Source of the DNA: a virus
IMG/VR virus record: IMGVR_UViG_3300046559_000446
Location: 62,001-126,000 of that record
Strand: one strand, 5' to 3'
Length of the DNA: 64,000 nt
In this document: one piece after another, positions 1 through 64,000 of the stretch
Position numbering within the stretch: position 1 is the stretch's first letter
How the letters are laid out: each line of letters opens with the position of its first letter
The notes under the pieces: model-generated
The model's database searches: none
Told to the model about the DNA's origin: nothing
What the model saw: only the letters and a program-made list of their open reading frames with translations
Program-made: the position numbers and the translations under genes

Positions 1-1
1 C

Positions 2-160
2 GAGGGCAATTTGTTTGAAGACATCATGAAGATCCAGCATGACAAGACCCATCGTCACCTCTTCTCCGACATCCAGAGCGGTGCAATTTCACCGGATGAC
101 ATAGAGAAACGGAAGGAGTGGAGGCATATGTCCCGCTGGTTCAGAAATTATGGAGGGTGA
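2..160 (+). CDS. C-terminal end of a phage protein (5' end outside window)
   Basis: Fifty-two codons of an open frame that enters from before the window end at TGA 158-160, three bases before the GTG start of the next gene. The visible tail is charged, rich in Lys, His, Arg and Asp, and ends in Asn-Tyr-Gly-Gly. No domain is recognisable. Position directly upstream of an internal virion-type protein suggests a late structural gene; that is inference from context only. Confidence 0.7.
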   Translation, partial: EGNLFEDIMKIQHDKTHRHLFSDIQSGAISPDDIEKRKEWRHMSRWFRNYGG

Positions 161-163
161 GCC

Positions 164-2296
164 GTGGGTGACATTGGCGAATACAACACATCGAGTGACG
201 CCAAGGCTCCTACTGCGGCTGCGCCCATTGAAGCTGGAGCTTCCGACGCTGCATCGAGGCCTGACGCACACCCGATCCACGAATACAATACACCAAGCGA
301 TGCCGCCTCTACGGAGGCAAAGGTTGAGACGCCGAAGCCGCCGCCTGATTACGCCAATATGTCCGGTTGGGATGTCGCTAAAGGCACTGCCAAAGCTTTT
401 ATTCCGTCAGCAGCCGCGAAAGTGGGCGACGTAGTTTCAGGCTTGGGCAGCGCGGCCAAGCATGTCTATGACACGCATGAGCTTCCCGGCAAAGATCTGG
501 TTCAAGGCGCCGATGCGTGGGTCAACAGGAAGCTTTCGGACTATGCTCCCGAAACCATGAAGGTGGTCAACAAGGCGATAGGCTACACGCCGCCTTCGGA
601 CGCGGAGTACGAGGCGAAGGTGAAGCCGGCGACCGAAGCTGCTTCCGCTGCTTACCACAGCACCGTGGACCCCTTCACATCGTGGCCTAAGTTCGCTGAG
701 AAGATGACCACAGACCCTGTAGATCCGCTGCTCAACGTCGCCAGCGTGGCGATGCCGGCTCTGCGCGTGGCCAGAACCGGAGCCGAATTGACTGGCTTGG
801 CTTCCAAGGCTGGCAAGGCGGCTGACCTCACTAAGGTGACGACCCCCGGCGAGCTAGGCCAGGCTGTCCACGGCGCTGCGTCTGAGGCGCTCGCCGCGAA
901 AGATCTCGCTTATAAGAAAGCTTTCAGCCACACCGCTACGTTTGACCCCGCTGCGGTTCAACCCATCATGAGCGAAGTGCAGGCCAATCTCGCCAACACG
1001 CCAAACTTCCCAGGCTTGAACCGTCTTGACAAGCACCCGCACCTCGCGGACGCCAAGGTGGCGTATGACCATTTGGAGAACAGCCTCAAAACCATAGACC
1101 CGAATGATTTCACCATGCCGAACATGGAGAACATCAGGCGCGACCTCCAGCAGAAGGCGATGGAGACAGAAAGCGGCCCCGCTCGCTACATGATCGGCCA
1201 GATGATCGACGGAATCGACACTGGCATCAGCAAGGTGGCCGTGAAGCCGGGAATGTACGGCGGCGACGGCGCTGCGGTGGCGAGCGACATGGCCAAAGCT
1301 CGCAAGTTGAACGTCGACTGGATCAAGCAATTCGGCAGTGAGGCGCCATCGAGCTTCAAGCCCACGATGAACACGCTCCCGAAAGACCTGGCGACGGCTG
1401 ACGACAACCACTTCCACGCCGTCGGCACGGGCCTCGGCAATGCGCTGATGAATGAGGGCAAGGGCGGCGTTCTCTACAGCCATCTCAAGCAGTTTGTGCC
1501 GAAGGAAACACTCGACAATTACCTGCGCCAGCCGATGCTGGCGGGCGATTCGGCAACCGTGATGAAGCGTCTAAACGCGCCCGTCGCGCAGGATGTCTTT
1601 GGCTCCGATCTGGACAAGGTCAAGAGACTAGCCGCCTCACAGGACACCAAGACGCTCATGGGCAAGGCGGCCCCGGTCGCTAAGTGGGGGTTGGAGGCAG
1701 CGGCGCCTTTCGTTGGCCACGCGCTGCTTCCGGGTGGCGGCGGCGCCTTGGCTGGGGCAGCAGTGAGTGGTATTGGGGAGCTTGCGAGCAGGAAGTTTTT
1801 CCCGCACGGCGTCGGCAACAGGGCGCCGCTTTTTGAGCGTTATGCAGGCAAGCCGGCGCCTGCGGCGGCCCTGCCAGATAAAGGATTGCGCGCCGCGCTC
1901 CCGCTGGTGAGGCCAAGTAGCTACACGCAATTCCTTAAGCCTTCAACCTACAAGGGCGGGAGGCTTCCTGCAGCAGCCATCGCCGGCCATCGCCCGCCTG
2001 TCGGCGGCGCGCCCATCGCGCCCATCGCGCCTGTCGCCGCCGCCCCGGCCCCAGTGACCGCAGACGCGGAGGCGCGCGTCGATCCGTTGGCGGGAATGTC
2101 TTATGGCTATGACCCCACGGGGAAAAATCGATACGCCAGCGGCGGCGCCGTGAAAGGGCACCAGCACCTGGTCGATCGACTGTTCTCCGCAGCAGAGCGC
2201 GCCAAGCGCGAGGAAAAAGCGCATACTGCAGACATCCTGCACCAGCCGGATGAGGCGGTCGCAAAAGCCCTACACGTCGCCCAGGCGGCTATCTGA
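164..2296 (+). CDS. Large internal/ejected virion-type protein
   Basis: 710 aa from a GTG start three bases after the previous stop, with GGAGG (152-156) as ribosome binding site. The protein is Ala/Pro-rich, with a mostly helical central part, an Ala-Gly membrane-like stretch near residues 520-550 (APFVGHALLPGGGGALAG) and a Pro/Ala-rich linker near 625-650. It ends in a charged tail containing YASGGAV followed by HQHLVDRLFSAAE and PDEAVAKALHVA. This kind of tail is familiar from internal or ejected proteins of alphaproteobacterial podoviruses (family knowledge). No enzymatic motif was seen. The same SGGAV-like motif recurs in other virion proteins of this window (38654, 41203, 47852). Role in DNA ejection is inferred. 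Confidence 0.6.
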   Translation: MGDIGEYNTSSDAKAPTAAAPIEAGASDAASRPDAHPIHEYNTPSDAASTEAKVETPKPPPDYANMSGWDVAKGTAKAFIPSAAAKVGDVVSGLGSAAKHVYDTHELPGKDLVQGADAWVNRKLSDYAPETMKVVNKAIGYTPPSDAEYEAKVKPATEAASAAYHSTVDPFTSWPKFAEKMTTDPVDPLLNVASVAMPALRVARTGAELTGLASKAGKAADLTKVTTPGELGQAVHGAASEALAAKDLAYKKAFSHTATFDPAAVQPIMSEVQANLANTPNFPGLNRLDKHPHLADAKVAYDHLENSLKTIDPNDFTMPNMENIRRDLQQKAMETESGPARYMIGQMIDGIDTGISKVAVKPGMYGGDGAAVASDMAKARKLNVDWIKQFGSEAPSSFKPTMNTLPKDLATADDNHFHAVGTGLGNALMNEGKGGVLYSHLKQFVPKETLDNYLRQPMLAGDSATVMKRLNAPVAQDVFGSDLDKVKRLAASQDTKTLMGKAAPVAKWGLEAAAPFVGHALLPGGGGALAGAAVSGIGELASRKFFPHGVGNRAPLFERYAGKPAPAAALPDKGLRAALPLVRPSSYTQFLKPSTYKGGRLPAAAIAGHRPPVGGAPIAPIAPVAAAPAPVTADAEARVDPLAGMSYGYDPTGKNRYASGGAVKGHQHLVDRLFSAAERAKREEKAHTADILHQPDEAVAKALHVAQAAI

Positions 2297-2306
2297 GGAT
2301 CTGGCC

Positions 2307-3341
2307 ATGGTGGAGCAGTACAGCGACAACAAACACTTCGATCTGCCTGATCCTGGGGCGCCGACGTGGAACAATCCGACCAACAGCAATTGGCGGCTGG
2401 CGGATGCGGCGTTTGCTGCGGCTCAGTATGTCGACTATGGCGCTGGCGACAAAGCTGGCGCTGTTTTGCTGACGCCGCTCTTTCCTCTTCCTGGCAATGT
2501 GTCGCCCAATGCCGTGGCGGGATCTTGCATTCCGAGCATCATAATTTGTATCGGCACACCAACTGGATACATCTCTCTTGGATTTCCCAAGGGCATTACG
2601 GGTTCATGGACTGTTTTGAACTACACTGGCGGCGCTAACTCCGTGCTGCACTGCTATTGCTATGATCCTGTTGGCGGCGCTCAAATAGGCGGCGGCATTG
2701 ACATGACATCTGGGGAGACGCTGCAGATCGTCTCAAACGGAGGTGGCCTTTTCGCTGTTGGAGCGACGCCGCCCTCTGGCGCCATCGCCATGGTCAGCGA
2801 AGTGAAGATTTGGGCGGCTCAGTCTGATTATGTTCCGCCGCTGTGGTTCCTGTGCAACGGGCAGGCGCTTGACAGCGTCACCTACAATTTGCTGTTCGCC
2901 AGGATCGGCGGCGCTTATGGCTACAATTCTTCTGCAAGTCCGCACCCGACTTTCAATGTTCCCGATCTGCGCGGTCGCGTTGTCGCCGGCGTCGATCACG
3001 GCATAGGGCGCTTGCCTGGCTGGGCGTTAAATTCCGGGACCGACGCCAATCACGTCAACCTGAACTACAACCAGATGCCGCGCCACCAGCACACTGATTA
3101 CGGCCACAACCATCCCGATCCGGGCCACGTTCACGTCATGGGGGGCTACCGGCTTGAGCAGGCCTACCCTCAAGGCATTGCTTTCGGCAACGGCTGGCAA
3201 ATAGGAAACAAGAACACCGAAGCGTCGGGAGCTAATCTTCAAGCCGCCGCCGCCAACATTTCCTGGGAAGGCTGGGGAACGGACGTCAGCGTCATTCAGC
3301 CGACGCTCGCCCTGAACTACATCATCTACGCCGGCCAGTGA
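2307..3341 (+). CDS. Tail collar domain protein
   Basis: 344 aa. The frame is open back to 2250, but ATG 2307 is preferred because GAGGA lies eight bases before it and it avoids a long overlap with the upstream gene. The C-terminal half carries a phage tail collar signature: WFLCNGQALD, then a stretch like LFARIGGAYG, then FNVPDLRGRVVAGVD, followed by a His-rich segment (PRHQHTDYGHNHPDPGHVH) and a hydrophobic end (LNYIIYAGQ). Such domains occur in short tail fibres and host-recognition proteins. It is the last + gene of this block and meets the - strand gcrA-like gene stop-to-stop without a gap. Confidence 0.8.
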   Translation: MVEQYSDNKHFDLPDPGAPTWNNPTNSNWRLADAAFAAAQYVDYGAGDKAGAVLLTPLFPLPGNVSPNAVAGSCIPSIIICIGTPTGYISLGFPKGITGSWTVLNYTGGANSVLHCYCYDPVGGAQIGGGIDMTSGETLQIVSNGGGLFAVGATPPSGAIAMVSEVKIWAAQSDYVPPLWFLCNGQALDSVTYNLLFARIGGAYGYNSSASPHPTFNVPDLRGRVVAGVDHGIGRLPGWALNSGTDANHVNLNYNQMPRHQHTDYGHNHPDPGHVHVMGGYRLEQAYPQGIAFGNGWQIGNKNTEASGANLQAAAANISWEGWGTDVSVIQPTLALNYIIYAGQ

Positions 3342-3785
3342 TTAGCTCGCCAGCCGTTGGACGTAGCATGCCAGCATGTGCTTGCGGCAATAGATGGTCG
3401 TGCCCGGTTTATCGACCCGCTCGCAGCAATAGGTCACGCCCGCCGGCGATCGCGCATCGCCAAACGGATAGCGGCAGGTGAAAGCCGTCAGGCCCATGAT
3501 CGTCCGATCCTGAACAGGCGGCGCGATCGGCGCGGCGGGTGCGGCGATTGTTTTCATTTTGGGCGTCCTCGGCGGTCTGGGTGGCGTCGGCTCTTTGGGC
3601 GACACTGCACCCTCGGCCCGACTGACGTCGAATCCGCGAGCGCGGAGCCTGGATATGACGCCGATGATCGCGTTCTTGGTTTTCCCCAGCTTTGCGCCAG
3701 CCTGCGTTCCTGTCAGACCGGCCTTCCACAGGGCCAGGATCGCGACCTCGTCGCTGTTCATTTCAGTTCGTTTGTTGTGCGTCAT
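3342..3785 (-). CDS. gcrA: GcrA-family cell-cycle regulator homologue
   Basis: 147 aa. The N-terminal part (from MNSDEVAILALWKAGL) matches the GcrA DNA-binding layout: a helix with LW, then GTQAGAKLGKTKNAIIGVISRL, equivalent to the A-x-x-L-G..N-A-(V/I)-I-G..R-L pattern of GcrA. A Pro/Lys linker follows, then the typical C-terminal block TCRYPFGDARS..YCC...TTIYCRKH. In Alphaproteobacteria GcrA binds sigma70 and activates promoters with CcrM-methylated GANTC sites. A phage copy could redirect host cell-cycle transcription; that is inference. It overlaps the upstream gene by 23 bases; an internal ATG at 3761 aligns better with known GcrA starts. Confidence 0.85.
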   Translation of the reverse strand: MTHNKRTEMNSDEVAILALWKAGLTGTQAGAKLGKTKNAIIGVISRLRARGFDVSRAEGAVSPKEPTPPRPPRTPKMKTIAAPAAPIAPPVQDRTIMGLTAFTCRYPFGDARSPAGVTYCCERVDKPGTTIYCRKHMLACYVQRLAS

Positions 3786-4008
3786 TTAGAATGTTCTCGT
3801 ATTTCACGCCGCAGAACGGGCAATGTGTCGGGACGATGAGCGGCATCTTTTTGCCCACGCTACTGACGATTTTTTCAGTCGCGAGCAGCGTAGGGATAAC
3901 GACCAGGTGGCCATTGGTGATGTGAAAAGCCTGGGCCAGCCTGGTGTTATTGTCGGCAATCAGCGCATTCATTTCGTCGGCGCAATTGCAGGTCACGGCG
4001 CTCTCCAT
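3763..4008 (-). CDS. Small protein with a C-terminal zinc-ribbon-like end
   Basis: 81 aa from ATG 4008, which overlaps the end of the preceding small gene (3993-4154). Two Cys pairs are visible: CNC near the start (residues 7-9) and HCPFC near the C-terminus. The centre is helical (ADEMNALIADNNTRLAQAF). The Cys arrangement could bind a metal. No family was recognised. It belongs to a chain of six overlapping genes running from 5056 down to 3342. Confidence 0.6.
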   Translation of the reverse strand: MESAVTCNCADEMNALIADNNTRLAQAFHITNGHLVVIPTLLATEKIVSSVGKKMPLIVPTHCPFCGVKYENILNDAQQTN

Positions 4009-4154
4009 GTCGCGAGGGGTTTTGGGTTGAAAAGCAGCGAGGCCTCCACCGTGGCATTGTGACGCGCCTTGACGCGATGCAGGACGTAGGGTGCGGCGAT
4101 CGTCGAGGCGCTCCACATTGCTACAGCCAAGCTTAAGCTTAATTTCTTTACCAT
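3993..4154 (-). CDS. Very small exported peptide (predicted signal sequence)
   Basis: 53 aa from ATG 4154. The start MVKKLSLSLAVAMWSASTIA has a basic N-terminus, a hydrophobic core and a small-residue cleavage region (TIAA), a classical Sec signal. Only about 30 residues remain after cleavage. Start and stop both overlap neighbours (4148-4231 and 3763-4008), so translation is probably coupled. Function unknown. Confidence 0.5.
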   Translation of the reverse strand: MVKKLSLSLAVAMWSASTIAAPYVLHRVKARHNATVEASLLFNPKPLATWRAP

Positions 4155-4231
4155 ATCGCCACCAGCATCGCAAAGGCGCACACCCCTGATATAGCGCCGA
4201 TCAGGTATCCTTCCCAAAAACTACCGCTCAT
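4148..4231 (-). CDS. 27-residue single-span membrane peptide
   Basis: ATG 4231 to TAA 4150-4148. A strong ribosome binding site (GGAGG) lies seven bases upstream. The peptide is MSGSFWEGYLIGAISGV followed by CAFAMLVAIW, one hydrophobic span. The start overlaps the stop of the 125-aa gene and the end overlaps the next gene's start, so it fits the coupled chain. The good ribosome binding site argues it is real despite its size. Such peptides in phages can be spanin- or holin-like or superinfection factors; nothing here decides. Confidence 0.5.
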   Translation of the reverse strand: MSGSFWEGYLIGAISGVCAFAMLVAIW

Positions 4232-4598
4232 TTTGGTCCTCCACTTTTTCCGTGATTCGGGCATTTTCAATTTTCTTGTCGACGATCGCCAGGATCTCTG
4301 CGTAGTTCTGCTGGATCTCAACGCGCAGCGCCCTGTAGGCGTCCGCTTTGCTGGCGTACCAGGGACCGCCGGTGCCCTGGGAATCGGTCCTGTCGGTCCT
4401 GCTGTAGCTGTGAGCGCCGGCCCTAAAGCAGCCGACGCCGACTTCCCGATTATACTGGTTGAAAGCCCAGCCGATCTGGAGCAGTTCGCTGGGGACCAGC
4501 CTGAACAGCGTAAAATCGCGAAAGCGCATGGCGCGCGCTTCGTCTAGCTGTTTTAGCGTCGCCGCGAACGCCGCCTTCTCAAGCTTGGTCATGGACAT
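4221..4598 (-). CDS. Hypothetical phage protein, 125 aa
   Basis: ATG 4598 overlaps the end of the MazG-like gene by ten bases. The N-terminus is helical (MTKLEKAAFAATLKQLDEA), the middle contains a Trp/Tyr-rich piece and the C-terminus is an amphipathic charged helix rich in Glu, Ile and Lys. The layout resembles small phage proteins of unknown function in nucleotide-metabolism neighbourhoods. No known domain recognised. Confidence 0.6.
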   Translation of the reverse strand: MSMTKLEKAAFAATLKQLDEARAMRFRDFTLFRLVPSELLQIGWAFNQYNREVGVGCFRAGAHSYSRTDRTDSQGTGGPWYASKADAYRALRVEIQQNYAEILAIVDKKIENARITEKVEDQNER

Positions 4599-5056
4599 TG
4601 TTTTAGCCTCGTCTTGAAGCCCAGCTTGCGGCTGGTTTCATTGAACTTTTCGGCGGTCGCCCTGTCCAGGTTGATGCCGCTCTTGATGGCGATCAGCGAC
4701 ACATAAACCATGACGTCGCCCAGTTCTGTCGCCAGATCGCGGACACTGGCGCGTGAGCCGTCGAGGCCCAGGCGCTCGCGCTCCAGCTTTTTGATCACGT
4801 TGCAGGCTTCGCCCATTTCGCCGGCGGCGGCGTTGCCGTAATAGGACAGGTCGAGCTTGTCGCTGTTCTTCCATTCAAGCTGGCGGGCGATGTTGGCCTC
4901 TTCCAGCGTGTCATAATAGATGACGGGTTGGGCCTTTCTGGGTATGGGCTGCACCTTTTCAAGCACCCCAGTAATCAAGTTGTGGGCGACTATTTGATCC
5001 ATGCAAGCTTTGTGGGCGAGCAGTATGCTCATGGCGTCAATTTCTTCAGGGGTCAT
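4589..5056 (-). CDS. MazG-like nucleotide pyrophosphohydrolase
   Basis: 155 aa, ATG 5056 with AAGGAA upstream. The all-alpha NTP pyrophosphohydrolase signature is visible: GEMGEACNVIKKLE (Glu80, Glu83) followed by LATELGDVMVYVSLIA (Glu111, Asp114), the acidic Mg-binding pattern of MazG/dUTPase-like enzymes, and the closing AEKFNETSRKLGF typical of this fold. Such enzymes hydrolyse NTPs or dNTPs to monophosphates. Phage MazG proteins are thought to clean nucleotide pools or lower alarmones; the substrate cannot be told from sequence. It heads the overlapping - strand chain 5056-3342. Confidence 0.85.
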   Translation of the reverse strand: MTPEEIDAMSILLAHKACMDQIVAHNLITGVLEKVQPIPRKAQPVIYYDTLEEANIARQLEWKNSDKLDLSYYGNAAAGEMGEACNVIKKLERERLGLDGSRASVRDLATELGDVMVYVSLIAIKSGINLDRATAEKFNETSRKLGFKTRLKQCP

Positions 5057-5105
5057 GTTTGGGTTCCTTGTGTTTGGGCGGGGGCGGATCTAGCCGCCCC
5101 CTCGG

Positions 5106-5756
5106 TCAGACCGGTTGACGAAAAGCGACGATGCGGCGGATCGACACCATGCCATAGCCGACATTGTGCCGGTGGTTGCCCGACAGCAGCAGGATCGAGC
5201 TAGGATAGACTTTGGCGACGACGCCGATGTGATGCGGCAGGACAGCGATCGCGCCGGGCTTGGGCGCGCTGGGGCGGCCATAGCGGGCATAATCGACGGC
5301 GGCGAGCGACCCTAGGCGGGAATAGCCGGCCTCGCGCAGCCACAGACCCACGGAGGCCGCGCACCAGGGGCCATTGAAGCCGGTGAAGTTGCCGCCGCCG
5401 ATATAACGCTCCGCGACGTGCAGGAGGCGCGTATCGCCGCTCAGGGACGCCGTGGGCGTGTAGAAGCGAAAGCCGAATAGGCTGAAGCCCTGATCGGGTT
5501 CAGGGGCCACCGCCGCCGCCGCGCGCGCATAGACGCGGCGCTGATAGTGATGGTGGTGATGATGCGCGACAGGGCGCCAACGATGATACACGCGGCGAGG
5601 CTTCAAGCTTTGGAACGATCGCTCTTGCGCCTCCATGCCGAAAATGCGCCGGATGTTGAAATTTTGACTGGACGTTTGCGGCGGCGGGTCCACACTAGCA
5701 AATGCCGGCGAGGAACACGCCACGAGTAGAGCCGTGACGGCGAGCAGCTTTCGCAT
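5106..5756 (-). CDS. Exported CHAP/NlpC-P60-like cysteine peptidase domain protein
   Basis: 216 aa from ATG 5756 (AAAGGA upstream). The first 20 residues (MRKLLAVTALLVACSSPAFA) form a signal peptide with an AFA cleavage site. A low-complexity region includes six consecutive His (residues 65-70). The C-terminal part reads like a CHAP-type amidase: GPWCAASVGLWL with Cys132, then PKPGAIAVLPHHIGVV (His175/176) and GNHRHNVGYG. These give the Cys-His-Asn arrangement of peptidoglycan amidohydrolases. A periplasmic wall-modifying role is inferred; since a GH19 endolysin is encoded elsewhere, this is probably not the main lysin. Confidence 0.75.
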   Translation of the reverse strand: MRKLLAVTALLVACSSPAFASVDPPPQTSSQNFNIRRIFGMEAQERSFQSLKPRRVYHRWRPVAHHHHHHYQRRVYARAAAAVAPEPDQGFSLFGFRFYTPTASLSGDTRLLHVAERYIGGGNFTGFNGPWCAASVGLWLREAGYSRLGSLAAVDYARYGRPSAPKPGAIAVLPHHIGVVAKVYPSSILLLSGNHRHNVGYGMVSIRRIVAFRQPV

Positions 5757-5775
5757 CTTGCATCCTTTCTGGACA

Positions 5776-5811
5776 TAAAAAGAGCGCGCCCTGCGCGAAC
5801 AGGACGCGCTC
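5776..5811 (-). terminator. Intrinsic terminator after the 120-aa exported protein gene
   Basis: On the - strand the arms GAGCGCGTCCTG and CAGGGCGCGCTC pair around TTCGCG and are followed directly by five T. It lies 25 bases after the stop of 5836-6198 and just before the peptidase gene, so that gene needs its own promoter or read-through. Confidence 0.8.
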
Positions 5812-5835
5812 AATTACTCAACTAGGACGTGACGA

Positions 5836-6198
5836 TCAGTGACCGGCGACGCCGCCGCCAACCGCGATCACGCTCGATCCGCCGCTGGTGGTCGAACCGG
5901 CAAGGCCATTGCCGGAAGACGCAGCGAGGGTCGAAGAGGTCGAGGACGCCGTTCCGGCGCCGCCGCCACCCGCGATGGCCGGGCCGAAGAAGCCGCCGAC
6001 AGCGACGCCCCCGCCGCCCGCAACGCCGCTCGCAGAGGCGGTCGTGCCGCCAATGGCCGAAGCATGACCCAGCGAACCCGTCAGGGTGCTGGAGTGAGTG
6101 CTGGTGATGACGGTGCCGCCACCCACGCCGAAGTCGAGGGCGAAAGCCGGGGCCGCAAGCATCGACAGGCCGGCGGCGAGAACAAAGATCTTCTTCAT
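5836..6198 (-). CDS. Exported Gly/Ser/Ala-rich protein
   Basis: 120 aa from ATG 6198 (GAGGAA ten bases upstream). Residues 1-20 (MKKIFVLAAGLSMLAAPAFA) are a signal peptide. The mature part is almost only Gly, Ala, Ser, Thr and Val with no Cys, in runs such as GVAGGGGVAVGGFFGP, resembling surface or biofilm-type low-complexity proteins. Followed by an intrinsic terminator. One of several exported proteins in this - strand block; function unknown. Confidence 0.65.
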   Translation of the reverse strand: MKKIFVLAAGLSMLAAPAFALDFGVGGGTVITSTHSSTLTGSLGHASAIGGTTASASGVAGGGGVAVGGFFGPAIAGGGGAGTASSTSSTLAASSGNGLAGSTTSGGSSVIAVGGGVAGH

Positions 6199-6445
6199 GC
6201 TGTAATTCCTCACACAGTGTGTTGCCAGGGAAGCCGCCCTGGCGCGGATATCGAATTAATCGGCGGGTCTAGCAGCGGGATCGAACCGACACACCCGTCG
6301 CGGACAACTTACGTTGCAGCGAGAATAGAACCATCTCTTGTTGCCCACCCCCGGCCTTGTCGAGGTAAGAGCTTGCCCGCGCTTCGTACCTTACTCGCGG
6401 GTTCATCTGGCCCGCCGATCAACTACCCCTTGCGGGATTTCAAAA

Positions 6446-6493
6446 CCACTGACCGCCCTCCGAAACCGCTTAAGTGACAAGTTCGGCCAGTGG
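6446..6493. repeat. Hairpin A preceding structured repeat copy 1
   Basis: CCACTG (6446-6451) pairs with CAGTGG (6488-6493), and inside it CCGAA (6460-6464) with TTCGG (6482-6486). It stands directly before structured repeat copy 1, as hairpin B does before copy 2. Confidence 0.4.
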
Positions 6494-6496
6494 CTT

Positions 6497-6567
6497 GCTT
6501 GCTTTCGTGGCTGGATCCATTTGGAGCAAACCCAGAACGCCCCGCTCTCCACGGGGGACGCAAGATC
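6497..6567. repeat. Structured repeat, copy 1 (71 bp)
   Basis: Shares its first 16 bases (GCTTGCTTTCGTGGCT) and last 14 bases (GGGGACGCAAGATC) exactly with copy 2, while the middle differs. CTTGC near one end pairs with GCAAG near the other; inside are a CTGG/CCAG stem and a CCCCG/CGGGG hairpin with a 7-base loop, a three-way junction in either strand. The pairing is preserved between copies although the sequence is not. Confidence 0.5.
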
Positions 6568-6574
6568 TCTTCAT

Positions 6575-6621
6575 GACCGCCGAGCCGGTGGGGACGAACC
6601 CTTCACCTTCCCTCGGCGGTC
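6575..6621. repeat. Rod-like hairpin B, 10-bp perfect outer stem
   Basis: GACCGCCGAG (6575-6584) is a perfect inverted repeat of CTCGGCGGTC (6612-6621). The enclosed bases add GGTG/CACC and GGG/CCC stems, so the element folds into a long rod. It abuts structured repeat copy 2. Confidence 0.6.
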
Positions 6622-6622
6622 A

Positions 6623-6692
6623 GCTTGCTTTCGTGGCTCGCTGATGAGCAAGGGCCACGCCCGCCCGGTTCGGCGCGCGGGGACGCAAGATC
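6623..6692. repeat. Structured repeat, copy 2 (70 bp)
   Basis: Second copy of the element at 6497-6567, 126 bp downstream. Ends are identical, while the internal arms are changed but still pair: GTGGC/GCCAC in place of CTGG/CCAG, and CCCGC/GCGGG in place of CCCCG/CGGGG. Its right end overlaps the TGA stop (6691-6693) of the 265-aa exported protein gene, so on the - strand the structure begins immediately after translation ends. Confidence 0.5.
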
Positions 6693-7488
6693 AGTTGGAA
6701 GCCGTCTTGACGCAAACGCCGGCGTCGGCAGACTGGCGGGCGCCCTTGGTGCCGCAGGCGGCGACGACGTACTGGTGGCCTTTCTTGTCGAAGTAGCTGG
6801 CCGAACGCTTCATGTCGAGGGCCACGGGCTGCGACTTTTCGCCAGGAACCGGACCATGGTATTCGCCCTTGAAGACCGGGTGCCCATAGCTTTCGGTATA
6901 GGCGACCGTCTGCACAGCATAGCGACCGATCCGGCAGCGGACGCCAGAGGCGACCAGGGCCGAAGCTACCTCGTCGTCCTGGCACATGACCTGGATCGCG
7001 GCGTCACGCTGCCCGAAAGCCCATAGAGTGCGAGCGTTGAGGCGCTTGTTGCAAGGCCCGTCCTGCCAGGGAAACCCAAGCGCCCCACCGCCGCCGACAG
7101 CGGCGCCGCCCAGGGAGACGGAGCCATTGCAGCTTTCGATGCCGGCGGCGCTCATGCCGGGAGCAAACACCGCCGGCGACTGGCCAGTGGTGGTCGAATT
7201 GAAATTGTTGGTGTTGGCGGCGCCAGACTGGTTGGCGTTGACCGAGCGGACAGCCGTGCTCTGGGCCGAATTGATGCGGCTGTTGACGTTGGAGTTGGAG
7301 CGCGAGGCCGAATTGGACTGGCTGGCCGACAGCGCGGTGTTGCGGTTGTTCTGGACGGGATCGGCAACAGCGGCGGAATTGGAGCGCGAGTTGGAGATGC
7401 CCGTGCCGACGCCGATGGCGTTCTGCGCGAAGGCGCTGGTCGAAAGGACGCTCGCCACGACGGCGAGACTGATAACAAGCTTATTCAT
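6691..7488 (-). CDS. Exported Asn/Ser-rich protein with a Cys-containing C-terminal domain
   Basis: 265 aa, ATG 7488 with AGGAGA upstream. Signal peptide MNKLVISLAVVASVLSTSAFA. Residues 22-110 are an Asn/Ser/Ala-rich linker with repeated SNS and SRSNS elements. The C-terminal domain (about 115-265) has six Cys (ESCNGS, GPCNKRL, VMCQDD, VRCRIG, AACGTKG, GVCVKT), probably disulfide-bonded in the periplasm or at the surface. The domain resembles conserved hypothetical proteins of proteobacterial phages; no function known to me. Its stop is embedded in structured repeat copy 2. Confidence 0.7.
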   Translation of the reverse strand: MNKLVISLAVVASVLSTSAFAQNAIGVGTGISNSRSNSAAVADPVQNNRNTALSASQSNSASRSNSNVNSRINSAQSTAVRSVNANQSGAANTNNFNSTTTGQSPAVFAPGMSAAGIESCNGSVSLGGAAVGGGGALGFPWQDGPCNKRLNARTLWAFGQRDAAIQVMCQDDEVASALVASGVRCRIGRYAVQTVAYTESYGHPVFKGEYHGPVPGEKSQPVALDMKRSASYFDKKGHQYVVAACGTKGARQSADAGVCVKTASN

Positions 7489-7566
7489 GCTGCGTGTTCT
7501 CCTGTGGGCGTTTCTGGCATGTGCGACCAGATCACGATTTTGGTGGGTTGTAAAGTAGACTTCAGC

Positions 7567-7755
7567 TTATTTTTGGTCCGACTTGCTTTTTCCAGTAAAA
7601 TCGGGCCATTTCCGCAGATCGCGGCGCATGTAGCACCGCAAGAAGGCCATGCCTTCGTAGTCATCCCCAGTTTCCATTACAGCATACTGAATCGCTGCCA
7701 ACGGATCTGAAAACCTGTCGTCCTGTTCTATTACGGTGCTTTCCTTATCGCACAA
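7567..7755 (-). CDS. Hypothetical 62-aa protein (TTG start)
   Basis: The only start giving full length is TTG 7755, inside the end of the upstream 83-aa gene. A shorter start at an internal ATG (VMETGDDYEG) is possible. Content is acidic at first and basic later (MRRDLRKWPDFTGKSKSD). Placement in the - strand chain supports it; no recognisable domain. Confidence 0.45.
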   Translation of the reverse strand: MCDKESTVIEQDDRFSDPLAAIQYAVMETGDDYEGMAFLRCYMRRDLRKWPDFTGKSKSDQK

Positions 7756-7982
7756 TTTGCTTCATCCCTTCTCTTTTTATACGCATCGCGCTTGTCACGC
7801 TGACGCTTCCACGCCGCTTCGTCATGGTTGCTGATGTTCGCTCGACCGATCACGCCTTTCGGAATTTTGGAGTAGGCGAGCATGCGGCAAAAGCGGCTGC
7901 TCAATTGGAGGGAGGTGAGATCGCCCAGGACGCCGTTCATGGCGTCGAGCAGGGCTTCATTCTTATTGGAGCGGGCCTTCAC
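7731..7982 (-). CDS. Hypothetical basic 83-aa protein
   Basis: Starts with GTG 7982, whose GTGA overlaps the stop of the upstream 104-aa gene. The C-terminal half is very basic and helical (WKRQRDKRDAYKKRRDEA), so nucleic-acid contact is possible. No family recognised. Confidence 0.5.
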   Translation of the reverse strand: MKARSNKNEALLDAMNGVLGDLTSLQLSSRFCRMLAYSKIPKGVIGRANISNHDEAAWKRQRDKRDAYKKRRDEANCAIRKAP

Positions 7983-8293
7983 GCAGTCTTTCCCATAACT
8001 TGAGCCACAGCTTCAACCAAGGCGTCAGTCATGGCTTTTTCGTGTGCGGTCACGGCTTCGTTAAAGAAAGTGACGTTGGCCTCGATGGCGTCCGAAATGA
8101 GCTTGATCATTGTGGAGCGGGAGGCTTCAGGCTGGCGCGCGATGAACTCGGACTGGATGAAGACCAGGGCGTTCAACACCGTTTGCGTGTCTTGTCCAGA
8201 AAGGACTTCCGCTATTTTTGCGGCAAGGCCGGCGGCATTAGAGGCGTCTTCACTGGCGACGCATGATTCGAGCTTAAATCTTTCGTTCTGCAT
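7979..8293 (-). CDS. Hypothetical helical 104-aa protein
   Basis: ATG 8293 with AAGGTG five bases upstream. Almost entirely helical, with Ala, Glu and Val-rich heptad-like stretches and no Trp. It is the first gene after a promoter-like TTGACA at 8356-8351 (- strand) and is coupled to the next gene by GTGA. Function unknown. Confidence 0.6.
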   Translation of the reverse strand: MQNERFKLESCVASEDASNAAGLAAKIAEVLSGQDTQTVLNALVFIQSEFIARQPEASRSTMIKLISDAIEANVTFFNEAVTAHEKAMTDALVEAVAQVMGKTA

Positions 8294-8326
8294 TAATCAC
8301 CTTGTGCGGTTCGTTTCGACCTTCAA

Positions 8327-8356
8327 AAGCTACGACAAGCGAATACGACCTGTCAA
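8327..8356 (-). promoter_or_regulatory. Promoter of the TTGACA/CGAAYACG family, - strand
   Basis: TTGACA lies at 8356-8351 and TAGCTT at 8332-8327, with an 18-base spacer. The octamer here is CGTATTCG, the reverse complement of the CGAATACG variant, at 8347-8340. It sits between the VRR-NUC gene and the 104-aa gene. The -10 box is weak; the match of position and octamer to other family members is the main support. Confidence 0.5.
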
Positions 8357-8359
8357 CCA

Positions 8360-8707
8360 TCAATCGAGCTTAAATTCCGAAATAAACGCTTTCACCTCGT
8401 CGGGAGTGCGGGCGATCCGATAAATGCCGCCGTTTTCCTCCCAAAAGGTCTGGAAGCCTTTTTGATTGTCGGACTGGCGCCCGGTTTTGGGGATTTTCAA
8501 TTCGAGGGCGAGCGGCCTGCATCGTGAGAGCACGATGATGTCGGCCACGCCAGACCGCACACCCATCTGTTTAAGACGGGCGGCGGTCACTTTGTCGCGC
8601 TTTCCCCCATTTGGCACATGAAACCACACCGTTTTGCGGCAGGCTTCGCTGAACAGCAGGGCGGCATGCATCTGGAAGGAGTCTTCGTCGTAGCCTCTCA
8701 ACGTCAA
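8360..8707 (-). CDS. VRR-NUC domain nuclease
   Basis: 115 aa. The frame reads like a stand-alone phage VRR-NUC protein: an N-terminal helix with DSFQMHAALLFSEA, then FHVPNGGKR, GVRSGVADIIVL, and LALELKIPKTGRQSDNQKGF followed by WEENGGIYRIARTPDEV. The acidic D(x)n-E-x-K core (GVADIIVL.. LELK) is the PD-(D/E)XK catalytic centre. Such proteins cut DNA, often branched structures, in phage recombination or replication. Two TTG starts are possible: 8707 overlaps the upstream stop, and 8701 has a better-spaced GAGG. Confidence 0.85.
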   Translation of the reverse strand: MTLRGYDEDSFQMHAALLFSEACRKTVWFHVPNGGKRDKVTAARLKQMGVRSGVADIIVLSRCRPLALELKIPKTGRQSDNQKGFQTFWEENGGIYRIARTPDEVKAFISEFKLD

Positions 8708-8955
8708 CCTCGTTTCGAAAGAAACTCATCGACCGCCGTCTGGATGACGTGCGACACGCTCTCGAAACCAGGTTCGTTGCGCCAGATTAAGTGTAGCTTG
8801 TCTCGCGCTCGCGGGTCAAGGCGGACCGTGACTACGACTTTCGCCGGCGACTGCGGCGTGAAGACGGGAACAGGCTTTTCCTTCTTTACCTTTTTCGTCG
8901 GCACAAAGCGTGGCATTTTCATGGTTTTCATTTTTGGCTGATCCTTGGCTTGCAT
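8704..8955 (-). CDS. Ribbon-helix-helix-like DNA-binding protein
   Basis: 83 aa from ATG 8955; starts at an ATG eight codons further in (preceded by AAGGA) are also possible. The basic N-terminus (Lys/Met/Pro) is followed by a short strand KVVVTVRLDPRARDKL and two helices ending SVSHVIQTAVDEFLSK, the order of an RHH fold. It lies divergently to the helicase gene, with a palindrome in the gap, so it could regulate that region; this is inference. Confidence 0.55.
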   Translation of the reverse strand: MQAKDQPKMKTMKMPRFVPTKKVKKEKPVPVFTPQSPAKVVVTVRLDPRARDKLHLIWRNEPGFESVSHVIQTAVDEFLSKRG

Positions 8956-8974
8956 TTCGCGGAGTATGGGGGCA

Positions 8975-8984
8975 ACGTATACGT
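8975..8984. promoter_or_regulatory. Palindrome in the divergent gap (possible operator)
   Basis: ACGTATACGT is a perfect 10-bp palindrome between the divergent starts of the RHH-like gene and the SF2 helicase gene. Ten bases can be palindromic by chance, so the support is mainly its place. Confidence 0.3.
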
Positions 8985-9010
8985 CCCGTCAAGACATCAC
9001 GAGGATCTCT

Positions 9011-10444
9011 GTGACCGAAACGCTCTCCGAACAAATTTTAACTCCCACCCTTCGTCCCCATCAGCTAGAAGCCGTTGATACTCTCGCCAACTCCCAGGAA
9101 ATAACAGCATACGCCGAAATGTCGGTCGCCTCCGGAAAATCGCTCGTCATGGCGAAATTGGGCGAGCGGGCGCTTGCCAACACCCGCGTCGTAATTATCG
9201 CGCACACGGAAGAACTGGTGAAGCAGGACGCCGCCGCCTGCCGGTGGATCGGCCAGGATCCGGCCATCTGTAGCGCCGGCCTTAACGAAATGAGGACTGA
9301 TGGCCGGCTTACCGTCGGCACTATCGGCACTATTGCGAATCGGCTCGATCATTTCAGGGATGTCGGCCTGGTCATCATCGACGAGATCCACCGCGCCCGT
9401 ATGACGCCATATAAAGATGGCACGGTATCAGAATATCTGAAGGTGCAGCAGGCGCTGCCGCAAGCCTGGTTTCGCGGCGTCACCGCCACCGGCTGGCGCG
9501 AGGATGGCACCGGATCGCTCAAAAATACGTTCGGCCCCTGCCTCTACGAATACGGTTTCCTGAAAGCCCTTGAGGATGGTTTCGTCAAGATGCTGCGCGC
9601 GGTCGCCGCCGACGCCCCCGACATCGACACCAAAGGCTTGAAGGTCAACTCCCTGGGCGAATGGGGCGGGCAGGAACTGACCCATCGCGGCGTAGCGTTG
9701 GCGCCGCTCCATGTCGCGAGCCTGGTCAAGGTCATGCGCGAGGAAGAGCGGACCAGGTGCCTGATCTTTGCGTGTGACATCGAGCATGCGAATGTGCTGG
9801 AGCGCGAATACAGAAAGCTGGGCATCGACGCACGGGCCGTCCACACCGGCGTCGGCGGTCGCGTCGAAAATGTCGAGGCTTTTCGCAGGGGCGAATTTCC
9901 CGTCATGATCTCGGTCGCCATGTTTAATACGGGGTTCGATGTCCCCGATATTGACATGATGGGCTTCTGCCGCCCGATGAAATCCAGTTTGCTTTATGCA
10001 CAATCCCTGGGGCGCGGCGCTCGCCTGTCCGAATACGCCGATGATTGCGCCGTGGTTGATTTTGGCGGCAACATCATTCGGCACGGCGCCCTTGATATGA
10101 TCGAGCCGCCGAAACAGCGGGCGCCGAGCGGCGGGAAGCCTGAAGAGGAAAGAGAAAAACTGCCGGCGATGAAGCGGGCCGTCGGCGGCGATCTGCGCAA
10201 TGCCGCAAAGGAGGGCGTATTACTATCAAATCAGGGCAAACCGCAGTGGACGAAGCCAAACGGCGTCCCGATCTTTCTGCCGCAGCGCGGTTTTTGGATC
10301 GTCCCGACAAAGCTCGGCAAGGCGCGCTGGTTCTCGCGCGCTTATCCAAACGACGTCGAGCACCTTTATTGCGAGTATAGGGGAAAATACGGCTGGACGG
10401 CGCGCGGCGCTGTCGATAATGTGGGCATCCTTCACAAAGCGTGA
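9011..10444 (+). CDS. SF2 DEAD/DEAH-type DNA helicase
   Basis: 477 aa from GTG 9011, chosen because GAGGA stands five bases before it; the frame is open back to 8945. Motifs of superfamily 2: Q-tip-like LRPHQLEAV, a Walker A variant VASGKS (39-44) where the usual G.GKT is shortened, DEIH (124-127), VTATGWRED (motif III) and QSLGRGAR (331-338, motif VI). Layout is that of small UvsW/RecG-like or restriction-type helicases found in phage replication modules. It opens the + strand replication operon and ends in GTGA overlapping a possible start of the next gene. Confidence 0.85.
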   Translation: MTETLSEQILTPTLRPHQLEAVDTLANSQEITAYAEMSVASGKSLVMAKLGERALANTRVVIIAHTEELVKQDAAACRWIGQDPAICSAGLNEMRTDGRLTVGTIGTIANRLDHFRDVGLVIIDEIHRARMTPYKDGTVSEYLKVQQALPQAWFRGVTATGWREDGTGSLKNTFGPCLYEYGFLKALEDGFVKMLRAVAADAPDIDTKGLKVNSLGEWGGQELTHRGVALAPLHVASLVKVMREEERTRCLIFACDIEHANVLEREYRKLGIDARAVHTGVGGRVENVEAFRRGEFPVMISVAMFNTGFDVPDIDMMGFCRPMKSSLLYAQSLGRGARLSEYADDCAVVDFGGNIIRHGALDMIEPPKQRAPSGGKPEEEREKLPAMKRAVGGDLRNAAKEGVLLSNQGKPQWTKPNGVPIFLPQRGFWIVPTKLGKARWFSRAYPNDVEHLYCEYRGKYGWTARGAVDNVGILHKA

Positions 10445-10473
10445 AACAACCGAATACAGAAAAGGGCTATAAA

Positions 10474-11064
10474 ATGGGTAAATTTACAATTTCTGGCATC
10501 ACGAAGCCGGGTGACAGCTTTCTTTTCGAGAGCGACAATCTCAATGAAGTTCTCGACGCCATCGACATCATGCGCGGTTCTGTGACTGCCAGTGAGCGTG
10601 AACAGCTTGCTGCGGCTGGCGCCTTCGAACCGCCTGCGCAACAGGCCCAGCAGACCTACCAGGCTTCGACCCAGCAGGCTCAGGCTGCTCCTACCGCTCC
10701 TGCCGAACCGCCGAAGCGCACCCGCACCCGCAAGGCCGCCGAGGCCCCGGCGCCCGTGCAGCCGCAGGATGCTCCCCAGACCCAGCAGCCGGCCAGCCCG
10801 TTCGCGAACGCCAATGCGCCCTTTGCGCCGGCGCCCGATCACACTTCGAACGGCGCCACCGAGCGGCCTGCGGTCGTCAAGTTGAAGACGCATCTGGCTG
10901 CTCTCGCCGCCGCGCATGGCGAGGGCCAGGTCTATTCCTGGGCCATCCAGAACGCTTTCAACCTGCCGGTCGAGACGACCAAGGATGTCTTTCTCAACGA
11001 GAAGATCTACGGTTTCACCGACGACCGGCTTGAGGCGGCGTATCGCATGAGCGGCGGTCAGTAA
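10474..11064 (+). CDS. Replication-operon protein with a Pro/Ala/Gln-rich linker
   Basis: 196 aa from ATG 10474 (AAAGGG upstream); a GTG at 10441 overlapping the helicase stop is an alternative start. The N-terminal 35 residues (KFTISGITKPGDSFLFE..) look like a small beta domain, followed by about 75 residues of disordered Pro/Ala/Gln with a basic patch KRTRTRK, and a C-terminal helical domain (LKTHLAALAAAHGEGQVYSWAIQ). Followed by a terminator. It sits between helicase and nuclease/SSB genes, so a replication or recombination accessory role is likely but not shown. Confidence 0.6.
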   Translation: MGKFTISGITKPGDSFLFESDNLNEVLDAIDIMRGSVTASEREQLAAAGAFEPPAQQAQQTYQASTQQAQAAPTAPAEPPKRTRTRKAAEAPAPVQPQDAPQTQQPASPFANANAPFAPAPDHTSNGATERPAVVKLKTHLAALAAAHGEGQVYSWAIQNAFNLPVETTKDVFLNEKIYGFTDDRLEAAYRMSGGQ

Positions 11065-11073
11065 TCACTGATC

Positions 11074-11114
11074 GCACGAATAGAGGGGGTCCATTCGTGC
11101 GGCCCCCTTTTTTA
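11074..11114 (+). terminator. Intrinsic terminator after the 196-aa gene
   Basis: GCACGAAT (11074-11081) pairs with ATTCGTGC (11093-11100), GGGGG in the loop can pair with the CCCCC just downstream, and a run of T (TTTTTT) follows. Nine bases after the stop. Confidence 0.7.
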
Positions 11115-11136
11115 ACATCCAAAAACAGGAAACCCC

Positions 11137-12138
11137 ATGTCAGCCCACGCCAATTTTGCGCCCTCGTCCGCCGCCAGGTGGCTCGAATGTCCCTTCAGCG
11201 CCATGATCAGCGCCACCCTCCCAAATCACGATAGCGACGCCTCCCGCGAGGGCACCCGCGTCCACACCCTGATCGAGAAGGCCATCGCCGGCGAACCGAT
11301 CCCCGAAAGTGAAGACGAGGACGTTGCTTACGGCATCGAAATGGTGCTCGATTTTGTCAATCAACTCGGCGGTCTGAAGACCGTTTTGGCCGAGCAGAAA
11401 GTACACCTGTCGAAAGACGTGTGGGGGACCGTCGATATCTTACAGCCCGATCCTTACGTCACGACCCTCCTGGACTATAAAAACGGCCAGATGGACGTCG
11501 CCGCCGACCGCAACATGCAGTTGATGACCTATGCGGCGGCGACGCTTGAAGAGAAGGGGCCTTCGAAGTTTTACCGCCTGGTGATCGTGCAGCCGAACAG
11601 CCGCACCGCCGGCGATCAGCGCGATGTCAAGCAGAGCCTGGTTCCGCTCGCCCTGGTCGAGGAACATCGTGAAAAGGTGCTGGCGGCGGTCGAGCGCGGC
11701 ATGCACGGCGAGGGGCCGAAGCCTGGCCGGCATTGCCGCTACTGCTCGGCCTTTGGCAACTGCGAAGCCACGCAGCAGATGTTGCCTTTCATCATGACGG
11801 CGGTCCGGATGCTGCCGCACGAGATCCCCAACGCCACCGCCGTCCGCATGCTGACCGTGCTCCGGGGCCTGGAAGACATGCGCAAGGCCCTGGAGAAGGA
11901 TATCGTCACCCGATTCGCTTCCGGCCAGCAGGTGCCCGGCGCCCAAATGGGCATGACCTCGACCCATCGCAAATGGGGCGACGACCGCATGGCGGTCGAG
12001 AAGCTGATCGCAGCCTATGGCCTGAACGGCGTCGATCCGATCAGCCCGGCCCAGGCCGAGAAAATGGGTTCAGCCGGCGTGGAGTTAGCGAAGACGCTGG
12101 CCTTCAAGCCCACGGGAAGCCCCAAACTGATTTATTGA
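11137..12138 (+). CDS. DUF2800 RecB-family nuclease
   Basis: 333 aa, ATG 11137 with AGGAAA upstream. Matches DUF2800 (PD-(D/E)XK, Cas4/AddB-like): SSAARWLECPFSA at the start gives Cys18; GTVDIL (Asp100) and LLDYKNGQ (Asp113, Lys115) form the nuclease core; HCRYCSAFGNC (Cys200, Cys203, Cys209) completes a likely 4Fe-4S cluster with Cys18. DUF2800 is commonly paired with DUF2815 in phage recombination/replication modules, as seen here. Expected role: exonuclease in single-strand annealing or host DNA breakdown. Confidence 0.85.
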   Translation: MSAHANFAPSSAARWLECPFSAMISATLPNHDSDASREGTRVHTLIEKAIAGEPIPESEDEDVAYGIEMVLDFVNQLGGLKTVLAEQKVHLSKDVWGTVDILQPDPYVTTLLDYKNGQMDVAADRNMQLMTYAAATLEEKGPSKFYRLVIVQPNSRTAGDQRDVKQSLVPLALVEEHREKVLAAVERGMHGEGPKPGRHCRYCSAFGNCEATQQMLPFIMTAVRMLPHEIPNATAVRMLTVLRGLEDMRKALEKDIVTRFASGQQVPGAQMGMTSTHRKWGDDRMAVEKLIAAYGLNGVDPISPAQAEKMGSAGVELAKTLAFKPTGSPKLIY

Positions 12139-12145
12139 TGGAGCA

Positions 12146-12175
12146 TTGACAGCCGAACACGCTCGTGCCAATCTA
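12146..12175 (+). promoter_or_regulatory. Promoter of the TTGACA/CGAACACG family upstream of the SSB gene
   Basis: TTGACA 12146-12151, then two bases, then CGAACACG 12154-12161. The -10 region (AATCTA at 12170 or CAATCT at 12169) is poor compared with the other members, so it may need an activator or be weak. It starts eight bases after the DUF2800 stop. Confidence 0.5.
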
Positions 12176-12232
12176 CGTGAGTAAATGTAAAGCGTAACCG
12201 TGCAACCAAGCAAACTGTGAAAGGGCGCCTCT

Positions 12233-12976
12233 ATGGCCCGCGAACTGCAAAAAGTCATCCTCATGAATGCCCAGCTTGTCTACACCAATCGCCTGTACGA
12301 GGCAGAAACGGTGGACATGGCCGGCGCTCCGCTCAAAAAGCCAACCTGGTCTGTGAGCCTCCGCTATCCCAAAACCACCCAGAACTGGTTCGACGAGCCG
12401 CTGCTGTTGGCCCTCCGCAATGCCTGCGGCGTCATCAAGAGCCGCGAAATGGCTCACGTTCCTTTCGAGCGGATCGAGTTCCCCGTCAAAGACGGCTCCC
12501 TCCCCAACAAAAAGAACAAGATCCCGTCCTGGGCGAAGGATCACTGGATCATCCGCGCCAATACGACGATCAAGCGGCCTCTGGTCGAGCAGCGCGTCGA
12601 TGGCGTCGTCACCCCGCTGGAGGCGATCCAGCTTGGCGGAACGCGCCTCTGGGGCGACGGCGACTACGCCGGCGTCGTCATGTCCGTCGCCAAGCGCATG
12701 ACCGATGATATCGGCATCAAGTGCTATCTCCAGAGCGTCTGTTTCATGGCGCACGGCGAGCCTCTCAACACGGCGGGCGAACCCACTGACTGGGATGTCG
12801 CGATCAGCCAGGCTGCGGAGCACGGCATCAACATCAAGGCCGACGCCCCCGGCTTCAATGCCGGTGGATTTCCGCCGGCCAGCAACGGCGCGGCGCCGCC
12901 CTTCGCTCCGTTCAATCCGACCGGTGGCCCGTCGCCGTTCAGCGGCGCCGGTCCCAAGGCCGCCGATCCCTTCTAA
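12233..12976 (+). CDS. DUF2815 single-stranded DNA-binding protein
   Basis: 247 aa. The body (residues 1-200) matches DUF2815: WSVSLRYPKT.. near the start, a long basic central stretch (DGSLPNKKNKIP), and SVAKRMTDDIGIKCYLQSV. The tail is Pro/Ala/Gly-rich and disordered and ends in ADPF, like the terminal acidic-Pro-Phe tip of bacterial SSB and T7 gp2.5 that recruits partners. It should coat single-stranded DNA during replication and recombination. Preceded by a family promoter and followed by a strong terminator. Confidence 0.8.
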   Translation: MARELQKVILMNAQLVYTNRLYEAETVDMAGAPLKKPTWSVSLRYPKTTQNWFDEPLLLALRNACGVIKSREMAHVPFERIEFPVKDGSLPNKKNKIPSWAKDHWIIRANTTIKRPLVEQRVDGVVTPLEAIQLGGTRLWGDGDYAGVVMSVAKRMTDDIGIKCYLQSVCFMAHGEPLNTAGEPTDWDVAISQAAEHGINIKADAPGFNAGGFPPASNGAAPPFAPFNPTGGPSPFSGAGPKAADPF

Positions 12977-13000
12977 AATCAAAACCCAATCAAAAAGATG

Positions 13001-13025
13001 CCCCAGCGTTCGCGCTGGGGTTTCT
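13001..13025 (+). terminator. Intrinsic terminator after the SSB gene
   Basis: CCCCAGCG, TTCG tetraloop, CGCTGGGG, then TTTCT. An 8-bp perfect stem, 24 bases after the stop. Confidence 0.85.
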
Positions 13026-13048
13026 AACTGCGCCCGGAGCTACCCAAA

Positions 13049-13840
13049 ATGCGCCTGCATCAACTCCTAGACTTCAAGAACCAACTGCCTGCTGTTGTTA
13101 GCAATTGGTTCTTGAAGTTCGGACCTGACGTGAAGCAATTCTACTTTGGGGATATCATGTCGATCTCTGGAGACGAGTGGGTCGATCTACAGAATTACGC
13201 CGTTGATCTAGTTGCGTTAGGAAAATTTCAGCTTCCCTTTGAGCATGTGTCATACGCTTATGAGTGTGGCGCCATGCAGATTTTGGGCTGCTTGGAGTTT
13301 AAGAACAATGCGTTTCGTATTGCATTGGCTCGAATGTGGAAAGATGAAATAGGCCGAGCCGCCGTATTTAGTCATTATGCAATAGAAGATCTGGAATGCT
13401 CTAAGGAAATTAAGGGTGTTGGTTGCAAATTACGCGACATAGCTTGTTACCCACCGGTTGAAACAAAAGATCAAGCGACGGAAGCGATTGAAGACGCGCG
13501 CGATCACATGCTCGCGTTCATGGCCCTGACCGTCATGCTGTCGGCCAAAGGCGTCGGGGTTGAAGTCATCCCTGCGCCAGAGAAATTGAACAAGTGCCGA
13601 GCCAAAAAAGGGCGCCCGCCGATCAGTGAAATCCGCACTGTCCACATCCGCATTGGCGGCGAAAAATACACTTTCGCCGGCGAGCGACACGGGCACCACG
13701 CCTCTCCCAGGCTGCACTGGCGTCGCGGCCACATTCGCCGCCTGCCTTCCGGTGGCATCACTAATGTTGTGCCGTGCCTCGTCGGAAATGCGGAGCGCGG
13801 CGTCGTCAAGCACGACTACGACGTGAGGGTCAAGCACTAA
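13049..13840 (+). CDS. Conserved hypothetical phage protein, composition changes midway
   Basis: 263 aa, ATG 13049. The C-terminal third has a conserved phage block, SPRLHWRRGHIRRLPSGG then VVPCLVGNAERG, which I recognise from other phage genomes but not with a function; the Arg/His richness suggests RNA or DNA binding. The first ~150 residues come from noticeably AT-richer DNA than the last ~110, with the change near 13480. A 14-bp inverted repeat (13071-13084 and 13105-13118) lies within codons 8-24. Confidence 0.6.
   Translation: MRLHQLLDFKNQLPAVVSNWFLKFGPDVKQFYFGDIMSISGDEWVDLQNYAVDLVALGKFQLPFEHVSYAYECGAMQILGCLEFKNNAFRIALARMWKDEIGRAAVFSHYAIEDLECSKEIKGVGCKLRDIACYPPVETKDQATEAIEDARDHMLAFMALTVMLSAKGVGVEVIPAPEKLNKCRAKKGRPPISEIRTVHIRIGGEKYTFAGERHGHHASPRLHWRRGHIRRLPSGGITNVVPCLVGNAERGVVKHDYDVRVKH
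13071..13118 (+). repeat. 14-bp perfect inverted repeat inside a coding region
   Basis: ACTTCAAGAACCAA (13071-13084) and its exact complement TTGGTTCTTGAAGT (13105-13118) flank a 20-base spacer that adds three more pairs after one mismatch. The mRNA would form a long stem soon after the start codon of the 263-aa gene. Confidence 0.75.
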
Positions 13841-14259
13841 TGGGCGGCAGACGCAGAACAGACGGCGATACGTGCGCCCCTTTGGAAGCATCGACCATTC
13901 GTCTTTTACACCGCAAGATTTTCTTTGCGCTTTACCACTATGGCCCCATGACCGCGCTGCCTGCTTCTCTGGCGGTTGGGAAAACTGAACAGACCGTCAC
14001 TACTCGTTTTGAAGAAATGCTTAAACGTGGCCTCGCTACTAATGCTGGAAAGGCAAAAAATTTGTTTACGAACAGATCTGCCATCGTGCGAAAACTTGTC
14101 ATGGGTCACCCCACCATCCCAACCAGCTTTGCTGAATTTATGACCATGTCAAAGGAATATCGCGCGATCAATCGCGAAGACCGGGAAGCCTTCCGCGCCG
14201 TGTTACGCGGCATGCTTGATGAACTCGATAAATTTGATCAACTGGACGAGGGAAAATGA
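13840..14259 (+). CDS. Winged-helix-like small protein
   Basis: 139 aa from ATG 13840, which overlaps the upstream TAA; GAGGG lies ten bases before it. Residues 20-75 read as a helix-turn-helix: LHRKIFFALYHYGPMTALPA.. then TVTTRFEEMLKRGLATN, i.e. a recognition helix and wing. The C-terminus is helical and acidic. Possibly a transcription regulator or replication accessory factor; it is coupled by ATGA to the next gene. Confidence 0.55.
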   Translation: MGGRRRTDGDTCAPLEASTIRLLHRKIFFALYHYGPMTALPASLAVGKTEQTVTTRFEEMLKRGLATNAGKAKNLFTNRSAIVRKLVMGHPTIPTSFAEFMTMSKEYRAINREDREAFRAVLRGMLDELDKFDQLDEGK

Positions 14260-14540
14260 CAGACAATCGCGGAGGAACCAGCGGACCAGGAAAATGGGGT
14301 CCGGAAGAGAAAGAATCGGCGGCGAAACAGCGCCGGCGGGTCTGGATGATCATGATCGATTGGGAGTGGCACACCCTCTCCGAATTGCACATCCTGACCG
14401 GCGATCCGGAGGCGTCCGTTTCTGCGCGCCTTCGCGATCTGCGCAAGAAGAAATTCGGCGGATATGACGTGCTGCGCAGGCGTGTTTTGGGCTTGAAGAT
14501 TTACGAATATCGTGTGGTCGAGCCAGCAGGTGGCGCGTGA
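14256..14540 (+). CDS. Small winged helix-turn-helix protein
   Basis: 94 aa, ATGA overlap on both sides. The pattern WEWHTLSELHILTGDPEASV followed by ARLRDLRKKKFGGYDVLRRR is a winged-helix (helix, recognition helix with S-A-R-L-R-D-L, basic wing) seen in many phages just before the DNA polymerase. DNA binding likely; target unknown. Confidence 0.65.
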   Translation: MTDNRGGTSGPGKWGPEEKESAAKQRRRVWMIMIDWEWHTLSELHILTGDPEASVSARLRDLRKKKFGGYDVLRRRVLGLKIYEYRVVEPAGGA

Positions 14541-16492
14541 AAAAGCTCTACGTCGATGTCGAAACCCGCTCTAGGGTTGAACTGGGCGACGCCGGCTCCC
14601 GCCGGTATGCCGCCGATCCTTCGACCATGGTCACCACGGCGGCGTGGAAATGGGCGGCGCCGAAGGGCGCCTTTTCGCCGGCGATGACCGCCTGTAACGT
14701 CCCCAGCCTTGCCGGCATGGGGCGGGCCTCGATGGCCGAATTTACCAAGGCCCTGGGCGAGGCCGACACCATCGTCGCCCATCACATCAATTTCGACGTC
14801 AATGTGATTGCGAAGACGCTCGGCCCCTGCGGCATGCGGCTGGAGCAATTCGACTGCACGATGGCGCGCGCCCAGCGCATGAGCCTCCCTGGCGGGCTGG
14901 ACGAGCTATGCCGCGCGCTCGGCGTCCAGGGCAAGACCGTCGGCGGGCGCAAGTTCGTCATGGCGACCTGCAAGCCTAAGCGCGACGGCTCGTGGAACGA
15001 GGATCCGGAAGTCTTTCGACACCTGATCGATTACAACGCCCAGGATATCCACTGCCTTGAGAGCGTCGATGAAATCCTGCCGCCGCTGCCGCCAGAGGAA
15101 ATGGCGATCTGGCGGCGAACCTGGTGGAAAAACGCTCGCGGGTTGCCGCTCGATCTGGAGCTATGTCACCGAATCGCGGCCAAGAAGGCCGAGATCGAGC
15201 GCGAGATCGCCGGCGAGCTATTTGAGATCACCGGCGGCGCCGTCACCGCCCTGACCCAGCGCGCGCGGATCCTGACCTGGCTCAAGACGCAGGGCGTCGA
15301 TATCGGCAACACCCAGCGCGCGACGCTCGAAACCTGGCTCGATCTGGAAACGCTGCCATTTTCCGCCTGGCGGATCCTGACGTATCTTTTCGACAGCGGA
15401 GGCTCGGCGCCGACCAAGGCCCAGGCTTTGCTCGACCGGCAGGTCAACGGCCTGTTTCAGGACGCCACCCGCTATTTCGGCGCTCGATCCGGACGAGGGA
15501 CGTCCGAGGGCGTCAATATGTTCAACATCGCCCGGCCATCAGGCAAATACGACACCGAGACGGTGATCGCGCGGCTGAAAGCGGAGCCAAACGGCGTCTT
15601 CACCAACACCGAGCTATCGGACGTCCTGCGCGGCGCCATTGTTGCTCCACAGGGCGACGTGGTGATCGACGCCGATCTGTCCAACATCGAGCTACGCCTG
15701 TCGCTGTGGTTCGCCGGCGATCAGGCCAAGCTGGACCTGCTCGCCAAGGGAGACGACCTTTACGCCAAAACCGCCGGCAATTCGATGGGGGTTCCGGGAT
15801 TGACTAAAAACAGCCATCCCAAAGAGCGCCAGGCCTACAAAAAAGTGGTGCTGTCGGGCGGCTACGGGATCGGCATCGACAAGCTTTTCCGCACCTTCAA
15901 GGTCGATAAAGACCTGCCCTACGAGTACAGGCGCGACATCACCTATGATCAGGTCGCCGCGATCCACCGAGGCTATCGGGCCGATAATGTCCCTCTGCAA
16001 AAATCCTGGTACGCCCTGGGCGACGCCATGAAGCTGGCCCTGCGCGAGCGCGGGCGGGTGATCGAGGTCTGCGACGGCAAGATCGCCTTTCTCTATCGCG
16101 GCGCCGAGGATGTCATGGCCCTGCGCCTGCCGTCGGGCCGGGTGATCCCACACTATAAGCCTCACCTCGACGAAGAGGGCCAGCTATGCTTCTGGAGGGC
16201 GAAATACGGGCGCATGATGAAATGCCGCACCTGGGGTGGCGCGCTGATGGAGATTGCCTGCCAGAGCGCGGCGCGCGACGTCCTGGTGGCTGTCGAAGCT
16301 GGCATCGAGCAGGAGCTTCCCGACGTGCGCCTGATCCTCGACATCTACGACAGCGTGGTCGCCCTGGCGCCCAAGGCGGTCGCCCAGCAGCGATTGGATC
16401 ACATCTTAACCATCATGCGGCGGACGCCGGCTTGGGCTGTCGGCCTGCCCCTGAACGCTGAGGGCATGATCGCGGCGAGGATGCAAAAATGA
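14537..16492 (+). CDS. polA: Family A DNA polymerase with 3'-5' exonuclease
   Basis: 651 aa from GTG 14537 (GTGA overlap). Exonuclease motifs: I Asp7/Glu9 in YVDVETRS, II AHHINFDVNV, III YNAQDIHC. Polymerase motif A is ADLSNIELR (Asp380 metal ligand, Arg387). Motif B is Arg431, Lys435, then Leu439 at the place of E. coli Phe762, and Tyr443. Motif C is IYDSVV with Asp605; the usual His-Asp-Glu is Tyr-Asp-Ser. No 5'-3' exonuclease domain, as usual for phage enzymes. This is the replicative polymerase of the phage. Co-transcribed with two HTH genes upstream and small genes downstream. Confidence 0.95.
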   Translation: MKKLYVDVETRSRVELGDAGSRRYAADPSTMVTTAAWKWAAPKGAFSPAMTACNVPSLAGMGRASMAEFTKALGEADTIVAHHINFDVNVIAKTLGPCGMRLEQFDCTMARAQRMSLPGGLDELCRALGVQGKTVGGRKFVMATCKPKRDGSWNEDPEVFRHLIDYNAQDIHCLESVDEILPPLPPEEMAIWRRTWWKNARGLPLDLELCHRIAAKKAEIEREIAGELFEITGGAVTALTQRARILTWLKTQGVDIGNTQRATLETWLDLETLPFSAWRILTYLFDSGGSAPTKAQALLDRQVNGLFQDATRYFGARSGRGTSEGVNMFNIARPSGKYDTETVIARLKAEPNGVFTNTELSDVLRGAIVAPQGDVVIDADLSNIELRLSLWFAGDQAKLDLLAKGDDLYAKTAGNSMGVPGLTKNSHPKERQAYKKVVLSGGYGIGIDKLFRTFKVDKDLPYEYRRDITYDQVAAIHRGYRADNVPLQKSWYALGDAMKLALRERGRVIEVCDGKIAFLYRGAEDVMALRLPSGRVIPHYKPHLDEEGQLCFWRAKYGRMMKCRTWGGALMEIACQSAARDVLVAVEAGIEQELPDVRLILDIYDSVVALAPKAVAQQRLDHILTIMRRTPAWAVGLPLNAEGMIAARMQK

Positions 16493-16656
16493 GGATTAAT
16501 ATGGATGGAGCGCGACAGGACAGGCTCACCATCGAATCAGGAGAATTTGCTGATCGGGAGGCGTTCGAAAAATGGATTAAACAGCTAAACACCGCTGCCG
16601 CCATCCTGTGGGGGCCGGCGCCCAAGAAAACGAAAAAATCCGTGGAGCCGAAATGA
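16489..16656 (+). CDS. Small 55-aa protein downstream of polymerase
   Basis: ATG 16489 overlaps the polymerase stop (ATGA), and its own stop overlaps the next ATG (16653). The protein is acidic in the middle and ends in a Lys-rich tail (PAPKKTKKSVEPK). The double overlap supports translation. Unknown function. Confidence 0.55.
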   Translation: MRINMDGARQDRLTIESGEFADREAFEKWIKQLNTAAAILWGPAPKKTKKSVEPK

Positions 16657-16817
16657 ACGACGGCGACATGCACTGGTATCGGTATGTCCCCTGGGCGCTG
16701 GTGGAGGCCTATCAGGCGCTCGGCTGGGTGCTGGAAGGCGACATGGGGCCGGTCATGCGCGTCTACCGCGCCATCATGCGCTGGGCGGGCCAGGGCGAAC
16801 CCGTGGAGCCGAAATGA
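16653..16817 (+). CDS. Small 54-aa aromatic-rich protein
   Basis: ATG 16653 within ATGA; stop overlaps the methyltransferase ATG at 16814. Rich in Trp, Tyr and Met (MHWYRYVPWALVEAYQALGW), predicted amphipathic. Its last residues (GEPVEPK) resemble the end of the upstream 55-aa protein (KSVEPK), which also preserves an RBS-like GTGGAG for the next start. Function unknown. Confidence 0.5.
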   Translation: MNDGDMHWYRYVPWALVEAYQALGWVLEGDMGPVMRVYRAIMRWAGQGEPVEPK

Positions 16818-17818
16818 GATATTTGAGCGTCGCGAGCGGGATCGAGGGCGCCACGGTCGCCTGGGGGCCGCTCGGCTGGGAGCCGGTGGCCTTTGCCGAG
16901 ATCAATCCGGCGGCGACCGCGATCCTGACGCGCCACTATCCAAAAGTGCCGAACTTTGGCGACATGACCCGGCTGTTCACGCCGGCGCTGGGGCCGGTCG
17001 ATCTGCTTGTCGGCGGGACACCATGCCAGGCCTTTTCCGTTGCCGGCGTCCGCCGGGGCCTCGATGACGCGCGCGGCAACCTGGCCCTCGCATTTGTGGA
17101 GTTAGCGCATGAACTCGCCCGAAAAAACGGCCTCCGGAATTGCCTGTGGGAAAACGTCCCCGGCGTCCTCTCAATGCGAGACAACGCCTTTGGCTGTTTC
17201 CTGGGAGGCCTTGTCGGCGGCGACGCCATCGTTCTGCCAGGAGGCGGAAGGTGGCCCGATCAAGGTATGGCTTCCGGTCCCAGGGGACGCCTTTGCTGGC
17301 GTGTGCTCGACGCTCAACATTTCGGCCTCGCCCAACGACGCCGTCGCCTGTTCGTTGTCGTCGATTTTGGAGGTGGGGCCGATCCCGCTGCAGTTTTATT
17401 TGAGCGCGCAGGTCTGCATAAACATCCTGCGCAAGCGCAAGATGCTCCCTTTCCTGCTGTACCGGGCGCTAATACACCAGGCGCTCAGGATGGGGAGCAA
17501 CCCTTCACTCTCGCCATCAGGGGGCGCAAGGACGGCGCGCAGATAGAATGGCGGCAGGATGGCCTGGCCAATGTGCTGCTGACGCCCAGCGGGGGCCGGG
17601 CCGGCATAGGCGTCGGCGCTATTTGTGTTGACGATACATTGCGGCGGTTCACGCCGACCGAGGCCGAGCGGCTGATGGGCTTTCCTGACGGTTATACCGG
17701 CGGCCAGGCCGATTCGGATCGATACCGGCAGCTTGGCAACTCATTTCCGATCCCCGTATTACGCTGGATCGGACGGCGCTTTGAAAATAATTTTGAAAAA
17801 ATGCAAAAAGGTGTTTGA
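16814..17818 (+). CDS. C5-cytosine DNA methyltransferase
   Basis: 334 aa. Motif I LSVASGIEGATVAW, motif II-like EINPAA, motif IV GTPCQAFSVAG with nucleophile Cys71, motif VI WENV (Glu113), motif VIII region QRRRR, and motif X GNSFPIPV near the end. The target-recognition region lies about residues 195-275, so specificity cannot be read. Phage C5 methylases usually shield phage DNA from host restriction. No cognate endonuclease is adjacent. It is the last gene before a family promoter. Confidence 0.95.
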   Translation: MRYLSVASGIEGATVAWGPLGWEPVAFAEINPAATAILTRHYPKVPNFGDMTRLFTPALGPVDLLVGGTPCQAFSVAGVRRGLDDARGNLALAFVELAHELARKNGLRNCLWENVPGVLSMRDNAFGCFLGGLVGGDAIVLPGGGRWPDQGMASGPRGRLCWRVLDAQHFGLAQRRRRLFVVVDFGGGADPAAVLFERAGLHKHPAQAQDAPFPAVPGANTPGAQDGEQPFTLAIRGRKDGAQIEWRQDGLANVLLTPSGGRAGIGVGAICVDDTLRRFTPTEAERLMGFPDGYTGGQADSDRYRQLGNSFPIPVLRWIGRRFENNFEKMQKGV

Positions 17819-17844
17819 CAACCGAACACGCCATGTCCTATAAG
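17815..17844 (+). promoter_or_regulatory. Promoter of the TTGACA/CGAACACG family
   Basis: TTGACA 17815-17820 (overlapping the methyltransferase stop), CGAACACG 17823-17830, TATAAG 17839-17844, followed by GGGTCATCAGC. Near-identical to the promoters at 20201 and 20874. Drives 17897-18202. Confidence 0.85.
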
Positions 17845-17896
17845 GGGTCATCAGCGGACGGGAATTGACCCGCCGCTCTCTCCAGGGGCCAAGACC

Positions 17897-18202
17897 ATGA
17901 ACCACACTCTCGCTGATCGTTACCAGGCCGCCAAGGCCGTCGCCGCCAAGGCCGATGCCGAGGTCAAGGCGCTCCACGCCGAACTGCTCGCTCTGGGCCA
18001 GCCGGTGGTCGAGGGCCAGCGTTGCACGATCAAGATCGCGGACGCTCCCAAGGACAGCCTGACCAAGGAAATGCTCGTCGGTGAGTTCGGCCTCGACTGG
18101 TACAAGGCTCGCGCCAAGACCATCGAAGGCAAGCGCGTCACCATCATCGCCAAGGCCATGCAGACCTTGGTCGTCAAGGCGCTGGAGGAAATCAGCGCCT
18201 GA
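17897..18202 (+). CDS. Hypothetical 101-aa protein
   Basis: ATG 17897 with AGGGG upstream, about 50 bases after a strong family promoter. N-terminal helix rich in Ala and Lys (ADRYQAAKAVAAKADAEVKA) and a C-terminal segment VTIIAKAMQTLVVKALEEI. Strong promoter and no partner genes suggest a protein made in quantity early in infection. Not recognised. Confidence 0.65.
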   Translation: MNHTLADRYQAAKAVAAKADAEVKALHAELLALGQPVVEGQRCTIKIADAPKDSLTKEMLVGEFGLDWYKARAKTIEGKRVTIIAKAMQTLVVKALEEISA

Positions 18203-18276
18203 TTGAAGTCTCAGTGCGGTGGGGGTTTAGGCGCCCCCATTTCGCGGACACTTTCGTCCGACCAAGAGGAACACGC

Positions 18277-18417
18277 ATGAAAAAGTTCTACATTCCCGGC
18301 CTTCTGCTCGCCATCATCATCGTCGGCGGCATCGTCGCCAAGGCCCACGCTGGAACCTGCACCACGACCTGCAACACCTACGGCAACCAGCGGTACTGCA
18401 ACACCACCTGTTACTAA
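18277..18417 (+). CDS. Small exported Cys-rich peptide
   Basis: 46 aa from ATG 18277 (AGAGGAA upstream). Signal peptide MKKFYIPGLLLAIIIVGG.. with cleavage after AHA leaves about 21 residues, GTCTTTCNTYGNQRYCNTTC plus Tyr, with four Cys. Two disulfides could form a tiny knot-like periplasmic peptide. Function unknown. Confidence 0.6.
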   Translation: MKKFYIPGLLLAIIIVGGIVAKAHAGTCTTTCNTYGNQRYCNTTCY

Positions 18418-18489
18418 ACACAGCTTCGGTTCAATAGCCCTGGGGTCGCCCCCGGAGATGCGTCCTGCGCGTCGGCTGTGTTTTCTGTC
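18418..18489 (+). terminator. Candidate terminator/structured 3' end
   Basis: ACACAGC just after the stop can pair with GCTGTGT followed by TTTT, closing a long loop that itself contains a GGGG/CCCC hairpin. Less compact than the other terminators in the window. Confidence 0.4.
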
Positions 18490-18551
18490 CCTCTGGACCT
18501 GCCCCCTTGAGAAAGGGGCAGACCCGGAAGATCCGAAAAAGGAAAAAATCA

Positions 18552-18881
18552 ATGTCCGTCTTTGAAGTCGCCCTTTACGAAATCACTCAGAGCGTTCGCC
18601 ACCTGAAGCGCAGCGCCAAGGAAAAGAACCAGGTCAAGTTTGACAGCAACGCCGCCTACCTGCGCGGTTTGGTTGAGGCGCTGATCAGCCAGCAGGCCAA
18701 AGCTTTCGAGGCCCCCGTCCTGCCGCTCTACGCGGTGCGGCTCTACAGCAAGATCACCAAGACCGAGGCGTCGTTCGACGTGCGGGCCAGCAGCGAACTG
18801 GCGGCGGTTCGCGCCCTCGTCAACCGTGGTTTCCACAACAAGGACCACATCGTGCGCGGCGTCGATCTGGTGCGGGCATGA
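18552..18881 (+). CDS. Hypothetical 109-aa protein
   Basis: ATG 18552 with AAGGA nine bases upstream. Mixed alpha/beta, including YAVRLYSKITKTEASFDVRASSE. First gene of a chain of overlapping tiny genes reaching 20181. Not recognised. Confidence 0.6.
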   Translation: MSVFEVALYEITQSVRHLKRSAKEKNQVKFDSNAAYLRGLVEALISQQAKAFEAPVLPLYAVRLYSKITKTEASFDVRASSELAAVRALVNRGFHNKDHIVRGVDLVRA

Positions 18882-19081
18882 AAGCGAAGCTTGACGTCTC
18901 CGTCGAAGACCACGGCTCGCTGTGGCTCTTTCGACCCATCACCGAGGACGCCAAGACCTGGATCGACGACAACGTCGAGGACGCGGCGCTATGGTTCGGC
19001 GGCGCCCTCGCCGTCGAGGCCCGGTTCGTCCAGGCCCTGATCGAGGGCATGCTGGCCGACGGCCTGGAGGTGGGCAGATGA
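18878..19081 (+). CDS. Hypothetical 67-aa acidic protein
   Basis: ATGA overlap with both neighbours. Acidic and hydrophobic (WIDDNVEDAALWFGGALAVE). Phage proteins of this length and composition are common near host-takeover regions; nothing specific seen. Confidence 0.55.
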   Translation: MKAKLDVSVEDHGSLWLFRPITEDAKTWIDDNVEDAALWFGGALAVEARFVQALIEGMLADGLEVGR

Positions 19082-19263
19082 AGCGCGCCACATGGGTGAA
19101 CGGCAAGCGCCGCGTCACCGGCGAGTGGCGATACCACTGGAGCAGCGACACGTTCGTGATTGTGCTCGACGGACGCAATCGCCTGACGGGGCGTCCAAAC
19201 GTGATCTACGCCAAGGGCGAAGAGCCTGAATGGGGCAACTGGAAAAGAGAGGCGGAACGATGA
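19078..19263 (+). CDS. Hypothetical 61-aa basic protein
   Basis: Starts in ATGA (19078) and ends in ATGA (19260). Basic, Trp-rich (ATWVNGKRRVTGEWRYHW) and probably beta. Unknown. Confidence 0.5.
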   Translation: MKRATWVNGKRRVTGEWRYHWSSDTFVIVLDGRNRLTGRPNVIYAKGEEPEWGNWKREAER

Positions 19264-19457
19264 ACATTGAGCAGCGCCGAATCCTGGCCCACCTGCCCAA
19301 CAATGTCACGGTCGAAGAGTGGCCGGAACAGACCTATTGGCGCTGGATCGTGGCCCGCGCCTATACCAAAGGCGCCCGCGAGGTGAAGGCATACACCACC
19401 AAGGCCAGCGCAATGCGCGGCGGCCAGCGTTTGAGCAAACACCGGAAGGGGATCTAA
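19260..19457 (+). CDS. Hypothetical 65-aa protein
   Basis: ATG 19260 overlaps the upstream stop. Contains VEEWPEQTYWRWIVARAYTKG and a basic C-terminus. Unknown. Confidence 0.5.
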   Translation: MNIEQRRILAHLPNNVTVEEWPEQTYWRWIVARAYTKGAREVKAYTTKASAMRGGQRLSKHRKGI

Positions 19458-19460
19458 AGC

Positions 19461-19688
19461 ATGACGACGAAGGAAATGAGCGAAATGGGCTTGACCGATA
19501 TCCCGCTCACTGCGGACGAGGTTCGCACCGCCATCCTGGCGCTGCACGAAGCGGAGGAAATTTACCTCCGTCGCGCCGCGCGCTACAGGGAGGCCGGATT
19601 CTCGGCCAACCATGCCGACTGCCTCAAGCGGGCCGGCAAGGCCCAGGCGCTGGCCAACTGGGTCGCCCACCACGCCGACGCGGAGTGA
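19461..19688 (+). CDS. Hypothetical helical 75-aa protein
   Basis: ATG 19461, three bases after the upstream stop; an internal ATG (MSEMGL) is an alternative start. Nearly all helical (LHEAEEIYLRRAARYREA). Unknown. Confidence 0.5.
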   Translation: MTTKEMSEMGLTDIPLTADEVRTAILALHEAEEIYLRRAARYREAGFSANHADCLKRAGKAQALANWVAHHADAE

Positions 19689-19876
19689 TGGCCATGCGCA
19701 AGTTTGAAGTTACGGTCCTGGTGACCAGGGAAGGGGCGCTGCGCCCTTTCCGCGTCCATTATCTCACGATGGCCCACACTTTCGAGCAGGCGCGCCAGAA
19801 GGTCGCTGCCCAGGCTCTGAAGCATAAAACCCACCAGTTCATCCGCGTCGTCGATGCAAGGAAACCCGAAGCATGA
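19688..19876 (+). CDS. Hypothetical 62-aa beta-rich protein
   Basis: ATG 19688 overlaps the upstream stop; ATG 19694 is an alternative. Pattern FEVTVLVTREGALRPFRVHY then a helix and FIRVVDAR suggests a small beta-alpha-beta fold. Unknown. Confidence 0.5.
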   Translation: MAMRKFEVTVLVTREGALRPFRVHYLTMAHTFEQARQKVAAQALKHKTHQFIRVVDARKPEA

Positions 19877-20181
19877 AGCGTCGCTATCTGACGAAGACCC
19901 AAAAGGCCGTGCTCAAGAGCATGGCCGACAACGGCGGGCGCGCGGTGATCGCCACTGGCACCCGGTGGAGCACCTTCAGCCCCGGCAGGTGCTGCATCTT
20001 CGGGCAAGGAATGCACTGCCTGCTTCACAATCGCTGGATCACCAGCCGTGGCGAAAACCAAATCGGATTTTACGCCTGGACGACCGAAGGCCGGCTGGCG
20101 CACGAGCGCGGCTGGTTCATCCCGCAACTCTATTCCTCGCCCCACTGGGCTGATGAAAAACCCTTGCCCGACGAATCTTGA
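19873..20181 (+). CDS. Hypothetical 102-aa protein
   Basis: ATGA overlap with the previous gene. Begins MKRRYLTKTQKAVLKSMADN, a helix-turn-helix-like opening, followed by a beta-rich part with Cys (GRCCIFGQGMHCLLHNRW). May be a small winged-helix protein; not recognised with confidence. Confidence 0.5.
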   Translation: MKRRYLTKTQKAVLKSMADNGGRAVIATGTRWSTFSPGRCCIFGQGMHCLLHNRWITSRGENQIGFYAWTTEGRLAHERGWFIPQLYSSPHWADEKPLPDES

Positions 20182-20200
20182 ACTTTTTTCGAAAAGGCTG

Positions 20201-20230
20201 TTGACACCCGATCACGTTGTGTCCTATAAA
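20201..20230 (+). promoter_or_regulatory. Promoter of the TTGACA/CGAACACG family
   Basis: TTGACA 20201-20206, octamer variant CGATCACG 20209-20216, TATAAA 20225-20230, then GGGTCATCAAC. Drives the 50-aa gene at 20260. Confidence 0.85.
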
Positions 20231-20259
20231 GGGTCATCAACAACGACGAGGCGCACAAA

Positions 20260-20412
20260 ATGTTCGGTTACTTCTACGGAAACGTCCTCATCATCGCGAA
20301 GACCCCTTACGGAGGTAAGGATTTTCGGGACGGCGAGCAGATCATCTGCTGGAGCAAGCGCGAAGCCCGCAAGATCTGCAAGGCTCGCGGCATCAAGCCC
20401 TGGAATTTCTAA
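20260..20412 (+). CDS. Small 50-aa protein behind a strong promoter
   Basis: ATG 20260 about 30 bases after the -10 box. MFGYFYGNVLIIAKTPYGG.. then a basic helix with two Cys (IICWSKREARKICKARG). Own promoter and a following GNRA-looped hairpin make it a single-gene unit, typical of early host-takeover or anti-defence proteins in phages. Function unknown. Confidence 0.55.
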   Translation: MFGYFYGNVLIIAKTPYGGKDFRDGEQIICWSKREARKICKARGIKPWNF

Positions 20413-20413
20413 C

Positions 20414-20431
20414 CGGGGGCGAAAGCCCCCG
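20414..20431 (+). terminator. GAAA-capped hairpin after the 50-aa gene
   Basis: CGGGGGC, GAAA, GCCCCCG: a 7-bp GC stem two bases after the stop, but no T run follows, so it may stabilise the mRNA end rather than terminate. Confidence 0.4.
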
Positions 20432-20462
20432 CCTGCCCCCCACCCAAACGGGATTTCCTGCT

Positions 20463-20777
20463 ATGTCCAAGATCTACCTCCCCATTTCCAAAGGCCCCTA
20501 CCTCAAGAAAGAGGGCAACTGGGTTCGCGAGAACCCGCTCTGCGACCTGACCTTCGACGCCCTGCTCAAGGATCTGGTCGATGGTCAGTATGACGACGAG
20601 ATCGTCTCGATCATCGAGATCGACCTGGTCGCCGGCACCTCGAAAGAGGTGATCGACGAGTTCGCGGACGCGGTCTACGCCAAGGTCGAGGCCGACTGGC
20701 GCCCGATTGGCGCGGACCTGGCCGAATGGCTGGCTGATCGCGGGTTCCAGGTGTCTCAGAGCGGGGGAGAACGCTGA
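20463..20777 (+). CDS. Hypothetical acidic 104-aa protein
   Basis: ATG 20463. Acidic, mainly helical (DALLKDLVDGQYDDEIVSII.., then VEADWRPIGADLAEWLADRG). The strong negative charge is like DNA-mimic or inhibitor proteins of phages, but that is only composition. TGATGA overlap with the next small gene. Confidence 0.55.
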   Translation: MSKIYLPISKGPYLKKEGNWVRENPLCDLTFDALLKDLVDGQYDDEIVSIIEIDLVAGTSKEVIDEFADAVYAKVEADWRPIGADLAEWLADRGFQVSQSGGER

Positions 20778-20866
20778 TGAGCGCCTTCTGGAAAGACGCC
20801 ATCCTGGTCGCCCTCGCGACCCTCGCCATCCTGGGCTATGTGAACCTGGTTGAAAATTTTTTCTGA
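20777..20866 (+). CDS. 29-residue membrane peptide
   Basis: ATG 20777 overlaps the upstream stop. One hydrophobic span (AILVALATLAILGYV) with charged ends. Ends eight bases before the next family promoter. Confidence 0.45.
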   Translation: MSAFWKDAILVALATLAILGYVNLVENFF

Positions 20867-20873
20867 AATCAGG

Positions 20874-20903
20874 TTGACAGGCGAACACGGTGTGTCCTAT
20901 AAG
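20874..20903 (+). promoter_or_regulatory. Promoter of the TTGACA/CGAACACG family
   Basis: TTGACA 20874-20879, CGAACACG 20882-20889, TATAAG 20898-20903, then GGGACATCAGC. The spacer includes the palindrome ACACGGTGT. Drives 20930-21364 and probably the genes to 23968. Confidence 0.85.
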
Positions 20904-20929
20904 GGGACATCAGCAACGAGGACACACCG

Positions 20930-21364
20930 ATGAAACTCTCCACCGCCCGCCTCACAGACATCGCCGCGATCAACAAGTTCCTGTTCGCCGGCAACGCCAC
21001 TTTCACCCTGGTGTCGGCCAAGACCGGCGCTCGCTACACCTTCAAGGCGCGTCACTGCGGCGACGAAGGCAAGGATCTGTTTTTCGTGTCGGTCCTGACC
21101 GGCGCCGACAACGAGGCCTCCTACACCTACCTGGGCCAGTTCGTCGGCATGCGCGGGTTCCAGCATGGCCGCAAATCGACGATCAGCGCCGAGGCGCCGT
21201 CGGCCAAGGCCCTGGCCTGGTTCTCCAAGTTCCTGAACACCGCGAGCCTGCCCGATGTGGTCGAGTTCTGGCACGAGGGCAAGTGCTGCCGCTGCGGTCG
21301 CAAATTGACCGTCCCCGCTTCCATCGCTTCCGGCATTGGTCCGGAATGCGCCACCAAGATCTGA
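20930..21364 (+). CDS. DUF6011-type zinc-finger protein
   Basis: 144 aa, ATG 20930 with GAGGA upstream. The C-terminal part FWHEGKCCRCGRKLTVPASI then SGIGPECATK matches the DUF6011 pattern (C-x-R-C-G-R..L..P.S...G.GP.C), a short zinc-binding motif in many phage proteins. The N-terminal 95 residues are a beta-rich domain of unknown role. Made from a strong promoter. Confidence 0.75.
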   Translation: MKLSTARLTDIAAINKFLFAGNATFTLVSAKTGARYTFKARHCGDEGKDLFFVSVLTGADNEASYTYLGQFVGMRGFQHGRKSTISAEAPSAKALAWFSKFLNTASLPDVVEFWHEGKCCRCGRKLTVPASIASGIGPECATKI

Positions 21365-21375
21365 GGATTTCTCTG

Positions 21376-22308
21376 ATGAAAAAGCTTGCTCTCCTGGCTT
21401 CCCTGCTGTGCTCCGTCTCGGCCCAGGCCGCCGAATACAAGATCGTCAACATGCCGAGCGGCGACATCCTCGCCGTCGAGGGCGACATCAATTATGGCGA
21501 AGAAACGGTTTTCGAGGCCCGCCTGGCCGATATCGCCAAGGCCGGCCACACCGTCACCGGGATCGGCCTCAACTCGCCTGGCGGCAACGTCTACACCGCC
21601 GAGGCCATGGCGATCATTGTCGCCAAGCAGGGCTACACCGTCATGGTCGCCAATGGCGATATGTGCGCCTCGTCCTGCTTTCTGATCCTGGCCGCCGGCA
21701 AGGAAAAGCTGGTCATGGCCGACGCTAAGATCGGCGTCCATGGGGCCAGCATGAACGGCAAAGAGGACACCAGCGCCGCCAAGGTCACGCTCTTGATGAT
21801 CGCGGATCTGAAAGAGTACGGCGTCCCGCCGGCGATCCTGGGCAAGCTGGCGATGACCGGCAACAGCGAGGTGTCCTGGCTCGATAGCGCGGACCTGCGC
21901 AGCATGGGCGTCGATATCGTGCCGGTCAAACCCAAGGCGGCTGCGGCGCCCGCGTCCATGCCCAGGCCTTCTGCTGCGCCGCCGGCGCCGGCCAGCAATA
22001 CGATCAACTGGTCTGGCTCCTGGGGCGACTACGTCGATCAGGCCGCTCGCTGGTCGAAAGAGAGCTACGGCAAGCTGAACCTGTCGCGGGTCATGCATAA
22101 CGACGGCTCTTACCTGTTGAGCATCAGCTATGTGTCGAACACCAAGAAGCGGGTCGAGCTTGTGGAGAACCACACCACCGGCGCTGAGAAGGAATTTGAC
22201 GCCTGGACCTGCGTCCACTACTCGGACGCACTCAAGAAGTGCCGTGGCTGGGGCATTCAGCAATGGGACACCTACAACAAGATCAACGCAAGATGGGTGA
22301 AGCAATGA
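21376..22308 (+). CDS. Periplasmic ClpP/crotonase-fold protein
   Basis: 310 aa from ATG 21376 (GAGGA eight bases upstream). Signal peptide MKKLALLASLLCSVSAQA. Residues 20-190 follow the periplasmic ClpP-like family: GIGLNSPGGNVYTAEAMA, then ANGDMCASSCFLILAAGKEK with the likely nucleophile Ser99 (or Ser100), then AKIGVHGA with His122. After a Pro/Ala linker (195-215) comes a C-terminal domain with one Cys pair. Such proteins are serine peptidases or pseudo-peptidases of the periplasm. Why a phage carries one is unclear; envelope remodelling or superinfection control are possible. Confidence 0.75.
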   Translation: MKKLALLASLLCSVSAQAAEYKIVNMPSGDILAVEGDINYGEETVFEARLADIAKAGHTVTGIGLNSPGGNVYTAEAMAIIVAKQGYTVMVANGDMCASSCFLILAAGKEKLVMADAKIGVHGASMNGKEDTSAAKVTLLMIADLKEYGVPPAILGKLAMTGNSEVSWLDSADLRSMGVDIVPVKPKAAAAPASMPRPSAAPPAPASNTINWSGSWGDYVDQAARWSKESYGKLNLSRVMHNDGSYLLSISYVSNTKKRVELVENHTTGAEKEFDAWTCVHYSDALKKCRGWGIQQWDTYNKINARWVKQ

Positions 22309-22382
22309 TGCAGACTATGTGGATGCTTATCGTGGGATTCGCGATTATCTATATGGTGATCGCGGCGGTATTTAGGAGGTAA
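22305..22382 (+). CDS. 25-residue membrane peptide
   Basis: ATG 22305 overlaps the upstream TGA. One span (MLIVGFAIIYMVIAAVF) and a basic end (RR), whose codons also form the AGGAGG ribosome binding site of the next gene. Plausible but tiny. Confidence 0.45.
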   Translation: MMQTMWMLIVGFAIIYMVIAAVFRR

Positions 22383-22384
22383 AA

Positions 22385-22588
22385 ATGAAAACACACCCGT
22401 CAATTACTATTGACCGCCTCTTGGATGCGGTCGAGCGCCGCGATCATTGCCTGGACAATCCGGGCTTCTGCATCGCATGCGGCGGCGAGCAGGATGGCTG
22501 CGAACCGGACGCCAGGAAATACGTCTGCGAGGCCTGCGGCAAGCGGGCGGTGTACGGCGCCGAGGAGATCCTGCAATGCATTTCATGA
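22385..22588 (+). CDS. Small zinc-ribbon protein
   Basis: 67 aa, ATG 22385 with a perfect AGGAGG six bases upstream. Cys at CIACGGEQDGC and CEACG form two CxxC-type knuckles after a helix. Similar phage zinc ribbons occur in early regions; the binding partner is unknown. Confidence 0.65.
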   Translation: MKTHPSITIDRLLDAVERRDHCLDNPGFCIACGGEQDGCEPDARKYVCEACGKRAVYGAEEILQCIS

Positions 22589-22701
22589 TCGGATTCGGGA
22601 TTTTCGTGCTGTGCTGGGGCCTGTTCCCGCGCGTCATGGGCTGGATCACCCTGCTGGCTGTCGTCGCTCTCGTCTTGACCATTGGAGGGTCGCACCAATG
22701 A
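22576..22701 (+). CDS. Two-span membrane protein, 41 aa
   Basis: ATG 22576 lies within the end of the zinc-ribbon gene; the stop overlaps the next ATG. Hydrophobic stretches MIGFGIFVLCWGLF and WITLLAVVALVLTIGG. Unknown. Confidence 0.45.
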   Translation: MHFMIGFGIFVLCWGLFPRVMGWITLLAVVALVLTIGGSHQ

Positions 22702-22904
22702 ACTGGAAACCGGAGGTTAAAATCAGCGGAAACTGGGAGCACAATCGCCTGGTGTTCGCGACCAAGGAAGAGGCCGAAATCAGCGCGCATAGCCTGTTCA
22801 TGCGCTGGACCCTGGCCGAGGATCACCGGGCCGTCGAGAGCAGCGACCCGGTCAACTACGTCATCATCGACGGCGAAATGTCGCCGGTCAGGGAGGGGGC
22901 TTGA
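22698..22904 (+). CDS. Hypothetical 68-aa protein
   Basis: ATGA overlap. Mixed fold: VFATKEEAEISAHSLFMRW, then VNYVIIDGEM. Typical of small phage proteins with a helix between strands. Not recognised. Confidence 0.5.
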   Translation: MNWKPEVKISGNWEHNRLVFATKEEAEISAHSLFMRWTLAEDHRAVESSDPVNYVIIDGEMSPVREGA

Positions 22905-23008
22905 CCCTCGCCTTTATCATCATTCTCCTGGCGGCCAGCGCGCCCAAAACCATGCTGGCCGGCTTAATTGCAACCCTCATCACCCTGAACTGGACGAGAA
23001 CCCAATGA
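22901..23008 (+). CDS. 35-residue membrane peptide (TTG start)
   Basis: TTG 22901 overlaps the upstream TGA (TTGA), stop overlaps the next ATG. Two short hydrophobic runs (LAFIIILLAA; MLAGLIATLITL). Low support beyond the overlaps. Confidence 0.4.
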   Translation: MTLAFIIILLAASAPKTMLAGLIATLITLNWTRTQ

Positions 23009-23280
23009 ACAACAGACCCGAATTTCCCTTTCCGCCCATGCTCTACGGCAATGTCGAAGGGATGGAAGAGCCAATCATTACCGCCGCAGTCGATGTGGGC
23101 GAGGATCTGAGCTTTCTGCCGCCCGACGCCATAATCAACGTCGGCATGCTGCTGATCGTCATGGGCGTCAATGGCATGGACGCCTGCCCCGACCCGATTG
23201 CGACGCTCAACAAGGTGCGGGATTGCGCCTTTGCTTCGCTGGAAAACCTGCGCAAATACACCCAAGAGAGGACAAACTGA
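23005..23280 (+). CDS. Small protein, paralogue 1 of a tandem pair
   Basis: 91 aa, ATG 23005 (overlap). Shares with the next gene the order MLYGN.. / LPPDAIINVGMLLIVMG / VRDCAFASLENLRKY. The pair most likely arose by duplication. No known domain. Close to an HTH gene at 23741. Confidence 0.6.
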   Translation: MNNRPEFPFPPMLYGNVEGMEEPIITAAVDVGEDLSFLPPDAIINVGMLLIVMGVNGMDACPDPIATLNKVRDCAFASLENLRKYTQERTN

Positions 23281-23561
23281 TGAGCACGGAAATGAACTTC
23301 GACAGGCATGCGCCGACTTTTTACGGCAATATCAGCATGCTCGAGAAACTCACGCTCGGCATGATGCTGACGCGGCTGCTGAAGGGCGACCTGGCGCTGG
23401 CGCCGCCAAAGTTCCTGCTGAACCTTGGCATGCTGCTGATCGTCTCGGCCATGCAGCGCATGAAGACCGACAAGCCCGACGCCATCATGGCCGACATTTC
23501 CGACTGCGCCGTGCGCTCCCTGTCCAACATGCGAGCCTGGATGCATGACAATGAAATGTAA
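23280..23561 (+). CDS. Small protein, paralogue 2 of a tandem pair
   Basis: 93 aa, ATG 23280 in TGATGA. Aligns with paralogue 1: TFYGN, APPKFLLNLGMLLIVSAMQ, ISDCAVRSLSNMRAW. The hydrophobic core motif NLGMLLIV and a Cys are kept, charge is not. Function unknown. Confidence 0.6.
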   Translation: MSTEMNFDRHAPTFYGNISMLEKLTLGMMLTRLLKGDLALAPPKFLLNLGMLLIVSAMQRMKTDKPDAIMADISDCAVRSLSNMRAWMHDNEM

Positions 23562-23751
23562 TCAGTGCCGGTTCTACGATCCGCTCTCCAAGCCGTGGGA
23601 GTGGCGCGGCTCCTGCAACATCAAGCTGCCGCCTGGCGCTATTATGGACGCCAACGGGGGCTATATTCCCGACAGGTTCACGCGCGGCGATTCGGGCTGC
23701 GATCTGGGCCAGCCGATTGAAGAAAAGGAGGAAACAGCCGATGACGCCTGA
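23545..23751 (+). CDS. Small Cys-containing protein
   Basis: 68 aa, ATG 23545 inside the end of paralogue 2. Cys arrangement KCNQCRFY, GSCNIKLPPG, SGCDLG could bind zinc or a metal. Conserved cysteine-rich proteins of this type occur in phages; role unknown. Confidence 0.6.
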   Translation: MTMKCNQCRFYDPLSKPWEWRGSCNIKLPPGAIMDANGGYIPDRFTRGDSGCDLGQPIEEKEETADDA

Positions 23752-23968
23752 AATGTTGGAAACCGTGGGCCAGAACCTGTTCGGCGCTCATTGGATCGGG
23801 GAACTGGCCGCGCGCTTGAACGTGGCGCCGCGTACGGTTCGGCGCTGGGCCAGGGGTGAGTTCGCCATGCCAAAGGACGCCCAGGAGGCTCTGGGGGTGA
23901 TCGCGCAGGAGCGGGTCCGGGAGGCGGCGCGCGCTTTGGAGGGGTTGCTTGGCGCTGGACAGAATTGA
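23741..23968 (+). CDS. Helix-turn-helix regulator (Aca-like position)
   Basis: 75 aa from ATG 23741 with GAGGA nine bases upstream. HTH: WIGELAARLNVAPRTVRRW followed by ARGEFAMPKD, where RTVRRW is the recognition helix. It terminates the block of small ORFs and is followed by a hairpin. Could repress its own operon. The acr-aca style layout is an inference from context. Confidence 0.75.
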   Translation: MTPEMLETVGQNLFGAHWIGELAARLNVAPRTVRRWARGEFAMPKDAQEALGVIAQERVREAARALEGLLGAGQN

Positions 23969-24005
23969 AATCCGGGCCTAAGTTGGACGCCCCAAATAAA
24001 CAAGA

Positions 24006-24025
24006 CCCCGGCCTTGCGGCTGGGG
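24006..24025. terminator. Hairpin after the HTH gene (possible terminator)
   Basis: CCCCGGCC, TTGC, GGCTGGGG: an 8-pair stem with one G-T pair. Few T follow on either strand, so termination would be weak. Confidence 0.45.
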
Positions 24026-24172
24026 CCTTGGTCTGCACTACCACCGGGAGAACGGACGACGGGACGACAGGAGAATAGTCAGTGGACGCTGACTTGACAG
24101 CAATTTAGGCTCCCCCGTCATCATTGTCAACGAACAGCCTTGCATTTTGCAGGGGCGGGAGAGCTTTGCGCG

Positions 24173-24826
24173 ATGGCTGACTATGATGTTGAAAAGATCA
24201 AGAAAATTATCGCCATGCTGTCGAGCGAACACGATGGCGAGGCTGCTGCGGCTGCAAGAATGCTTTGCATTCACGCAAAAAAGCAGGGCCACAACGTCAC
24301 AGAAATGATGGCGGCGGTTTTTGGCGGGGGCGGCGGCGGCATGCTGCAGTATAGGCTCGACGCCGCCTTGCACATGGTCGAGGTCGCCAAAGAGGCGGTC
24401 GCGGTGGCGCTGGCTAAGGCCGAAGAAGAGAAGGCCAAGCGCATCGCGCTGGAGCGCCATCGAGACGCAGGCTTTACGGCAACGTCGGCGCCGCGCCCGC
24501 AGCAAGAGGATCGATCCGCCTTCTGGAACGCAGCAGCCAACGCACGGGCGTCGAGCAATCCCGATCCCTGGGCTTGGGGAGCGCCGCCGTGGGGGGCCAA
24601 GCCCTCGCCCCCACCGCCGCCCTGGATGGACATCCTGCGCGATATGTTCGACCGGCACGGCGTGTCCATGCTGACGCAATGGGAGCAAAATTTTGTCGTT
24701 GACCTGATCGACCGAGGCATCCGCCATCCGAGCGAAAAGCAAGAGGCGGTGATTGTCAGGATCGTGGCGAAATACCGCACATGGGAAGACACTGGAAATT
24801 GTGGTTTTCACAGCGTCGGGCGATAG
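24173..24826 (+). CDS. DUF2786-like protein
   Basis: 217 aa, ATG 24173. The N-terminus KIKKIIAMLSSEHDGEAAAA then RMLCIHAKKQGHNV resembles the DUF2786 N-terminal helical domain (K.LL..A....T..EA..A....A..L). A Gly/Pro-rich linker follows (GGGGGG near residue 50; SPPPPPW near 155) and a C-terminal helical part (WEQNFVVDLIDRGIRHPSEK). Upstream of the primase, separated from it by a strong terminator. Role unknown. Confidence 0.55.
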   Translation: MADYDVEKIKKIIAMLSSEHDGEAAAAARMLCIHAKKQGHNVTEMMAAVFGGGGGGMLQYRLDAALHMVEVAKEAVAVALAKAEEEKAKRIALERHRDAGFTATSAPRPQQEDRSAFWNAAANARASSNPDPWAWGAPPWGAKPSPPPPPWMDILRDMFDRHGVSMLTQWEQNFVVDLIDRGIRHPSEKQEAVIVRIVAKYRTWEDTGNCGFHSVGR

Positions 24827-24832
24827 ACAAAG

Positions 24833-24868
24833 AAACGGGGGCTTGCGCCCCCGTTTGCAGTTTTTGCC
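24833..24868 (+). terminator. Intrinsic terminator after the DUF2786-like gene
   Basis: AAACGGGGGC, TTGC, GCCCCCGTTT form a 10-bp stem, followed by GCAGTTTTT. Seven bases after the stop. Confidence 0.8.
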
Positions 24869-24921
24869 CAAACAACACACCCAAAAGGCAGACCCGAACG
24901 ATGGAAAAGGGACCGACTTAG

Positions 24922-27798
24922 ATGTCGAATATAGATCACGGTTCAGGCGGAAGCAAGGGCGGCGGCGGGGGCGGCTCGCAATATCGGTTTTTTCAGATGA
25001 TGGCTAATTATGCCGATTTGCTGATCGACGCCGGCTATCCCATCATCCCGGTCAAGGGCAAGATCCCGACAGACGAAGGTTGGCTGGATCGAAAATACAG
25101 CAAGAGCGACATGCGCGAGCGCATGCTGGCCGGCGGCAATATCGGCCTGCCCCTGGGCCGTGAAGTGGGCGACGACATGGCGCTGGTGTCCATCGACGTC
25201 GATATCCCATTTCTGGCCCCTGCCGAGGCGGTGCGCGGCGTCATGCCAGACGGGCCGACCTGCTATGGAAATCAGCCAAAATTTAAGATGATCGCGCGTG
25301 TGCCCCTGGCCGAAGCTTATTCGCGGGATTATCCCTTTGTGCGCTACAACGGCGCCGGCGAGGAAAAAATCCAGGTCCAGGTGCTGGGCAAGGGCAAACA
25401 AGCGGTGATTTTCGGCATCCATCCCGAAACCGGCAAAATGTATTTTTGGGACGCCGATTCGCAGCAACGGCGCATTTTCGAAATGGCGCCGGATGATTGG
25501 CCGGCAATTAACAACATCGAGACGCTGATAGGATCGATAGCGCGGGCGCTGGAGCCGTTCGGCTGGTCCCGGCGGGCGTCAGGCGTCGGCGGGGCGTCGC
25601 CGCGCGCCCAGGCCTATCCGGAGGGCGTCGAGATCCCGGAGCATATCCTGGACGCGGTCGAAGCTTACCTGAACCGCGAGATCGCCGTCCTGGCCGGCAT
25701 GGCGCCTGGCACGGGGCGCGGGACCAAAGCTTTCGAAATCGGCTGCTGGGCCGGGTTCGCGCTGCGCGATGGCGGCATTGATTTTGACGCGGTGCGGGCC
25801 GAGGTGTCGGACGCCCTGGGCGAAAATCAAAAAGACCTGCGACAATTCGACAATGGCGTGGCTAAGTCGGACGGGCAGCAATTCGCAGAGCCAAAAATCG
25901 ACTGGAACGCCGAGGCGGCAAAGATGGGCGGGCCTGGGCCAGCGCCAAACGTCACCTCAATCGGCCATGACGGCTACAGGATCGCCCTCGCCACGCTGCA
26001 CCGGACCCTTGAGCGCCGGCATGTGCTGCGCCATGGCACAGACACGTCATATGCGGCGCTGATCGCGGAGGCGGCGACCCTGTCCTGGCGTGGTTCGCTT
26101 TACCGCAACATGGCCGGCGATGTGGTGCGGGTGATGCCGTCCGCCGGCGCGCATGGCACGGCGGCGCCAAAGGGCACGTTGAAGGATCCGACGCCGCCGC
26201 AAGTGCGGGTATCGGTTCCGGATGATTGCGAGGTGCGGCTGATGATCGGGGACGCGGTCACAACCTGGGAGCGGGTCAGGATCCCGGACGAGGGCGGGCC
26301 GTCGCATATCGTGATCAATCGCGACCCCAACGGCGAGGACATATCGTGGAGGGGCGCCGGCGGGCTGAAGGTCGAGGGCGCCAAAACCTCGATCTGGGCC
26401 AGGCGCGCGGCGCACAATCACGGGCGCGAGGCCTGGATTGACGACCGCGACGCCTGGGTGAAATGCGCCTTGCCCAAGGGCGAAGGGATTAAGGCGGTGG
26501 TGAAGGCCTTCCGGACCAATGCCGGCACAGTGGGGACGCCGTGGCTGCGCTCGGTATCGACGGCGCCGTCTTTCGGCAGGGACGGGCGGCTGCTGATGGA
26601 TGACGGGCCGCTGGAGACGGCGGCGGGTGAAATCGTGTTTACGGTCCAGGGGGCGATGCGCGGCCACGTCAAGCTGATGCATATTGACGACGCCAAGAAG
26701 GTGCTGATGGACTTCCTGGCCCTGTTTCCGTTCGCTGACGACGTGAGCGAATCGGTGGGCCTGGCGCTGTTCCTGTCGCTGATCGCGCGCGGGGCCTTTG
26801 GCGTGGGGCCGGCTTACGTGATCGACGCGCCGGATTATGGCGCCGGCAAAACTTTTCTGGCCGGCAAGCTGGGGCTGTTTTCGGGGCAACCCATGAACCT
26901 TATCCCGTGCGGCGTGGACAAGGGCGAAGAGGAATTAAGCAAGCGTTTCGAGACGGCGCTGATGACGGAGGCGAGCGGGATGCTTTTGCTCGATGATGTG
27001 CCGCATGGAAAGATGCCGAACTTTCCGACGATGCGAACCTACCTAAGCGCGACCACGCCAGAGCTAAAAATCCGGCGGTTCGGCAAAAACGACGATCACA
27101 AGACAGTCAGGACGGACGCGACCACGCTTGCGGTCACCGGCTGCGCGGTCGAAGTGAGCAAGGACATGGTGCGGCGGGTGCTGCGCACGAACCTGGATCC
27201 GCGCAAGGCGGCGGACAGGGTGGAGTGGGAGGCCGAGGCCTGCCGGCTGGACCTGGACGCCATGTATGCAGACCCGGCAGCGCACGGGCGCGTCCTGGGG
27301 GCCGCGCTGACGGTCCTAGACCATAACTGGCGCACCAGGCCGGCCAGGCTCGATCCGTCGCAGAATTACGAAGCTTGGTCGCGGGTGGTCAGGGAAGCTT
27401 GCAAGGCGGTCACTAATTTTGATCCGGACGATTCCAGGGCGGTGCTTGAGGCGATGGACGCCGATCATGAGCAATGGAGCGACACGCTGCTGGCGGTCAA
27501 GGCGGTGATGGACGGCAAGCCGTTCACGGTCGCGGAACTTGTGGAGAAAGCGCAGGCGTCGGGGAGCACGTTCGGGAGCGTGGGCGCGCCTAGCCCGGCT
27601 CAGGCGGCGCTCGATCACCTCATAGATGAATTTGAACTGCACCGCATCAAAGCAAGCCGGTTTGCGAAACGGCTGGGCCGGTTCCTGCTCAAGCATCGCG
27701 ATAGGCCATTGTGGGAAAAGGGTAAGGAAATTTTCTTGCGCCAGGCCGCCAAGCGAACACAGTTTAAGGGCGAAAAGACGGTCTGGCGGTTCGAATAG
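24922..27798 (+). CDS. Bifunctional primase-polymerase / helicase
   Basis: 958 aa, ATG 24922. The N-terminal part matches the prim-pol domain: GYPIIPVKGKIP, GGNIGLPLG, ALVSIDVD with catalytic Asp92-x-Asp94, and later VQVLGKGKQAVIFG. The C-terminal half holds an AAA/SF3-like ATPase: YGAGKTFLAGKLG (Walker A, Gly640-Thr644) and LLLDDVPHG (Walker B, Asp691/Asp692). This is the single-polypeptide primase-helicase typical of phages that lack DnaB and DnaG homologues. It ends next to the repeat-rich candidate origin, its likely site of action. Confidence 0.9.
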   Translation: MSNIDHGSGGSKGGGGGGSQYRFFQMMANYADLLIDAGYPIIPVKGKIPTDEGWLDRKYSKSDMRERMLAGGNIGLPLGREVGDDMALVSIDVDIPFLAPAEAVRGVMPDGPTCYGNQPKFKMIARVPLAEAYSRDYPFVRYNGAGEEKIQVQVLGKGKQAVIFGIHPETGKMYFWDADSQQRRIFEMAPDDWPAINNIETLIGSIARALEPFGWSRRASGVGGASPRAQAYPEGVEIPEHILDAVEAYLNREIAVLAGMAPGTGRGTKAFEIGCWAGFALRDGGIDFDAVRAEVSDALGENQKDLRQFDNGVAKSDGQQFAEPKIDWNAEAAKMGGPGPAPNVTSIGHDGYRIALATLHRTLERRHVLRHGTDTSYAALIAEAATLSWRGSLYRNMAGDVVRVMPSAGAHGTAAPKGTLKDPTPPQVRVSVPDDCEVRLMIGDAVTTWERVRIPDEGGPSHIVINRDPNGEDISWRGAGGLKVEGAKTSIWARRAAHNHGREAWIDDRDAWVKCALPKGEGIKAVVKAFRTNAGTVGTPWLRSVSTAPSFGRDGRLLMDDGPLETAAGEIVFTVQGAMRGHVKLMHIDDAKKVLMDFLALFPFADDVSESVGLALFLSLIARGAFGVGPAYVIDAPDYGAGKTFLAGKLGLFSGQPMNLIPCGVDKGEEELSKRFETALMTEASGMLLLDDVPHGKMPNFPTMRTYLSATTPELKIRRFGKNDDHKTVRTDATTLAVTGCAVEVSKDMVRRVLRTNLDPRKAADRVEWEAEACRLDLDAMYADPAAHGRVLGAALTVLDHNWRTRPARLDPSQNYEAWSRVVREACKAVTNFDPDDSRAVLEAMDADHEQWSDTLLAVKAVMDGKPFTVAELVEKAQASGSTFGSVGAPSPAQAALDHLIDEFELHRIKASRFAKRLGRFLLKHRDRPLWEKGKEIFLRQAAKRTQFKGEKTVWRFE

Positions 27799-28161
27799 TG
27801 TTAGGGGTTTGGGGAAAATTTTGGGGGTTTTATGGGGGTTTGCGTTTGAGCAAACCCCTAACCATTTTTCCTGTTAAATCAATGGTTTAGGACGTAATAC
27901 AGGGGTTTTAGGGGTTTTATTTTATATTTAAGGAATATTTTTTATATCTTATGTCTTAATATGAGACACATATGAATGATTTTTCTATATAAAGGTAGCT
28001 CGTAAAACCCCTAAAACCCCTAAAATCGAGAAAGGCCTTTAGAATCATGGTTTTAAGGCTAGGGGTTTGTTTGCCAGGGGTTTTATTTCAAACACCTAAG
28101 CAAACCCCTAAACGAAAGAAAGACGCCCGGAGGCGTCAATCTAGTTGACTTTCGTTAAAGG
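27799..28161. other. Candidate replication origin: AT-rich core between AGGGGTTT repeats
   Basis: 363 gene-free bases between the primase-helicase and a - strand HTH-like gene. Nine copies of AGGGGTTT or its complement: + at 27803, 27901, 27910, 28061, 28076; - at 27852, 28005, 28014, 28102, plus two GGGGGTTT (27823, 27834). The first three are exactly 49 bp apart, and the pairs at 27901/27910 and 28005/28014 are 9 bp apart in opposite orientation around an AT-only-like core (27918-28004), a possible unwinding element. GGGG runs at 27804-27838 could form a G-quadruplex. GGGGTTTGC/GCAAACCCC makes a hairpin at 27835-27858. Confidence 0.65.
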
Positions 28162-28368
28162 TCACGATTTCGTATACGTCATGACTTGTTTTTGTGACAT
28201 GCCGGTGCGGATCATGAGGCGCAGGAACATTGCGACAGGCAATGGCGGCCCGATATGCTGCCAGTGCTGATAGTGGGTCTGCCGAGAGTAGCCGAACAGG
28301 GCGGCGCATTGCGGCCCTGTTAGTTTGAGGTGGCGCAAGGCCATGCAATATTCGGTGGCGTCCATCAT
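28162..28368 (-). CDS. Small HTH-like DNA-binding protein next to the origin
   Basis: 68 aa, ATG 28368 overlapping the upstream TGA. LRHLKLTGPQCAALFGYSRQ followed by THYQHWQ has the spacing of a helix-turn-helix of XRE type (T-x-x-x-A-x-x-x-G-x-S). Position beside the repeat region makes it a candidate origin- or operator-binding protein; inference. Confidence 0.55.
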   Translation of the reverse strand: MMDATEYCMALRHLKLTGPQCAALFGYSRQTHYQHWQHIGPPLPVAMFLRLMIRTGMSQKQVMTYTKS

Positions 28369-28580
28369 TTGACCCTCGTCTTTTCAATGCGCCAGGTATA
28401 TGCGGCGTTTTGGGTGATCGCCAAGCCTTCGTCGCGCCTGTCATGGTTGAAGCGCACGATGCGGAAGGCGTAGCGAAAGGCGGCGTCGCCGCGCTTGAAA
28501 GCGTCGTCGGCGCATCCCTGGCGATGGGCCGCCTGATCGGCGGCGCCACGGGCGGTTTTGAAGGTTTGGGCGAGAATCAT
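28365..28580 (-). CDS. Hypothetical basic 71-aa protein
   Basis: ATG 28580 with AAAGGA eight bases upstream is preferred over the frame's extension to 28676. Helical and basic (FKTARGAADQAAHRQGCADD, FRIVRFNHDRRDEG). Unknown. Confidence 0.5.
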   Translation of the reverse strand: MILAQTFKTARGAADQAAHRQGCADDAFKRGDAAFRYAFRIVRFNHDRRDEGLAITQNAAYTWRIEKTRVK

Positions 28581-28596
28581 GGCGGTTTTCCTTTGG

Positions 28597-29163
28597 TTAG
28601 CGCGCCAGGGAGGCGGCGTTGCGGGCCTTGATGGCGGCAATTTTGGCGTCGGTGTGGACCGAACGACGCTTGCCATAAGCGGCGCGAACCTGGCGGAAGC
28701 CGGCTTGCGTCAGGGCGCTTTCAGCGGCCAGGAGCACGGCGTCAACGACGTCGAAAGCGGCCTTTTGGGTGTCGTAGCTGCCGCCGTCCTGGCTCTCAGC
28801 GACCAAGTCGGCGGCATCGACGGCGGCCTGGATGTGCTGATCGATCACCAGGCGTTCGGCCTGATAGGCCTTCCACGAGGCGCGCTCGAAATCGCGCAGC
28901 GCCTTCATGTCATGCTTGGACATGCAGCCGTCCAGGTTTTCCAGGATGAAATCGGCGCCTTCTGCGGTCAAATGCATGGCGTCATGTTCGACGCGGATGA
29001 GGATCGGGCTGTTCAGGCGCAGCGACAGGTCTTTTTCTTCGCGGTTGCCGCAATGGATGATGTGGCCGCCGGCGGTGAAATCAAGGTCGCTGCGAGCGCC
29101 TGTGATGATGGCGAGGACGGCGCGGTCGTTAACGGTGCGGGCGAGTGTCGGGGAAGTGGTCAT
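28597..29163 (-). CDS. Hypothetical 188-aa helical protein
   Basis: ATG 29163 with AGGAG eight bases upstream, behind a promoter that lies inside a 30-bp palindrome. N-terminal beta part (DLDFTAGGHIIHCGNREE..), then helical (SKHDMKALRDFERASWKAYQ) and a basic end (YGKRRSVHTDAKIAAIKAR). Unknown; it forms one unit with the two genes downstream. Confidence 0.6.
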   Translation of the reverse strand: MTTSPTLARTVNDRAVLAIITGARSDLDFTAGGHIIHCGNREEKDLSLRLNSPILIRVEHDAMHLTAEGADFILENLDGCMSKHDMKALRDFERASWKAYQAERLVIDQHIQAAVDAADLVAESQDGGSYDTQKAAFDVVDAVLLAAESALTQAGFRQVRAAYGKRRSVHTDAKIAAIKARNAASLAR

Positions 29164-29189
29164 AACGTGTGCTCCTGTTCGGTGTCTCT

Positions 29190-29218
29190 TATGTAAACTG
29201 GGTTGACAGGCTTGTCAA
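29190..29218 (-). promoter_or_regulatory. Promoter embedded in a palindrome
   Basis: On the - strand TTGACA (29218-29213), 17-base spacer, TACATA (29195-29190). The -35 box is part of the 30-bp perfect palindrome 29196-29225, so any protein bound there would block it. Confidence 0.5.
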
Positions 29219-29225
29219 CCCAGTT
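29196..29225. promoter_or_regulatory. 30-bp perfect palindrome (operator or attenuator)
   Basis: AACTGGGTTGACA and TGTCAACCCAGTT, 13-bp perfect arms around GGCT. It stands between the stop of 29236-30021 and the start of 28597-29163, both on the - strand. It contains TTGACA in both directions. No T run follows, so an operator is more likely than a terminator. Confidence 0.7.
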
Positions 29226-29235
29226 GTCGAATTAT

Positions 29236-30021
29236 TTACGCCTGGGCGCCAACAAAACGCTTGGCGGTGGCGCCGTGGGCGATGATCACCATGGACGCTT
29301 TCGCCTTTGCGCTGGTGCCGCCGCAGGCCTGGCAAGCGTCGCAGGAGGTCTTCACGCCGGCTTCTTTCGACGCCGGGCAGATCACTTCACCCTTGGCCTT
29401 AGCCTCCGACGGGGTGCGGACGCGGAACGAGCGCCAGCCGGCGGCGGTCGCGTCCGCCAGGTCGGCCAGGCTGTCGCATGACGCCATGCAGATGGTCTTG
29501 AGCGCCTGGAAACGAGCGTCGCGCCATTGGTGCGAATAGCCGTTAGTGAAGGCGGCGCGAAGCGTGGCGGCGCGCCAGACCTGGAAAGGCACAGCAGCTG
29601 GATCGCCATATGTGCCGAGGCGGAAGCCCAGGCCGGCGAACAATTCCGGAAGGATGGCAACGTCATAATCGACGCCCGGCTCGGCGTAGCGGTCGCCACG
29701 GATTAGCGTCTCGTATACGCTGCGAACGCTGCGCCCGACGTTGACGTAGCAGGCGCCACCCAAATACGGGCGCATGAGGCAGTCACCGCACACGCTGCTG
29801 TCAAGGCCGCTCTTGAGCGCGACGACCGGCGACACATCCGAGCGGATGATAAAGGTCTGCACCATCGCGCCCGTCTTGACGTTGGTGCTGGCCGAGGTGA
29901 TTTTGTTGGCGATGGCGACAATCGGGGCGCCGTCGATCATCGACGGGCCACGATAAAGGACGACGCCGCAAAAGCGATTGGACTTGAGAGCGGCGAGCAT
30001 GTCGGAGGCGGTGCGGATCAT
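29236..30021 (-). CDS. Conserved phage protein with two Cys clusters (DUF7227-like)
   Basis: 261 aa, ATG 30021. The first 110 residues contain SMIDGAPIVAIANKI, NVKTGAMVQTFII and VCGDCLMRPYLGGACYVNV; the end has TSCDACQACGGTSAKAK. The spacing matches a widely distributed phage protein of unknown function that I believe is DUF7227; the name is from memory and should be checked. The Cys knuckles suggest metal binding. Driven by a family promoter at 30089-30061. Confidence 0.65.
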   Translation of the reverse strand: MIRTASDMLAALKSNRFCGVVLYRGPSMIDGAPIVAIANKITSASTNVKTGAMVQTFIIRSDVSPVVALKSGLDSSVCGDCLMRPYLGGACYVNVGRSVRSVYETLIRGDRYAEPGVDYDVAILPELFAGLGFRLGTYGDPAAVPFQVWRAATLRAAFTNGYSHQWRDARFQALKTICMASCDSLADLADATAAGWRSFRVRTPSEAKAKGEVICPASKEAGVKTSCDACQACGGTSAKAKASMVIIAHGATAKRFVGAQA

Positions 30022-30060
30022 GTGGAGAGGCCTTTTTGTCTGCGGCGTTGAACTGTCCCG

Positions 30061-30089
30061 AATATAGCCACAGCGTATGCGCCTGTCAA
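30061..30089 (-). promoter_or_regulatory. Promoter of the TTGACA/CGAACACG family, - strand
   Basis: TTGACA 30089-30084, octamer variant CGCATACG 30081-30074, TATATT 30066-30061, spacer 17. Back-to-back with the + promoter at 30125. Confidence 0.75.
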
Positions 30090-30124
30090 CTAGGTTTACA
30101 AATTAAAATAAATTATTTTTGCGC

Positions 30125-30155
30125 TTGACAACTAGATTGACGCCAGGCATATAAA
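30125..30155 (+). promoter_or_regulatory. Promoter of the 101-aa gene, + strand
   Basis: TTGACA 30125-30130, TATAAA 30150-30155 (or CATATA 30148, giving 17 bases), then GGGCAGTTAAC, similar downstream to the other family members. The spacer octamer is not conserved here. Confidence 0.6.
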
Positions 30156-30189
30156 GGGCAGTTAACAACCGCACACGAAAGGCGCTCAC

Positions 30190-30495
30190 ATGCTGCAAGT
30201 TCAAGGCCTTCCCTTCCACAAAGGATCCGACGCCTGGCGCGTCATACACGAGGGGCGCATCCTGCCCAAGTATGTGCGCGACGAGATCGCCCGCCTGCGC
30301 CGCGAGCGGAACGAATACAGCGAGATCCGGGTGCTGATGACGGGCGAGCCTGGCTGGATCAGCCGGGCAGAGCAGGCGGCGCGCAGCGCCCGCACCTACG
30401 CCGAGCACGAGGCGCGCGCCCTGGGCTGGACCGAGCCAAGCGTCGCCGCCGAGGGCGCCGCCGCCTACGCCGAGGCGCTGGCGCGCCAGGCCTAG
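30190..30495 (+). CDS. Hypothetical 101-aa protein
   Basis: ATG 30190, single gene between two promoters and a palindrome. Helical, Ala/Arg/Glu-rich (VRDEIARLRRERNEYSEIRV, then AARSARTYAEHEARAL). Unknown. Confidence 0.6.
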   Translation: MLQVQGLPFHKGSDAWRVIHEGRILPKYVRDEIARLRRERNEYSEIRVLMTGEPGWISRAEQAARSARTYAEHEARALGWTEPSVAAEGAAAYAEALARQA

Positions 30496-30508
30496 CCAGG
30501 CCCAGGCC

Positions 30509-30535
30509 TGTCAGAGGGCTGACAGCCCTCTGACA
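30509..30535. repeat. 12-bp perfect inverted repeat after the 101-aa gene
   Basis: TGTCAGAGGGCT, GAC, AGCCCTCTGACA. Strong stem but no T run; may be a rho-independent-like RNA end or an operator. Further CTGACAG elements follow to 30590. Confidence 0.55.
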
Positions 30536-30603
30536 CGCCTGTTCCCGGTCTGTTCTGGCAGGGTGCTGACAGGGCAGCGACAGGCCTCGAAGTAAAAAAC
30601 GAC

Positions 30604-30617
30604 CGGGGGTACCCCCG
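30604..30617. promoter_or_regulatory. 14-bp perfect palindrome
   Basis: CGGGGGTACCCCCG, GC-only except for the central TA, in a 266-bp gene-free stretch. AGTATACT (30634-30641) is a second palindrome nearby. Confidence 0.5.
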
Positions 30618-30730
30618 CTAATAGGCGGCCTAGAGTATACTATAAGCCCCAAAAATTTTTCTCAAATTTTTCACCCAATAAATAATCGTATTCGGTTGTT
30701 GACCAATAAACGGACACTCTCATGGATTTT

Positions 30731-30758
30731 GGGAAATGAATGAGAGTGTTCATTTCCC
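30731..30758 (-). terminator. Hairpin just after the 127-aa gene
   Basis: GGGAAATGAA and TTCATTTCCC, 10-bp arms with an 8-base loop, three bases after the - strand stop. It lacks a T run (AAAA follows on the - strand), so it may protect mRNA ends instead. Confidence 0.4.
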
Positions 30759-30761
30759 GGT

Positions 30762-31145
30762 TCAAATAGCCCCAGACAGTTTTGAACTTTTCTCCCTAAC
30801 TTTGACCATGAGGTCATTCAGCCCAGTGACGAGCTTCTCCAAGGCTTCCAACGTATCGTTCATTTCCCCCGCCGAGTCCCCCTCCCAGGTGTCGATATGC
30901 GACCGTATCGCCTCCAGCAGGTCGATCTTGCTCTCCTGGACGCCCTCGGCGTAGGTCATATAGATCTCGAATTGTTTATCCGCGACCCACACGCACAGGT
31001 TCACCCTTGGCAGGATGCGGGTTTCCCACTTCGATAGTTTGAAGCCGTGGCGGCTGTAGTCGTATGGCTTGGTGATCTGGGTGAAGGGGTCGTACCCCCC
31101 GCAGTCGTCCCCTTGCATTTCCGGCGCTCTGTGTCTACCCATCAT
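30762..31145 (-). CDS. Hypothetical acidic 127-aa protein
   Basis: ATG 31145 with GGAGGAGG upstream; MG at 31142 is an alternative. N-terminus with GDDCGGYDPFTQITKPYDYS, then a beta part with LPRVNLCVWVADKQFEIYM, and an acidic coiled helix to the end (DTLEALEKLVTGLNDLMVKV). Divergent to the small terminase gene, so it may be expressed separately from the late operon. Unknown. Confidence 0.6.
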   Translation of the reverse strand: MMGRHRAPEMQGDDCGGYDPFTQITKPYDYSRHGFKLSKWETRILPRVNLCVWVADKQFEIYMTYAEGVQESKIDLLEAIRSHIDTWEGDSAGEMNDTLEALEKLVTGLNDLMVKVREKSSKLSGAI

Positions 31146-31247
31146 ATGCTCCTCCTCCGTATTCTACTGTCTAACCTGTTTTCGCTCTTGCCGGCAAGCC
31201 CATTTCCCTCATATACTCCAGCACCCCCGACCGACGAGGCCCACGCC

Positions 31248-31814
31248 ATGCCCACCAAAAAGCAAAACCGGCGCATAGCTCGCTTCGAACTAGCGCAATC
31301 CACCAGGGCGGCGCCGACGCCCCCGGAGGTCAAGCCGCCGTGGGCCAGTATCTACACCCCCGCTATCGGGGAGCGGATTTGCGATCTGGTCACCAATGGC
31401 AAGACCTTGCGGCAGATTGCGCTGGAGGAGGTCTGGGCGCCCAACGCCCGGATCATGTATTATTGGCTGGAGGAGCATCCGGAATTTGCGCGGGCCTTCG
31501 CGGCGGCGCGAGAGCTATACGCGGATGACATCGCCCGCGAGATCGTGACCATTGCCGACGAGGCGGCGACCGATCTCGACATCGCCAAGCTGCCGCATCG
31601 CATCCATGCCAGGGAGTGGCTGGCGGTGAAGCGGTCCCCCCGCTTCTATGGCGACCGCCGCATGATCGACACCACCTCGCAGGTCAATATCAACAATTTG
31701 ACCAAGATTGATGTCTCCCATCTGTCCTCGGACGAGATCCTCATTGCCGAGAAGGCCCTGATGAAGGCGATAGGACATTCCAGCTGCAATCCGGAGGACG
31801 ACGACGATGCCTAA
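31248..31814 (+). CDS. terS: Terminase small subunit
   Basis: 188 aa from ATG 31248 (GAGG upstream); the frame extends further upstream without support. Basic N-terminus (MPTKKQNRRIARF), then the terminase small subunit HTH region GERICDLVTNGKTLRQIALE followed by MYYWLEEHPEFARAFAAARE and a helix YADDIAREIVTIADEA. The order matches small terminases that recognise phage DNA for packaging. First gene of the late operon; TerL lies three small genes downstream. Confidence 0.85.
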   Translation: MPTKKQNRRIARFELAQSTRAAPTPPEVKPPWASIYTPAIGERICDLVTNGKTLRQIALEEVWAPNARIMYYWLEEHPEFARAFAAARELYADDIAREIVTIADEAATDLDIAKLPHRIHAREWLAVKRSPRFYGDRRMIDTTSQVNINNLTKIDVSHLSSDEILIAEKALMKAIGHSSCNPEDDDDA

Positions 31815-32016
31815 ACACATCCAGCCCGCCAAGACCCTGGTCGATATCACGGTCGCCGGCCCAAGCCCTTACGAAGGCCGGATATTCCCGCTCAATGTTC
31901 AATTTCTCGAGGGCGAGTGGATGATGCAGGTCATTCCCGCCGGCCCCTCCAGGGAGGCGGCGTTTTATTTCCCGATCAAGGATCTCAAGGTCTGGGCGCC
32001 GGCGGGGCATCTATGA
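31807..32016 (+). CDS. Hypothetical 69-aa beta-rich protein
   Basis: ATG 31807 overlaps the end of terS. Strands such as TLVDITVAGPSPYEG and WMMQVIPAGPSREAAFYFP. Between the two terminase genes; unknown. Confidence 0.5.
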   Translation: MPKHIQPAKTLVDITVAGPSPYEGRIFPLNVQFLEGEWMMQVIPAGPSREAAFYFPIKDLKVWAPAGHL

Positions 32017-32216
32017 ATCCGATCACCCTGCTCCAGGACTGGTGGTGCGCCAGGCTCCGGAATATCGACATTCAATACCTCTGGCCGATCTGTAAGGAAC
32101 AGGCCCGCGACTTCGCTGAGGCCCGTTACGTTTTTGCTATTCACGCCATTTGCGATCCGGCCTGGCTGCGGCTTCCCGCCGAAGAGATCAAGCGCATTAT
32201 CGGGGAGTTGCAATGA
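32013..32216 (+). CDS. Hypothetical 67-aa helical protein
   Basis: ATGA overlaps on both ends. Trp-rich start (LLQDWWCARLRNIDIQYLW) and a helical rest. Unknown. Confidence 0.5.
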   Translation: MNPITLLQDWWCARLRNIDIQYLWPICKEQARDFAEARYVFAIHAICDPAWLRLPAEEIKRIIGELQ

Positions 32217-32398
32217 AGAACACTTTTGAGATCAAGCTGGGCCTCCATGTTCACGGCTCCGACGACTGGGAGCCGATGAATTACTCCAACTATTCCTCCT
32301 GCGTTCACGCCTGGCGCGCCGTCGATCCCGACTGGGATCCCCATTTTGCCGAGTTTTCATTCGAGATCGCGGAGTTTAACGGGGTGCTGTTCGGATGA
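32213..32398 (+). CDS. Hypothetical 61-aa protein
   Basis: ATGA overlap with neighbours. FEIKLGLHVHGSDDWEPMN, and acidic with Trp; no motif. Its stop overlaps the TerL start. Confidence 0.5.
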   Translation: MKNTFEIKLGLHVHGSDDWEPMNYSNYSSCVHAWRAVDPDWDPHFAEFSFEIAEFNGVLFG

Positions 32399-34029
32399 CG
32401 TCCATCAATCTTCAAAAGGTCAATCCGCAGGATGTCCTCGACCGCATGGACAAGGAGATGTGCGAGCGGTCCCTGCACGAGTTCGTCAAGCGGGCCTGGA
32501 AAGAGGTCGAGCCGGGCCAGCCCATGCTCGACAACTGGCACCTGCCGTTCATCTGTGAACATTTGGAGGCGATCACCGACGGCGCCCAGGTCGATGGCAA
32601 GCCCTACAACCGTCTCCTGATCAACATTCCTCCCGGCGGCATGAAATCCCTGCTGCTCAATGTGTTTTGGCCGGCCTGGGAATGGGGGCCTGCCGCCATG
32701 CCCCACATGCGCTATCTCTGCGCGTCCCATAACATCGACCTGGTCGAGCGCGACAGCATTCGCATGCGCCGGCTGGTCACCACCGCCTGGTATCAGAAGC
32801 ACTGGGGCGACCTGGTCGAACTGACCGGCGACCAGAACTCCAAGACGGTGTTCGAAAACACCCGCTCCGGATGGCGCAGGGCGGTCGCGGCGGGAGCGGA
32901 TACCGGTCACCGGGCCGACCGCGTCCTGATCGACGACGCTCTGAGCGTCAAGAACGCCAACAGCGACAGCACCCGCGAGAGCGTCAACCTGTGGTTCAGG
33001 GAATCGGTGCCGACCCGCCTCAATTCGCCGCGCAAGAGCGCCATCGTGGTGATCATGCAGCGGCTGCACGAGGCCGATCTGTCCGGAATGATCCTCGACA
33101 AGAAGCTCGGCTACGATCACATCATGATCCCGATGCGCTACGATCCGGACCGCGCCCACCCCACCATGCTCGGCTACAAAGACCCCCGCACCATCCCCGG
33201 CGAGCTTTATTTCCCGACCCGTTTTCCCCTCGACGTGGTCGAACGCGAAGAGCGGATCATGGGGCCGTTCGCCACCGCCGGCCAAATGCAGCAGGCCCCA
33301 GTCCCGCGAGGAGGCGGCGTCATCAAGGACGCCGACTGGATCCTGTGGGACAGGCCGGAATTTCCGGCGCTCGACTTTATTATCGCCTCCATCGACACCG
33401 CCTACGGTCTGAAGCAGGAGAACGACCCCAGCGCCATGACGGTGTGGGGGGTGTTTTCAGGCGACACCCGCAACCAGGCCACCAGGCTGGTGGATCGCTA
33501 CGGTCACCCGAAGGAAATGCCTGAAGGCGGCGCCTCCACTCACCTCGACGCCGCGCCGCGCGTCATTTTGATGTACGCCTGGACCGAGCGCCTCAGTCTT
33601 TCCGACCTGGTCGCCAAGGTGGCCCTCCATTGCAAGAAGTTGAAGGTTGACCGCCTGCTGGTCGAGGCCAAGGCGAGCGGCATATCGGTCGCGCAGGAGA
33701 TGCGCCGTCTTTACGGACATGAGCCATGGGCGGTTCACCTGATCAATCCAGGCAACCAGGATAAACTTGCTCGGCTGTACAGTGTTCAGCCGCTGTTTGC
33801 GGAAGGCATGGTCTACGCTCCAGACAAGGAATGGGCGGAAATGGTGATCAGGCAAGTGGCTTCCTTCCCCAAGGCGCTGCATGACGATCTTACCGACACC
33901 ACATCACAGGCGATTCGCCACCTGCGCGACTGCGGATTGCTGACCCGGTCCGACGAAAGGTTGGCGGAAATGAACGAGGAAGTCCAGTATGGCCGCACCA
34001 GGCCGCTGGAGCCGCTCTATCCAGGCTGA
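32395..34029 (+). CDS. terL: Terminase large subunit
   Basis: 544 aa, ATG 32395. ATPase: adenine-side LDNWHLPFICEHL, Walker A-like NIPPGGMKS (79-85), Walker B VLIDDAL (about 176-181, with Asp-Asp where Asp-Glu is usual). A helicase-like segment follows (SAIVVIMQRLHEADL). The nuclease half starts at IIASIDTAYG with a catalytic Asp and contains KVDRLLVEAKASG and a late Asp in KALHDDLTDT, the RNase H-like acidic triad. This motor packages DNA into proheads through the portal. Confidence 0.95.
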   Translation: MTSINLQKVNPQDVLDRMDKEMCERSLHEFVKRAWKEVEPGQPMLDNWHLPFICEHLEAITDGAQVDGKPYNRLLINIPPGGMKSLLLNVFWPAWEWGPAAMPHMRYLCASHNIDLVERDSIRMRRLVTTAWYQKHWGDLVELTGDQNSKTVFENTRSGWRRAVAAGADTGHRADRVLIDDALSVKNANSDSTRESVNLWFRESVPTRLNSPRKSAIVVIMQRLHEADLSGMILDKKLGYDHIMIPMRYDPDRAHPTMLGYKDPRTIPGELYFPTRFPLDVVEREERIMGPFATAGQMQQAPVPRGGGVIKDADWILWDRPEFPALDFIIASIDTAYGLKQENDPSAMTVWGVFSGDTRNQATRLVDRYGHPKEMPEGGASTHLDAAPRVILMYAWTERLSLSDLVAKVALHCKKLKVDRLLVEAKASGISVAQEMRRLYGHEPWAVHLINPGNQDKLARLYSVQPLFAEGMVYAPDKEWAEMVIRQVASFPKALHDDLTDTTSQAIRHLRDCGLLTRSDERLAEMNEEVQYGRTRPLEPLYPG

Positions 34030-34045
34030 AAAAGGGAGAAAAGTC

Positions 34046-34192
34046 ATGTTTTTTCGCAATAACCCCACGTCCGTGACGGAGAAGGCTCCGGAAAAGCCGA
34101 TTCCAGCCCCAAAAACCCCTGAAAAACACGAAAAACACGATGAAAAGACCGAAAAACACCCCCACCGCGACATGCACGAGAGCAAAAAATGA
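34046..34192 (+). CDS. Small Lys/His/Glu/Pro-rich peptide
   Basis: 48 aa, ATG 34046 with GGGAG upstream. Very low complexity with repeated EKP, EKHEK and EKHPH elements (PAPKTPEKHEKHDEKTEKHP). Possibly a metal- or DNA-binding tail-like peptide. Reading overlaps the next ATG. Confidence 0.5.
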   Translation: MFFRNNPTSVTEKAPEKPIPAPKTPEKHEKHDEKTEKHPHRDMHESKK

Positions 34193-34776
34193 CTAAAAAG
34201 ACCGAACATGAGCACCAGGTCCATAAGTCGAGCCGCATCAAACCCTCGATTCAGGCTGCTTTGGACGAAACGCACCCCACCGGGGGCGCTGAAGTGCTCC
34301 ACCATCACCCTTCCGTGGCCGGATCGCACCGCCGGCCCGGCGATTTCGACGTATTCGACCCCCAAGACCCCGGCATGCAGGGCATTCCGCTGGCCGGGCC
34401 TCCTTCTTACCTGTCGCCATCGACCGGCGACCTCCAAAGGAAGCTGGCGGAAGCTCCTCCTCTCTTAATGCCCGATCTTGAGCACGTCGCCGCCTTTGGC
34501 GAGGGCTTCACTCACATCGCCAGCGGCAATGAGGGCGTCACCGCGACCAATATTCATCCCAACCAGGTCCGCTTCATGGATTTCGGCGCCGCGCTTCTCC
34601 AATTGGAGCAGGGCCACCGCATTCAGCGCAAGGCGTGGAGCGGCAGATGGGTCGAGGCCCGCTTTCCCGACGGCGCGCCGGCGTGTCTTTACATGACGCT
34701 GGCCAACGGCGAAATGACCATCTGGACTATCTCCCAAGCTGACGTATTGGCCAGAGACTGGAGCATTGCGCCATGA
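34189..34776 (+). CDS. Tad2-like (DUF2829) protein with N-terminal extension
   Basis: 195 aa. The N-terminal 125 residues are His/Pro-rich and not recognised. Residues 130-195 carry the DUF2829 signature: MDFGAALLQLEQGHRIQRKAW, then SG.., a Met-containing strand, and TISQADVLARDWSI. DUF2829 is Thoeris anti-defence 2 (Tad2), which traps the gcADPR signals of Thoeris. Ligand binding is inferred from family knowledge. It is followed directly by a second Tad2-like gene. It lies in the late operon, so action would be late, or the protein may be packaged. Confidence 0.8.
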   Translation: MTKKTEHEHQVHKSSRIKPSIQAALDETHPTGGAEVLHHHPSVAGSHRRPGDFDVFDPQDPGMQGIPLAGPPSYLSPSTGDLQRKLAEAPPLLMPDLEHVAAFGEGFTHIASGNEGVTATNIHPNQVRFMDFGAALLQLEQGHRIQRKAWSGRWVEARFPDGAPACLYMTLANGEMTIWTISQADVLARDWSIAP

Positions 34777-35111
34777 CCGTAGTTGAGAACGACCGTATGA
34801 CGTCCATCAATCCCTACAGCATGGATTTTGGCACGGCCATCCTGCAAATGCGGGCCGGCTGCAAAGTCCAGCGCGAGGGCTGGAACGGCAAGGATATGTG
34901 GATCGCCCTGTCGGGCGTGGAGGGACCGCGCGTAGTCTACCACGAGCAGCTTTGGTCGAAGGTCGCCCGCGATTACGCCAAAACCCAGCCCGATGGGAGA
35001 GTTACCGTCCTGCCCTGCTTCATCATGAAGACGGCGACCGGCGAAATCCTGATGGGTTGGCTGGCGAGCCAATCCGACATGCTGGCCCAGGATTGGAGAG
35101 TTGTGCCGTGA
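34773..35111 (+). CDS. Tad2-like (DUF2829) protein
   Basis: 112 aa, ATGA overlap with the first copy. Domain residues 17-112: MDFGTAILQMRAGCKVQREGW, then NGKDMWIALSGVEG, VLPCFIMKTATGEILMGWL and SQSDMLAQDWRVV, the full Tad2 pattern including the conserved W and closing SQ.D(M/L)LA.DW. It is the more canonical of the two copies. An anti-Thoeris or general signal-sponge role is expected. See the paired upstream gene. Confidence 0.85.
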   Translation: MTVVENDRMTSINPYSMDFGTAILQMRAGCKVQREGWNGKDMWIALSGVEGPRVVYHEQLWSKVARDYAKTQPDGRVTVLPCFIMKTATGEILMGWLASQSDMLAQDWRVVP

Positions 35112-35299
35112 CCCCGTTCAGGCCCGAACCCATCAAGACGACCAAGCTATGGACCGGCGTCTGCCGCGACGGCCCGTGGAAAGGCCTGCCATTGACGGCG
35201 GGATCGCGCTTCGTCTGCGCCCCCGACGGCAATGAATACTGCAATGACGGGACCGGACACTGGAACTGGGTCGAGCTACACCACGAGGGCAAGAAATGA
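35108..35299 (+). CDS. Small protein related to the N-terminus of the next gene
   Basis: 63 aa from GTG 35108 (GTGA). The core GVCRDGPWKGLPL..GNEYCNDG..HWNWVELHHEGKK resembles the first 55 residues of 35296-35754, so this is a free copy of that small domain. Unknown function. Confidence 0.55.
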   Translation: MTPFRPEPIKTTKLWTGVCRDGPWKGLPLTAGSRFVCAPDGNEYCNDGTGHWNWVELHHEGKK

Positions 35300-35754
35300 G
35301 CAAAATCCTCAATGGCGTTTGCGTCGGCGGTCCCCTGAATGACCGGGGCCTGACCTGGGACAAGGACGTGAAAGTGCTGCTGGCGTCGAACAACGACGGC
35401 CACGCCGGCGAATACCACTATGACCACGCAGCCACCAACAAGTGGATCTGGCTTGACGAAGGCAAGGAACAAACCATGAGCAGAGCAGCCGAAGAGCAGA
35501 CCATACCCCGAATTACGCCCGAAATCATCGATAAGCGCATCGTGCGGGTGAAATACTATCAATTTCCCGACTCCACCGTCATGATCTGCGCCATCGAACT
35601 GACCAATGGCTACCATGTCATTGGCGAGGCCGGCTGCTCTTCTCCGCTCACTTTTGACGAAACCATCGCCAGGCGGATCTCCTTCGACGACGCCCGCCGC
35701 AAGATCTGGCCGCTGGAGGGCTACGTCCTCCGCAACGAACTGAAGGGGCTATGA
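35296..35754 (+). CDS. Gp49-like phage protein with a duplicated N-terminal domain
   Basis: 152 aa. Residues 70-150 match the phage Gp49-like family: RITPEIIDKRIVRVKYYQF.. TVMICAIELTNGYHVIGEAG then DDARRKIWPLEGYVLRNEL. The first ~55 residues repeat the small domain seen alone in 35108-35299. Gp49-like proteins are widespread in phage late regions; no biochemical function is established to my knowledge. Confidence 0.75.
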   Translation: MSKILNGVCVGGPLNDRGLTWDKDVKVLLASNNDGHAGEYHYDHAATNKWIWLDEGKEQTMSRAAEEQTIPRITPEIIDKRIVRVKYYQFPDSTVMICAIELTNGYHVIGEAGCSSPLTFDETIARRISFDDARRKIWPLEGYVLRNELKGL

Positions 35755-35894
35755 CGCCGCTCGATATCGCCATTTCGGTTTTCATCCTGCTGCTTGTCAG
35801 CCGCCTCTCCTACAACAAGGGGCGGCGCGACGAGCGCGCCGCTCATTTCGAGGATTACGAAAATGAGTTTCATGATGAAGGCCACTGTCGATAA
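35751..35894 (+). CDS. 47-aa membrane-anchored peptide
   Basis: ATG 35751 overlaps the upstream stop (ATGA). N-terminal hydrophobic span (LDIAISVFILLLVSRL) and a charged cytoplasmic-type tail (KGRRDERAAHFEDYENEFHD). Spanin- or holin-partner-like topology; unproven. Confidence 0.5.
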   Translation: MTPLDIAISVFILLLVSRLSYNKGRRDERAAHFEDYENEFHDEGHCR

Positions 35895-36078
35895 TCACCC
35901 GCTGCCTGGCGGGCGACCCTCACACCTGTTTGACGTCCATGTCGAGGGCGGCGATCCGCCGGCCAAGGCCGAATACACCATCATCGCCAACGATGAGGAT
36001 GAAGCGGCCCGCGAGGGCATGAAACGGTTCCAAAAGGCCCATGACAAGACGCCGATGCCCGACATTGGCGATATTTGA
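35863..36078 (+). CDS. Hypothetical 71-aa protein
   Basis: ATG 35863 (GAGGA upstream) within the end of the preceding peptide gene. Strand pattern FDVHVEGGDPPAKAEYTIIA, then a helix with DEDEAAREGMKRFQKAHD. Common small phage protein layout; unknown role. Confidence 0.55.
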   Translation: MSFMMKATVDNHPLPGGRPSHLFDVHVEGGDPPAKAEYTIIANDEDEAAREGMKRFQKAHDKTPMPDIGDI

Positions 36079-36122
36079 AATAGGCGTTATAGTCCCTTCT
36101 GCTTTTCCAGAGAGGATGCGCC

Positions 36123-38657
36123 ATGCCATTGGTGCCGGGCTTGCCCCTGAACATCCGCCAGACCAATGGCGGCGCCCCGCCGGCCATTTCTCCGGGCGTC
36201 TCCATCCAGCATGACGTTCACGAGCCTCCCGGCGTCCCCGAAATGGACGACGCCGGCGCTGTCATCAAGATCGAGCATGCCGACGGCAGCGTCACTGTCT
36301 CGCTTGATGGCAAATCGCTGGTCGATAAGCCAGAGCAGAACACAGGCTGGTTCGCCAACCTGGCCGAAAAGCTTCCGGAAGACGATCTGAGCGGCATTGC
36401 CGACGATTTGCTGCGCGGGATCGACGAGGATCTGACCAGCCGCAACGACTGGATCGAAGAGCGCGCCCAGGGCATCAAGCTGCTCGGCCTCAAGATCGAG
36501 ATCCCCAATTTGCAGTCGGCGGCGGACGGCGCCCCGGTGGACGGCATGTCAAAAGTGCGGCATCCGCTGCTGCAGGAGGCGGTGCTCCGCTTTCAAGCCA
36601 ACTGCCGCTCCGAAATGCTGCCCACCGACGGGCCGATCAAGATCCGCGATGACGGCAGCAACTCCAATCTCCCTCGTGACGCACTGGCGACCGCCCTTGA
36701 AAAAGACCTCAATCATTATCTCACTGTCACTGCGACCGAATACTATCCCGACACCGACAAGATGTTCCTTCTGCTGGGCTTTGGCGGCACGGCATTCAAG
36801 AAAGTGTACAACTGCCCGCTGCGTAATCGGCCAGTTTCTGAATCGGTTGACGCCAACGACCTCATCGTCAACGACGCCGCCACCGACCTCGCCAACGCCA
36901 AGCGTGTTACCCATCGATCTATGATGCGGCCCTCGACGGTCAGGCGCATGCAGATAATCGGCGCCTATCGCGACATCGACCTCGATACGCCCAAGCCGCA
37001 GACGCTCGACGCTGCGCAGGAGGCGGCTAAAAACCAGCAAGGGATCCAGACCAACACCACGAGGCCCGACGACCGTGACCGCGAGATCTACGAGTGCTAT
37101 TGCGAACTCGATCTCAAAGGCTACGAGCACAAGTACAAAGGCAAGATTTCGGGCCTTGAGATCCCGTACCGGGTCACCATCGACCTCTCCAGCCGCAAAA
37201 TCCTCTCGGTCGTCAGAAACTACGATGAGGACACGAAGGAGCTTCCTGAAGCTAGAGAGACATTCGTCAAATATACCTACGTACCGGGCCTCGGCTTCTA
37301 CGATATCGGACTCCTTCATATATTGGGCAATACCACCAACGCTGTTACTGCTGCTTGGCGCGAGTTGCTGGACGCTGGAATGTTTAACAACTTTCCCGGC
37401 TTTCTCATGGCTGATACGGGAGCCAGACAGAACACGAATATCTTCCGCGTACCGCCGGGCGGCGGCGTCCTCGTCAAGACGGGCGGTCTTCCCATCAATC
37501 AGGCGATTATGCCACTTCCTTACCAGCCGCCGTCTCAAGCTCTGATGGCCCTGGTCGATAACATGGTGCAGACCGGCCAGCGCAGCGGCGGCACCGCCGA
37601 ACTGCCGGCCAACGAAGGCAAGGCCGAAATCCCCGTCGGCACCATCCTGGCGATGATCGAGCAGGCCCAGAAGGTGCTGAACAACGTCCACAAGCGCATG
37701 CACTCGGCGCAATCGCAGGAATTTCGCCTGCTGATACGCTGCTTCAAGGAGAACCCCAAGGCGTTCTGGCAGCGCAACAAGAAGCCGTCCGCGCCGTGGG
37801 ACGAGCAGAACTTCCGCGCCGCGCTCGATCAGGCCGACCTGACCCCGCAGGCCGATCCGAATACGTCGAGCCATGGCCAGCGCGTGATGAAGATCATGGC
37901 GCTCAAGCAGTTGCAGCAGCAAAACCCCAGTCTCTACGACCCCATCGCCATCGATACGGCGGCGCTGCAGGCGCTGGGCTGGAACAATCCGCAGCAATTC
38001 ATGGCGCCGCCGAGCGCCCAGGCCGCGCCTCCCCCGCAACTCATCCAGCAGCAGGCTGAGACGGCGGCGAAGACCCTCACCTCGCAGGCGGCGATGGTCA
38101 CCGCCCAGGCGCGGGCCAAGGAGGCCGGCGCCCGCGCCATGAACCTGATGGCGGAAGCCCAGACCATGGGCATGGACGAAACCGGCCAGATCCAGCAGGA
38201 CACGCCGGTCGATCAGCACCGCGCCGAATCGGAGCGCATCAAGGCCAACGCGCATGCGCAGCAGGCCGACACTCACCAATCCGTCATGCAGGCCAAGTCC
38301 CAGGCCGACCTGCTGAACGCCCAGACGCGGGCCAAGGAAATCCAATTGAAGCTGGGCGAACTGTCGATGAAGGATTCGCACCACGACGACGAGCAGCGCC
38401 TCAAGGCGAGGCAGAGCGCCGTCGATATGGCCAAGCAGGTCATGGACACCCGTGCCGAAGACCAGCGCACCGCCGCCGAGATCCATCACGATCACACCAT
38501 ACTGAGCCGCGAGCAGGAGCACGATCACGCGATCACCGAAAAGACCCACGCGCATGAGAAGGAATTGGAGGGCGTGAAGAAAGCGGCGGCTATCGCGGTC
38601 GCTAAAGCCAAACCGAAACCCAAGCCTGCAGCCGCCAAGCCAAAGGCCAAGAAATGA
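36123..38657 (+). CDS. Portal protein (P22-like)
   Basis: 844 aa, ATG 36123. The central region (about 120-560) reads like P22-type portals: KVRHPLLQEAVLRFQANCR, EYYPDTDKMFLLLGFGGTAF then KKVYNC.. , and NNFPGFLMADTGARQNTNI. The C-terminal ~200 residues form a long coiled-coil barrel-like tail, Ala/Gln/Lys-rich with many HAHEKE-type repeats and a basic KPKPKPAAAKPKAKK end. Portals form the dodecameric DNA gate. The order TerS-TerL-portal fits. Length is above P22 gp1 (725 aa) because of the tail. Confidence 0.85.
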   Translation: MPLVPGLPLNIRQTNGGAPPAISPGVSIQHDVHEPPGVPEMDDAGAVIKIEHADGSVTVSLDGKSLVDKPEQNTGWFANLAEKLPEDDLSGIADDLLRGIDEDLTSRNDWIEERAQGIKLLGLKIEIPNLQSAADGAPVDGMSKVRHPLLQEAVLRFQANCRSEMLPTDGPIKIRDDGSNSNLPRDALATALEKDLNHYLTVTATEYYPDTDKMFLLLGFGGTAFKKVYNCPLRNRPVSESVDANDLIVNDAATDLANAKRVTHRSMMRPSTVRRMQIIGAYRDIDLDTPKPQTLDAAQEAAKNQQGIQTNTTRPDDRDREIYECYCELDLKGYEHKYKGKISGLEIPYRVTIDLSSRKILSVVRNYDEDTKELPEARETFVKYTYVPGLGFYDIGLLHILGNTTNAVTAAWRELLDAGMFNNFPGFLMADTGARQNTNIFRVPPGGGVLVKTGGLPINQAIMPLPYQPPSQALMALVDNMVQTGQRSGGTAELPANEGKAEIPVGTILAMIEQAQKVLNNVHKRMHSAQSQEFRLLIRCFKENPKAFWQRNKKPSAPWDEQNFRAALDQADLTPQADPNTSSHGQRVMKIMALKQLQQQNPSLYDPIAIDTAALQALGWNNPQQFMAPPSAQAAPPPQLIQQQAETAAKTLTSQAAMVTAQARAKEAGARAMNLMAEAQTMGMDETGQIQQDTPVDQHRAESERIKANAHAQQADTHQSVMQAKSQADLLNAQTRAKEIQLKLGELSMKDSHHDDEQRLKARQSAVDMAKQVMDTRAEDQRTAAEIHHDHTILSREQEHDHAITEKTHAHEKELEGVKKAAAIAVAKAKPKPKPAAAKPKAKK

Positions 38658-40870
38658 ACGAGCGCGCGAAAGCCCTTGGCTTCGATCCGTCGCAGACGTG
38701 GTTTCACGGCTCAACTAAGGATCTGCCGGCTTTCGCCGCCAAGCGCGCTCCGCGCAGCGAGCAAATGGGCCTGGAAGGCGTTCACCTTGCGCAAAATCCG
38801 GATTTTGCCTCCCATTACGCCGAAGGGCCTGGCGGCAACGTCACGCCAGTTCATGTGCGCGGCAATATTCTCGACGCCACCCAGCTTATCCCCGAAGGCG
38901 GCGAGCATCACGCCATTCTCGATAAGCTGCTGAAGGGAACAGGCCGCAAGCCATACTGGAACTCTGATGAGCAGGGGCGTCGATTCGCCCCGCCGCTTCA
39001 GGGTCATATCGACGCCGTCAGCCCGCAAAAGGCCAAGCGCGTCATCCAGGAACACGGCTACGACGGCGTCAAATACGATGCTCGATACGGATCATTGCAG
39101 CCTGGAGGCCGCAGCGCGAGCATTTCAAACAAAAGCCCCGCAGTGGTGATGTTCGACCCATCGAATATCCGGGCCAGGACTGCACAATTCGACCCCCAGC
39201 AAGCAGGGAGCGCGGAACTAATGGCATCGAGAGGCGGTAAGGCGATCCACTCTGCGCTCCTGACGGCCAAGAGCCTTTATGACAAGCTGCCGCATGTCGT
39301 CGGCGGCGGGGCGCCGATGGCCAAGGGCGGCGCTGCGCTGGCGCCGATTCCCCAGATCATCATGCCGGGCGATCACCCGGCCCGCATCGACACCCGGCTG
39401 GCGACCGGGGCCAAGCCGCTCGATCTGGGGCCAGGGCCGCGCACCGTCAACATGGCTGCGTTGCGGGCGACGCCGGCGCTGTTCGACAAGAACGTCGATA
39501 TCCTGCGGCACTACCCGAATGTTTCGAAAAGGGCGGCGAAGCTGTCGAACCCGGATATGGCCGAGCATTTCATCAATCACGTCAAGGACAACCTGCTGTG
39601 GCTGCACGATCAGGTGCCCAACGAAACCCGGCAGCGGTCCAAATTGTGGTACGACGGCGCCAACAAGCTGGCCAAGGAGTGGGCGCAAAAATACGGCGTC
39701 TCGGAGGCGTCCGCCGCCGGCGCGCTGGCCGCGCTGTCGCCGCAGAAGGACTGGTTTCAGAACGTGTCGCTGGCCGAGCGCGTCCTGCATGCGATGAAGG
39801 GGCGCGGCAATAACGCATATCATGGTGAAACCTTTTCGCCTGAAATGGAGGGCACCTATCGCGGCCTGGACAAGCTGGCCACCGAGAAGAACGAGCCAAT
39901 CTTCCAGGCGATCAGGGGCAAGTCGCTGGGCGACATCGACGACATGAAGCACATTCCCGGCGACGAGCGCGCGGTCATGAAGGCGCTGTGGATCCGGATG
40001 CACGATCAGACCCACGGCGATCCCGGCTACAAGATCGCCACGCCGGAAGGTCATTTTGGCGAGGTCGCCCGGAACGCCGACGGATCGCCATCGAGGGCGG
40101 GCTGGGGTTCGCTGGGCGAAATCGGCAAGGCGGTGCAGGCCATCGAGAGCAATGGCGATCCGACCTTCATGAACCGCCTGATGGGCGAGCGCCACAAGGT
40201 TCGCAATTTCTACAATAACATCCTCGATCCCAACTCCCAGCACGGCGACGTCACCATCGACACCCATGCGGTCGCCGCCGGCCTGCTGCGCGCGCTGTCG
40301 GGCAATTCGCTTGAGGTGGCGCACAATTTCAGCAACTACGCCGGCAAGGGCGTTCCCGGCGCCGGCGGCTCCAACGCCACCGGCGTGAACGGAACCTATC
40401 CGCTCTACGCCGACGCCTATCGCCAAGCCGCCAAAGAGCGCGGTATACTGCCGCGCGAAATGCAATCGATTACGTGGGAGGCGATCAGAGGATTGTTCCC
40501 CGACACCTTCAAAACTGATAAAAACAACGCCCATATCGACAGCATCTGGAACGACTACAAGAACGGAAAGAAGGGAATCGACGATGTCCGCAAAGAAATC
40601 CACGACTTCGCGGGGGGCATCCGGCCACCGGAGTGGCACGACACCTCTGGAACGCCTGATGCACCGGTTCGGGGTGCCAGTGGACCGGGACTCGTACCTG
40701 GCCCTGGATCACGCGGGCCAGCCCCCCAAGGAATTATCGGCGGAACAGGAAATGGACCTCCCGGAGCACCTGCGCCGCAAGCACCCCGGCAGTCGGGGCT
40801 GATCCTGCCGCCAGGTTATGCCTGCGGCGGCATGATCGACAAAGCATTGGCCGCGACACGGCCCCGGTAA
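38654..40870 (+). CDS. Polyvalent virion protein: ART-like domain plus HhH-GPD-like domain
   Basis: 738 aa, ATGA overlap with the portal. Residues 15-180 resemble ART-PolyVal ADP-ribosyltransferases: QTWFHGSTKDLPAF, GLEGVHLAQNPDFASHYAEG, then HGYDGVKYDARYG and PAVVMFDPSNIRAR. Residues about 265-620 look like a HhH-GPD/DUF7178-type module: ASAAGALAALSPQKDWFQNV, and VTIDTHAVAAGLL with Asp536-Thr-His in the place of the glycosylase Asp. A Pro/Gly linker leads to YACGGMIDKAL. Polyvalent proteins are packaged and injected to modify host or DNA (family knowledge); role here is inferred. Confidence 0.65.
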   Translation: MNERAKALGFDPSQTWFHGSTKDLPAFAAKRAPRSEQMGLEGVHLAQNPDFASHYAEGPGGNVTPVHVRGNILDATQLIPEGGEHHAILDKLLKGTGRKPYWNSDEQGRRFAPPLQGHIDAVSPQKAKRVIQEHGYDGVKYDARYGSLQPGGRSASISNKSPAVVMFDPSNIRARTAQFDPQQAGSAELMASRGGKAIHSALLTAKSLYDKLPHVVGGGAPMAKGGAALAPIPQIIMPGDHPARIDTRLATGAKPLDLGPGPRTVNMAALRATPALFDKNVDILRHYPNVSKRAAKLSNPDMAEHFINHVKDNLLWLHDQVPNETRQRSKLWYDGANKLAKEWAQKYGVSEASAAGALAALSPQKDWFQNVSLAERVLHAMKGRGNNAYHGETFSPEMEGTYRGLDKLATEKNEPIFQAIRGKSLGDIDDMKHIPGDERAVMKALWIRMHDQTHGDPGYKIATPEGHFGEVARNADGSPSRAGWGSLGEIGKAVQAIESNGDPTFMNRLMGERHKVRNFYNNILDPNSQHGDVTIDTHAVAAGLLRALSGNSLEVAHNFSNYAGKGVPGAGGSNATGVNGTYPLYADAYRQAAKERGILPREMQSITWEAIRGLFPDTFKTDKNNAHIDSIWNDYKNGKKGIDDVRKEIHDFAGGIRPPEWHDTSGTPDAPVRGASGPGLVPGPGSRGPAPQGIIGGTGNGPPGAPAPQAPRQSGLILPPGYACGGMIDKALAATRPR

Positions 40871-40905
40871 CCTGATACGGTGATTTAGCTAGAAGGATGA
40901 CGCCG

Positions 40906-41160
40906 ATGTGTTTCTCGCTCGCCTGGCTTGAGAATTTGCTCATTTGGGTTGTCATCGTCGGCGCCCTGATCGCCATCCTCCAGCTTTTCGTGCCTTGGGT
41001 GCTGGCCCAAGTCGGGGATCTGGGCGGCGCCGTCGGCGTCATCCTGCAAATCGTCAAAATTATCGTCTGGGCGGTGATCGTGATCTTCGTGATCTATGTT
41101 GTGTTCGATCTGATTCAGTGCCTGATTGGCTCCGGTGGCTTGAAGCTACCCAAGTCATAA
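40906..41160 (+). CDS. Small membrane protein, two to three spans
   Basis: 84 aa from ATG 40906, eight bases after AAGGA; a start at 40897 is less likely. MCFSLAWLENLLIWVVIV.. with hydrophobic spans around 10-30, 40-60 and 55-75, and a short polar end (SGGLKLPKS). Familiar from alphaproteobacterial phages and prophages as a small membrane protein of unknown role; holin-like activity is possible but the GH19/holin pair is elsewhere. Confidence 0.65.
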   Translation: MCFSLAWLENLLIWVVIVGALIAILQLFVPWVLAQVGDLGGAVGVILQIVKIIVWAVIVIFVIYVVFDLIQCLIGSGGLKLPKS

Positions 41161-41202
41161 CCCCACGGCTCCGGTAAGCCGTAAACCGAGAGGACCATAT
41201 CG

Positions 41203-42483
41203 ATGTCCGAACAAGCCAAAACATACCGCGCCGCGATGCGGGCTAAGGCCGAGCGTTTGGGGACGGCCACGTCCGCAGGCAAAGTCGATTGCAGCGATTT
41301 CGGCCCTGTCGAGCAGGATCCAATTCACGCCGATAAGCAGGAGGGCCTGCGACCCGTCTCCAGGCGAGCGTATAAGAGCGGCGGCGCCGTCATGGGCGCG
41401 GCGGCTTTCAAGCATGGCGGGCGCGTTGCGCGCAAGGGCGGGGGCGCGGCCAACGCCAGTTCCATGTTCGGCAACGCCATCTACAATAGCGACGTCAAGG
41501 AAGCCAACGAGAAGCGCGACGGCTACGTCAAGCGTGAAGGCGGCATGAAGAAAGGCGGCAGGACCGGCAGATTTGGCGGCGGCGGCAATGGCCCGATTGG
41601 CGGCCAGACTGCTGTCAACAATCAGGCGGCTGCGAACGCCATGCAGGCCATCGACGCCAACAATAGAGTCGGCGGCAACGTGCCGACCAACGCCTTGGGC
41701 GTTTCGGCGGGCAGTGGCAGCGGCCATATGTTCGGCATGGCGAAGGGCGGTCACCCGCACAAGGCCGAAGACGAGAAATGCGCCAAGAAGCTGGTCGCAC
41801 ACCACAAGGCCGACGGCGGACCGATCCCGTCGCCGGCGGACGCCGGTCCGCCTCCCGGCCCGCCCGAAGCTTCACCTTCCGGAACGGACCAGGATTCGGG
41901 CAAGCTGGATGCGCTGATCAGCGCGCTGGAGCACCAGCATAAAAAGTCGAAGAAGCACAAGGCGCCGCCGATGCCGCCTCCGGGTGCTGATGATGAGGCC
42001 GGCCCGCCCCCCGATGAGCAGGCCGGCCCGCCTCCAGGCCTCGGCGCCAAGCGCGGCGGCAAGGCCCGCAAGGAAGGCGGCGGCGTCTACGCCCCCAACA
42101 TCAAGCTCGGCCCGCGCGACGGTTACGCCAAGGGCGGCAAGACCAAGGGCAGGACGAACATCAATATTGTCATTGGGCAACCTGGCGGCGCCTCTCCTCC
42201 CGATGCTGGCGGACCTCCTCCCCTGGCCGGGCCGCCGCCGGGGCCGGGGGCGGTTCCTGTGCCGCCTCCCGCGCCCCCGCCCCCGCCGATGGCTGGACCT
42301 CCAGGCATGCAGGGACCGCCGGGCGCGCCCCCGCCGATGCCGATGCCGCCTCCGGGCGGGCCGATGGGCCGCAAGCATGGCGGTCGAGCCTATCCGATTG
42401 ACGATGGATCGGGCGGCGGCAAAGGCCGTCTGCAGAAGATCAGGTCTTATGGCCTGGTTCCAGCCAAAGGAGGTGGGAAGTGA
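41203..42483 (+). CDS. Gly/Lys/Pro-rich low-complexity virion-type protein
   Basis: 426 aa, ATG 41203. Only the first 30 residues look folded; the rest has repeated GGR, KGGK and HGGR blocks (YKSGGAV, KHGGRVARKGGG, RKHGGRAYPIDD) and a long Pro/Gly part (about 300-395, PPPPPMAGPPG). The basic Gly-rich character suggests DNA binding or an internal head filler. Shares the HGGR(A/V)ARK motif with 47852-48094. Confidence 0.6.
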   Translation: MSEQAKTYRAAMRAKAERLGTATSAGKVDCSDFGPVEQDPIHADKQEGLRPVSRRAYKSGGAVMGAAAFKHGGRVARKGGGAANASSMFGNAIYNSDVKEANEKRDGYVKREGGMKKGGRTGRFGGGGNGPIGGQTAVNNQAAANAMQAIDANNRVGGNVPTNALGVSAGSGSGHMFGMAKGGHPHKAEDEKCAKKLVAHHKADGGPIPSPADAGPPPGPPEASPSGTDQDSGKLDALISALEHQHKKSKKHKAPPMPPPGADDEAGPPPDEQAGPPPGLGAKRGGKARKEGGGVYAPNIKLGPRDGYAKGGKTKGRTNINIVIGQPGGASPPDAGGPPPLAGPPPGPGAVPVPPPAPPPPPMAGPPGMQGPPGAPPPMPMPPPGGPMGRKHGGRAYPIDDGSGGGKGRLQKIRSYGLVPAKGGGK

Positions 42484-42749
42484 GCTTCGAAAAGTCTGTT
42501 GTCGATCACGCGCTTGTTGTCGCTTTGGGGATCCTCCTCCTGCTGTTCGCTTTTGCCGGCTTTGTCATTTCGGCTCGTGCTCAGTCTATCGAGATTGGGC
42601 CAGGCGGCGTTGCGGTAAGTCCTGGCCGCGAGCGCGGCTGGGGCGGGCAGTGCGAGGAACTGCGGCGCGCTTGCGAATACAAGGAAGAGCGCGGCGAGGA
42701 AGGTTACGGCAACTGCCGTCGCTATCGCCGCTTCTGCCAAGGCAGGTAA
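42480..42749 (+). CDS. Exported or membrane-anchored small Cys-rich protein
   Basis: 89 aa from GTG 42480 (GTGA). N-terminal span ALVVALGILLLLFAFAGFVI followed by SARAQS, a possible cleavage site, then a charged tail with Cys (CEELRRACEYKEE, NCRRYRRFC). Cys pattern suggests disulfides in the periplasm. Unknown. Confidence 0.55.
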   Translation: MSFEKSVVDHALVVALGILLLLFAFAGFVISARAQSIEIGPGGVAVSPGRERGWGGQCEELRRACEYKEERGEEGYGNCRRYRRFCQGR

Positions 42750-42767
42750 TCAAATAGGAGAAAGTTG

Positions 42768-43457
42768 ATGGTGCTTCGTCATGTTGTAATTCGTGGAGTG
42801 GCCGAGATCGGTGACGTGGCCGGCTCGGTCGATCCCGGCTTTGGGCGCCCTGGCTTTGGCGGTCATCCCGATCAGGGCCTTCCCGGCTACGGCCATCCCG
42901 ATCAGGATTTGCCTGGCTACGGACATCCCGATCAGGGTTTGCCTGGTCACGGTCATCCCGATCACGATCTTCCCGGCAGGCGCCCGCGTCCCGATCAGGG
43001 CCTGCCCGGCTACGGTCATCCGGATCAAGGATTGCCTGGCTACGGTCATCCCGACAACAGCCTGCCCGGCTTGCCGGTTTATCCCTCACAGGGTCCAATT
43101 CTTCCGGCCCCTCCCGGCCATCCTATTCCCGTGCCGCGCATTCCCGTGGTGCAAGCCATCGCGCTGCCTGAAGGCGAAACGCTGCCGACTGGCGCGCCCC
43201 ATCGCCCCGGCAGGATTTGCGTGGTGGTTGACGGCGAAACCAAGGCGGTTGGCTGGCTGCAGGGTTCGGATGATCTTCCGGTCGCAGAGCCGAAAGGCGA
43301 TGCGCCTGTGCCTGGCGGTCATTGGGTCGCGGTCGAAGCCTTCCCGCAGGCGCGACCGAAAAAGTGCCCCGATGGCGGCGAAGGCGTCGGCAAGACTGGT
43401 TTTGCCTGGGTGTTTGAGGTGAAGGCCGACTGGGGAACCCAGCCGACGCCGGTCTGA
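42768..43457 (+). CDS. Decapeptide-repeat protein
   Basis: 229 aa from ATG 42768 (AGGAG upstream; the frame also opens at TTG 42765). Residues 32-102 consist of seven copies of a 10-residue unit near GHPDQGLPGY, in 30-bp DNA repeats. The C-terminal ~110 residues are a globular beta-type domain (RICVVVDGETKAVGW.., HWVAVEAFPQARPKK). The repeat looks like a flexible, His- and Pro-rich spacer. Possibly a surface or decoration protein of the virion; not known. Confidence 0.6.
   Translation: MVLRHVVIRGVAEIGDVAGSVDPGFGRPGFGGHPDQGLPGYGHPDQDLPGYGHPDQGLPGHGHPDHDLPGRRPRPDQGLPGYGHPDQGLPGYGHPDNSLPGLPVYPSQGPILPAPPGHPIPVPRIPVVQAIALPEGETLPTGAPHRPGRICVVVDGETKAVGWLQGSDDLPVAEPKGDAPVPGGHWVAVEAFPQARPKKCPDGGEGVGKTGFAWVFEVKADWGTQPTPV
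42861..43073 (+). repeat. 30-bp tandem repeat (seven units)
   Basis: DNA encoding seven units of the decapeptide GHPDQGLPGY with substitutions. Units 1-3 and 5-7 are near-identical, unit 4 is changed and unit 5 carries an inserted residue. Such tracts change length by slippage. Confidence 0.85.
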
Positions 43458-43464
43458 AAACACA

Positions 43465-43501
43465 GAGGGCCGCTTCCAGTACATCCGTGGAAGCGGCCCT
43501 C
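43465..43501 (+). terminator. 14-bp perfect stem-loop after the repeat protein gene
   Basis: GAGGGCCGCTTCCA and TGGAAGCGGCCCTC around a 9-base loop. Followed by ATACCC rather than T's, so probably an mRNA-stability or partial terminator element. Confidence 0.5.
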
Positions 43502-43562
43502 ATACCCTCGGTCGTCACCTTGAGCTTGTCTTACATCAGGAACAAATCAGGTTCAAGCCCTA

Positions 43563-43775
43563 ATGCAGACTTTCAAAAGCGTTTTTGCCGAAGAACTGAA
43601 GAAGCTCCTGCGCGAGCAGATCGAAGCTCAAAAGAACGACCTCGCATACGGCGCCAGCATGACGACCTTCGAAGCCTATCGCGAGGCGGTTGGCGTCATA
43701 CGCGGCCTCAACAACGCCATCGACACCGTCGATGAGGCCGAGCAGAAGGCCAACGACCGCGAGCGCGGCCTCTAA
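43563..43775 (+). CDS. Hypothetical 70-aa helical protein
   Basis: ATG 43563. Mostly helical (FAEELKKLLREQIEAQKNDL, REAVGVIRGLNNAIDTVDEA). A small helical protein with this layout is common ahead of capsid genes in podoviruses; role unknown. Confidence 0.6.
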   Translation: MQTFKSVFAEELKKLLREQIEAQKNDLAYGASMTTFEAYREAVGVIRGLNNAIDTVDEAEQKANDRERGL

Positions 43776-43832
43776 ATCCTATTGTCAGCGCACTGACAGT
43801 GTGCGAGTAATTGCGTGTCACAGGAGACGCGC

Positions 43833-44219
43833 ATGGCCTTTGCCGAAATGCAACATGAACTGGAACCTCGCCTGAAGCTTCTGGATGAGCTTGGTGATCT
43901 GTCAGGGGTCGAACTTTTCCACAATCAGTTGCTGGTCGCGGTCTACATCAGGCCCGAAAAGACCAAGAGCGGCCTGTTCCTGGCCCAGCAGACCCTCAAC
44001 GAGGATCGTTTCCAGTCCAAACTGGGCCTCGTCGTCAAGAAAGGCCCCCAGGCTTTCATCAGCGGCGGCGAATGGCAGTTCCCTGACATCGAACTGCATG
44101 ACTGGATCCTGTTTCGCCCCTCGGATGGCTGGAACATCACCGTCAGCGGCGTTCTGTGCCGCATCCTGACCGATACGGCTGTCAAGGGGCGCATCAGCAG
44201 CCCCGATCTCATTTGGTGA
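43833..44219 (+). CDS. Cpn10/GroES-like co-chaperonin
   Basis: 128 aa, ATG 43833 with GGAGA upstream. Matches the GroES fold with the mobile-loop order: VELFHNQLLVAVYIRPEKTK, SGLFLAQQTLNEDRFQSK, LGLVVKKGPQAF, DWILFRPSDGWNITV, then VLCRILTDTAVKGRI and SPDLIW. The RPEKT.SGL loop is the GroEL-binding site in GroES proteins. It lies directly before the scaffold and capsid genes, so it probably helps host GroEL fold the capsid protein, as T4 gp31 does. GroEL partnering is inferred. Confidence 0.7.
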   Translation: MAFAEMQHELEPRLKLLDELGDLSGVELFHNQLLVAVYIRPEKTKSGLFLAQQTLNEDRFQSKLGLVVKKGPQAFISGGEWQFPDIELHDWILFRPSDGWNITVSGVLCRILTDTAVKGRISSPDLIW

Positions 44220-44224
44220 GCGAC

Positions 44225-45070
44225 ATGGCGAAAGATCCGAATAGCATCCCGGCCTTCGATCCGAACACCGATTGGGAGCATGGCGGCAAGGAAGAGCGCG
44301 ATCCGCTGGTCGAACTGCGGGCGCAACTCGACCGCGAGCGCGCCGCGCGCATCGAGGCGGAACGCCGCGCCAACGAATACGCGACCACCGCACACGGCGC
44401 GCAGGTCGAAGTGGCCGACAACGAGCTTAAACTGGTGATCAGCGCCATCGAGCGGGTCAAGGAGCACACCAACGCCCTGAAGGCCGCTTACGCTGAAGCG
44501 ATGCGCAATGGCGATTTTGACAACGCCGCTGAATTTCAGTCGCAGCTTGGCGACAATTCGGCCCGCCTGCTGCAGCTTGAAAACGGCAAGGCGTCAATGG
44601 AGGCGCAGCCGGCGCCGGCGCCGCCGCAGCCGATCAAGACGATCATCGATCCCGTCGAGGAATTGGCGAGCCAGTTGACGGCGAAATCCGCCGCCTGGGT
44701 CCGCGCGCATCCGGAATGCGCCCGCGACAAGAAGCTTTACGCCAAGATGGTCGCCGCCCACAACATCACGGTCGCTCGCGACATCGATCCCGACACGGAC
44801 GATTATTTTCGCTCGGTCGAGGCGCTCGTCTACGACAGGCCCGCAGGCCAAGATTTGGACACCGGCGCCGACGATCCGCAGGCCATGTCCGCCAAGGCGG
44901 CGCCGCAGCGTGAATCGGCCCCGCCGGCTGCGCCTGTCAGCCGTGGGTCGAGCGGCAGGAGCGCCGTGCTGACGCCGCTTGAGCGCGAATACGCCGAGAT
45001 CTCTGGCATGTCCGAGCAGGAATACGCCAAGGCCAAAGAGGAAATGCGCAAAGCTGGGCGCATGCATTGA
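44225..45070 (+). CDS. Scaffolding protein
   Basis: 281 aa from ATG 44225; a GTG at 44216 overlapping the previous stop is an alternative. Acidic-basic helical N-terminal half (ELRAQLDRERAARIEAERRA then long coiled coil), Pro/Ala linker, and a conserved C-terminal segment (TPLEREYAEISGMSEQEYAK). Such a layout and its position before the major capsid gene are typical of P22- and T7-like scaffolds. Confidence 0.75.
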   Translation: MAKDPNSIPAFDPNTDWEHGGKEERDPLVELRAQLDRERAARIEAERRANEYATTAHGAQVEVADNELKLVISAIERVKEHTNALKAAYAEAMRNGDFDNAAEFQSQLGDNSARLLQLENGKASMEAQPAPAPPQPIKTIIDPVEELASQLTAKSAAWVRAHPECARDKKLYAKMVAAHNITVARDIDPDTDDYFRSVEALVYDRPAGQDLDTGADDPQAMSAKAAPQRESAPPAAPVSRGSSGRSAVLTPLEREYAEISGMSEQEYAKAKEEMRKAGRMH

Positions 45071-45080
45071 GGAAAAGATA

Positions 45081-45662
45081 ATGGTCAACCGTCCGCCTCC
45101 GCAGCGTTTCACCACCCAAGAGCCGAGAGTTGAAGAGGCCATGCAGGCGCCTTCTTTCATTGAGCGCCCGCCGCTTCGCCAGCCGGTCGAAACCTCGATG
45201 GACCGCGCCGCCCGGCGCACCTTGGAATTGCGCGGCCACTTCACTAACGGCGTTCTCGACGAGGGCGCCGATGAATTTTACATCAACCCCGCGATCATTC
45301 CGGAAGGGTGGTCATACGAGTGGAAGCTGTTCTCGATCCTCAACGAAGAGCAGTCGTCCTATCAGGTCACTCTGGCCCGCACGGGCTGGGAGCCGGTGCC
45401 GTCGGATCGACATCCCGAATTGATGCCTCGCGGCACTAAGGAAAAGACTGTAATGCGGCGCGGCATGCAGCTTATGGAGCGCCCGCTCGAAATCACGCTG
45501 GAGGCCAAGCAGCTTGAGCGCGACAAGGCCCGCCGCCAGGTTCGCATCAAGGAAGAGCAGCTTACTGCGGCGCCTCCGGGCCAGTTTGGGCGCGACAACA
45601 AGGGTGAACCCTTGACCCGTCTCGGCAAGACTTACGAGGCCATGCCGGTGCCAAATAATTGA
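45081..45662 (+). CDS. Conserved protein between scaffold and capsid genes
   Basis: 193 aa, ATG 45081 with GGAAAAG upstream. Contains FYINPAIIPEGWSYEWKLFS, then VPSDRHPELMPRGTKEKTV and a coiled basic helix (LEAKQLERDKARRQVRIKEE). Conserved in related podoviruses next to the capsid gene as far as I recall; function not known. Followed by tandem terminators. Confidence 0.6.
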   Translation: MVNRPPPQRFTTQEPRVEEAMQAPSFIERPPLRQPVETSMDRAARRTLELRGHFTNGVLDEGADEFYINPAIIPEGWSYEWKLFSILNEEQSSYQVTLARTGWEPVPSDRHPELMPRGTKEKTVMRRGMQLMERPLEITLEAKQLERDKARRQVRIKEEQLTAAPPGQFGRDNKGEPLTRLGKTYEAMPVPNN

Positions 45663-45687
45663 CGGCGCTTGACGGCGCCGTATTTTT
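45662..45687 (+). terminator. First of two tandem terminators before the capsid genes
   Basis: ACGGCGC, 6-base loop, GCGCCGT, then ATTTTT. Starts at the stop of the 193-aa gene. Confidence 0.8.
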
Positions 45688-45708
45688 GGATGTACAAAAC
45701 GTGTACTC

Positions 45709-45739
45709 GCTTCTCCCCGCTGTGAGAAGCCGTATTTTT
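45709..45739 (+). terminator. Second of two tandem terminators
   Basis: GCTTCTC, 8-base loop, GAGAAGC, then CGTATTTTT, sharing the CCGTATTTTT tail with the first. Between them GTACA and TGTAC form a small palindrome. Confidence 0.75.
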
Positions 45740-45800
45740 CGGACCTCCCCTAGCCCCCGGTGTGGCATAGCAGGTCTTCCTTGAAAGAGGAGGGTGAGCT

Positions 45801-46409
45801 ATGGCCAATATCAATGCGCCTTTCGGGTTCCGGCAGGTCCAGGGTCTGGGCAGCGCCCCGACTTATGAGCACGTCGAAGTCGTCGTCAACTACAACACCG
45901 GCGCCATCTACGAAGGCGACCCCGTGGTTCCGCTTGCTGACGGCACCGTCGGCCCCGCCACGCAGACCCTGGCCGTGCTGGCTTCCGGCATCGCCGGCAT
46001 CTTCAAGGGCTGCAAATATCTTTCCGTTTCGCAGAAGCGCACCGTCTGGTCAAACTACTGGCCCGGCAGCGATGTCGCGTCTGGCAATTCGGTCACCGCT
46101 CAGATCATCAATGATCCGAACGCCCATTTCATTGCGCAGTCCGACGCCACCGGCCTCGGTCTGGCCGATGTCAATGCGCTGATCGGCATCAACATGGGCG
46201 TCCCGAATCCGGCCAACGGCTTCTCCGGAGCCTTCCTCGACACCACGACGCTCGGCACCGCGCTCGATCCGTTTATCATTGTGAGGATCCACCAGCAGCC
46301 CGCTGGCTCCCCCGGCACCTTCGTGCCGAGCGATGCGACGACCAAGCCCTATGACTGGGCCATCGTTCGCTTCAATAACGTCGTCACCCGTGGCCTCACC
46401 GGCATCTGA
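45801..46409 (+). CDS. Structural protein preceding the major capsid protein
   Basis: 202 aa, ATG 45801 with GAGGAGGGTGAG upstream. Begins MANINAPFGFRQVQGLGSAP and has a beta-rich body. In related podoviruses this position is held by a decoration or minor head protein, which is inferred here. Confidence 0.6.
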   Translation: MANINAPFGFRQVQGLGSAPTYEHVEVVVNYNTGAIYEGDPVVPLADGTVGPATQTLAVLASGIAGIFKGCKYLSVSQKRTVWSNYWPGSDVASGNSVTAQIINDPNAHFIAQSDATGLGLADVNALIGINMGVPNPANGFSGAFLDTTTLGTALDPFIIVRIHQQPAGSPGTFVPSDATTKPYDWAIVRFNNVVTRGLTGI

Positions 46410-46437
46410 TCCGGCCATCACAAAGGAGTAACCCGTC

Positions 46438-47352
46438 ATGGCCGTCAATCTTAGCGCCATCAAAGACCTTCTGCTCCCCGGCCTCCGTGGGATCGAGGGC
46501 AAGTACGAGATGATCCCGTCTCAGTACGACAAGATCTTTACCAAGCACAACTCAAAGATGGCGCTGGAGCGCACGGCTGAGATGCGCTACCTGGGCCTCG
46601 CCGCCCTCAAGACTGAAGGCGGGCAGACCCAGTTCGACAACGGCGCCGGCGAGCGTTACGTCTACAACCAGGAGCACGTCGAGATTGGCCTGGGATATGC
46701 GATGACCCGCAAGGCCATCGACGACAACCTCTACAAGACCCAGTTCCATCCCTCCAACCTCGGCCTGATCGAATCCTTCCAGCAAACGAAGGAAATCTAC
46801 GGCGCCAACGTCCTGAATACGGCCCAGGCCTATAATCAGACAATCGGCGGCGACGGCAAGGCGCTCTGCGCGGTCGATCATCCCATCGACAGCGGCCTCG
46901 TCGGCAACACGCCGGCGGTGCAAGTCGATCTCGGTGAATCGACCCTGCTCAACGCCATGATCGGCGTCCGGACCAACTTCAAGGACCAGGCGGGTTTGAA
47001 AGTTTTCGCTCGCGCGCGGAAGCTTATCATCCCGCCGCAATTGGAACCGGTAGCAATTCGTCTTCTCAAGACAGAATTGCGGCCAGGCACGGCAGACAAC
47101 GACGTCAATGCCATCCTCTCGACTTCGGGTGGACTGTCTGAAAGCTTCATGGTCAATGACTTCTTGACCTCGCCCTTCGCCTGGTTCCTTCTCACAAATA
47201 TCGATGGTCTTTCCTTCATGGAAAGAATAAAGTTCGAAACGGATATGCAAGTCGATTTTGTGACCGATAACCTGCTCGTGAAAGGTTACGAGCGGTATTC
47301 GTTCGGTTACTACAACTGGCGAGCAGTCTACGGCAACTTCCCGACCTCGTAA
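46438..47352 (+). CDS. Major capsid protein
   Basis: 304 aa, ATG 46438 with AAGGAG upstream, a good site for high expression. The sequence has HK97-like features for gpT-type capsids: long E-loop-like N-terminal part (MIPSQYDKIFTKHNSK), YNQEHVEIGLGYAMTRKAI, and late VFARARKLIIPPQLEPVAI then TDMQVDFVTDNLLVKGYERY. The order scaffold-MCP fits. Forms the head shell. Confidence 0.85.
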   Translation: MAVNLSAIKDLLLPGLRGIEGKYEMIPSQYDKIFTKHNSKMALERTAEMRYLGLAALKTEGGQTQFDNGAGERYVYNQEHVEIGLGYAMTRKAIDDNLYKTQFHPSNLGLIESFQQTKEIYGANVLNTAQAYNQTIGGDGKALCAVDHPIDSGLVGNTPAVQVDLGESTLLNAMIGVRTNFKDQAGLKVFARARKLIIPPQLEPVAIRLLKTELRPGTADNDVNAILSTSGGLSESFMVNDFLTSPFAWFLLTNIDGLSFMERIKFETDMQVDFVTDNLLVKGYERYSFGYYNWRAVYGNFPTS

Positions 47353-47376
47353 TACTGGCTCAGAAGGAGAAAGCAC

Positions 47377-47841
47377 ATGGGTGCGACACACTTCACGGGG
47401 CCGGTTATCGTAGGCGACCCCGCTGTTTCTCAGGGTGAGCTTGAATTGTATCAAGACACCATGATTACGTTTGCGCAGACGCCTGCGTCTTCGACGCTCA
47501 ACTTCCCGCTCAACATTCCGGCTGGCTCCACCATCATGGGGTTTGAAGTCGCCTTGCTGACATCGTGGGTTGGCCCCGCCACGGCGGTGCTCACTATCGG
47601 CACCGACACCACTACGAACAAGGCCTCGCTCGTCGGCGCGACCGATCTGAAGGCGGCGGCGCCGTTCCCGGCCATGACGCAGTCGGCGGCGAACATCGCC
47701 GCCCAGCGCGGATACACGCTGCTTGGCGTTCCCGCGCCAAATCCGTCGGCGCTCAACATCCAGATCGTCACGGGCGCGGGCGCTCCGAGTGCCGGCGCCG
47801 CGCTGGTGTCCGTCCACTACATCCAAAATCCGTCACCTTGA
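47377..47841 (+). CDS. Beta-rich virion protein
   Basis: 154 aa, ATG 47377 with AGGAG upstream. Ala/Thr/Val-rich beta pattern (STLNFPLNIPAGSTIMGFEV, LLTSWVGPATAVLTIG). Directly after the capsid gene; may be a decoration protein. Unknown. Confidence 0.6.
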   Translation: MGATHFTGPVIVGDPAVSQGELELYQDTMITFAQTPASSTLNFPLNIPAGSTIMGFEVALLTSWVGPATAVLTIGTDTTTNKASLVGATDLKAAAPFPAMTQSAANIAAQRGYTLLGVPAPNPSALNIQIVTGAGAPSAGAALVSVHYIQNPSP

Positions 47842-47851
47842 GGGGGCTTCG

Positions 47852-48094
47852 ATGGGCAAGTTTGAGAAGGGCAAGAAGCCTGCTTTCGGCGGCGGCAACG
47901 AGGATGTTAAGGAAGAGGCTGAAGAGAAGGGCGGCAAGAAAAAGCGTGTAGGCGGGCCGGTTGGCGCGTCTGCTCACTCGCACGGTGGTCGAGCGGCTCG
48001 CAAGAGCGGCGGCGCCTGCGAGAGCCACCTGTTCTCGTCAGCCGCTGCGGGTACGCATGCGCCTGGGCGGAAGCTGATGTCGAAGAAGGATTGA
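47852..48094 (+). CDS. Small Lys/Gly/Arg-rich protein
   Basis: 80 aa, ATG 47852 with GAGGGGG upstream. The centre AHSHGGRAARKSGGA repeats the HGGRA.RK motif of the 41203 protein, followed by SHLFSSAAAGTHAPGRKLMS. Basic; probably DNA-binding or internal. Unknown. Confidence 0.55.
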   Translation: MGKFEKGKKPAFGGGNEDVKEEAEEKGGKKKRVGGPVGASAHSHGGRAARKSGGACESHLFSSAAAGTHAPGRKLMSKKD

Positions 48095-48098
48095 CGCC

Positions 48099-48764
48099 AT
48101 GCGGCCAGTCACCGTCTCCGCTGCGCCTCTGGCCGCCGCCAATACGACGGCTGTTTGCGCGTCACAAGTGCCGCCGGCGGCTCCCGGCGGCGCTCTGGTC
48201 CTGACTTCATATCCGGTCGTCCTTGACCAGGCGCGCCAGCTTGCTTTCACCTCGACCGGCAGCAATGTCGCCACCACATTCACGATCAACGGCACCGACG
48301 CCTTTGGCGCCGCCCAGAGCGAAACTCTCGTCGGCGGCAATAACAGCACGGTCGTCACCACCAAAAACTACAAGACAGTCACCTCGATCACCAGTTCAGT
48401 GACGAGCGCGGGAAGTGTGATTGTCGGCACCAATTCCAGCCCGGCGATCACGTCCTCGGCGTGGGTGCGCTTCGACGATTCCGGCGATCCGGGGGTTGCG
48501 ATCCAGATCAATTCGGCTGGGGCCACCAATATTTCGATCCAGCAGACCCTCGACGATCCCAACAGCCCGACCAATCCGGTTGCGCCCGCCAACGTGAGTT
48601 GGGCGCCGCATCCCGACGCCACTTTGGTCGCCGCCGCCATGGCCACTGGCGCGGTGTTGCAGGGCAACTACGCCTTCAAACCAGTCTTCGCGCGCCTCCT
48701 GCTCAACAGCGGCGCCGGAACGGCGACGGCAACTTTCTGTCAAGCTGGCGGGGCTGATTACTGA
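48099..48764 (+). CDS. Virion-type protein, 221 aa
   Basis: ATG 48099. Thr/Ser/Ala/Val-rich beta-type sequence (TTFTINGTDAFGAAQSETLV; SSVTSAGSVIVGTNSSPAIT) with a few Asp. Typical of Ig-like or fibre decoration proteins. Unknown family. Confidence 0.55.
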   Translation: MRPVTVSAAPLAAANTTAVCASQVPPAAPGGALVLTSYPVVLDQARQLAFTSTGSNVATTFTINGTDAFGAAQSETLVGGNNSTVVTTKNYKTVTSITSSVTSAGSVIVGTNSSPAITSSAWVRFDDSGDPGVAIQINSAGATNISIQQTLDDPNSPTNPVAPANVSWAPHPDATLVAAAMATGAVLQGNYAFKPVFARLLLNSGAGTATATFCQAGGADY

Positions 48765-49150
48765 TGCCTCCCCCCGGCCTATCAAACGGCCACAACAAGC
48801 TGGCCTCCCATCCTGGACTAGCCAAGCCTGGAGGCCTCGGCGGCAGTATCGGTTTGGGGCCGCTCGACGCACCGCTGCTCCGCGATCAAACCCTGACCGT
48901 CAACCTTCCTGTTTCCATAGACGAGAAGATCGGCCAGGCGCGGAACTGGGGTGATATTGCCGACAAGTTCACCATCGTCTCGATTGAGCCGCCCGTCGCC
49001 GGCGGCTATTTCAGCATCAATAAAGCAGGCGAGCTTCACGTCACGCGCCTCGGCGTTTTGCACCTCCGCAGGCGCGAGTATCGCTTGACGGTCGAAGCTG
49101 ATAATGTCGTCGGGTCAGGGCGCGCGGTCATCACGATCAAGGTGGTGTAG
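48764..49150 (+). CDS. Virion-type protein, 128 aa
   Basis: ATG 48764 overlaps the upstream stop. Pro/Gly-rich head, then a beta domain (TVNLPVSIDEKIGQARNWGD, FSINKAGELHVTRLGVLHLR) with the cadherin-like G-L-x-V strand order. Unknown. Confidence 0.55.
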   Translation: MPPPGLSNGHNKLASHPGLAKPGGLGGSIGLGPLDAPLLRDQTLTVNLPVSIDEKIGQARNWGDIADKFTIVSIEPPVAGGYFSINKAGELHVTRLGVLHLRRREYRLTVEADNVVGSGRAVITIKVV

Positions 49151-49173
49151 CTGCCCCATCGTAGGGGGTTCGC

Positions 49174-49857
49174 ATGACTTACAGCGACAAGTTCAACTTC
49201 GCCCTGGGACTTAGCGACGTCACCCTCTATGCGTTCGGTCTGTGCGGCATCAGGCGCACCGCGATTCTCCAGGAGCATATGGCCGACGCCTATATCGCGG
49301 CCAATCTCCTCCTGGCCGACTGGTCAACCAAGGGCGTTAATCTCTGGCAGGTTTCCCAGATCTCGATCATCCTGGGCCAGGATGTCGGGATCTACGATGT
49401 GCCGAACGAGGCCATCGTCATGCTCGACACCTTCGTGACGGTCGATGGCAGGGATCGCATCATGATGCCGGTCAGCCGCACCGAATATGCGAGCTACCCC
49501 AACAAGAACCAGCAGGGCGTCCCAAGCGTGTTCTGGATGGACCGCCAGCTTCCAGGGCGCGGCGGCATTCACATCTGGCCGGTGCCGGATCGCGACGGTT
49601 ACGTCCTGACCTACCACTATCTGACGCAGTCGATGTCCTCGAATTTCACCAACGATCAGCAGCCTCCCGTCCCGCCAGAGTGGCTTTACGCCTTCGCTAC
49701 CGGCCTGGCCGAGAAGCTGGCGATGTCCTGGGCGCCAGAGCGCCTGGCCTTTCTTTCGCCCATTGCCGAAAAGGCCTATGATACCGCCTCGCGCAGCGGC
49801 GTCGAAACCGCCCAGCAATACATCAGCCCGCAGATCGGCGGCTACTTCAGGAATTGA
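49174..49857 (+). CDS. Head-tail adaptor (gp4/tail tubular A-like)
   Basis: 227 aa, ATG 49174 (AGGGGG upstream). Helical N-terminus (LSDVTLYAFGLCGIRRTAIL, ADAYIAANLLLADWSTKGVN), then WMDRQLPGRGGIHIWPVPD and a helical end. This is the organisation of podovirus head-tail connector/adaptor proteins such as P22 gp4 and T7 gp11. It joins portal to tail nozzle; which family it belongs to exactly needs a profile search. Confidence 0.7.
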   Translation: MTYSDKFNFALGLSDVTLYAFGLCGIRRTAILQEHMADAYIAANLLLADWSTKGVNLWQVSQISIILGQDVGIYDVPNEAIVMLDTFVTVDGRDRIMMPVSRTEYASYPNKNQQGVPSVFWMDRQLPGRGGIHIWPVPDRDGYVLTYHYLTQSMSSNFTNDQQPPVPPEWLYAFATGLAEKLAMSWAPERLAFLSPIAEKAYDTASRSGVETAQQYISPQIGGYFRN

Positions 49858-49867
49858 GGAGTGAGCC

Positions 49868-50416
49868 GTGGGCTACGCATCGAAGCTCGGTCGAGCCAGG
49901 ATCAATTCCCGCAATCCGCAGGCGGCGGCGATCTGCGACCGATGCGGCTTCGTCTATAATCACGTCGATCTTCAATTCCAGTTCGACTGGGCCGGCGCGA
50001 CGACAGTCAACAAGCAGATCTTGGTCTGCAACAATTGCCTCGATACGCCACAGCAGCAGCTTCGCGCCATCGTCATTCCCGCCGATCCGATGCCGATCAG
50101 CAACCCGCGCCCGCAGGAATATCGCGTAGCGGAGGCGAACGTGCGCGTGACGACCAATCGCTACGTGCCAGACGGCAAGACCGGCATTCCGGTTCCGGAT
50201 CTCAATCCGCCGCCCACGGCGAGCGGTCAGCCTACCCAGCCCGCAGGGACGACGCGCACCACGCAAGTTAACGACACCCGCGTCACCCAGCAAACCGGCG
50301 CACCCAACGGCACTCTGAACCAGCAGCCCGGCACCGATCCGAATGCGCCTGGCAACGATGATCCGGGTCTGCCTTACCGCAACGTGGATGTTCCAAACAC
50401 GGGGCCGCTCAAATAA
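49868..50416 (+). CDS. Zinc-finger-containing virion/assembly protein
   Basis: 182 aa from GTG 49868 with GAGGAG upstream. The first 100 residues are conserved: ICDRCGFVYNHVDLQFQFDW.. LVCNNCLDTPQQQLRAIVIP and NPRPQEYRV, with four Cys able to bind zinc. The rest is a Pro/Gly/Thr-rich linker (TQPAGTTRTTQ). Seen in similar phages between adaptor and fibres; unknown role. Confidence 0.7.
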   Translation: MGYASKLGRARINSRNPQAAAICDRCGFVYNHVDLQFQFDWAGATTVNKQILVCNNCLDTPQQQLRAIVIPADPMPISNPRPQEYRVAEANVRVTTNRYVPDGKTGIPVPDLNPPPTASGQPTQPAGTTRTTQVNDTRVTQQTGAPNGTLNQQPGTDPNAPGNDDPGLPYRNVDVPNTGPLK

Positions 50417-52713
50417 TGGCAAACATCCAGATCCCCAATCTCCCCGTCGCCGTTGCGCTGTCAGGCGACGAATCGCTCGAAATCGTGCAGGCCGGCGTTT
50501 CGGTGCGCGCCACCACCAAGCAGATGGCGCAACTGGCTGCGGTGGGAGAAGAAGGCCCGCCTGGGCCTCCTGGGCCTGTCGGCCCTCCTGGGCCAGCCAG
50601 CACGGTTCCAGGTCCGCAAGGCCCGCCAGGCACTGCCGGCAATCCTGGCGGCGCCGCCAATCAGATCCAGTACAACAACGGCGCGGGCGGCTTCGCCGGC
50701 TTCACGATGAGCGGCGATGGCACTCTGGTCGCCTCGACCGGCGCCATCACGATCACCAAGACCAATGGCGTGAATTTCGGCCCCTACGCCACGGCGACGA
50801 CGCTCCCCCAGTTCAGCAGCACTGTCGCGGGCATTGTTCCGGCGTCAGGCGGCGGATCGACCAAATTCTTGTGCGCGGATCAGACTTGGGCGATTCCTCC
50901 AGGCACTGGCGGCGGGGGAACAGTCACGACCCCCGGCGGCCTCAACGGCCAGCTTCAGTATAACAATGCAGGCGCTTTCGGCGGCATATCCACGAACGGC
51001 ACGGGCGTTCCGCTCGGCACGACTGGTTCAACCGGCGTCAGCCACATCACCGATGTCACCGTGACTGGAGTTGGATCTGGCACGGGAGCGAGCGTAACCC
51101 TCAATAAAACAGTGGGAAACACCAGCGCCATCTATGCCGAGACTGGCGGCGCCCTGCGCTGGCAATTGAGCCTTGGCGACAATGTGGCGGAAAGCGGCAG
51201 CAACGCAGGATCTAATTTTTCTCTTGCTCGCTTCACCGATGCGGGCGCGTGGGTGGACAACCCGATCAGCATCACTCGCTCCAATGGCGACACGACGCTG
51301 GTTCACAATCTTACGCTAGGTGGGAATGTCTACAGCAACGGCGGGCAACTCTCGGCAAGCGGCGCGAACGCCAATGTGTGGTTGAATAAGCCAGCTAGTG
51401 GAAGCGTGTGCGCGTTATACGGGGCTATGAACGGCAAGGCGCGCTGGCAAGTGACGGTTGGCGACAGCGCCGCCGAAAGCGGCAGCAACGTCGGATCTGA
51501 TTTTGGCCTATACCGTTTCAACGATGCCGGGGCATACCTCGACACCTCACTCGCCATCAGTCGTTCCAGCGGCGTCGCTACATTCTCACAGCAAGTTTAC
51601 GCTACTGGATTTAGGGTTGGCACAGGTACGGCTATCGCCGGCGATTCCATAGAACTCGGCAGGCCGGGGCAGAATGCGGCGGCTTTCATCGACTTTCACT
51701 CCGGTGCGAGCAGCACTGATTATGATTGCCGCATCATATCCGCTGGAGGCACGGCGTCGGCGGGTGCTGGCGCTCTTAGTCTGATTGGCGCCACTACGGG
51801 CGTAAGTGGAAATTTTAGCGTAAATGGGGCGTCAAATATTAACGCTCTGAATTGCGGTACGATTAATTCTAACAGCAGCGATTACAGGTGGGTCACTGGT
51901 GTTCAACCAAATACGCTTACGCTGTCTGATGCGTCATTCAATGGCGGTCAGTACCGTGATTTTCACATTCGTGGCGTTGATTCTGGCTACACGGTGGAAG
52001 TTCCGCTAAACGCCATATACCTCACTGCTCAAACTGTTCAGTGTGCTAATAACGTAAATGCCGCTGGCACCATCACTGGCGGAAATGTTACGGCAACCAG
52101 CACAGTTTCGGGAGCTTACGTAACTTCATCTGGAACTGTGAACGGGCAGACTGTTCAGGGAACTTATCTGTATTCGGCTGGAAATGTTAATTGCGCTGGA
52201 AACATGGGGGCCTCTGGCTCGGTTGATGGCGCTCAAGGCATCGTCGGTCGTCAAGGATCAGGCGGCGCGGCTGGACAGAATGTGTGCCAGTTCTGGGATG
52301 GCGCCCACATGAACCAGTATGTCGGCGGCACCTTCGTCGGCTACGTCCAATATATTTCCGACTACCGCGTCAAGGAGAACGTCGCGCCGCTGATGTCGGT
52401 GTGGGACCGCGTCAAGAACCTGAACCCGATCAAATACAGCCTCAAGGATTTCTCGCCAGAAGGTTTCAGGAACACGGTGGACGAGGCCGTGCCGCTGGTC
52501 ATAGGCGATGAAAAGGAACGCTGGGGCTTTCTTGCGCACGAGCTTCAGGCGGTGCTGATCGAAGATGCAGCGAGCGGCGTCAAGGACATCCCTAATCACA
52601 TTCAGACGCCCAACCCGTGGACAGTGATCGCGGCGTTGACCAAGACGCTGCAAGAGGCAATGGCGCGCATCGAAGACCAGGACGCCCGCATCAAAATCCT
52701 GGAGGGGGCATGA
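50416..52713 (+). CDS. Tail fibre 1, collagen-like with C-terminal S74 chaperone
   Basis: 765 aa. The N-terminal 45 residues (MANIQIPNLPVAVALSGDES, EIVQAGVSVRATTKQM) are the virion-anchor type shared with the next two fibres. Residues 46-75 are Gly-Pro-Pro-like collagen repeats. Then come modules with LNKTVGNTSAIYAETG and RWQLSLGDNVAESGSN that recur about every 65 residues. The C-terminus is an intramolecular chaperone (peptidase S74): SDYRVKENV with Ser648-Lys653, expected to cut itself off after trimer folding. Receptor binding is expected in the AT-richer region 51600-52250. Confidence 0.85.
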   Translation: MANIQIPNLPVAVALSGDESLEIVQAGVSVRATTKQMAQLAAVGEEGPPGPPGPVGPPGPASTVPGPQGPPGTAGNPGGAANQIQYNNGAGGFAGFTMSGDGTLVASTGAITITKTNGVNFGPYATATTLPQFSSTVAGIVPASGGGSTKFLCADQTWAIPPGTGGGGTVTTPGGLNGQLQYNNAGAFGGISTNGTGVPLGTTGSTGVSHITDVTVTGVGSGTGASVTLNKTVGNTSAIYAETGGALRWQLSLGDNVAESGSNAGSNFSLARFTDAGAWVDNPISITRSNGDTTLVHNLTLGGNVYSNGGQLSASGANANVWLNKPASGSVCALYGAMNGKARWQVTVGDSAAESGSNVGSDFGLYRFNDAGAYLDTSLAISRSSGVATFSQQVYATGFRVGTGTAIAGDSIELGRPGQNAAAFIDFHSGASSTDYDCRIISAGGTASAGAGALSLIGATTGVSGNFSVNGASNINALNCGTINSNSSDYRWVTGVQPNTLTLSDASFNGGQYRDFHIRGVDSGYTVEVPLNAIYLTAQTVQCANNVNAAGTITGGNVTATSTVSGAYVTSSGTVNGQTVQGTYLYSAGNVNCAGNMGASGSVDGAQGIVGRQGSGGAAGQNVCQFWDGAHMNQYVGGTFVGYVQYISDYRVKENVAPLMSVWDRVKNLNPIKYSLKDFSPEGFRNTVDEAVPLVIGDEKERWGFLAHELQAVLIEDAASGVKDIPNHIQTPNPWTVIAALTKTLQEAMARIEDQDARIKILEGA

Positions 52714-53417
52714 GCGCCGCAGACATCCTCAACCTTCCTGTCGCCATTGGCCTTTCAGGCGAGGAGTATATCGAGGTCGTCCAGGGCGGCACTCTCCATC
52801 GCGCCACGGTGAAGCACTTCAGCAAGCGGCTGCTGGAGGGCGAGATCCCCAATGGCGTCCTCGTGCTGGATGGCAAGGAGGGGCCGCCGGGAGGCGCGGG
52901 TCCGCCTGGTCCGCCGGGGCCTGATGGTCCGCCTGGCCCGCCGGGGCCACGGGGAGGGCAGGGTGAGCCTGGCCCGTTCGGGCCGACCTTCACGCCGATG
53001 TCTGGCGCTGTCATCCGCTCGTGGTCCGTCTACGACAACAATACGCACTTGTTCAAGGAACGCTACATTCTGGGGGCCGACTTCCAGAAGAAGAACTTCT
53101 ACCCGCAACTGATGCTCGCGCCCGCCGTGTCGGCGCTCGGCAACCGGCTGCGGCTGCGGGCCAAGGTCTGGTGTGTGGGCGCCGCCCACGATTGCGCGAT
53201 CAACGGCGGCATGTTCGTGAACGGCGAGAAGGCGGTGAGCGTCGCGCGCGCCTTTGCCGATTCGCCGCTGCTGTTCGACTATGAGTGCATCCCGACTGTT
53301 CTGACGCCGCAGATGTTCTCCTTCTGTATCGGCCCGTCAGACGTCGGCGTCGATTGCATTGTCAACGTGGGCCGACTGGTTCAGAGTTGCCTCGTCATCG
53401 AGGAGATCCAGGCGTGA
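52710..53417 (+). CDS. Short tail fibre 2, collagen-like, no S74
   Basis: 235 aa from ATG 52710 (ATGA-type overlap). N-terminus DILNLPVAIGLSGEEYIEVV is the same anchor type as fibre 1. Residues 55-85 are Gly-Pro-Pro collagen repeats. The C-terminal ~130 residues are a compact domain with Cys (WCVGAAHDCAIN), and no chaperone domain. Probably a short fibre or decoration. Confidence 0.75.
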   Translation: MSAADILNLPVAIGLSGEEYIEVVQGGTLHRATVKHFSKRLLEGEIPNGVLVLDGKEGPPGGAGPPGPPGPDGPPGPPGPRGGQGEPGPFGPTFTPMSGAVIRSWSVYDNNTHLFKERYILGADFQKKNFYPQLMLAPAVSALGNRLRLRAKVWCVGAAHDCAINGGMFVNGEKAVSVARAFADSPLLFDYECIPTVLTPQMFSFCIGPSDVGVDCIVNVGRLVQSCLVIEEIQA

Positions 53418-56400
53418 GCAATGTCCAGATCCCGAACCTGCCCGCCGCCGGCGCCCTGACTGGCACAGAGCAATTGGAGCTTGTGCAGGCTGGCGTCTCG
53501 GTGCGCGCTACGATTGCGCAAATTGTCACTGACGCGCAAGTTCCGACAGCATCTGACACCCTGCCAGGGATGGACGGCGGGGCCTCGGCGGGCGTCGAGG
53601 TGACCTATTCGCGCGGCGATCACATCCACCCGACCGACACCTCGCGCTATGCGGCGTCGAATCCGGCGAATTATGTGACGGCGGCTGCGCTGGGGCCTTA
53701 TGCCCTGATCGACAGCCAGGCGTTCACGGGGACGCCCTCGATGCCGACAGGCGCCACGGGCGTCACGCAGGCGGCGGCGGATAGTTCGACTAAGCTGGCG
53801 ACCACCGCCTTCGTTAAGGCCCAGGGTTACCAGGTGGCGTCCGCGCTCGGCACGATGTCCACCCAGAACGCCAATAGTGTGGCGATCACCGGCGGCGCCA
53901 TCAACGGGACGACCGTCGGGGCCACCACGCCTAGCACCGGCGCCTTCACTAATCTGTCGGCGTCGGGGACGGTGTCCGGAGCGGGGTTCACCGCGCTGCT
54001 CGCGCCCTATGCGCTGACGGCGAATGTTCCTGTTGCTTCCTCGACCAATCCCTCGATGGACGGGACGGTGGCGATTGGCGTAGGGACGACGTGGGCGCGC
54101 GCCGATCACGTCCACCCTTCCGATACTTCGCGCTATGCGGCGTCGAACCCAGCCGGCTATCAGACGGCGGCGCAAGTCACAGCTTCCCTGGGGCCTTACG
54201 CCCTGATCAATTCTCAGGTGTTCACGGGGACGCCCTCGCTGCCGACCGGCACGATTGGCGTGACGCAGGCGCCTGGCGATAGCTCGACCAAATTGGCGAC
54301 CACGGCTTTCGTCGGGGCGGCGACCACCGCCTTGGGCCTCGGCACGATGGCGGCGCAGAACGCCAACAGTGTCGCGATCACGGGCGGCGCCATCAACAAC
54401 ACGGCGATTGGCGCGACGACGCGCAGCAGCGGCGCTTTCACCACGCTGGCGGCCAACGGCGCGGCGACCTTCACATCCTCGCTGACGGCCTCGCCAGCCA
54501 GCGCCAATGTCACTCTGTCGCCCACCGGCACCGGCACGGTCATCATCAACCCGGCGACGGCTGGCTCCATCGACAATACGGCGGTGGGCGCGACGACGCC
54601 CAGCACCGGCAAGTTTACCACGCTGTCCGCGACGTCGATCAACAGCACCCCGATTGGCCCCACGACGCCCAGCACGGGCGCCTTCACCACTTTGAGCGCC
54701 AATGGCGCGGCGACGTTTACAGGCTCGCTGACGGCCTCGCCAGCCAGCGCCAACGTCACGTTTTCACCGACCGGCACCGGCACGGTCACCATCAACCCGG
54801 CGACGCTCGGCCATGTCGATAACACGGCAGTGGGCGCGACCACGCCCAGCACGGGCGCCTTTACCAATTTGTCCGCGACCGGCACGGTGTCGGGCGCCGG
54901 CTTCACCACGCTGCTGAACCCCTATGCGCTGGTCAATTCTCAGGTGTTCACCGGGACGCCATCGTTGCCGACTGGCACCATTGGCGTGACGCAGGCGACG
55001 GCCACCAACAACACGACGTTGGCGACTACCGCCTTTGTCAAGGCGCAGGCTTATCTGACCGGCAATCAGACCATCACCCATACGGGCGACGCCACCGGAT
55101 CTGGCACCACCAGCATCCCGATGACGGTCGTCCAGCTTCAGGGCAGGCCGCTCGCCGCCACCGCGCCTGCCACCGGCAACCTGATGGGCTGGAACGGCTC
55201 GACGTGGGGGCCGGTTGCGGCTGGCGCGGCGGCGGCTGGCGGCACCAACGGCCAGATCCAGTACAACAATGGCGGCGTCCTCGGCGGCTTGACGCTCAAC
55301 GGCACCGGCAATCCAGTCGGCACGACCAGCCCCACCTTGGCAGGCTCGGTGGTCATCAACGGCACGGCGCTCGGCAGTGTCGCGGGCAACTCGCAGATCG
55401 TCTTCTCGCCGGGTTCAACCGACACCAATGGCGAGTCGCTGCGCACTGAAATCCAGCGCAAGTCGGCGGGATCGGATTGGAGCACCGCCGCTTGGCAGAT
55501 CTACCGTCAGGTAGACAGCACCAAGATGGGCTATATCGAATTTAACAGCGGAAGCTCCAAGCCAATAGCTTTCGGTAATGGCGTCACTGAACATGCCTAT
55601 TTCGACAGCGGTAAAAACCTGACCATTTTCGGCAATGTGGCGGCGACTGAAGTTTCTTACACCAATGGTGTAAACCCAGCGGTTGTTCTGAGTAAAAGCG
55701 CGTCAGGTGGCACGTCTCGCATCGTCGGCTCGATGGCGGGTAGCCCCAGATGGCAGGAAATGCTTGGAGATGCATCAGCCGAAAGTGGCAGCAATGCTGG
55801 ATCAAATTATGGTCTGCAAAGATACACTGATGCTGGGGTTCTTATCGACGCGCCGTTTGCTATCAATCGCGCTTCTGGCATCGCCACGTTTTCGCAGGGG
55901 GTTGCTGCTGCGAGTTACACGGTAAATGCCTTAGCCGCTACCGATGCCGCTTTATACCTCAACAAGCCCGCATCTGGTCGAGCTTCAACTGTGTACGGCC
56001 AGATGGCTGGCTCGACTCGTTGGGGCATGAATTTTGGCGATTCTGGGGCTGAAGCCACAGGCAACGTCGGTTCTGATTTTGGCCTCGCCAGATTTGACAA
56101 CACGGGCGCGTTTATCGACAACCCGCTAACTATTAACCGTGCAACTGGCGCGGTGACGCTGAACCAGACCAACTCTAGCGGTGTGCTAAACCTCACTGCA
56201 ACAGCGGGCGTGTGGCCGCAGATTTCGCTCAATAAAGCGGCCAGCGGCGTGGGCGCTGTTGTAACTGGCACTAAGGCTGGCGTCGCTCGCTGGCAGGTGT
56301 CGCTGGGCGATCAGACCGCTGAAGGCACTGCCAATGCCGGGTCAAATTTCACAATATCCACTTTTTCCGATGCAGGCGCGTACGTAGGCAGTCCGTTTCT

Positions 56401-57658
56401 TATTGAGCGCGCCTCTGGTTACCTCCGGTTGAACGGCAACGGAGCCACTCCTACCACAGCATCCCCTGCGCCTTTTGGTCACAGTCAGGTTGTGCTCAAC
56501 AAGGCTGGATCGACAAAAGCATGCAATATTGTTGGTCAAAACAATGCTTTGCCTAGATGGGAAATTGATATTGGAGACACCACCGCAGAGAGTGGCAGCA
56601 ATGCCGGATCTAATTTTGGCATAGCAAGGTTCAATGATGCTGGTGCAGGCATAGACTATCCGTTCTCCATACTTCGTTCATCTGGGATTGCCACTTTTTC
56701 TAAAGCCGTAGTCGTACAAAGCTTCGACAATCTAGGTCAGCTTCGCCTTGTTGGCGGCAACTATGGCGCTGGCATACGCAATGATGGCGCAAGCTGCTAC
56801 CTCTTGCAGACTGCGGTGAGCGACCAGTATGGGGCGTTCAGCACTGCCCGTCCGTTCTCGTGGAACCTGTCCAACGGCGCTGTTAATATCGATGGCGGCG
56901 CTGCTGGAACTACATTTGGCGGCGCAATATCTACATCAGGTCAAATATACACTAGCGGAAGCATAATAGGCAGCGGTATTTATGCTTCTGGCGGTCAGAT
57001 GACCGTACAAACTAGCGGCGCTAACGGGTACATCAATCAATGCGACGCTTCTGGCAATGGCGGGCAGTTCAGAAACCTTACCATACGCGGGTTGGACGCT
57101 GGCTATTCTGGGCAAGTCAACTTGAGCGCGATAACCCTCGCTACGGCTCTTGTTACGTCCAACGGGATTATTGACGCTACGAATGGTTTTCGGTGCCGCC
57201 TTGGCGCTCCCGGCGGCGCGCTGGGCGCAAACGTGTTCAGCTACTTCTGGAACACCGACAACCATCTCTACGGCTCTGTGGACGCCACCAATCTGGGCTG
57301 GATCGCGTGGTCTTCCGACTACCGCATCAAGCGGGACATTGCGCCGCTGCCGTCGATGTGGGACCGCGTCAAGGCGCTGAAGCCGATCAGCTATTTCCAT
57401 AAGGATTGGACGCCAGAATGGGAGGCGCCGAAAGAAAATGGCGATGCGCCCGATCCACTGTTCAGGGACGATGGCGTAGAGAACTGGGGCTTCGTCGCGC
57501 ACGAGCTTCAAGAGACGCTGATCCAGAGCGCGGCGACCGGCGTCAAAGATGAAGCCGGTCTGGTGCAGGCGCCCAACCCGTGGACGGTGATCGCGACGCT
57601 GACCAAGGCGCTGCAAGAGGCAATGGCGCGCATCGAGGCGCTGGAGGCAAGGCCATGA
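53414..57658 (+). CDS. Long tail fibre 3 with repeat modules and S74 chaperone
   Basis: 1414 aa from GTG 53414 (GTGA overlap with fibre 2). The N-terminal anchor SNVQIPNLPAAGALTGTEQL aligns with fibres 1 and 2. Long tracts of repeats follow: GATTPSTGAFT(N/T)LSA.. units at about 200-550, and RW..(S/M)LGD..AE.. (S/T)GSN.G modules at about 780-1150 that match those in fibre 1. The C-terminus is a peptidase S74 chaperone, SDYRIKRDIA with Ser1301-Lys1306. DNA is AT-richer near 55580-57150, suggesting exchanged receptor-binding modules. Confidence 0.85.
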   Translation: MSNVQIPNLPAAGALTGTEQLELVQAGVSVRATIAQIVTDAQVPTASDTLPGMDGGASAGVEVTYSRGDHIHPTDTSRYAASNPANYVTAAALGPYALIDSQAFTGTPSMPTGATGVTQAAADSSTKLATTAFVKAQGYQVASALGTMSTQNANSVAITGGAINGTTVGATTPSTGAFTNLSASGTVSGAGFTALLAPYALTANVPVASSTNPSMDGTVAIGVGTTWARADHVHPSDTSRYAASNPAGYQTAAQVTASLGPYALINSQVFTGTPSLPTGTIGVTQAPGDSSTKLATTAFVGAATTALGLGTMAAQNANSVAITGGAINNTAIGATTRSSGAFTTLAANGAATFTSSLTASPASANVTLSPTGTGTVIINPATAGSIDNTAVGATTPSTGKFTTLSATSINSTPIGPTTPSTGAFTTLSANGAATFTGSLTASPASANVTFSPTGTGTVTINPATLGHVDNTAVGATTPSTGAFTNLSATGTVSGAGFTTLLNPYALVNSQVFTGTPSLPTGTIGVTQATATNNTTLATTAFVKAQAYLTGNQTITHTGDATGSGTTSIPMTVVQLQGRPLAATAPATGNLMGWNGSTWGPVAAGAAAAGGTNGQIQYNNGGVLGGLTLNGTGNPVGTTSPTLAGSVVINGTALGSVAGNSQIVFSPGSTDTNGESLRTEIQRKSAGSDWSTAAWQIYRQVDSTKMGYIEFNSGSSKPIAFGNGVTEHAYFDSGKNLTIFGNVAATEVSYTNGVNPAVVLSKSASGGTSRIVGSMAGSPRWQEMLGDASAESGSNAGSNYGLQRYTDAGVLIDAPFAINRASGIATFSQGVAAASYTVNALAATDAALYLNKPASGRASTVYGQMAGSTRWGMNFGDSGAEATGNVGSDFGLARFDNTGAFIDNPLTINRATGAVTLNQTNSSGVLNLTATAGVWPQISLNKAASGVGAVVTGTKAGVARWQVSLGDQTAEGTANAGSNFTISTFSDAGAYVGSPFLIERASGYLRLNGNGATPTTASPAPFGHSQVVLNKAGSTKACNIVGQNNALPRWEIDIGDTTAESGSNAGSNFGIARFNDAGAGIDYPFSILRSSGIATFSKAVVVQSFDNLGQLRLVGGNYGAGIRNDGASCYLLQTAVSDQYGAFSTARPFSWNLSNGAVNIDGGAAGTTFGGAISTSGQIYTSGSIIGSGIYASGGQMTVQTSGANGYINQCDASGNGGQFRNLTIRGLDAGYSGQVNLSAITLATALVTSNGIIDATNGFRCRLGAPGGALGANVFSYFWNTDNHLYGSVDATNLGWIAWSSDYRIKRDIAPLPSMWDRVKALKPISYFHKDWTPEWEAPKENGDAPDPLFRDDGVENWGFVAHELQETLIQSAATGVKDEAGLVQAPNPWTVIATLTKALQEAMARIEALEARP

Positions 57659-58260
57659 CAATCGACAGAGAGTTTTTCTTCGACGCCGTCCGCGACGAAC
57701 TGTTCAGCGGCGGGATGGCGCAGTCTCAGGTGGACGGCATGAACAATCTGCTCAACATCTGGGAAGCCGACTATGCCGCCGCCAACCCGCGCGACGGCAA
57801 GATGTGGCTGTCCTACGGGCTGGCGACCGTGTACCACGAGAGCGCGCAGACCATGCAGCCCATCGAGGAGTATGGCAAGGGCGAGGGCCACAGCTACGCC
57901 GACCCGGACGGCCCCTACGGCCAGTCCTATTACGGGCGCGGCCACGTCCAGTTGACGTGGTTCGAAAACTACGAAAAGGGCGAGGCTGTCTTCAAGGAAA
58001 AATTCGACCGCAATGTGCCGATGGTCAAATACCCGCACCGCATGCTCGAGGAAGAGACGTCGGCGGTGATCCTGTTCGAAGGCATGATCGACGGCTGGTT
58101 TACCGGCGTCGGCCTGCCCGACTTCTTCAGCGCCGAAGAGGGCGAGGAAGATCCCTACAACGCCCGCAAGATCATCAACGGCCTCGACAAGGCCTCGACC
58201 ATCGAGGGCTATTATTGGGTGTTCAAAGAGGCGATTCGAGATGCGGAAAGCAGTGTTTAA
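57655..58260 (+). CDS. GH19-like endolysin
   Basis: 201 aa, ATG 57655 overlapping the fibre stop. Glycoside hydrolase 19 features: LATVYHESAQTMQPIEEYGK with catalytic Glu62, then GPYGQSYYGRGHVQLTW, NYE.. and a helical rest. GH19 phage enzymes cleave peptidoglycan for lysis. No signal peptide, so it needs the holin encoded in the next overlapping gene. Confidence 0.85.
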   Translation: MTIDREFFFDAVRDELFSGGMAQSQVDGMNNLLNIWEADYAAANPRDGKMWLSYGLATVYHESAQTMQPIEEYGKGEGHSYADPDGPYGQSYYGRGHVQLTWFENYEKGEAVFKEKFDRNVPMVKYPHRMLEEETSAVILFEGMIDGWFTGVGLPDFFSAEEGEEDPYNARKIINGLDKASTIEGYYWVFKEAIRDAESSV

Positions 58261-58465
58261 TGGATCGGTCATCGTCGCCGTCCTGACTGCCGCAGCCAAC
58301 GGCTCCATCGAGTGGCCGGGGGTTCTCGTCACGCCTGAACATATCGTGCAGATCCAGAAGGTGCTGTTCGCCGCGCTCAGTATTTGGGCGGTCGCATTGC
58401 CATTCATCTTGAAGGCGAGCAATGCTATTGATGATGCTGCCGTTAAAAAGGGACCGCCGTCATGA
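58241..58465 (+). CDS. Holin-like membrane protein
   Basis: 74 aa, ATG 58241 within the end of the endolysin gene. Two hydrophobic spans (SVIVAVLTAAANGS; VLFAALSIWAVALPFIL) around a short loop, charged C-terminus. Size, topology and the neighbouring endolysin indicate a class II-like holin that releases the lysin. Confidence 0.7.
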   Translation: MRKAVFNGSVIVAVLTAAANGSIEWPGVLVTPEHIVQIQKVLFAALSIWAVALPFILKASNAIDDAAVKKGPPS

Positions 58466-59238
58466 CGGGGATCAGCGAACCGCTCACCTATAACAGCTAC
58501 GTCTCTGCCATCGCGACCCTTGCTGTCGTCCCGACGCAGGGAGACAGCGGTGGCGTGATGCATTTCACCGAGCCGAATCTCGATGGCGTCGTCCCACAGA
58601 TGCTGAATTACGCGGAGCTTCGCATCCAGCGCGACCTTAATCACCTGGCGTCGCAGAAAATGCGCTCCTACGCGCTGGCGGATGGCTCCTGGGAATTGGA
58701 CATCCCCTTCGATGATCTCGTCACCGTCCAAAACATCACTCTCGCGGGGGTGACCGACACCACTGTTTTCTCCGCATTGACGCCGGTGTCGAAAGAGTTT
58801 TGGCAAACCGTTTACATTGATCCCGACTATACCGCCGTCCCGAAATATTTCACGCCTGTCGGCGGCGAGTTAAATCCGGCGGGCGCCACATATCACATTT
58901 ACTCCATTATGCCGAAGCCAGATCAGCCGTATAAGGCTTATGTCACAGGCACCGCGCGCATGCCCTCGCTGTACATGAAAAAGAACTCTGAGCCTAACAG
59001 CGGAACAACCTTCATTTCGAGCCAGATGCCTGATCTTTTGCTGATGGCGAGCATGGTGTTTTTGAGCGCGTACCAGCGCAACTTTAGCTCGGCAGGCTCC
59101 GATCCGCAGATGCCGATCAATTACGAGACGCAATACCAGACCCTGCTGAAGGGCGCGATGGTGGAGGAAATGCGGCGCCGCTTCTTGATGGTGCCAGGGT
59201 CGAGCGATGCGCCGTCGCCGGCGAATATGAAGGGCTGA
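58462..59238 (+). CDS. Tail/adaptor structural protein
   Basis: 258 aa, ATGA overlap. Helical N-terminus (QMLNYAELRIQRDLNHLASQ) followed by beta part (SWELDIPFDDLVTVQNITLA). Similar in layout to phage adaptor proteins of the SU10/gp13 kind that link connector and tail. Function inferred from position after the lysis genes and before the nozzle-like gene. Confidence 0.6.
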   Translation: MTGISEPLTYNSYVSAIATLAVVPTQGDSGGVMHFTEPNLDGVVPQMLNYAELRIQRDLNHLASQKMRSYALADGSWELDIPFDDLVTVQNITLAGVTDTTVFSALTPVSKEFWQTVYIDPDYTAVPKYFTPVGGELNPAGATYHIYSIMPKPDQPYKAYVTGTARMPSLYMKKNSEPNSGTTFISSQMPDLLLMASMVFLSAYQRNFSSAGSDPQMPINYETQYQTLLKGAMVEEMRRRFLMVPGSSDAPSPANMKG

Positions 59239-59241
59239 CCC

Positions 59242-61428
59242 ATGCCGCACCAGGTTCTCAAAGTCCAGCCCGGCGTCAACACCAACGAGACGCCTGTCCT
59301 GAACATGGCCGGCATTTCGGAATGCGACAAAATCCGCTTCAGGCAAGATCCAGCCGGCTTGGGCCTGGTCGAGAAGCTGGGCGGCTGGACGCGCTTCTAC
59401 ACCGGCGTTTTCGATTACGCCGTGCGCCATCTCTTCGTGTGGCAGGAAATCGACATCGACAAGTTCGTGGCTGTCGGGATGGCTGGCCTGGGCGGCGTCG
59501 AGCTTTTGCGGGCGCAGGATGAGCTTAATCCGATCACCGGTCTGCCCACGGGTTTCTCGACAGCGACGCCCAGCGGCGCCCTGCCTCTCACGCCGCTGTT
59601 CAGGAATACGGACGCTCCGAACACTACGATCCTGGTTTCGACCGTGGCCGGCAGTCCGTTCGTCTCCATAACCGATCCATCGCTCGACCAGATCCACACC
59701 ACGGATTCGGTCTATTTCGCCACCCATGTCGCCGTCGGCGGCCTTGTCCTGTTCGGGCAATATGCGGTCTACGCGACGACGTCTTTCACCAGCTATCAGA
59801 TCGTCGCGCGCACGGTGCTCGGCGCGCCGCAGGCGGCATCTACGACTGCGGGTTCGACAACCGCTGTTCCGCCGCTCTTCACCACGGCGACCAACAGTTA
59901 TGAAATTACTGTCACGCTGCCGAAACACGGCTACGTGGTTGGTGATGTCTTCCCGCTGCTGATCGCCACCGCCGTCGCCAACATCACGCTCGCGCCGCGC
60001 GAGTACGAGATCCAGCGGATCACCGACGTGGATCACTTCGTCATCCTGGCGAACGAGATCGCGACGTCAGGCGCGTCGGCCTATCCGAACGGCGGCAACT
60101 TCCGCCTGATTTATAATATCGGCGGCGCCCCCAGCAACATCATCAGCGGCTACGGCGCCGGCATTTACGGCGGCACGGCTGGAGACGGCGGCTATGGCCG
60201 AAACAGTGGCGGCGCGCCGACAGCGCCAGGAACGCCGGCCTCGGCCACGGATTGGAACTTCGACAACTGGGGCAGCATCCTGCTCGCCAGCCCCAGGAAC
60301 GCCGTCGTCGATGGCATTCCGGTGTCTGGCATCTACCAGTGGGAGGATGAGACAGGCGCCAAGGTGCTCGCGGTGATCGCGGAGGCGCCGCCTTGCAATG
60401 ATGGCTTTTTCGTCGGCATGCCGCAGCGCCAGATTATCACTTGGGGTTCCAGCTTCACCGGCATCCCAGACCCGCTGCTCGTCCGCTGGTGCGACGTCAA
60501 CGATTACACCGTTTGGGCGGCGACGATCACCAACCAGGCCGGATCTTACCGCATCCCGAAAGGCTCCAAGATCGTCGGCGCCCTCCAGGCCGCGCAGCAA
60601 GGCATCCTCTGGACCGATATCGGCGTCTGGTCGATGCAGTATATCGGCCAGCCCTACATCTACAGCTTCAATGAACTCGGCACTGGCTGCGGCATGCTTG
60701 CGCAGAAGGGGGCGGGGGCGGTCAATGGCGTGGTCTACTGGATCAGCCACCGCCAGTTCTTCATGCTGTCGGGGGCCGGCGTTCAACCAGTCCCGTGCCC
60801 CGTCTGGGACATCGTCTTTCAGAGCATCGACCGCCGTTATTATGACAACGTCCGGGTCGCGCCCAATTCGATGTTCAATGAGATCTCCTGGTTCTTCACC
60901 TCGGTCAATTCCCCAAATCACGAGAACGATTCCTACGTCAAGTTCAACTACGTGCTGAACGCCTGGGACTACGGCACGATTGCCCGCTCGGCATGGGTCA
61001 ACCAAAGCGTCCTCGGCTCTCCGATGGGCGCGGGCGTCAGCCCGGAGGATGGTCAGATCCGCCTGTTCCAGCATGAGCGGACGCCCGACGCCGACGGTCA
61101 GCCAATGCACTCGTGGTTTGCGACCGGCTATTTTGCGATGGCGGAAGGCGACAGCAAGATTTTCGTCGATGAGATCTGGCCCGACATGAAGTGGGGCGCC
61201 TATGGCGTCACCAAGAATGCGACGGTCGATCTGACGTTCACGGCCAAGGATTTTCCCGCTCAAGACCCGCTGATGACGAACAGTTTTTCCTTCACGGTGG
61301 GATCGACTTACGTCACGCCGCGCCTTCGCGGGCGCTTGATGCAGGTGACCCTTGGGAGCAATGATCGCGGATCGTTCTGGCGCCTCGGCGGCATGCGGTA
61401 TCGCGCAGCGCCAGACGGGAAATACTGA
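59242..61428 (+). CDS. Tail nozzle/hub protein (gp10-like)
   Basis: 728 aa, ATG 59242. Starts with LKVQPGVNTNETPVLNMAG then IRFRQDPAGLGLVEKLGGWT, the N-terminal beta pattern of P22 gp10/T7 gp12-type nozzle proteins; later LFVWQEIDIDKFVAVGMAG, and VNGVVYWISHRQFFMLSG. A long beta-propeller-like structure is likely, forming the short tail's tube end. The name by homology should be confirmed by structure search. Confidence 0.7.
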   Translation: MPHQVLKVQPGVNTNETPVLNMAGISECDKIRFRQDPAGLGLVEKLGGWTRFYTGVFDYAVRHLFVWQEIDIDKFVAVGMAGLGGVELLRAQDELNPITGLPTGFSTATPSGALPLTPLFRNTDAPNTTILVSTVAGSPFVSITDPSLDQIHTTDSVYFATHVAVGGLVLFGQYAVYATTSFTSYQIVARTVLGAPQAASTTAGSTTAVPPLFTTATNSYEITVTLPKHGYVVGDVFPLLIATAVANITLAPREYEIQRITDVDHFVILANEIATSGASAYPNGGNFRLIYNIGGAPSNIISGYGAGIYGGTAGDGGYGRNSGGAPTAPGTPASATDWNFDNWGSILLASPRNAVVDGIPVSGIYQWEDETGAKVLAVIAEAPPCNDGFFVGMPQRQIITWGSSFTGIPDPLLVRWCDVNDYTVWAATITNQAGSYRIPKGSKIVGALQAAQQGILWTDIGVWSMQYIGQPYIYSFNELGTGCGMLAQKGAGAVNGVVYWISHRQFFMLSGAGVQPVPCPVWDIVFQSIDRRYYDNVRVAPNSMFNEISWFFTSVNSPNHENDSYVKFNYVLNAWDYGTIARSAWVNQSVLGSPMGAGVSPEDGQIRLFQHERTPDADGQPMHSWFATGYFAMAEGDSKIFVDEIWPDMKWGAYGVTKNATVDLTFTAKDFPAQDPLMTNSFSFTVGSTYVTPRLRGRLMQVTLGSNDRGSFWRLGGMRYRAAPDGKY

Positions 61429-61838
61429 TGACAGCTTCTCTTGGCGACCTCCTCTCCGCAGCCAAAAACATCGCGCAGGCGATCAATGACGCGGCGCGGG
61501 CCTATGTCGGCGTCCAGGGTTCCCAGGTGTCGCTCACGCTAACGGCTCCTACGCAGGTCGTTCATGGCGCGGGACGGGTCGCCATGCTCAATGTGCATGC
61601 GGCGGGATCGACTTCAGGCAACCTTTGCGACACTACCGATGTCGGCAACAGCAACAACCCCAAGCACATCATCGCCACGATTCCGATGAGCGTCGGCTTT
61701 TATTTTGTCAACACCACCTTCAACGATGGACTGCTCGTTTTGCCTGGGACGGGCCAGTCGGTCACCGTGACCTATTCGACCGGATCGGCGGCGGGCAACC
61801 AGTCGTCCTCCGCTGCCAACCAGGCGAGAGGACGCTGA
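61428..61838 (+). CDS. Hypothetical virion protein, 136 aa
   Basis: ATG 61428 in TGATGA. N-terminal helix (LGDLLSAAKNIAQAINDAAR), then a beta part rich in Thr/Val (VSLTLTAPTQVVHGAGRVAM). A small protein after the nozzle gene, common in podoviruses; no function assigned. Confidence 0.6.
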   Translation: MTASLGDLLSAAKNIAQAINDAARAYVGVQGSQVSLTLTAPTQVVHGAGRVAMLNVHAAGSTSGNLCDTTDVGNSNNPKHIIATIPMSVGFYFVNTTFNDGLLVLPGTGQSVTVTYSTGSAAGNQSSSAANQARGR

Positions 61839-61839
61839 C

Positions 61840-62529
61840 ATGCCACTGATCAAATCCGGATCCAAGGAGGCCGTCAGCCAGAATATCAGGACGGAGATCG
61901 GCGCCGGCAAGCCGCAGAAACAGGCGGTCGCCATCGCCCTCGATGTCGCGAGGCGCGCACGGGACGCCGGCGGCGGCATGCCGACGCTCTCAAAACTGGA
62001 CACGCCGCCTGATGTTCCGAGCACGGTTCACGCGCACCTGTCGGCCAAGGTCCACACCGGCCCGATCCACAGCGCGGTCGCGGGCCGCACCGATCACCTG
62101 CCCGTCCATGTTCCGAGCGGCAGCTATGTCATTCCCGCCGACGTCGTCAGCGGCATGGGCGAAGGAAACACTAATGCCGGATTCAAGAACATCAAGCGGA
62201 TGTTTGGTGGCCTGCCTCGTGGGGCCGGCGAGCAACCCTATGATCATAAAGGCGGACCTTATGGCGCTGGGTCTGCTCCCTATAACATCGATCCCAGCAA
62301 GCCCTATGGCGAACCGCTACCTAGTGGGCATGCTGCTGGCGGGAAAACCGGTAAGGATGTCAAGGTCGTTGTGGCAGGCGGCGAATACACGCTGACGCCT
62401 GAAGAGGTGATGGCGGCGGGCGACGGCGACCTGGATCGCGGCCACCGCGTTCTCGATGATTTTGTCAAACAAATGCGCGGCCACATCGTCAAGACGATGT
62501 CAAAGCTGCCTGGACCGAAGCGAGACTAG
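61840..62529 (+). CDS. Small virion/ejection protein with SGS-type N-terminus
   Basis: 229 aa, ATG 61840. N-terminus PLIKSGSKEAVSQNIRTEIG then GKPQKQAVAIALDVARRARD is a conserved helix block in phage proteins of the DUF6496 type (my recollection). The rest is Gly/Pro-rich with YVIPADVVSG, HAAGGKTGKD and a beta end (VVVAGGEYTLTPEEVM). Possibly injected with DNA; inference. Confidence 0.6.
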   Translation: MPLIKSGSKEAVSQNIRTEIGAGKPQKQAVAIALDVARRARDAGGGMPTLSKLDTPPDVPSTVHAHLSAKVHTGPIHSAVAGRTDHLPVHVPSGSYVIPADVVSGMGEGNTNAGFKNIKRMFGGLPRGAGEQPYDHKGGPYGAGSAPYNIDPSKPYGEPLPSGHAAGGKTGKDVKVVVAGGEYTLTPEEVMAAGDGDLDRGHRVLDDFVKQMRGHIVKTMSKLPGPKRD

Positions 62530-62533
62530 AGCA

Positions 62534-63037
62534 ATGAGCGACATACGAGTGAGATACGGCGTTCCAGCCGACGTGCATAATTTCATGGACCTGACATCCA
62601 TGTGCGCGGAAGAGAACGGGCTGCTCGCGGTGAACACCAGGAAAGTGCTGGAAGAGGTGTGGGCCAGCCTGAACTGGGACCACGGCGTGATCGGCGTGAT
62701 CGAGGGTGACGAAGGCATGCTGGAGGCCGGCATCCTGCTCCGCGTGGACACCACGCCTTATAGCGTCGAGGAAGTCCTGTGCGAACGCGCGATCTACGTG
62801 CGGCCAGAATTTCGCAAAGTGCAGCGCAGCCTTTATCAGGGCGGGCGCGCCAGCTATCTGTGCGAGTTCGCCAAGAACGCCGCCATGCGCCTCGAATTAC
62901 CCCTCCTAATCAGTATTTTGTCAACGCACCGCGCTGCTGGTAAGGTGAGACTTTACGAGCGGCATTTCGGGACGCCGGCGGGCGCCTATTGGCTTTGGAA
63001 CGCGAAGACGGGCCATAAGCAAGAAGCTGCGGAGTAG
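62534..63037 (+). CDS. GNAT-family acetyltransferase-like protein
   Basis: 167 aa, ATG 62534. The order IRVRYGVPADVHNFMDLTSM, HGVIGVIEGDEGMLEAGILL, then CERAIYVRPEFRKVQRSLYQ and a GG-containing acetyl-CoA loop-like QGGRASYLCEF, with a C-terminal YERHFG, is GNAT-like. GNAT proteins in this position are common in related podoviruses; what is acetylated is unknown. Confidence 0.65.
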   Translation: MSDIRVRYGVPADVHNFMDLTSMCAEENGLLAVNTRKVLEEVWASLNWDHGVIGVIEGDEGMLEAGILLRVDTTPYSVEEVLCERAIYVRPEFRKVQRSLYQGGRASYLCEFAKNAAMRLELPLLISILSTHRAAGKVRLYERHFGTPAGAYWLWNAKTGHKQEAAE

Positions 63038-63042
63038 GCGTC

Positions 63043-64000
63043 ATGGGCGGCAAGACACAGCAGGCTTCGTCTCAGGTCACGATACCGCCGGAAGTCCTGG
63101 CGCGCTATAACGCGGTCAACGCCAATGCGCAGCAAGTGGCGCAAACGCCCTTCCAGCAGTATTCGAGCGATCCGAACGCCTTCGTCGCGCCGATGACCAC
63201 GGCCCAGAACATGGGCCTCCAACAGACCGCGAACTATGCCAACGCCGCGCAGCCCGGCTTGCAGACGGCGATGGGCATGACGCAAGGCGCGATGGGGTCA
63301 GCGAATCCGTGGGATCTGAACTCCGATCAGATCAACAAATACATGAACCCGTACACTCAGAACGTCACCAATCAAATGGGCGCTCTGATGAACCAGCAGG
63401 CCCAGACGGCGCAGTCGGGCCAACTGGGCAACGCCATCAAGACCGGCGCCTTTGGCGGCGACCGCAGCGGCATTGTGGCGGCGAACCTTCAGCAGCAGAA
63501 TGCGCTGGCCTATGGCAACGCCATGGCGCCGGTGCTCCAGCAGGGCTACAACACGGCGCTCCAGACCGCCACGGGGCAGCAGGCGCTCGATCTGCAAGCG
63601 CAGCAGGCCAACCTGGCGCGGCAGATGCAGGGTGCGGGCCAGTACGGCCAATTGGCCGGCGCGCAGCAGCAGGCGGGCCTCGCCGGCGCGCAGGCGATGA
63701 TGGGCGCGGGCCAGGTGCAGCAGCAGACCCAGCAAGCGGGCCTCACTTCGCTCTACAATCAATTCCAGCAGCAGCAGTCTTATCCGTTCCAGACGGCGCA
63801 ATTCATGGCGAATATTGCGGAGGGCACCGGTTCGCTGTCGGGCCAGACGACGAACTCCACCCAGCAGGCGCCGTTCTTCTCCGACCGCAAGTTGAAGGAA
63901 AACATCAAGCGAATCGGCACCGCCAAGAACGGTCTGCCGATCCACAGCTTCAACTACAAGGATGATCCGGAAAAGCTCACCCGCCTCGGCTTCATGGCCG
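63043..64000 (+). CDS. Gln-rich virion protein ending in an S74 chaperone domain (truncated by window)
   Basis: ATG 63043 with GGAGTAGG upstream; 319 codons to the window end with no stop. Gln/Ala-rich helical body (QQANLARQMQGAGQYGQLAG) and then FFSDRKLKENIKRIG with Ser280-Lys285, the start of a peptidase S74 intramolecular chaperone, and HSFNYKDDPEKLTRLGFMA at the edge. Likely a DNA-ejection or tail-associated protein whose trimeric tip is auto-cleaved. It would be the third S74-carrying gene in the window, after 50416 and 53414. Confidence 0.75.
   Translation, partial: MGGKTQQASSQVTIPPEVLARYNAVNANAQQVAQTPFQQYSSDPNAFVAPMTTAQNMGLQQTANYANAAQPGLQTAMGMTQGAMGSANPWDLNSDQINKYMNPYTQNVTNQMGALMNQQAQTAQSGQLGNAIKTGAFGGDRSGIVAANLQQQNALAYGNAMAPVLQQGYNTALQTATGQQALDLQAQQANLARQMQGAGQYGQLAGAQQQAGLAGAQAMMGAGQVQQQTQQAGLTSLYNQFQQQQSYPFQTAQFMANIAEGTGSLSGQTTNSTQQAPFFSDRKLKENIKRIGTAKNGLPIHSFNYKDDPEKLTRLGFMA

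Follow-up and report, generated by a model that had tools for sequence, protein, structure and literature searches.

A repeated 14-bp intergenic element and its candidate phage-encoded regulator in a clade of tailed phages

Several promoters in a stretch of viral DNA carry nearly the same eight bases between their -35 and -10 boxes, which raises the question of what such an octamer does in a promoter spacer. The stretch, here called the window, is 64,000 nucleotides long and covers bases 62001-126000 of a 138,254-bp IMG/VR record. TTGACA-N2-CGAACACG is found exactly at 12146, 17815 and 20874 and with one mismatch (CGATCACG) at 20201; TATAA after 18 bases, followed by GGG[TA]CATCA, is present at 17815, 20201 and 20874 and not at 12146. 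On the minus strand, the site at 30089 reads TTGACA-N2-CGCATACG with TATATT after 17 bases, and the site at 8356 has the octamer reversed. The octamer also stands without a -35 box at 30687-30700(-). These sites belonged to the original prediction, which took the octamer for a regulator-binding element in early-region promoters. That view is supported by the presence of the motif in held-out relatives, its recurrence at orthologous promoters and its independence from the -35 box.

Two collinear halves of about 69 kb make up the record itself; their identity is mostly 75-94%, and a 99-bp repeat stands at the record's ends. In two independent contigs from other metagenomes (L012 and L013), the end of the second half runs straight back to its start, which makes two related phages, fused during assembly, the best reading of the record; each genome is probably circularly closed. 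The predicted operators occupy corresponding positions in the two halves, and the individual octamers differ, as at the 30087(-) site (CGAACACG versus CGCATACG). A GcrA-like gene suggests an alphaproteobacterial host for these phages.

Shape and placement of the element

The predicted operators in the window, with the candidate regulator gene, are as follows.

8334..8347, + strand: operator GACAAGCGAATACG, reversed within a promoter of the minus strand (TTGACA 8356-8351) that lies ahead of gene 7979-8293(-)
8704..8955, - strand: gene for the RHH-like candidate regulator, 83 aa, directly upstream of the VRR-NUC-like gene 8360-8701
8976..8983, - strand: palindromic octamer CGTATACG, three bases past TTGACG (8992-8987), in the promoter of the RHH-like gene, whose CATACT -10 box ends at 8963
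10445..10458, + strand: operator AACAACCGAATACA, between the helicase stop and the start of gene 10474-11064, no -35 match
12148..12161, + strand: operator in the promoter of the ssDNA-binding protein gene 12233-12976
17817..17830, + strand: operator in the promoter of gene 17897-18202 (TTGACA-18-TATAAG)
20203..20216, + strand: operator, CGATCACG variant, in the promoter of gene 20260-20412
20876..20889, + strand: operator in the promoter of gene 20930-21364
30074..30087, - strand: operator GACAGGCGCATACG, in the promoter (TTGACA-17-TATATT) of gene 29236-30021(-)
30164..30177, + strand: operator AACAACCGCACACG, directly past the -10 box of a divergent promoter and 13 bp before gene 30190-30495
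30687..30700, - strand: operator AACAACCGAATACG, between convergent genes (gap 30496-30761), without a fitted promoter
31158..31171, - strand: weak operator GACAGTAGAATACG, before gene 30762-31145(-); the record's other half has a stronger form, GACAAGCGAGTACG

The sites at 10445(+), 30164(+) and 31171(-), the octamer CGTATACG at 8976-8983 and about ten sites in the record's first half go beyond those first described. Scans for consensus promoters and terminators add little, since most of the tagged promoters end in TATAAG and are hence unlisted.

The octamer had been put forward as the unit. It holds up as a conserved core, and the unit proves to be a 14-mer, GACA-N-S-CG-M-A-Y-ACG, in which GACA is usually the end of the -35 box. 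Taken alone, the octamer is weakly enriched (90 versus 72.7) and was rejected as the unit. Drawn from 57 sites in six genomes and one further contig, the consensus reads TTGACA-N-S-CG-M-A-Y-ACG. Among the 49 sites with a -35 box or a near match to one, the A and C at positions 12 and 13 are invariant and G14 nearly so. Most sites overlap the -35 box, the octamer starting two bases past TTGACA. The other eight of the 57 lack a -35 box and are found in the gap ahead of a start codon, between convergent genes or beside a terminator.

A few promoters have an inverted or palindromic octamer in their spacer: at 8356(-), in the promoter of the 8704 gene and in one promoter of G010 and G011. For example, 8356(-) reads TTGACA-N3-CGTATTCG, and the plus strand there reads GACA-AG-CGAATACG-ACC-TGTC. 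Together with the sites that have no -35 box, these inverted spacers indicate that the element is distinct from the promoter sequence itself. A longer, fully dyadic unit, GACA-N2-CGNATNCG-N2-TGTC, is possible but was not adopted, because TGTC stands 1-4 nt past the octamer at 17 of the 49 sites with a -35 box or near match and two of the eight without, and because promoters of outgroup phages likewise have TGTC ahead of the -10 box.

An intergenic motif confined to one phage clade

Within the record, the composite pattern at up to three mismatches gave 13 matches where 5.1 were expected, a count reached in none of 100 shuffles. The 14-mer profile found 18 sites scoring at least 16 in the whole 138-kb record, compared to about 0.2 per Markov-random genome. 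All but one of these (17/18) are intergenic, and the remaining "coding" site, at 1036, is overlapped by a doubtful ORF call. The block of structural genes has no sites except for one coding match at 44383, judged to be chance.

A profile trained on the record alone was then run over four related contigs, together 192 kb with 12% non-coding DNA, where it picked out 27 sites, every one of them intergenic; 200 column-permuted profiles gave a mean of 2.1 matches, 0.23 of them intergenic. TTGACA is followed by the octamer at 25 of 64 intergenic occurrences and at none of 105 coding ones (Fisher p 8e-13), and 30 of 32 intergenic sites in the four held-out contigs point to a gene on the same strand. 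The sites recur at orthologous promoters, namely those of the RHH-like/VRR-NUC operon, the gene after the helicase, the ssDNA-binding gene and the 17897 gene. The search in related phages thus gave clear enrichment, and the original prediction stands at the point where it could have fallen.

A stricter pattern that includes TGTC matched 18 viral stretches, 16 of which are in contigs of the motif-bearing clade. Matches in two other contigs were set aside: neither L063 nor L068 has meaningful homology to the clade, and both L068 sites lie within a coding ORF and are attributed to chance. The stricter pattern gave 28 single matches, scattered across unrelated phyla, in 84,980 genomes of bacteria and archaea. 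Distant relatives, with DNA polymerases 44-48% identical, had the motif at no more than the control level. As far as sequence can establish it, then, there is a motif that keeps to intergenic DNA, is conserved at orthologous promoters and is confined to one phage clade.

Outgroup phages, themselves distant relatives, have an element of their own. A small, diverged RHH-like ORF lies directly upstream of the VRR-NUC gene at 10 of 13 outgroup loci, and nine of these ten ORFs begin at a copy of TGTCATACA or of a near variant. The TGTCATACA element recurs downstream of the helicase, in the post-helicase promoter, and nearly all of its outgroup matches are intergenic; exact TGTCATACA has no occurrence in the ingroup. 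Similarity between the RHH-like proteins of the two groups is weak, with 0.0006 as the best HMM E value among a small set of candidates. The simplest reading would be that protein and operator changed together in the distant relatives. It is possible, and offered here tentatively, that an RHH-like early repressor and its genome-wide operators switched specificity in concert (CGMAYACG versus TGTCATACA at the same promoters) within one lineage of phages that lack detectable integrases. The whole early regulon would then shift together, and phages that occur side by side might fall into exclusion groups according to it.

A candidate repressor and the alternatives

Which protein would bind such sites? 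Several small products had been listed as candidates, and of these the RHH-like product of 8704 now leads. It has orthologs in all six motif-bearing genomes, and a site or its inverted form stands ahead of the gene in all six: G001, G009, G010 and G011 have it in forward orientation, and both halves of the record have the inverted form, TTGACG-N3-CGTATACG. These features, with the outgroup element at the diverged ORFs, make the 8704 product the leading candidate binder. Two other listed candidates fared poorly for lack of conservation: the HTH protein of 28162 is present in the two halves of this record only, and that of 14256 here and in one relative only.

The RHH fold itself is assigned with moderate confidence, from an alignment pattern, a predicted structure and weak fold matches. 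The AlphaFold model of the 8704 product is modest (mean pLDDT 73), with an extended segment followed by the two helices to be expected, at 47-59 and 66-81, and no strand is assigned in the monomer. The solved structures nearest to the model are ParD RHH antitoxins, at weak Z scores of 3.4-3.8 (the best, 3.8, for ParD2). Pfam models including RHH_1 (PF01402) gave no match above cut-off for the candidate gene in this clade, and one outgroup ortholog reached E 0.031 against PF01402, also below cut-off. Divergent RHH proteins are often missed by the PF01402 model. Searches of isolated phage genomes and PDB sequences gave no match for the RHH-like protein.

On balance, the 14-mer is probably the operator of this phage-encoded RHH-like repressor (8704-8955(-)), which would be autoregulated and control early and replication genes in a clade of tailed phages of about 69 kb, protein and operator having changed together in distant relatives. 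Depending on the site, the bound protein would cover the -35 box together with the spacer, the transcription start or the stretch ahead of the ribosome-binding site, and would thereby keep RNA polymerase out; through the same site, the RHH-like product would repress its own promoter. Sites without promoters could serve as roadblocks, as has been proposed for the stoperators of mycobacteriophage L5 (PMC9283540). No tyrosine or serine recombinase (PF00589, PF00239) was matched in the record or in the relatives tested, these records being incomplete, and a pattern-seeded prophage search found no relatives of the DNA polymerase in genome contigs. For these two reasons, a timed shut-off of early genes appears no less likely than prophage immunity.

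The alternative that survives best, though it is considered unlikely, is that the binder is another phage protein: a GcrA-like protein (3342-3785; the second half has a copy) that would work in the spacer as a partner of sigma70, or a MerR-like HTH protein (23741-23968). GcrA acts with sigma70 at promoters, GcrA-like genes that pass the Pfam cut-off are present in four of five motif-bearing records, and the MerR-like protein is conserved in both halves and in three relatives. However, neither gene has a site directly ahead of it, unlike the RHH-like gene, and the promoterless sites fit a sigma partner poorly. The methylation site GANTC, by which GcrA-dependent promoters would be recognized, is absent from the motif consensus, which also speaks against GcrA. 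In the outgroup, GcrA is found in three of 13 records and TGTCATACA occurs in GcrA-less records as well, several of which are fragments.

A regulator of the host, put to use by the phages, is an improbable binder. CtrA is reportedly exploited in this way by alphaproteobacterial phages (PMC9437464), the motif-bearing phages could have a common host group, and the GcrA-like gene would be in keeping with an alphaproteobacterial one. Against this, the long pattern yields only those scattered single matches in the bacterial and archaeal genomes and almost none in unrelated viral contigs, and related phages have another element at the same promoters, though their hosts may differ.

The site could also activate, with a phage protein in the spacer recruiting polymerase to a time-limited set of genes. 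Spacer-binding activators exist, and most sites are rigidly placed two bases past TTGACA. However, the -35 boxes are already near consensus, the 30164 site lies downstream of a -10 box and several sites have no promoter at all. Since binding over the -35 box, spacer or start site should block polymerase, repression is the more likely effect, and activation is given little credence. Least credible of all is the notion that the repeats are duplicated copies of one strong promoter cassette with the octamer as a passenger: six sites in the record do have about 40 bp in common, TGTCCTATAA and a block resembling GGG[TA]CATCA among them, but the flanks diverge across relatives while the 14-mer is kept, and some sites have no -35 box or an inverted octamer.

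Likeness to known operator systems

These uncultured phages offer a complete predicted regulon (sites, genes and likely binder) from sequence alone, and the site by itself can flag early-region genes in them. Two motif types at the same promoters also make a compact system in which to study joint change in a repressor and its dozens of operators.

Mycobacteriophage L5 and other cluster A phages have more than twenty asymmetric 13-bp operators or stoperators, in promoters and short intergenic gaps and oriented with transcription (PMC9283540). Similarly, there are about ten 14-mer sites to each 69 kb; they lie in promoters or gaps, mostly in the direction of the downstream gene. The systems differ in several respects. 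The L5 repressor is a monomeric HTH protein with two domains, and its phages are temperate; the present candidate is small and RHH-like, the search for an integrase found none, and some of the sites run against their promoter.

A direct precedent for inferring a repressor site from a repeated intergenic element is SPBRE of phage SPbeta, which was found in silico and later proven to be the 15-bp site of the master repressor MrpR (PMC10516654). Unlike the present candidate, MrpR resembles tyrosine recombinases, with the function lost, and SPbeta is an integrated prophage (PMC10516654).

Small RHH repressors that bind several viral promoter sites, including their own, are known from SSV1 (F55) and SIRV1 (SvtR), and F55 occupies immediate-early promoters (PMC5569661). 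Those are archaeal viruses with archaeal promoters and other binding sequences, and the parallel drawn here is one of organization. Lineage-specific motifs upstream of early genes, including a regulator gene, have been described in archaeal viruses as well; they differ in being core promoters with their flanks and not a compact operator (PMC11065993).

Here, one short motif is repeated in promoters and gaps across the genome, as in scattered-operator systems, and the database-wide test, which covers genomes at large, marks it as lineage-specific and non-host. By its sequence features, the 14-mer system with its candidate binder would therefore be filed with the scattered-operator systems of L5, SPBRE/MrpR and F55.

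Composition of the 138-kb record

The 138-kb record (G000) is made up of two related, collinear phage genomes of ~69 kb each, with junctions near G000:C1:69299 and 138155/1, and it carries a 99-bp terminal repeat. L012 and L013, independent contigs from other metagenomes, join the two ends of the second genome to each other, which suggests that the record is an assembly chimera; the contig closing the first half is less clear. Most phages of the clade keep the GcrA-family gene, whose score exceeds the Pfam cut-off and whose product could give the phage a handle on host transcription.

Features in the window
3342-3785, GcrA-family gene
7493-7506(-), weak match to the 14-mer motif
29166-29179(-), weak match to the 14-mer motif
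29203-29218, intergenic near-perfect palindrome, TTGACAGGCTTGTCAA
30705-30762, intergenic gap with repeated ATGAGAGTGTTCATTTCCC-like segments

Motif matches and neighboring elements

Both weak matches to the motif, the predicted regulator site of early-region promoters, overlap ribosome-binding sites and read [AC]ACAGGAG-N-ACACG followed by ATG, and the related phages G010 and G011 have counterparts of the 29166-29179(-) match at the orthologous gene. Hairpins resembling intrinsic terminators directly adjoin predicted operators at L028:15537 and G010:50104. The TTGACAGGCTTGTCAA palindrome, kept in both halves of the record, may consist of divergent -35 boxes that overlap, or it may be a distinct operator. 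Judging by their sequence, the ATGAGAGTGTTCATTTCCC-like repeats may mark an origin or a regulatory region.

Elements in distant relatives

In the outgroup (loci L031-L043), a second conserved intergenic element, TGTCATACA, lies at the promoter of the RHH-like and VRR-NUC genes and after the helicase, and frequently also upstream of a gene whose start reads ATGCGCGA. In relative L036, many promoters (for example, at 1631, 2634, 5201, 8032, 9590, 11918, 17810, 19794, and 21553) have a palindrome of another sequence overlapping TTGACA: CGTTGA-N3-TCAACG or a near match to it.

What the first reader, a model, noticed from the sequence alone, without database searches (positions are those of the whole stretch)
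27799..28161. Candidate replication origin with iteron-like AGGGGTTT repeats and a G-quadruplex-prone start
Nine 8-mer copies in both orientations, two of them paired at 9-bp spacing on each side of an AT-rich core, lie in the only gene-free AT-rich stretch next to the primase-helicase. The first three copies are exactly 49 bp apart. The G-run at the left end (GGGG, GGGG, GGGGG, GGGGG) could form a G-quadruplex. This combination is typical of an initiator-bound origin but the repeat unit is not one I recognise; the TTTTAGGGG phrase even resembles ciliate telomere repeats, which is probably coincidence.
Basis: partly seen in the sequence, partly recalled or inferred. Interest (0 to 1): 0.75.

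Follow-up and report, generated by a model that had tools for sequence, protein, structure and literature searches.

The report
Phage replication origin with mirrored repeats
This stretch is very probably the place where a 69-kb bacterial virus starts copying its DNA, and the same mirrored-repeat layout sits beside the matching helicase gene in dozens of other phages, prophages and plasmids, each with its own repeat word.

Summary
The repeats are real: nine AGGGGTTT in 363 bp, against 1.29 expected in all 64 kb. Their heart is an exact inverted array (AGGGGTTTT x2 and its reverse complement x2) around an 85-bp, 79% A+T core, directly 3' of the 958-aa primase-helicase gene. It is the only such array in the window.

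The key evidence is comparative. The C-terminal ~420 residues form a D5-like helicase family without an NCBIfam match (0 of 54). Of 74 loci tested (window, its sister and five discovery loci included), 43 carry a strong array at the helicase gene's 3' end, against 0 of 592 control windows; without those seven, 37 of 67. The word differs between loci, is shared by both arms of one locus, and tracks the protein's C-terminal domain (partial r 0.43, P 0.0002), not the helicase core.

Best explanation: an initiator-bound origin of SaPI/PICI layout. The C-terminal domain would bind both arms and load helicases on the core. Top fold matches are PriRep1 with dsDNA and vaccinia D5, tied. New variant of a known kind: a 2018 paper called the layout unique to PICIs. 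Binding and replication are not shown.

The parts
24922..27798 (+). 958-aa primase-helicase (proposed initiator): N-terminal DNA-primase-like region, helicase domain from about residue 540, C-terminal winged-helix-like domain
   Evidence: phrog_1156 DNA primase at residues 27-184 and phrog_29234 at 533-843; no Pfam family at E 0.001 or over a cut-off; AlphaFold2 model of residues 500-958, pLDDT 81; PriRep1, D5 and SaPI5 primase-helicase as tied top fold matches
27803..27859 (.). outer left iteron copies (27803 +, GGGGTTT at 27824 and 27835 +, 27852 -), G-run tract
   Evidence: kept in the sister genome
27833..27860 (+). intrinsic-terminator-like hairpin built from two inverted iteron copies, followed by ACCATTTTTC; could end primase-helicase transcription before the core
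   Evidence: 2 terminators found in 1 kb, 1.6 expected in shuffles, so weak by itself
27901..27918 (+). left inner iteron array, AGGGGTTTT x2, period 9
   Evidence: 36 of 36 four-block match with the right arm; only array in the 64-kb window at score >=10.5; 12 shuffled windows reach at most 10.1 against 15.1
27919..28003 (.). 85-bp A+T-rich core (79%), proposed melting and loading site
   Evidence: 4 substitutions between the two sister genomes over 27901-28021, all in the core
27952..27968 (.). small dyad TGTCT-N7-AGACA, centre 27960, one base from the centre of the iteron arms (27961)
   Evidence: comparable central AAACTGTCA/TGACAGTTT dyads in some relatives; in the window only suggestive
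28004..28021 (-). right inner iteron array, AGGGGTTTT x2 inverted
28061..28109 (.). outer right iteron copies (28061 +, 28076 +, 28102 -); the 28076 copy is absent in the sister genome, where an inverted near-copy stands nearby
28122..28137 (-). intrinsic-terminator-like hairpin for the convergent minus-strand genes
   Evidence: kept in the sister genome
28162..28368 (-). 68-aa protein with a sub-threshold HTH match; neighbour, role untested
   Evidence: HTH_28 E 0.018, below its cut-off

Best explanation
The region is the replication origin of a ~69-kb tailed phage, read by its own 958-aa primase-helicase. Inferred mechanism: the C-terminal winged-helix-like domain binds the 9-bp iterons; binding to the two mirrored inner arrays places two helicase assemblies facing the A+T-rich core; the core melts, each helicase loads on one strand, and the fused primase lays primers for bidirectional replication. 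Outer copies probably add binding or copy control, and the hairpins on both sides probably keep convergent transcription out of the core. Shown here: the anatomy, its conservation next to this helicase family, and the statistical link between iteron sequence and C-terminal domain. Inferred: binding, melting, loading, priming and direction.
For: Exact four-block inverted array, unique in the window, on the most A+T-rich stretch of the genome. Region 27840-28060 is 95.9% identical between two sister genomes that match at 71.5% of all positions (85% of aligned ones); 199 of 6864 equal windows do as well. Relatives: score >=12 in 43 of 74 loci against 0 of 592 control windows, >=10.2 in 48 of 74 against 2 of 592; without the window, its sister and the five loci where the pattern was first seen, 37 of 67 and 42 of 67. 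One representative per 70% cluster: 32 of 54 (>=10.2) and 28 of 54 (>=12). In 577,671 bases of the 74 loci from the two family searches, 42 of 44 arrays of score >=12 lie within -100..+700 of the helicase match end. Iteron distance follows the C-terminal domain (r 0.39; partial given core 0.43; both P 0.0002), not the core (r 0.14, P 0.08; partial -0.25), in 26 loci. Fold: PriRep1 with dsDNA Z 13.2, rmsd 5.7, 293 aligned; vaccinia D5 Z 12.9, 4.8, 279; SaPI5 primase-helicase Z 12.4, 5.9, 266; tied. Positive control: the 3' flank of the island primase gene of E. coli CFT073 scores 12.1 at period 9 and 13.5 at period 11; an island of that strain has a functional pri-rep-ori by PMC6092414 (passages), and I take it to be this one from gene order.
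Against: No replication, binding or melting data. Cumulative GC skew peaks at 30050 and is lowest at 62139, not at 27961. 26 of 74 loci fall below 10.2 in the tested stretch: six of them have an array of 12 or more further away (L093, L094, L096, L097, L087, L062), L049 has only a hit of 11.1 inside its gene, 18 show none at >=10.5 in the whole-locus scan, and L021 was not in that scan. The scorer was written after I had read the flanks, so its form was fitted to the pattern. phiAsp2 has a clear homologue (205.6 bits) but only weak period-12 matches. Loci and proteins are related by descent, which permutation does not remove.
Confidence: 0.86

Rival explanations
1. Operator cluster: the repeats are binding sites for a regulator (for example the 68-aa protein) that controls neighbouring transcription.
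For: Repeats in both orientations; a small protein with a sub-threshold HTH match is next door.
Against: The region lies between convergent gene ends and the sigma-70-type scan of 27500-28500 finds 0 promoters (0.8 expected), though other promoter types are not covered. Strong arrays in relatives lie at the helicase gene's end, and iteron sequence follows the helicase's own C-terminal domain.
Confidence: 0.05
2. Packaging (pac/cos) or partition site: the array is recognised by terminase or a segregation protein.
For: The large terminase is encoded about 4.4 kb downstream; inverted repeats also occur at such sites (recalled).
Against: Arrays also stand beside the helicase in small plasmids (6.5 and 12.6 kb) whose listed genes, many of them hypothetical, name no terminase, so packaging is an unlikely shared function. 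Partition is not excluded by sequence alone.
Confidence: 0.04
3. G-quadruplex or telomere-like element: the G-rich strand folds and the fold, not duplex iterons, is the functional unit.
For: Four G-runs at 27804-27838, kept in the sister genome; 40 of 48 arrays have a G/C run of 3 or more.
Against: 8 of 48 arrays have no run of 3, and the inverted duplex symmetry is exact in many loci. Loops here would be 3, 8 and 6 bases. No fold was tested.
Confidence: 0.03
4. Only a transcription terminator region with simple G-rich repeats.
For: Two terminator-like hairpins, 1.6 expected.
Against: Termination needs no 9-bp-period arrays in mirror order around the most A+T-rich stretch of the genome, nor a link to a DNA-binding domain.
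Confidence: 0.02

Closest known systems
SaPI / PICI replication module (Pri-Rep and its origin)
   Same: [quoted passage not shown] C-terminal domain reported to recognise the iterons (PMC7581432, passages); PriRep1 with dsDNA and SaPI5 primase-helicase are among the tied top fold matches (that PriRep1 is a SaPI protein is recalled); my scorer also finds an inverted array behind the CFT073 island primase gene.
   Different: No clear sequence homology to the CFT073 protein (6.5 bits, a short stretch only); period 9 in 39 of 48 arrays, periods 8-10 tested; the carriers here include a full-size phage, prophages and plasmids.
SCCmec Cch2 helicase and putative origin
   Same: D5-type helicase that binds direct repeats downstream of its gene through its C-terminal domain (PMC7581432, passages).
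   Different: Three 5-nt iterons reported there and a separate CCPol-MP primase; not compared by sequence here.
Phage P4 alpha protein with ori and crr
   Same: Initiating helicase and primase fused in one protein (PMC7145576, passages).
   Different: P4 iterons and layout differ (recalled); not tested.
Vaccinia D5, ASFV C962R and NrS-1 primase-helicases
   Same: Same helicase fold class.
   Different: No comparable iteron origin known to me (recalled); a shared fold shows no shared function.

Membership tests
SaPI/PICI-type replication origin (by layout) | Origin immediately 3' of the replication-initiator gene | tested here: met
   Gene ends 27798, inner arms start 27901; 42 of 44 strong arrays in searched loci near the helicase match end. 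That this gene is the initiator is inferred
[quoted passage not shown]
   the CFT073 control gives an array too
SaPI/PICI-type replication origin (by layout) | Initiator C-terminal domain binds the iterons | tested here: inconclusive
   Correlation only: partial Mantel 0.43, P 0.0002, 26 loci
SaPI/PICI-type replication origin (by layout) | Gene plus origin drive autonomous replication | not testable with these tools
   Bench test needed; presence in small plasmids is indirect
PICI (the element) | Satellite that depends on a helper phage for packaging | tested here: not met
   The record encodes its own large terminase, SU10-type portal and tail-fibre proteins in ~69 kb
SaPI/PICI Pri-Rep protein family | Sequence homology over the helicase | tested here: inconclusive
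   CFT073 island protein scores 6.5 bits against the family profile, a short stretch only; PriRep1 fold match Z 13.2, tied with D5
D5-like primase-helicase | D5-type helicase fold fused to a primase | tested here: met
   D5 Z 12.9, rmsd 4.8, 279 aligned; DNA-primase profile at residues 27-184. Pfam gives no D5_N or Primase_Cterm match

The most novel reading that the evidence does not exclude
A widespread, unannotated initiator-helicase family carries a readable origin code: each protein's C-terminal winged helix reads its own 9-bp word, written in mirror image on both sides of a melting core just behind the gene. The pair moves as one cassette between phages, prophages and plasmids of several bacterial phyla while the primase module in front is exchanged (Prim-Pol, DnaG-type zinc ribbon, or none detected). 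Origins could then be found, and compatibility between replicons predicted, from sequence alone.
Probability: 0.55. Interest if true: 0.75.

Novelty: new variant of a known kind. Interest (0 to 1): 0.64.

Why it matters
[quoted passage not shown] Finding it beside an unmodelled helicase family in a full-size phage, in prophages and in small plasmids would remove that restriction, gives a sequence rule for locating origins in uncultured phages, and sets up a natural series of initiator/iteron pairs in which DNA-recognition specificity can be tested directly.

Tried and rejected
GC skew: maximum at 30050 and minimum at 62139 in the A genome; maximum at 23583 and minimum at 54822 in the B genome, whose origin starts at 20966; no support. 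Whole-protein PDB sequence search: 0 hits; profile search: one designed ATPase at E 0.036. Viral-contig scan with A4: 45 stretches, 0 relatives. The phage MW202675, related by its terminase, has a helicase that scores only 4.3 bits against the family, and no array at >=10.5 in the 46-kb stretch read. Four portal and terminase family searches in 12 relative records rang in two, G008 and G009, so I do not claim that the other ten carry packaging genes. Central dyad: 7 of 44 cores hold CTGTC..GACAG against 0.11 in shuffles; the cores are related and the window's own dyad is a weaker one, so it is kept as suggestive. Paper searches: in the listings and the passages read I saw no description of this module in this helicase family; most subscription journals are not held. 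Ubeda 2007 and 2012 (SaPI origin) are not held; I saw them only as cited.

Rows and sets: the '74 loci' are 67 of the 74 search loci plus the window, L008, L019, L020, L021, L022 and L024; seven search loci with too little 3' sequence were dropped (L048, L079, L080, L089, L091, L092, L095). The '74 loci''s whole-locus scan are all 74 search loci. A6 has 54 rows: 48 search loci plus the window, L008, L019, L021, L022 and L024. Mantel test: 29 loci had a period-9 word and a row in A6, 26 after 90% de-duplication. One search left out near-duplicates L028-L030, L064 and L008 and added L093. In one search, 45 of 74 exceed the 99th percentile of 444 controls but none exceeds the highest control, which is the array in L062.

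Full report
OBSERVATION. The nine AGGGGTTT copies, their positions, the 49-bp spacings and the 9-bp-spaced pairs are as reported. The window holds 11 copies against 1.29 expected. Under the 8-mer lies a cleaner pattern: AGGGGTTTT twice at 27901-27918 and its exact reverse complement twice at 28004-28021, around an 85-bp core of 79% A+T. The most A+T-rich 85-bp windows of the 68.9-kb genome (81%) overlap this core. A scorer for 'two tandem blocks, gap of 30-140, two inverted blocks', periods 8-10, gives 36 of 36 here (score 15.1). It finds no second array at >=10.5 in the 64 kb, and 12 dinucleotide shuffles of the window reach at most 10.1.

GENOME. The window is part of a 138,254-base virus record that consists of two ~69-kb genomes head to tail, 85% identical where aligned. 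Other samples hold A-type contigs (L006, L009, L010: primase-helicase 100% identical) and B-type contigs (L007, L008, L011: 88-89%) separately, and in the region aligned each type agrees with its copy in the record. The tandem record is therefore most likely an assembly join of two related phages (inference). This gives a natural comparison: positions 27840-28060 are 95.9% identical between A and B, against 71.5% matching positions over the whole genome; 199 of 6864 equal windows do as well. Over 27901-28021 there are 4 substitutions, none in the arms. In the outer right part one iteron is absent in B and an inverted near-copy stands nearby.

SURROUNDINGS. The region lies between convergent gene ends: the 958-aa gene on + (stop at 27798) and short frames on -. 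Terminator-like hairpins point inwards from both sides, 27833-27860 on + and 28137-28122 on -; two found against 1.6 expected, so weak alone. The sigma-70-type scan finds no promoter in 27500-28500. The phage encodes its own large terminase, an SU10-type portal and tail-fibre proteins.

PROTEIN. The N-terminus (residues 27-184) matches a DNA-primase profile and residues 533-843 match a PHROG of unknown function. The window protein has no Pfam match at E 0.001. Among nine relatives scanned, helicase-region matches to Pfam were at most sub-threshold (DUF5906 in pA17P3, E 0.0027, below its cut-off). In A6, a 54-member alignment of the C-terminal part, no member matches NCBIfam at E 0.01 and all 54 match phrog_29234, unknown function. 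Primase modules in front vary: Prim-Pol in pMNOD06 and L077, a CHC2 zinc ribbon in L034, none detected by Pfam in the Azospirillum prophage protein, and a separate primase/polymerase gene upstream in pCM32. An AlphaFold2 model of residues 500-958 (50 sequences, mean pLDDT 81, pTM 0.79) ends in three helices followed by short strands, a winged-helix-like order (my reading of the secondary structure). The second-look fold matches are led by PriRep1 with dsDNA (Z 13.2, rmsd 5.7, 293 aligned, 28..459), vaccinia D5 (12.9) and SaPI5 primase-helicase (12.4), which count as tied. Foldseek itself ranked ASFV PrimPol first.

RELATIVES. A tblastn of the protein against plasmids found the helicase part in small plasmids and in a prophage on a large plasmid. 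Reading directly behind those genes showed mirrored arrays of other words: AGTGGGTTT x3 (Azospirillum prophage), GGTAGGGATA (pA32H2), GGGGGGTT (pMNOD06), CCGGGTTT (pCM32); pA17P3 shows only a single inverted pair. Two family searches gave 33 and 41 loci; a third gave none. In the stretch -50..+350 of the helicase match end, 43 of 74 loci score >=12 against 0 of 592 control windows from the same loci, and 48 of 74 against 2 of 592 at >=10.2 (seven further loci dropped for lack of 3' sequence). Without the window, its sister and the five loci where I first saw the pattern, the counts are 37 and 42 of 67. The scorer was written after I had read the flanks. With one representative per 70% cluster, 32 of 54 reach 10.2; per 50% cluster, 13 of 24. 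Scanning all 577,671 bases of the 74 searched loci found 44 arrays of >=12, 42 of them near the helicase end; the two others are L062 (4.1 kb upstream of the match end) and L087 (1.06 kb downstream). Best period is 9 in 39 of 48 arrays and the median core is 81.5 bp. Carriers are labelled Pseudomonadota and Actinomycetota, and a few are MAGs labelled Terriglobia or Phycisphaerales, with the usual binning doubt for MAGs.

LINK BETWEEN WORD AND READER. In 26 loci with a period-9 word, distance between words correlates with distance between C-terminal domains (r 0.39, P 0.0002) more than between helicase cores (r 0.14, P 0.08). Given the core, the C-terminal correlation is 0.43 (P 0.0002); given the C-terminal domain, the core correlation is -0.25. 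This points to the C-terminal domain as reader of the iterons. It is correlation among related sequences, not binding.

COMPARISON WITH KNOWN SYSTEMS. [quoted passage not shown] As a check, the 3' flank of a 'DNA primase family' gene in an E. coli CFT073 island, which I take from gene order to be the island of that paper, holds 11 GGTAGA copies counted on both strands and scores 12.1 (period 9) and 13.5 (period 11). The layout therefore works like a PICI origin. The element is not a PICI, and sequence homology of the proteins is not established (6.5 bits).

LIMITS. GC skew does not mark the site. 26 of 74 loci lack a clear array in the tested stretch, and 18 of those show none at >=10.5 anywhere in the locus. 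phiAsp2, a clear homologue (205.6 bits) annotated as a putative DNA polymerase, shows only weak period-12 matches. I saw no experiment on any member of this helicase family.

Noticed in passing
G000:C1:1-138254 (window = 62001-126000): The virus record is two ~69-kb genomes head to tail, ~85% identical, with a 99-bp exact end overlap and a shared exact stretch of about 131 bp at the junctions (derived); separate A-type and B-type contigs exist in other samples. Most likely an assembly join of two co-occurring phages.
   Followed up: partly
window 54392-54879: Direct repeat of about 245 bp, 83% identical, inside the 1457-aa tail-fibre frame.
   Followed up: no
window 52356-52673 and 57313-57636: About 320-bp duplication, 74% identical, between tail-region frames.
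   Followed up: no
window 38654-40870: 738-aa protein with DUF7178 and a sub-threshold ADP-ribosyltransferase (polyvalent protein) match beside the portal gene.
   Followed up: no
L033, L035, L036, L041, L042, L044, L057, L058: In these relatives the array starts before the stop codon of the open frame that holds the helicase; a 9-bp period is three codons, so a frame can run through the iterons. Whether the iterons are translated is unknown.
   Followed up: no
L062:1105-1198: Perfect 36/36 array about 4.1 kb upstream of the helicase match end, instead of downstream.
   Followed up: no

Follow-up and report, generated by a model that had tools for sequence, protein, structure and literature searches.

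A likely counter-defence cassette of overlapping Tad2- and Acb4-family genes between the terminase and portal genes of a phage

A run of overlapping frames located in the packaging and structural region of a phage, from terL to the portal gene, is likely to constitute a counter-defence cassette. It comprises orf67, tadA, tadB, orf63 and acb4, in this order; tadB would encode a canonical Tad2 sponge, tadA a diverged partner and acb4 a sponge of the Acb4 family. Each family was already known singly. What appears to be new is the cassette, a Tad2 paralogue that seems to be devoid of its pocket, and the pairing and fusion of Tad2 and Acb4 genes.

Results

Organization of the locus

The window analysed here is a stretch of 64,000 nucleotides (1-64000) corresponding to positions 62001-126000 of the IMG/VR record IMGVR_UViG_3300046559_000446. 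The complete record (138,254 bases) consists of two collinear phages, shifted by ~69 kb relative to each other and sharing ~84 % identity along most of the sequence, and its ends overlap by ~99 bases. The best explanation is a circular assembly of mixed origin in which two related ~69-kb phages were joined head to tail. Because the assembly is probably chimeric, the length of the record and its gene counts are about doubled. The junction of the two phages lies near 7.3 kb of the window, far from the Tad2 cassette, and a third Tad2 gene found in the record belongs to the sibling phage unit.

The sequence-only reading had placed two tandem Tad2-like genes between terminase and portal. Both ORFs were indeed found there, on the + strand and joined by an ATGA overlap, with terL (PHROG 38) upstream and an SU10_portal gene downstream (Table 1). 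Both exceed the curated cut-off of PF11195, a profile check that this reading had called for. The unknown extension of 125 residues that it had noted on one copy is carried by tadA and is ~128 residues long. Four 4-nt start/stop overlaps (ATGA or GTGA; 34189-34192, 34773-34776, 35108-35111 and 35296-35299) join orf67, tadA, tadB, orf63 and acb4, suggesting that translation of these genes may be coupled. In L004, the sibling phage unit, a counterpart of orf67 (58.6 % identical) occurs at the equivalent position. Neither RNA families nor tRNAs were detected in the window and PADLOC returned no match.

Two other regions of the window were recorded. Directly 3' of the portal gene, a 738-aa protein (38654-40870) matches DUF7178 with 100 bits and shows a sub-threshold match to an ADP-ribosyltransferase (ART-PolyVal, 27.7 vs 31.2). 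At 16814-17818, a C-5 cytosine DNA methylase match was obtained in two stretches; the gene is possibly split or interrupted by an insert.

Table 1. Features of the terminase-portal region and of the probable major head protein gene (window coordinates)
Feature	Position	Strand	Basis or remark
terL, large terminase	32395..34029	+	PHROG 38 E 1.1e-77; upstream neighbour
orf67, short, lysine/histidine-rich	33989..34192	+	ORF; overlaps end of terL and start of tadA (ATGA)
tadA, 195 aa, divergent Tad2-like with long N-terminal extension	34189..34776	+	PF11195 50.4 bits
tadA extension, residues 1-128	34189..34572	+	model pLDDT; start conserved
tadA Tad2-like domain, residues 129-195	34573..34773	+	WSGR-W in place of the WNGK loop; beta2-beta5 insert mostly absent
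tadB, 112 aa, canonical long-insert Tad2 domain (WNGKDMWI...GWLASQSDMLAQDW)	34773..35111	+	PF11195 80.3 bits
orf63, GTG start, small domain	35108..35299	+	counterparts in phage group; profile match to Acb4 N-termini
acb4-like gene, 152 aa	35296..35754	+	PF13876 72.9 bits, cut-off 27
acb4 PF13876/Acb4 domain, residues 73-148	35512-35739	+	
acb4 additional beta domain, N-terminal (~residues 1-56)	35296-35475	+	
portal, downstream neighbour	36123..38657	+	PF23899 (SU10_portal) 63 bits, PHROG 1216
probable major head protein, possible late trigger of TIR sensors	46438..47352	+	PHROG 371 E 1.4e-11

tadB matches canonical Tad2 proteins over the whole domain

Residues 17-111 of tadB match PF11195 with 80.3 bits (E 1.5e-22; curated cut-off 25), so that the likeness to Tad2 (SPO1, 8smf; ModTad2, 9eib; SptTad2, 8wjd; HgmTad2/AcrIIA7, 8kbi) extends across the whole domain. 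The closest solved relatives found by phmmer are SptTad2 (8wjd, E 8.6e-14) and HgmTad2/AcrIIA7 (E 3.7e-13). Alignments show a complete WNGKDM loop and an SQxDxLAxDW C-terminus, i.e. the full WNGK(D)M and SQ(S/T)D.LA.DW motifs of the family. From the loop strand to the conserved C-terminal W, tadB counts 52 residues, within the range of 35-65 seen in the family sample. In the PDB alignments the same segment measures 53 residues in SptTad2, 59 in HgmTad2 and 41 in both SPO1 Tad2 and ModTad2. The proximity to the first two values led us to group tadB with the long-insert Tad2 proteins, its insert being like that of SptTad2 in length.

According to a recent review, the gcADPR pocket of Tad2 is formed by the beta1-beta2 and beta3-beta4 loops, beta4 and helix alpha3, and binding of cyclic dinucleotides is tied to the insert between beta2 and beta5 (PMC12043709). 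By this description both sites are predicted in tadB. The Tad2 sponge is a tetramer that captures gcADPR/cADPR-type signals and blocks Thoeris. The protein is most likely a canonical Tad2 sponge, with ADP-ribose signals made by TIR (gcADPR/cADPR) as predicted ligand; possibly, it would also accept cyclic dinucleotides.

tadA has the Tad2 fold but a degenerate pocket region

The other Tad2-like gene, tadA, also matches PF11195 (residues 130-193, 50.4 bits, E 3.4e-13, against the same cut-off of 25). Its phmmer match to ModTad2 (9eib) is weak (E 5e-5) and falls in two separate segments. An AlphaFold monomer model, built from 20 sequences, is confident for the C-terminal domain (pLDDT about 85-95). 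All 23 Foldseek matches of this model with E <= 0.001 are Tad2/AcrIIA7 structures, the best having an E of 1e-6; with SPO1 Tad2 (8smg/8smf), the E is 1e-6 and the TM score 0.7-0.8 by target length. In the extension, pLDDT is mostly 42-71 per 10-residue block, the exception being a helix at 79-88. The start of the extension, KPSIQAALDE.HPTG, is conserved and is common to the fused gene of L004 described below. Searches of Pfam, PHROGs and NCBIfam found no known domain in the extension, and no match to tadA was found among isolated phages.

While tadA shares the predicted Tad2 fold, it differs from Tad2 by its ~128-residue extension, by the lack of the WNGK loop and of the insert, and by being a tandem paralogue. 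At the WNGK position we read WSGR in the window and in L010, and WEDG in L036. Between the loop strand and the conserved C-terminal W there are 20-22 residues, as compared to 35-65 in the family sample. In the alignment of sampled Tad2 domains, WNGK is 96-100 % conserved per position, a value that is inflated, as is the conservation of SQ(T/S)D, because the sample was fetched by the WNGK and SQ(T/S)D patterns. WNGK is present in all the characterised Tad2 sequences examined (SPO1, SptTad2, HgmTad2 and ModTad2). The QAD.LA.DW helix is kept in tadA.

By the pocket description of the review, tadA would be without much of the pocket; by descent and fold it belongs to the Tad2 family. Since the WNGK loop and ~20 pocket-side residues are gone, we regard a role as divergent partner or non-canonical binder as more likely for tadA than that of a second sponge. 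The sequence-only reading was right about the tandem and its Tad2 family, but its proposal that the copies might bind different signals is doubtful, tadA having no WNGK(G/D)M loop and a segment of 20-22 residues.

The tandem pair probably arose by duplication

Six further IMG/VR contigs contain an identical tadA-tadB pair, and the pairs of L010 (88/97 % identity) and L036 (54/64 %) are diverged; the tandem is therefore not an assembly artefact. In two sibling groups, L004/L011-L014 and L015-L018, a single gene combines an extension of the tadA type with a domain of the tadB type, the latter being 83 and 76 % identical to tadB. Window tadA and L036 tadB share a linker, FG.GFT.I.S.NEGV..TN, of which L036 tadA has the start (FGEG). 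This distribution, together with the fused sibling genes, fits duplication of an ancestral gene composed of extension and Tad2 domain. In the Tad2 tree, the tadA sequences cluster next to the tadB/fused group but are set apart by a very long branch; this supports a duplication inside the phage group only weakly because the program warns of long-branch joining. We conclude that a tandem duplication probably gave rise to tadA, starting from an ancestral extension-Tad2 gene of the type still carried by the siblings. The dN/dS values of 0.10-0.36 for the tadA and tadB domains and for acb4 (0.15-0.35 for tadA) indicate purifying selection.

Another tandem Tad2 pair was noticed in L197 (6668-7282), a contig labelled Enterobacteriaceae bacterium B14; with 66 and 80 bits, both of its copies score as full Tad2 domains.

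These data bear on two other views of tadA. The two copies could be independent sponges with different ligands, the tadA pocket being re-shaped for another, perhaps smaller, signal. This would agree with the purifying selection acting on tadA, with the conserved fold and QAD.LA.DW helix, with the diversity of ligands among known Tad2 proteins (gcADPR, His-ADPR, cyclic dinucleotides) and with the two full domains of the L197 tandem. We nevertheless consider it unlikely, as the beta1-beta2 loop, which lines the pocket (PMC12043709), is degenerate and varies among the three tadA sequences (WSGR, WSGR and WEDG), and as ~20 pocket-side residues are missing. The other view, that tadA is a degenerating remnant of the duplication retained solely for its extension or for translational coupling to tadB, seems to us decidedly improbable. 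The absence of the conserved loop and insert and the existence of siblings (L004/L011-L014, L015-L018) that manage without tadA, with one fused gene, would favour it, but the tadA frame is open, its domain is under purifying selection in three diverged phages and the tandem is kept at 54-64 % identity in L036. We favour tadA as an accessory subunit that bears the extension, may contact tadB and most likely would not act as an independent sponge.

acb4 belongs to the Acb4 family

The acb4 gene, missed by the sequence-only reading, matches PF13876 with 72.9 bits against a cut-off of 27, and a PF13876-family profile built in this work finds Acb4 (9e4w) with an E of 2e-9. The top Foldseek hits of its structural model are all 9e4w (E 6e-4, TM 0.65-0.73 by target length). 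This Pfam family corresponds to Acb4. The SPO1 member is a tetramer that sequesters 3'3'-cGAMP and protects the phage against CBASS, and 8/8 homologues tested bind 3'3'-cGAMP (PMC11722364). Like the phage studied here, SPO1 encodes both sponge types, Tad2 and Acb4 (PMC11722364). Through its membership of PF13876, acb4 brings the cassette to three sponge-family genes instead of two.

The window acb4 shares the family domain and the predicted fold with SPO1 Acb4 (9e4w) and with gp48 of coliphage N4. It differs by an extra N-terminal beta domain related to orf63, by replacement of several SPO1 pocket residues and by its inclusion in one overlapping run with Tad2 genes. The nucleobase and phosphate contacts of SPO1 Acb4 that were compared are K36, F48, E49, Y57, F62, N63, I66, T70 and K81. 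In the profile alignment F62 and I66 are kept, F48 is changed to Y, T70 is replaced, and K36, E49, Y57 and K81 become T, H, S and P, respectively. As the SPO1 pocket residues are only partly kept, the ligand of acb4 may differ from that of SPO1. On the strength of family and fold, acb4 is most likely an Acb4-family sponge, with CBASS cyclic dinucleotides as predicted ligands.

The orf63 product shows a weak relationship to the N-terminal part of the acb4 protein (profile against Acb4 N-termini, E 3e-7 to 1e-3), and counterparts 60-96 % identical to it adjoin the Tad2 genes, tandem or fused, of the phage group. The small beta domain concerned (GVC.DGP...) makes up orf63 (window 35108-35299) and is repeated as the N-terminal part of Acb4 (35296-35475). 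In L015 there are seemingly three copies of it (5609-5845, 6041-6500).

Tad2 and Acb4 genes are recurrent neighbours and are sometimes fused

The pairing was evaluated on a set of 105 Tad2 loci, made non-redundant at the level of 80 % identity and each having flanks of 2 kb or more; clustering at 60 % was discarded because the set was collapsed by single linkage. An Acb4-family gene is present in the flank of 18 of these 105 loci, always on the same strand. It lies at 1 kb or less in 17 of the 105, versus 3.8 +/- 1.7 expected under random placement in the same stretches. Both gene orders occur among the paired loci. The link is frequent and not obligatory, since ~83 % of the sampled Tad2 loci are without Acb4 nearby. 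No report of the pairing or fusion was found in the papers searched, which included the Acb4 preprint.

Single-ORF Acb4-Tad2 fusions were found in L094, L128 and L173, each above both Pfam cut-offs. Likewise, ORF47 of Pasteurella phage Pm86 (185 aa) contains Acb4 and Tad2 domains in one frame, above both cut-offs. The Acb4 part comes first in 4/4 fusions (L094 6629-7300, L128 6161-7291, L173 6713-7258 and L203 3989-4546). In the Tad2 tree, the L173 fusion is on a different branch from those of L094 and L128. INPHARED holds 60 records in which one place covers at least 80 % of the L173 fusion; the matches listed are mostly N4-like coliphages and Klebsiella phages. CU10EC, proposed by tblastn as a further fusion, was rejected: its Acb4 and Tad2 genes are distinct and have one other gene in between. 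Neighbouring 'Gp49 family' and DUF2829 genes were also seen in plasmid records (NZ_CP029555, NZ_CP017663), which are possibly phage-plasmids.

In coliphage N4 (L202 4920-5773, equivalent to N4 33632-34485), gp48 is a PF13876/Acb4 protein and gp49 a PF11195/Tad2 protein. Their genes overlap on one strand as in the window, but the order is reversed (Acb4-Tad2), there is a single Tad2 copy, and the pair lies beside the vRNAP gene, not between terL and portal. The N-terminal domain of gp49 (YIG...LRGW...YISWSP) also differs from that of the window. Panoptes is triggered by N4 gp48, which is necessary and sufficient for this, in keeping with the behaviour of a cyclic-nucleotide sponge (PMC12657230); gp49 is not mentioned in that paper. 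An N-terminal domain of ~75 residues, YIG.K...M....Y..LRGW..P..EGYLVEY...YISWSP..VFE.AY, is located ahead of the Tad2 domain in many proteins, as observed in L020, L023, L026, L027, L028 and N4 gp49. No Pfam family matched this YISWSP-type domain above cut-off in the proteins scanned.

The terL-portal interval and expected timing of expression

At several other loci, too, the Tad2 gene is situated at less than 7 kb from terL or portal and in the same orientation. MW202675, which is the closest annotated relative (portal 68 % and TerL 58 % identical), has no Tad2 or Acb4 gene in the terL-portal interval; other small genes and a dCTP deaminase/dUTPase are found there instead, which makes the interval look like an accessory slot. 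In N4, Pm86 and Huey, the Tad2-Acb4 pair or fusion is beside replication or lysis genes. The promoter scan identified no late promoter, promoter-like sites being no more numerous than in shuffles, and the terminator scan was uninformative. With an uninformative promoter scan, the presumed late timing of the cassette is a matter of position only.

That tadA, tadB and acb4 are structural or packaging accessory proteins merely sharing the Tad2 and Acb4 folds is very improbable: their location between terL and portal and the other Tad2 genes within 7 kb of terL or portal would agree with it, but the interval resembles an accessory slot (MW202675 has neither gene there), the pair or fusion adjoins replication or lysis genes in N4, Pm86 and Huey, and N4 Acb4 (gp48) has demonstrated sponge activity (PMC12657230).

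Discussion

Late expression had been regarded as odd for an anti-defence gene. This objection loses its force, because published triggers of Thoeris and SpbK are capsid and portal proteins: in Staphylococcus and Streptococcus, Thoeris responds to the major capsid protein (PMC12578639), and SpbK, a TIR protein, is activated by the phage portal (PMC12847820). Besides, tadA and tadB are not the only Tad2 genes near terminase or portal. Packaging of the proteins in the virion, which had been put forward as a way out, has no evidence in its favour and is unnecessary given such late triggers.

In the counter-defence cassette that we propose, tadB would sequester ADP-ribose signals from TIR enzymes and acb4 the cyclic dinucleotides of CBASS. 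Presumably produced alongside portal and capsid (genes starting at 36123 and 46438), the sponges would already be available at the time when defences that sense capsid or portal are activated. More speculatively, and with little likelihood in our judgement, tadA and tadB may form a mixed assembly, the pocket-less tadA anchoring tadB, and possibly Acb4, where capsid- or portal-sensing TIR enzymes act. If this were true, the sponge would be a localised, multi-signal one rather than a freely diffusing one.

If it is indeed a Tad2 naturally devoid of its pocket, the tadA-type domain would offer a means to examine whether sponges assemble into mixed complexes. The Tad2-Acb4 pairing offers a guilt-by-association route to anti-defence genes, here orf63, the YISWSP N-terminal domain and the tadA-type domain. 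It also leads to a prediction for N4, in which gp49 should be a working Tad2 beside the validated Acb4 gp48. Two sponge families that were described separately, one for TIR/Thoeris and the other for CBASS signals, are recurrent genomic partners and sometimes one protein, which suggests that phages often face both kinds of signal defence together.
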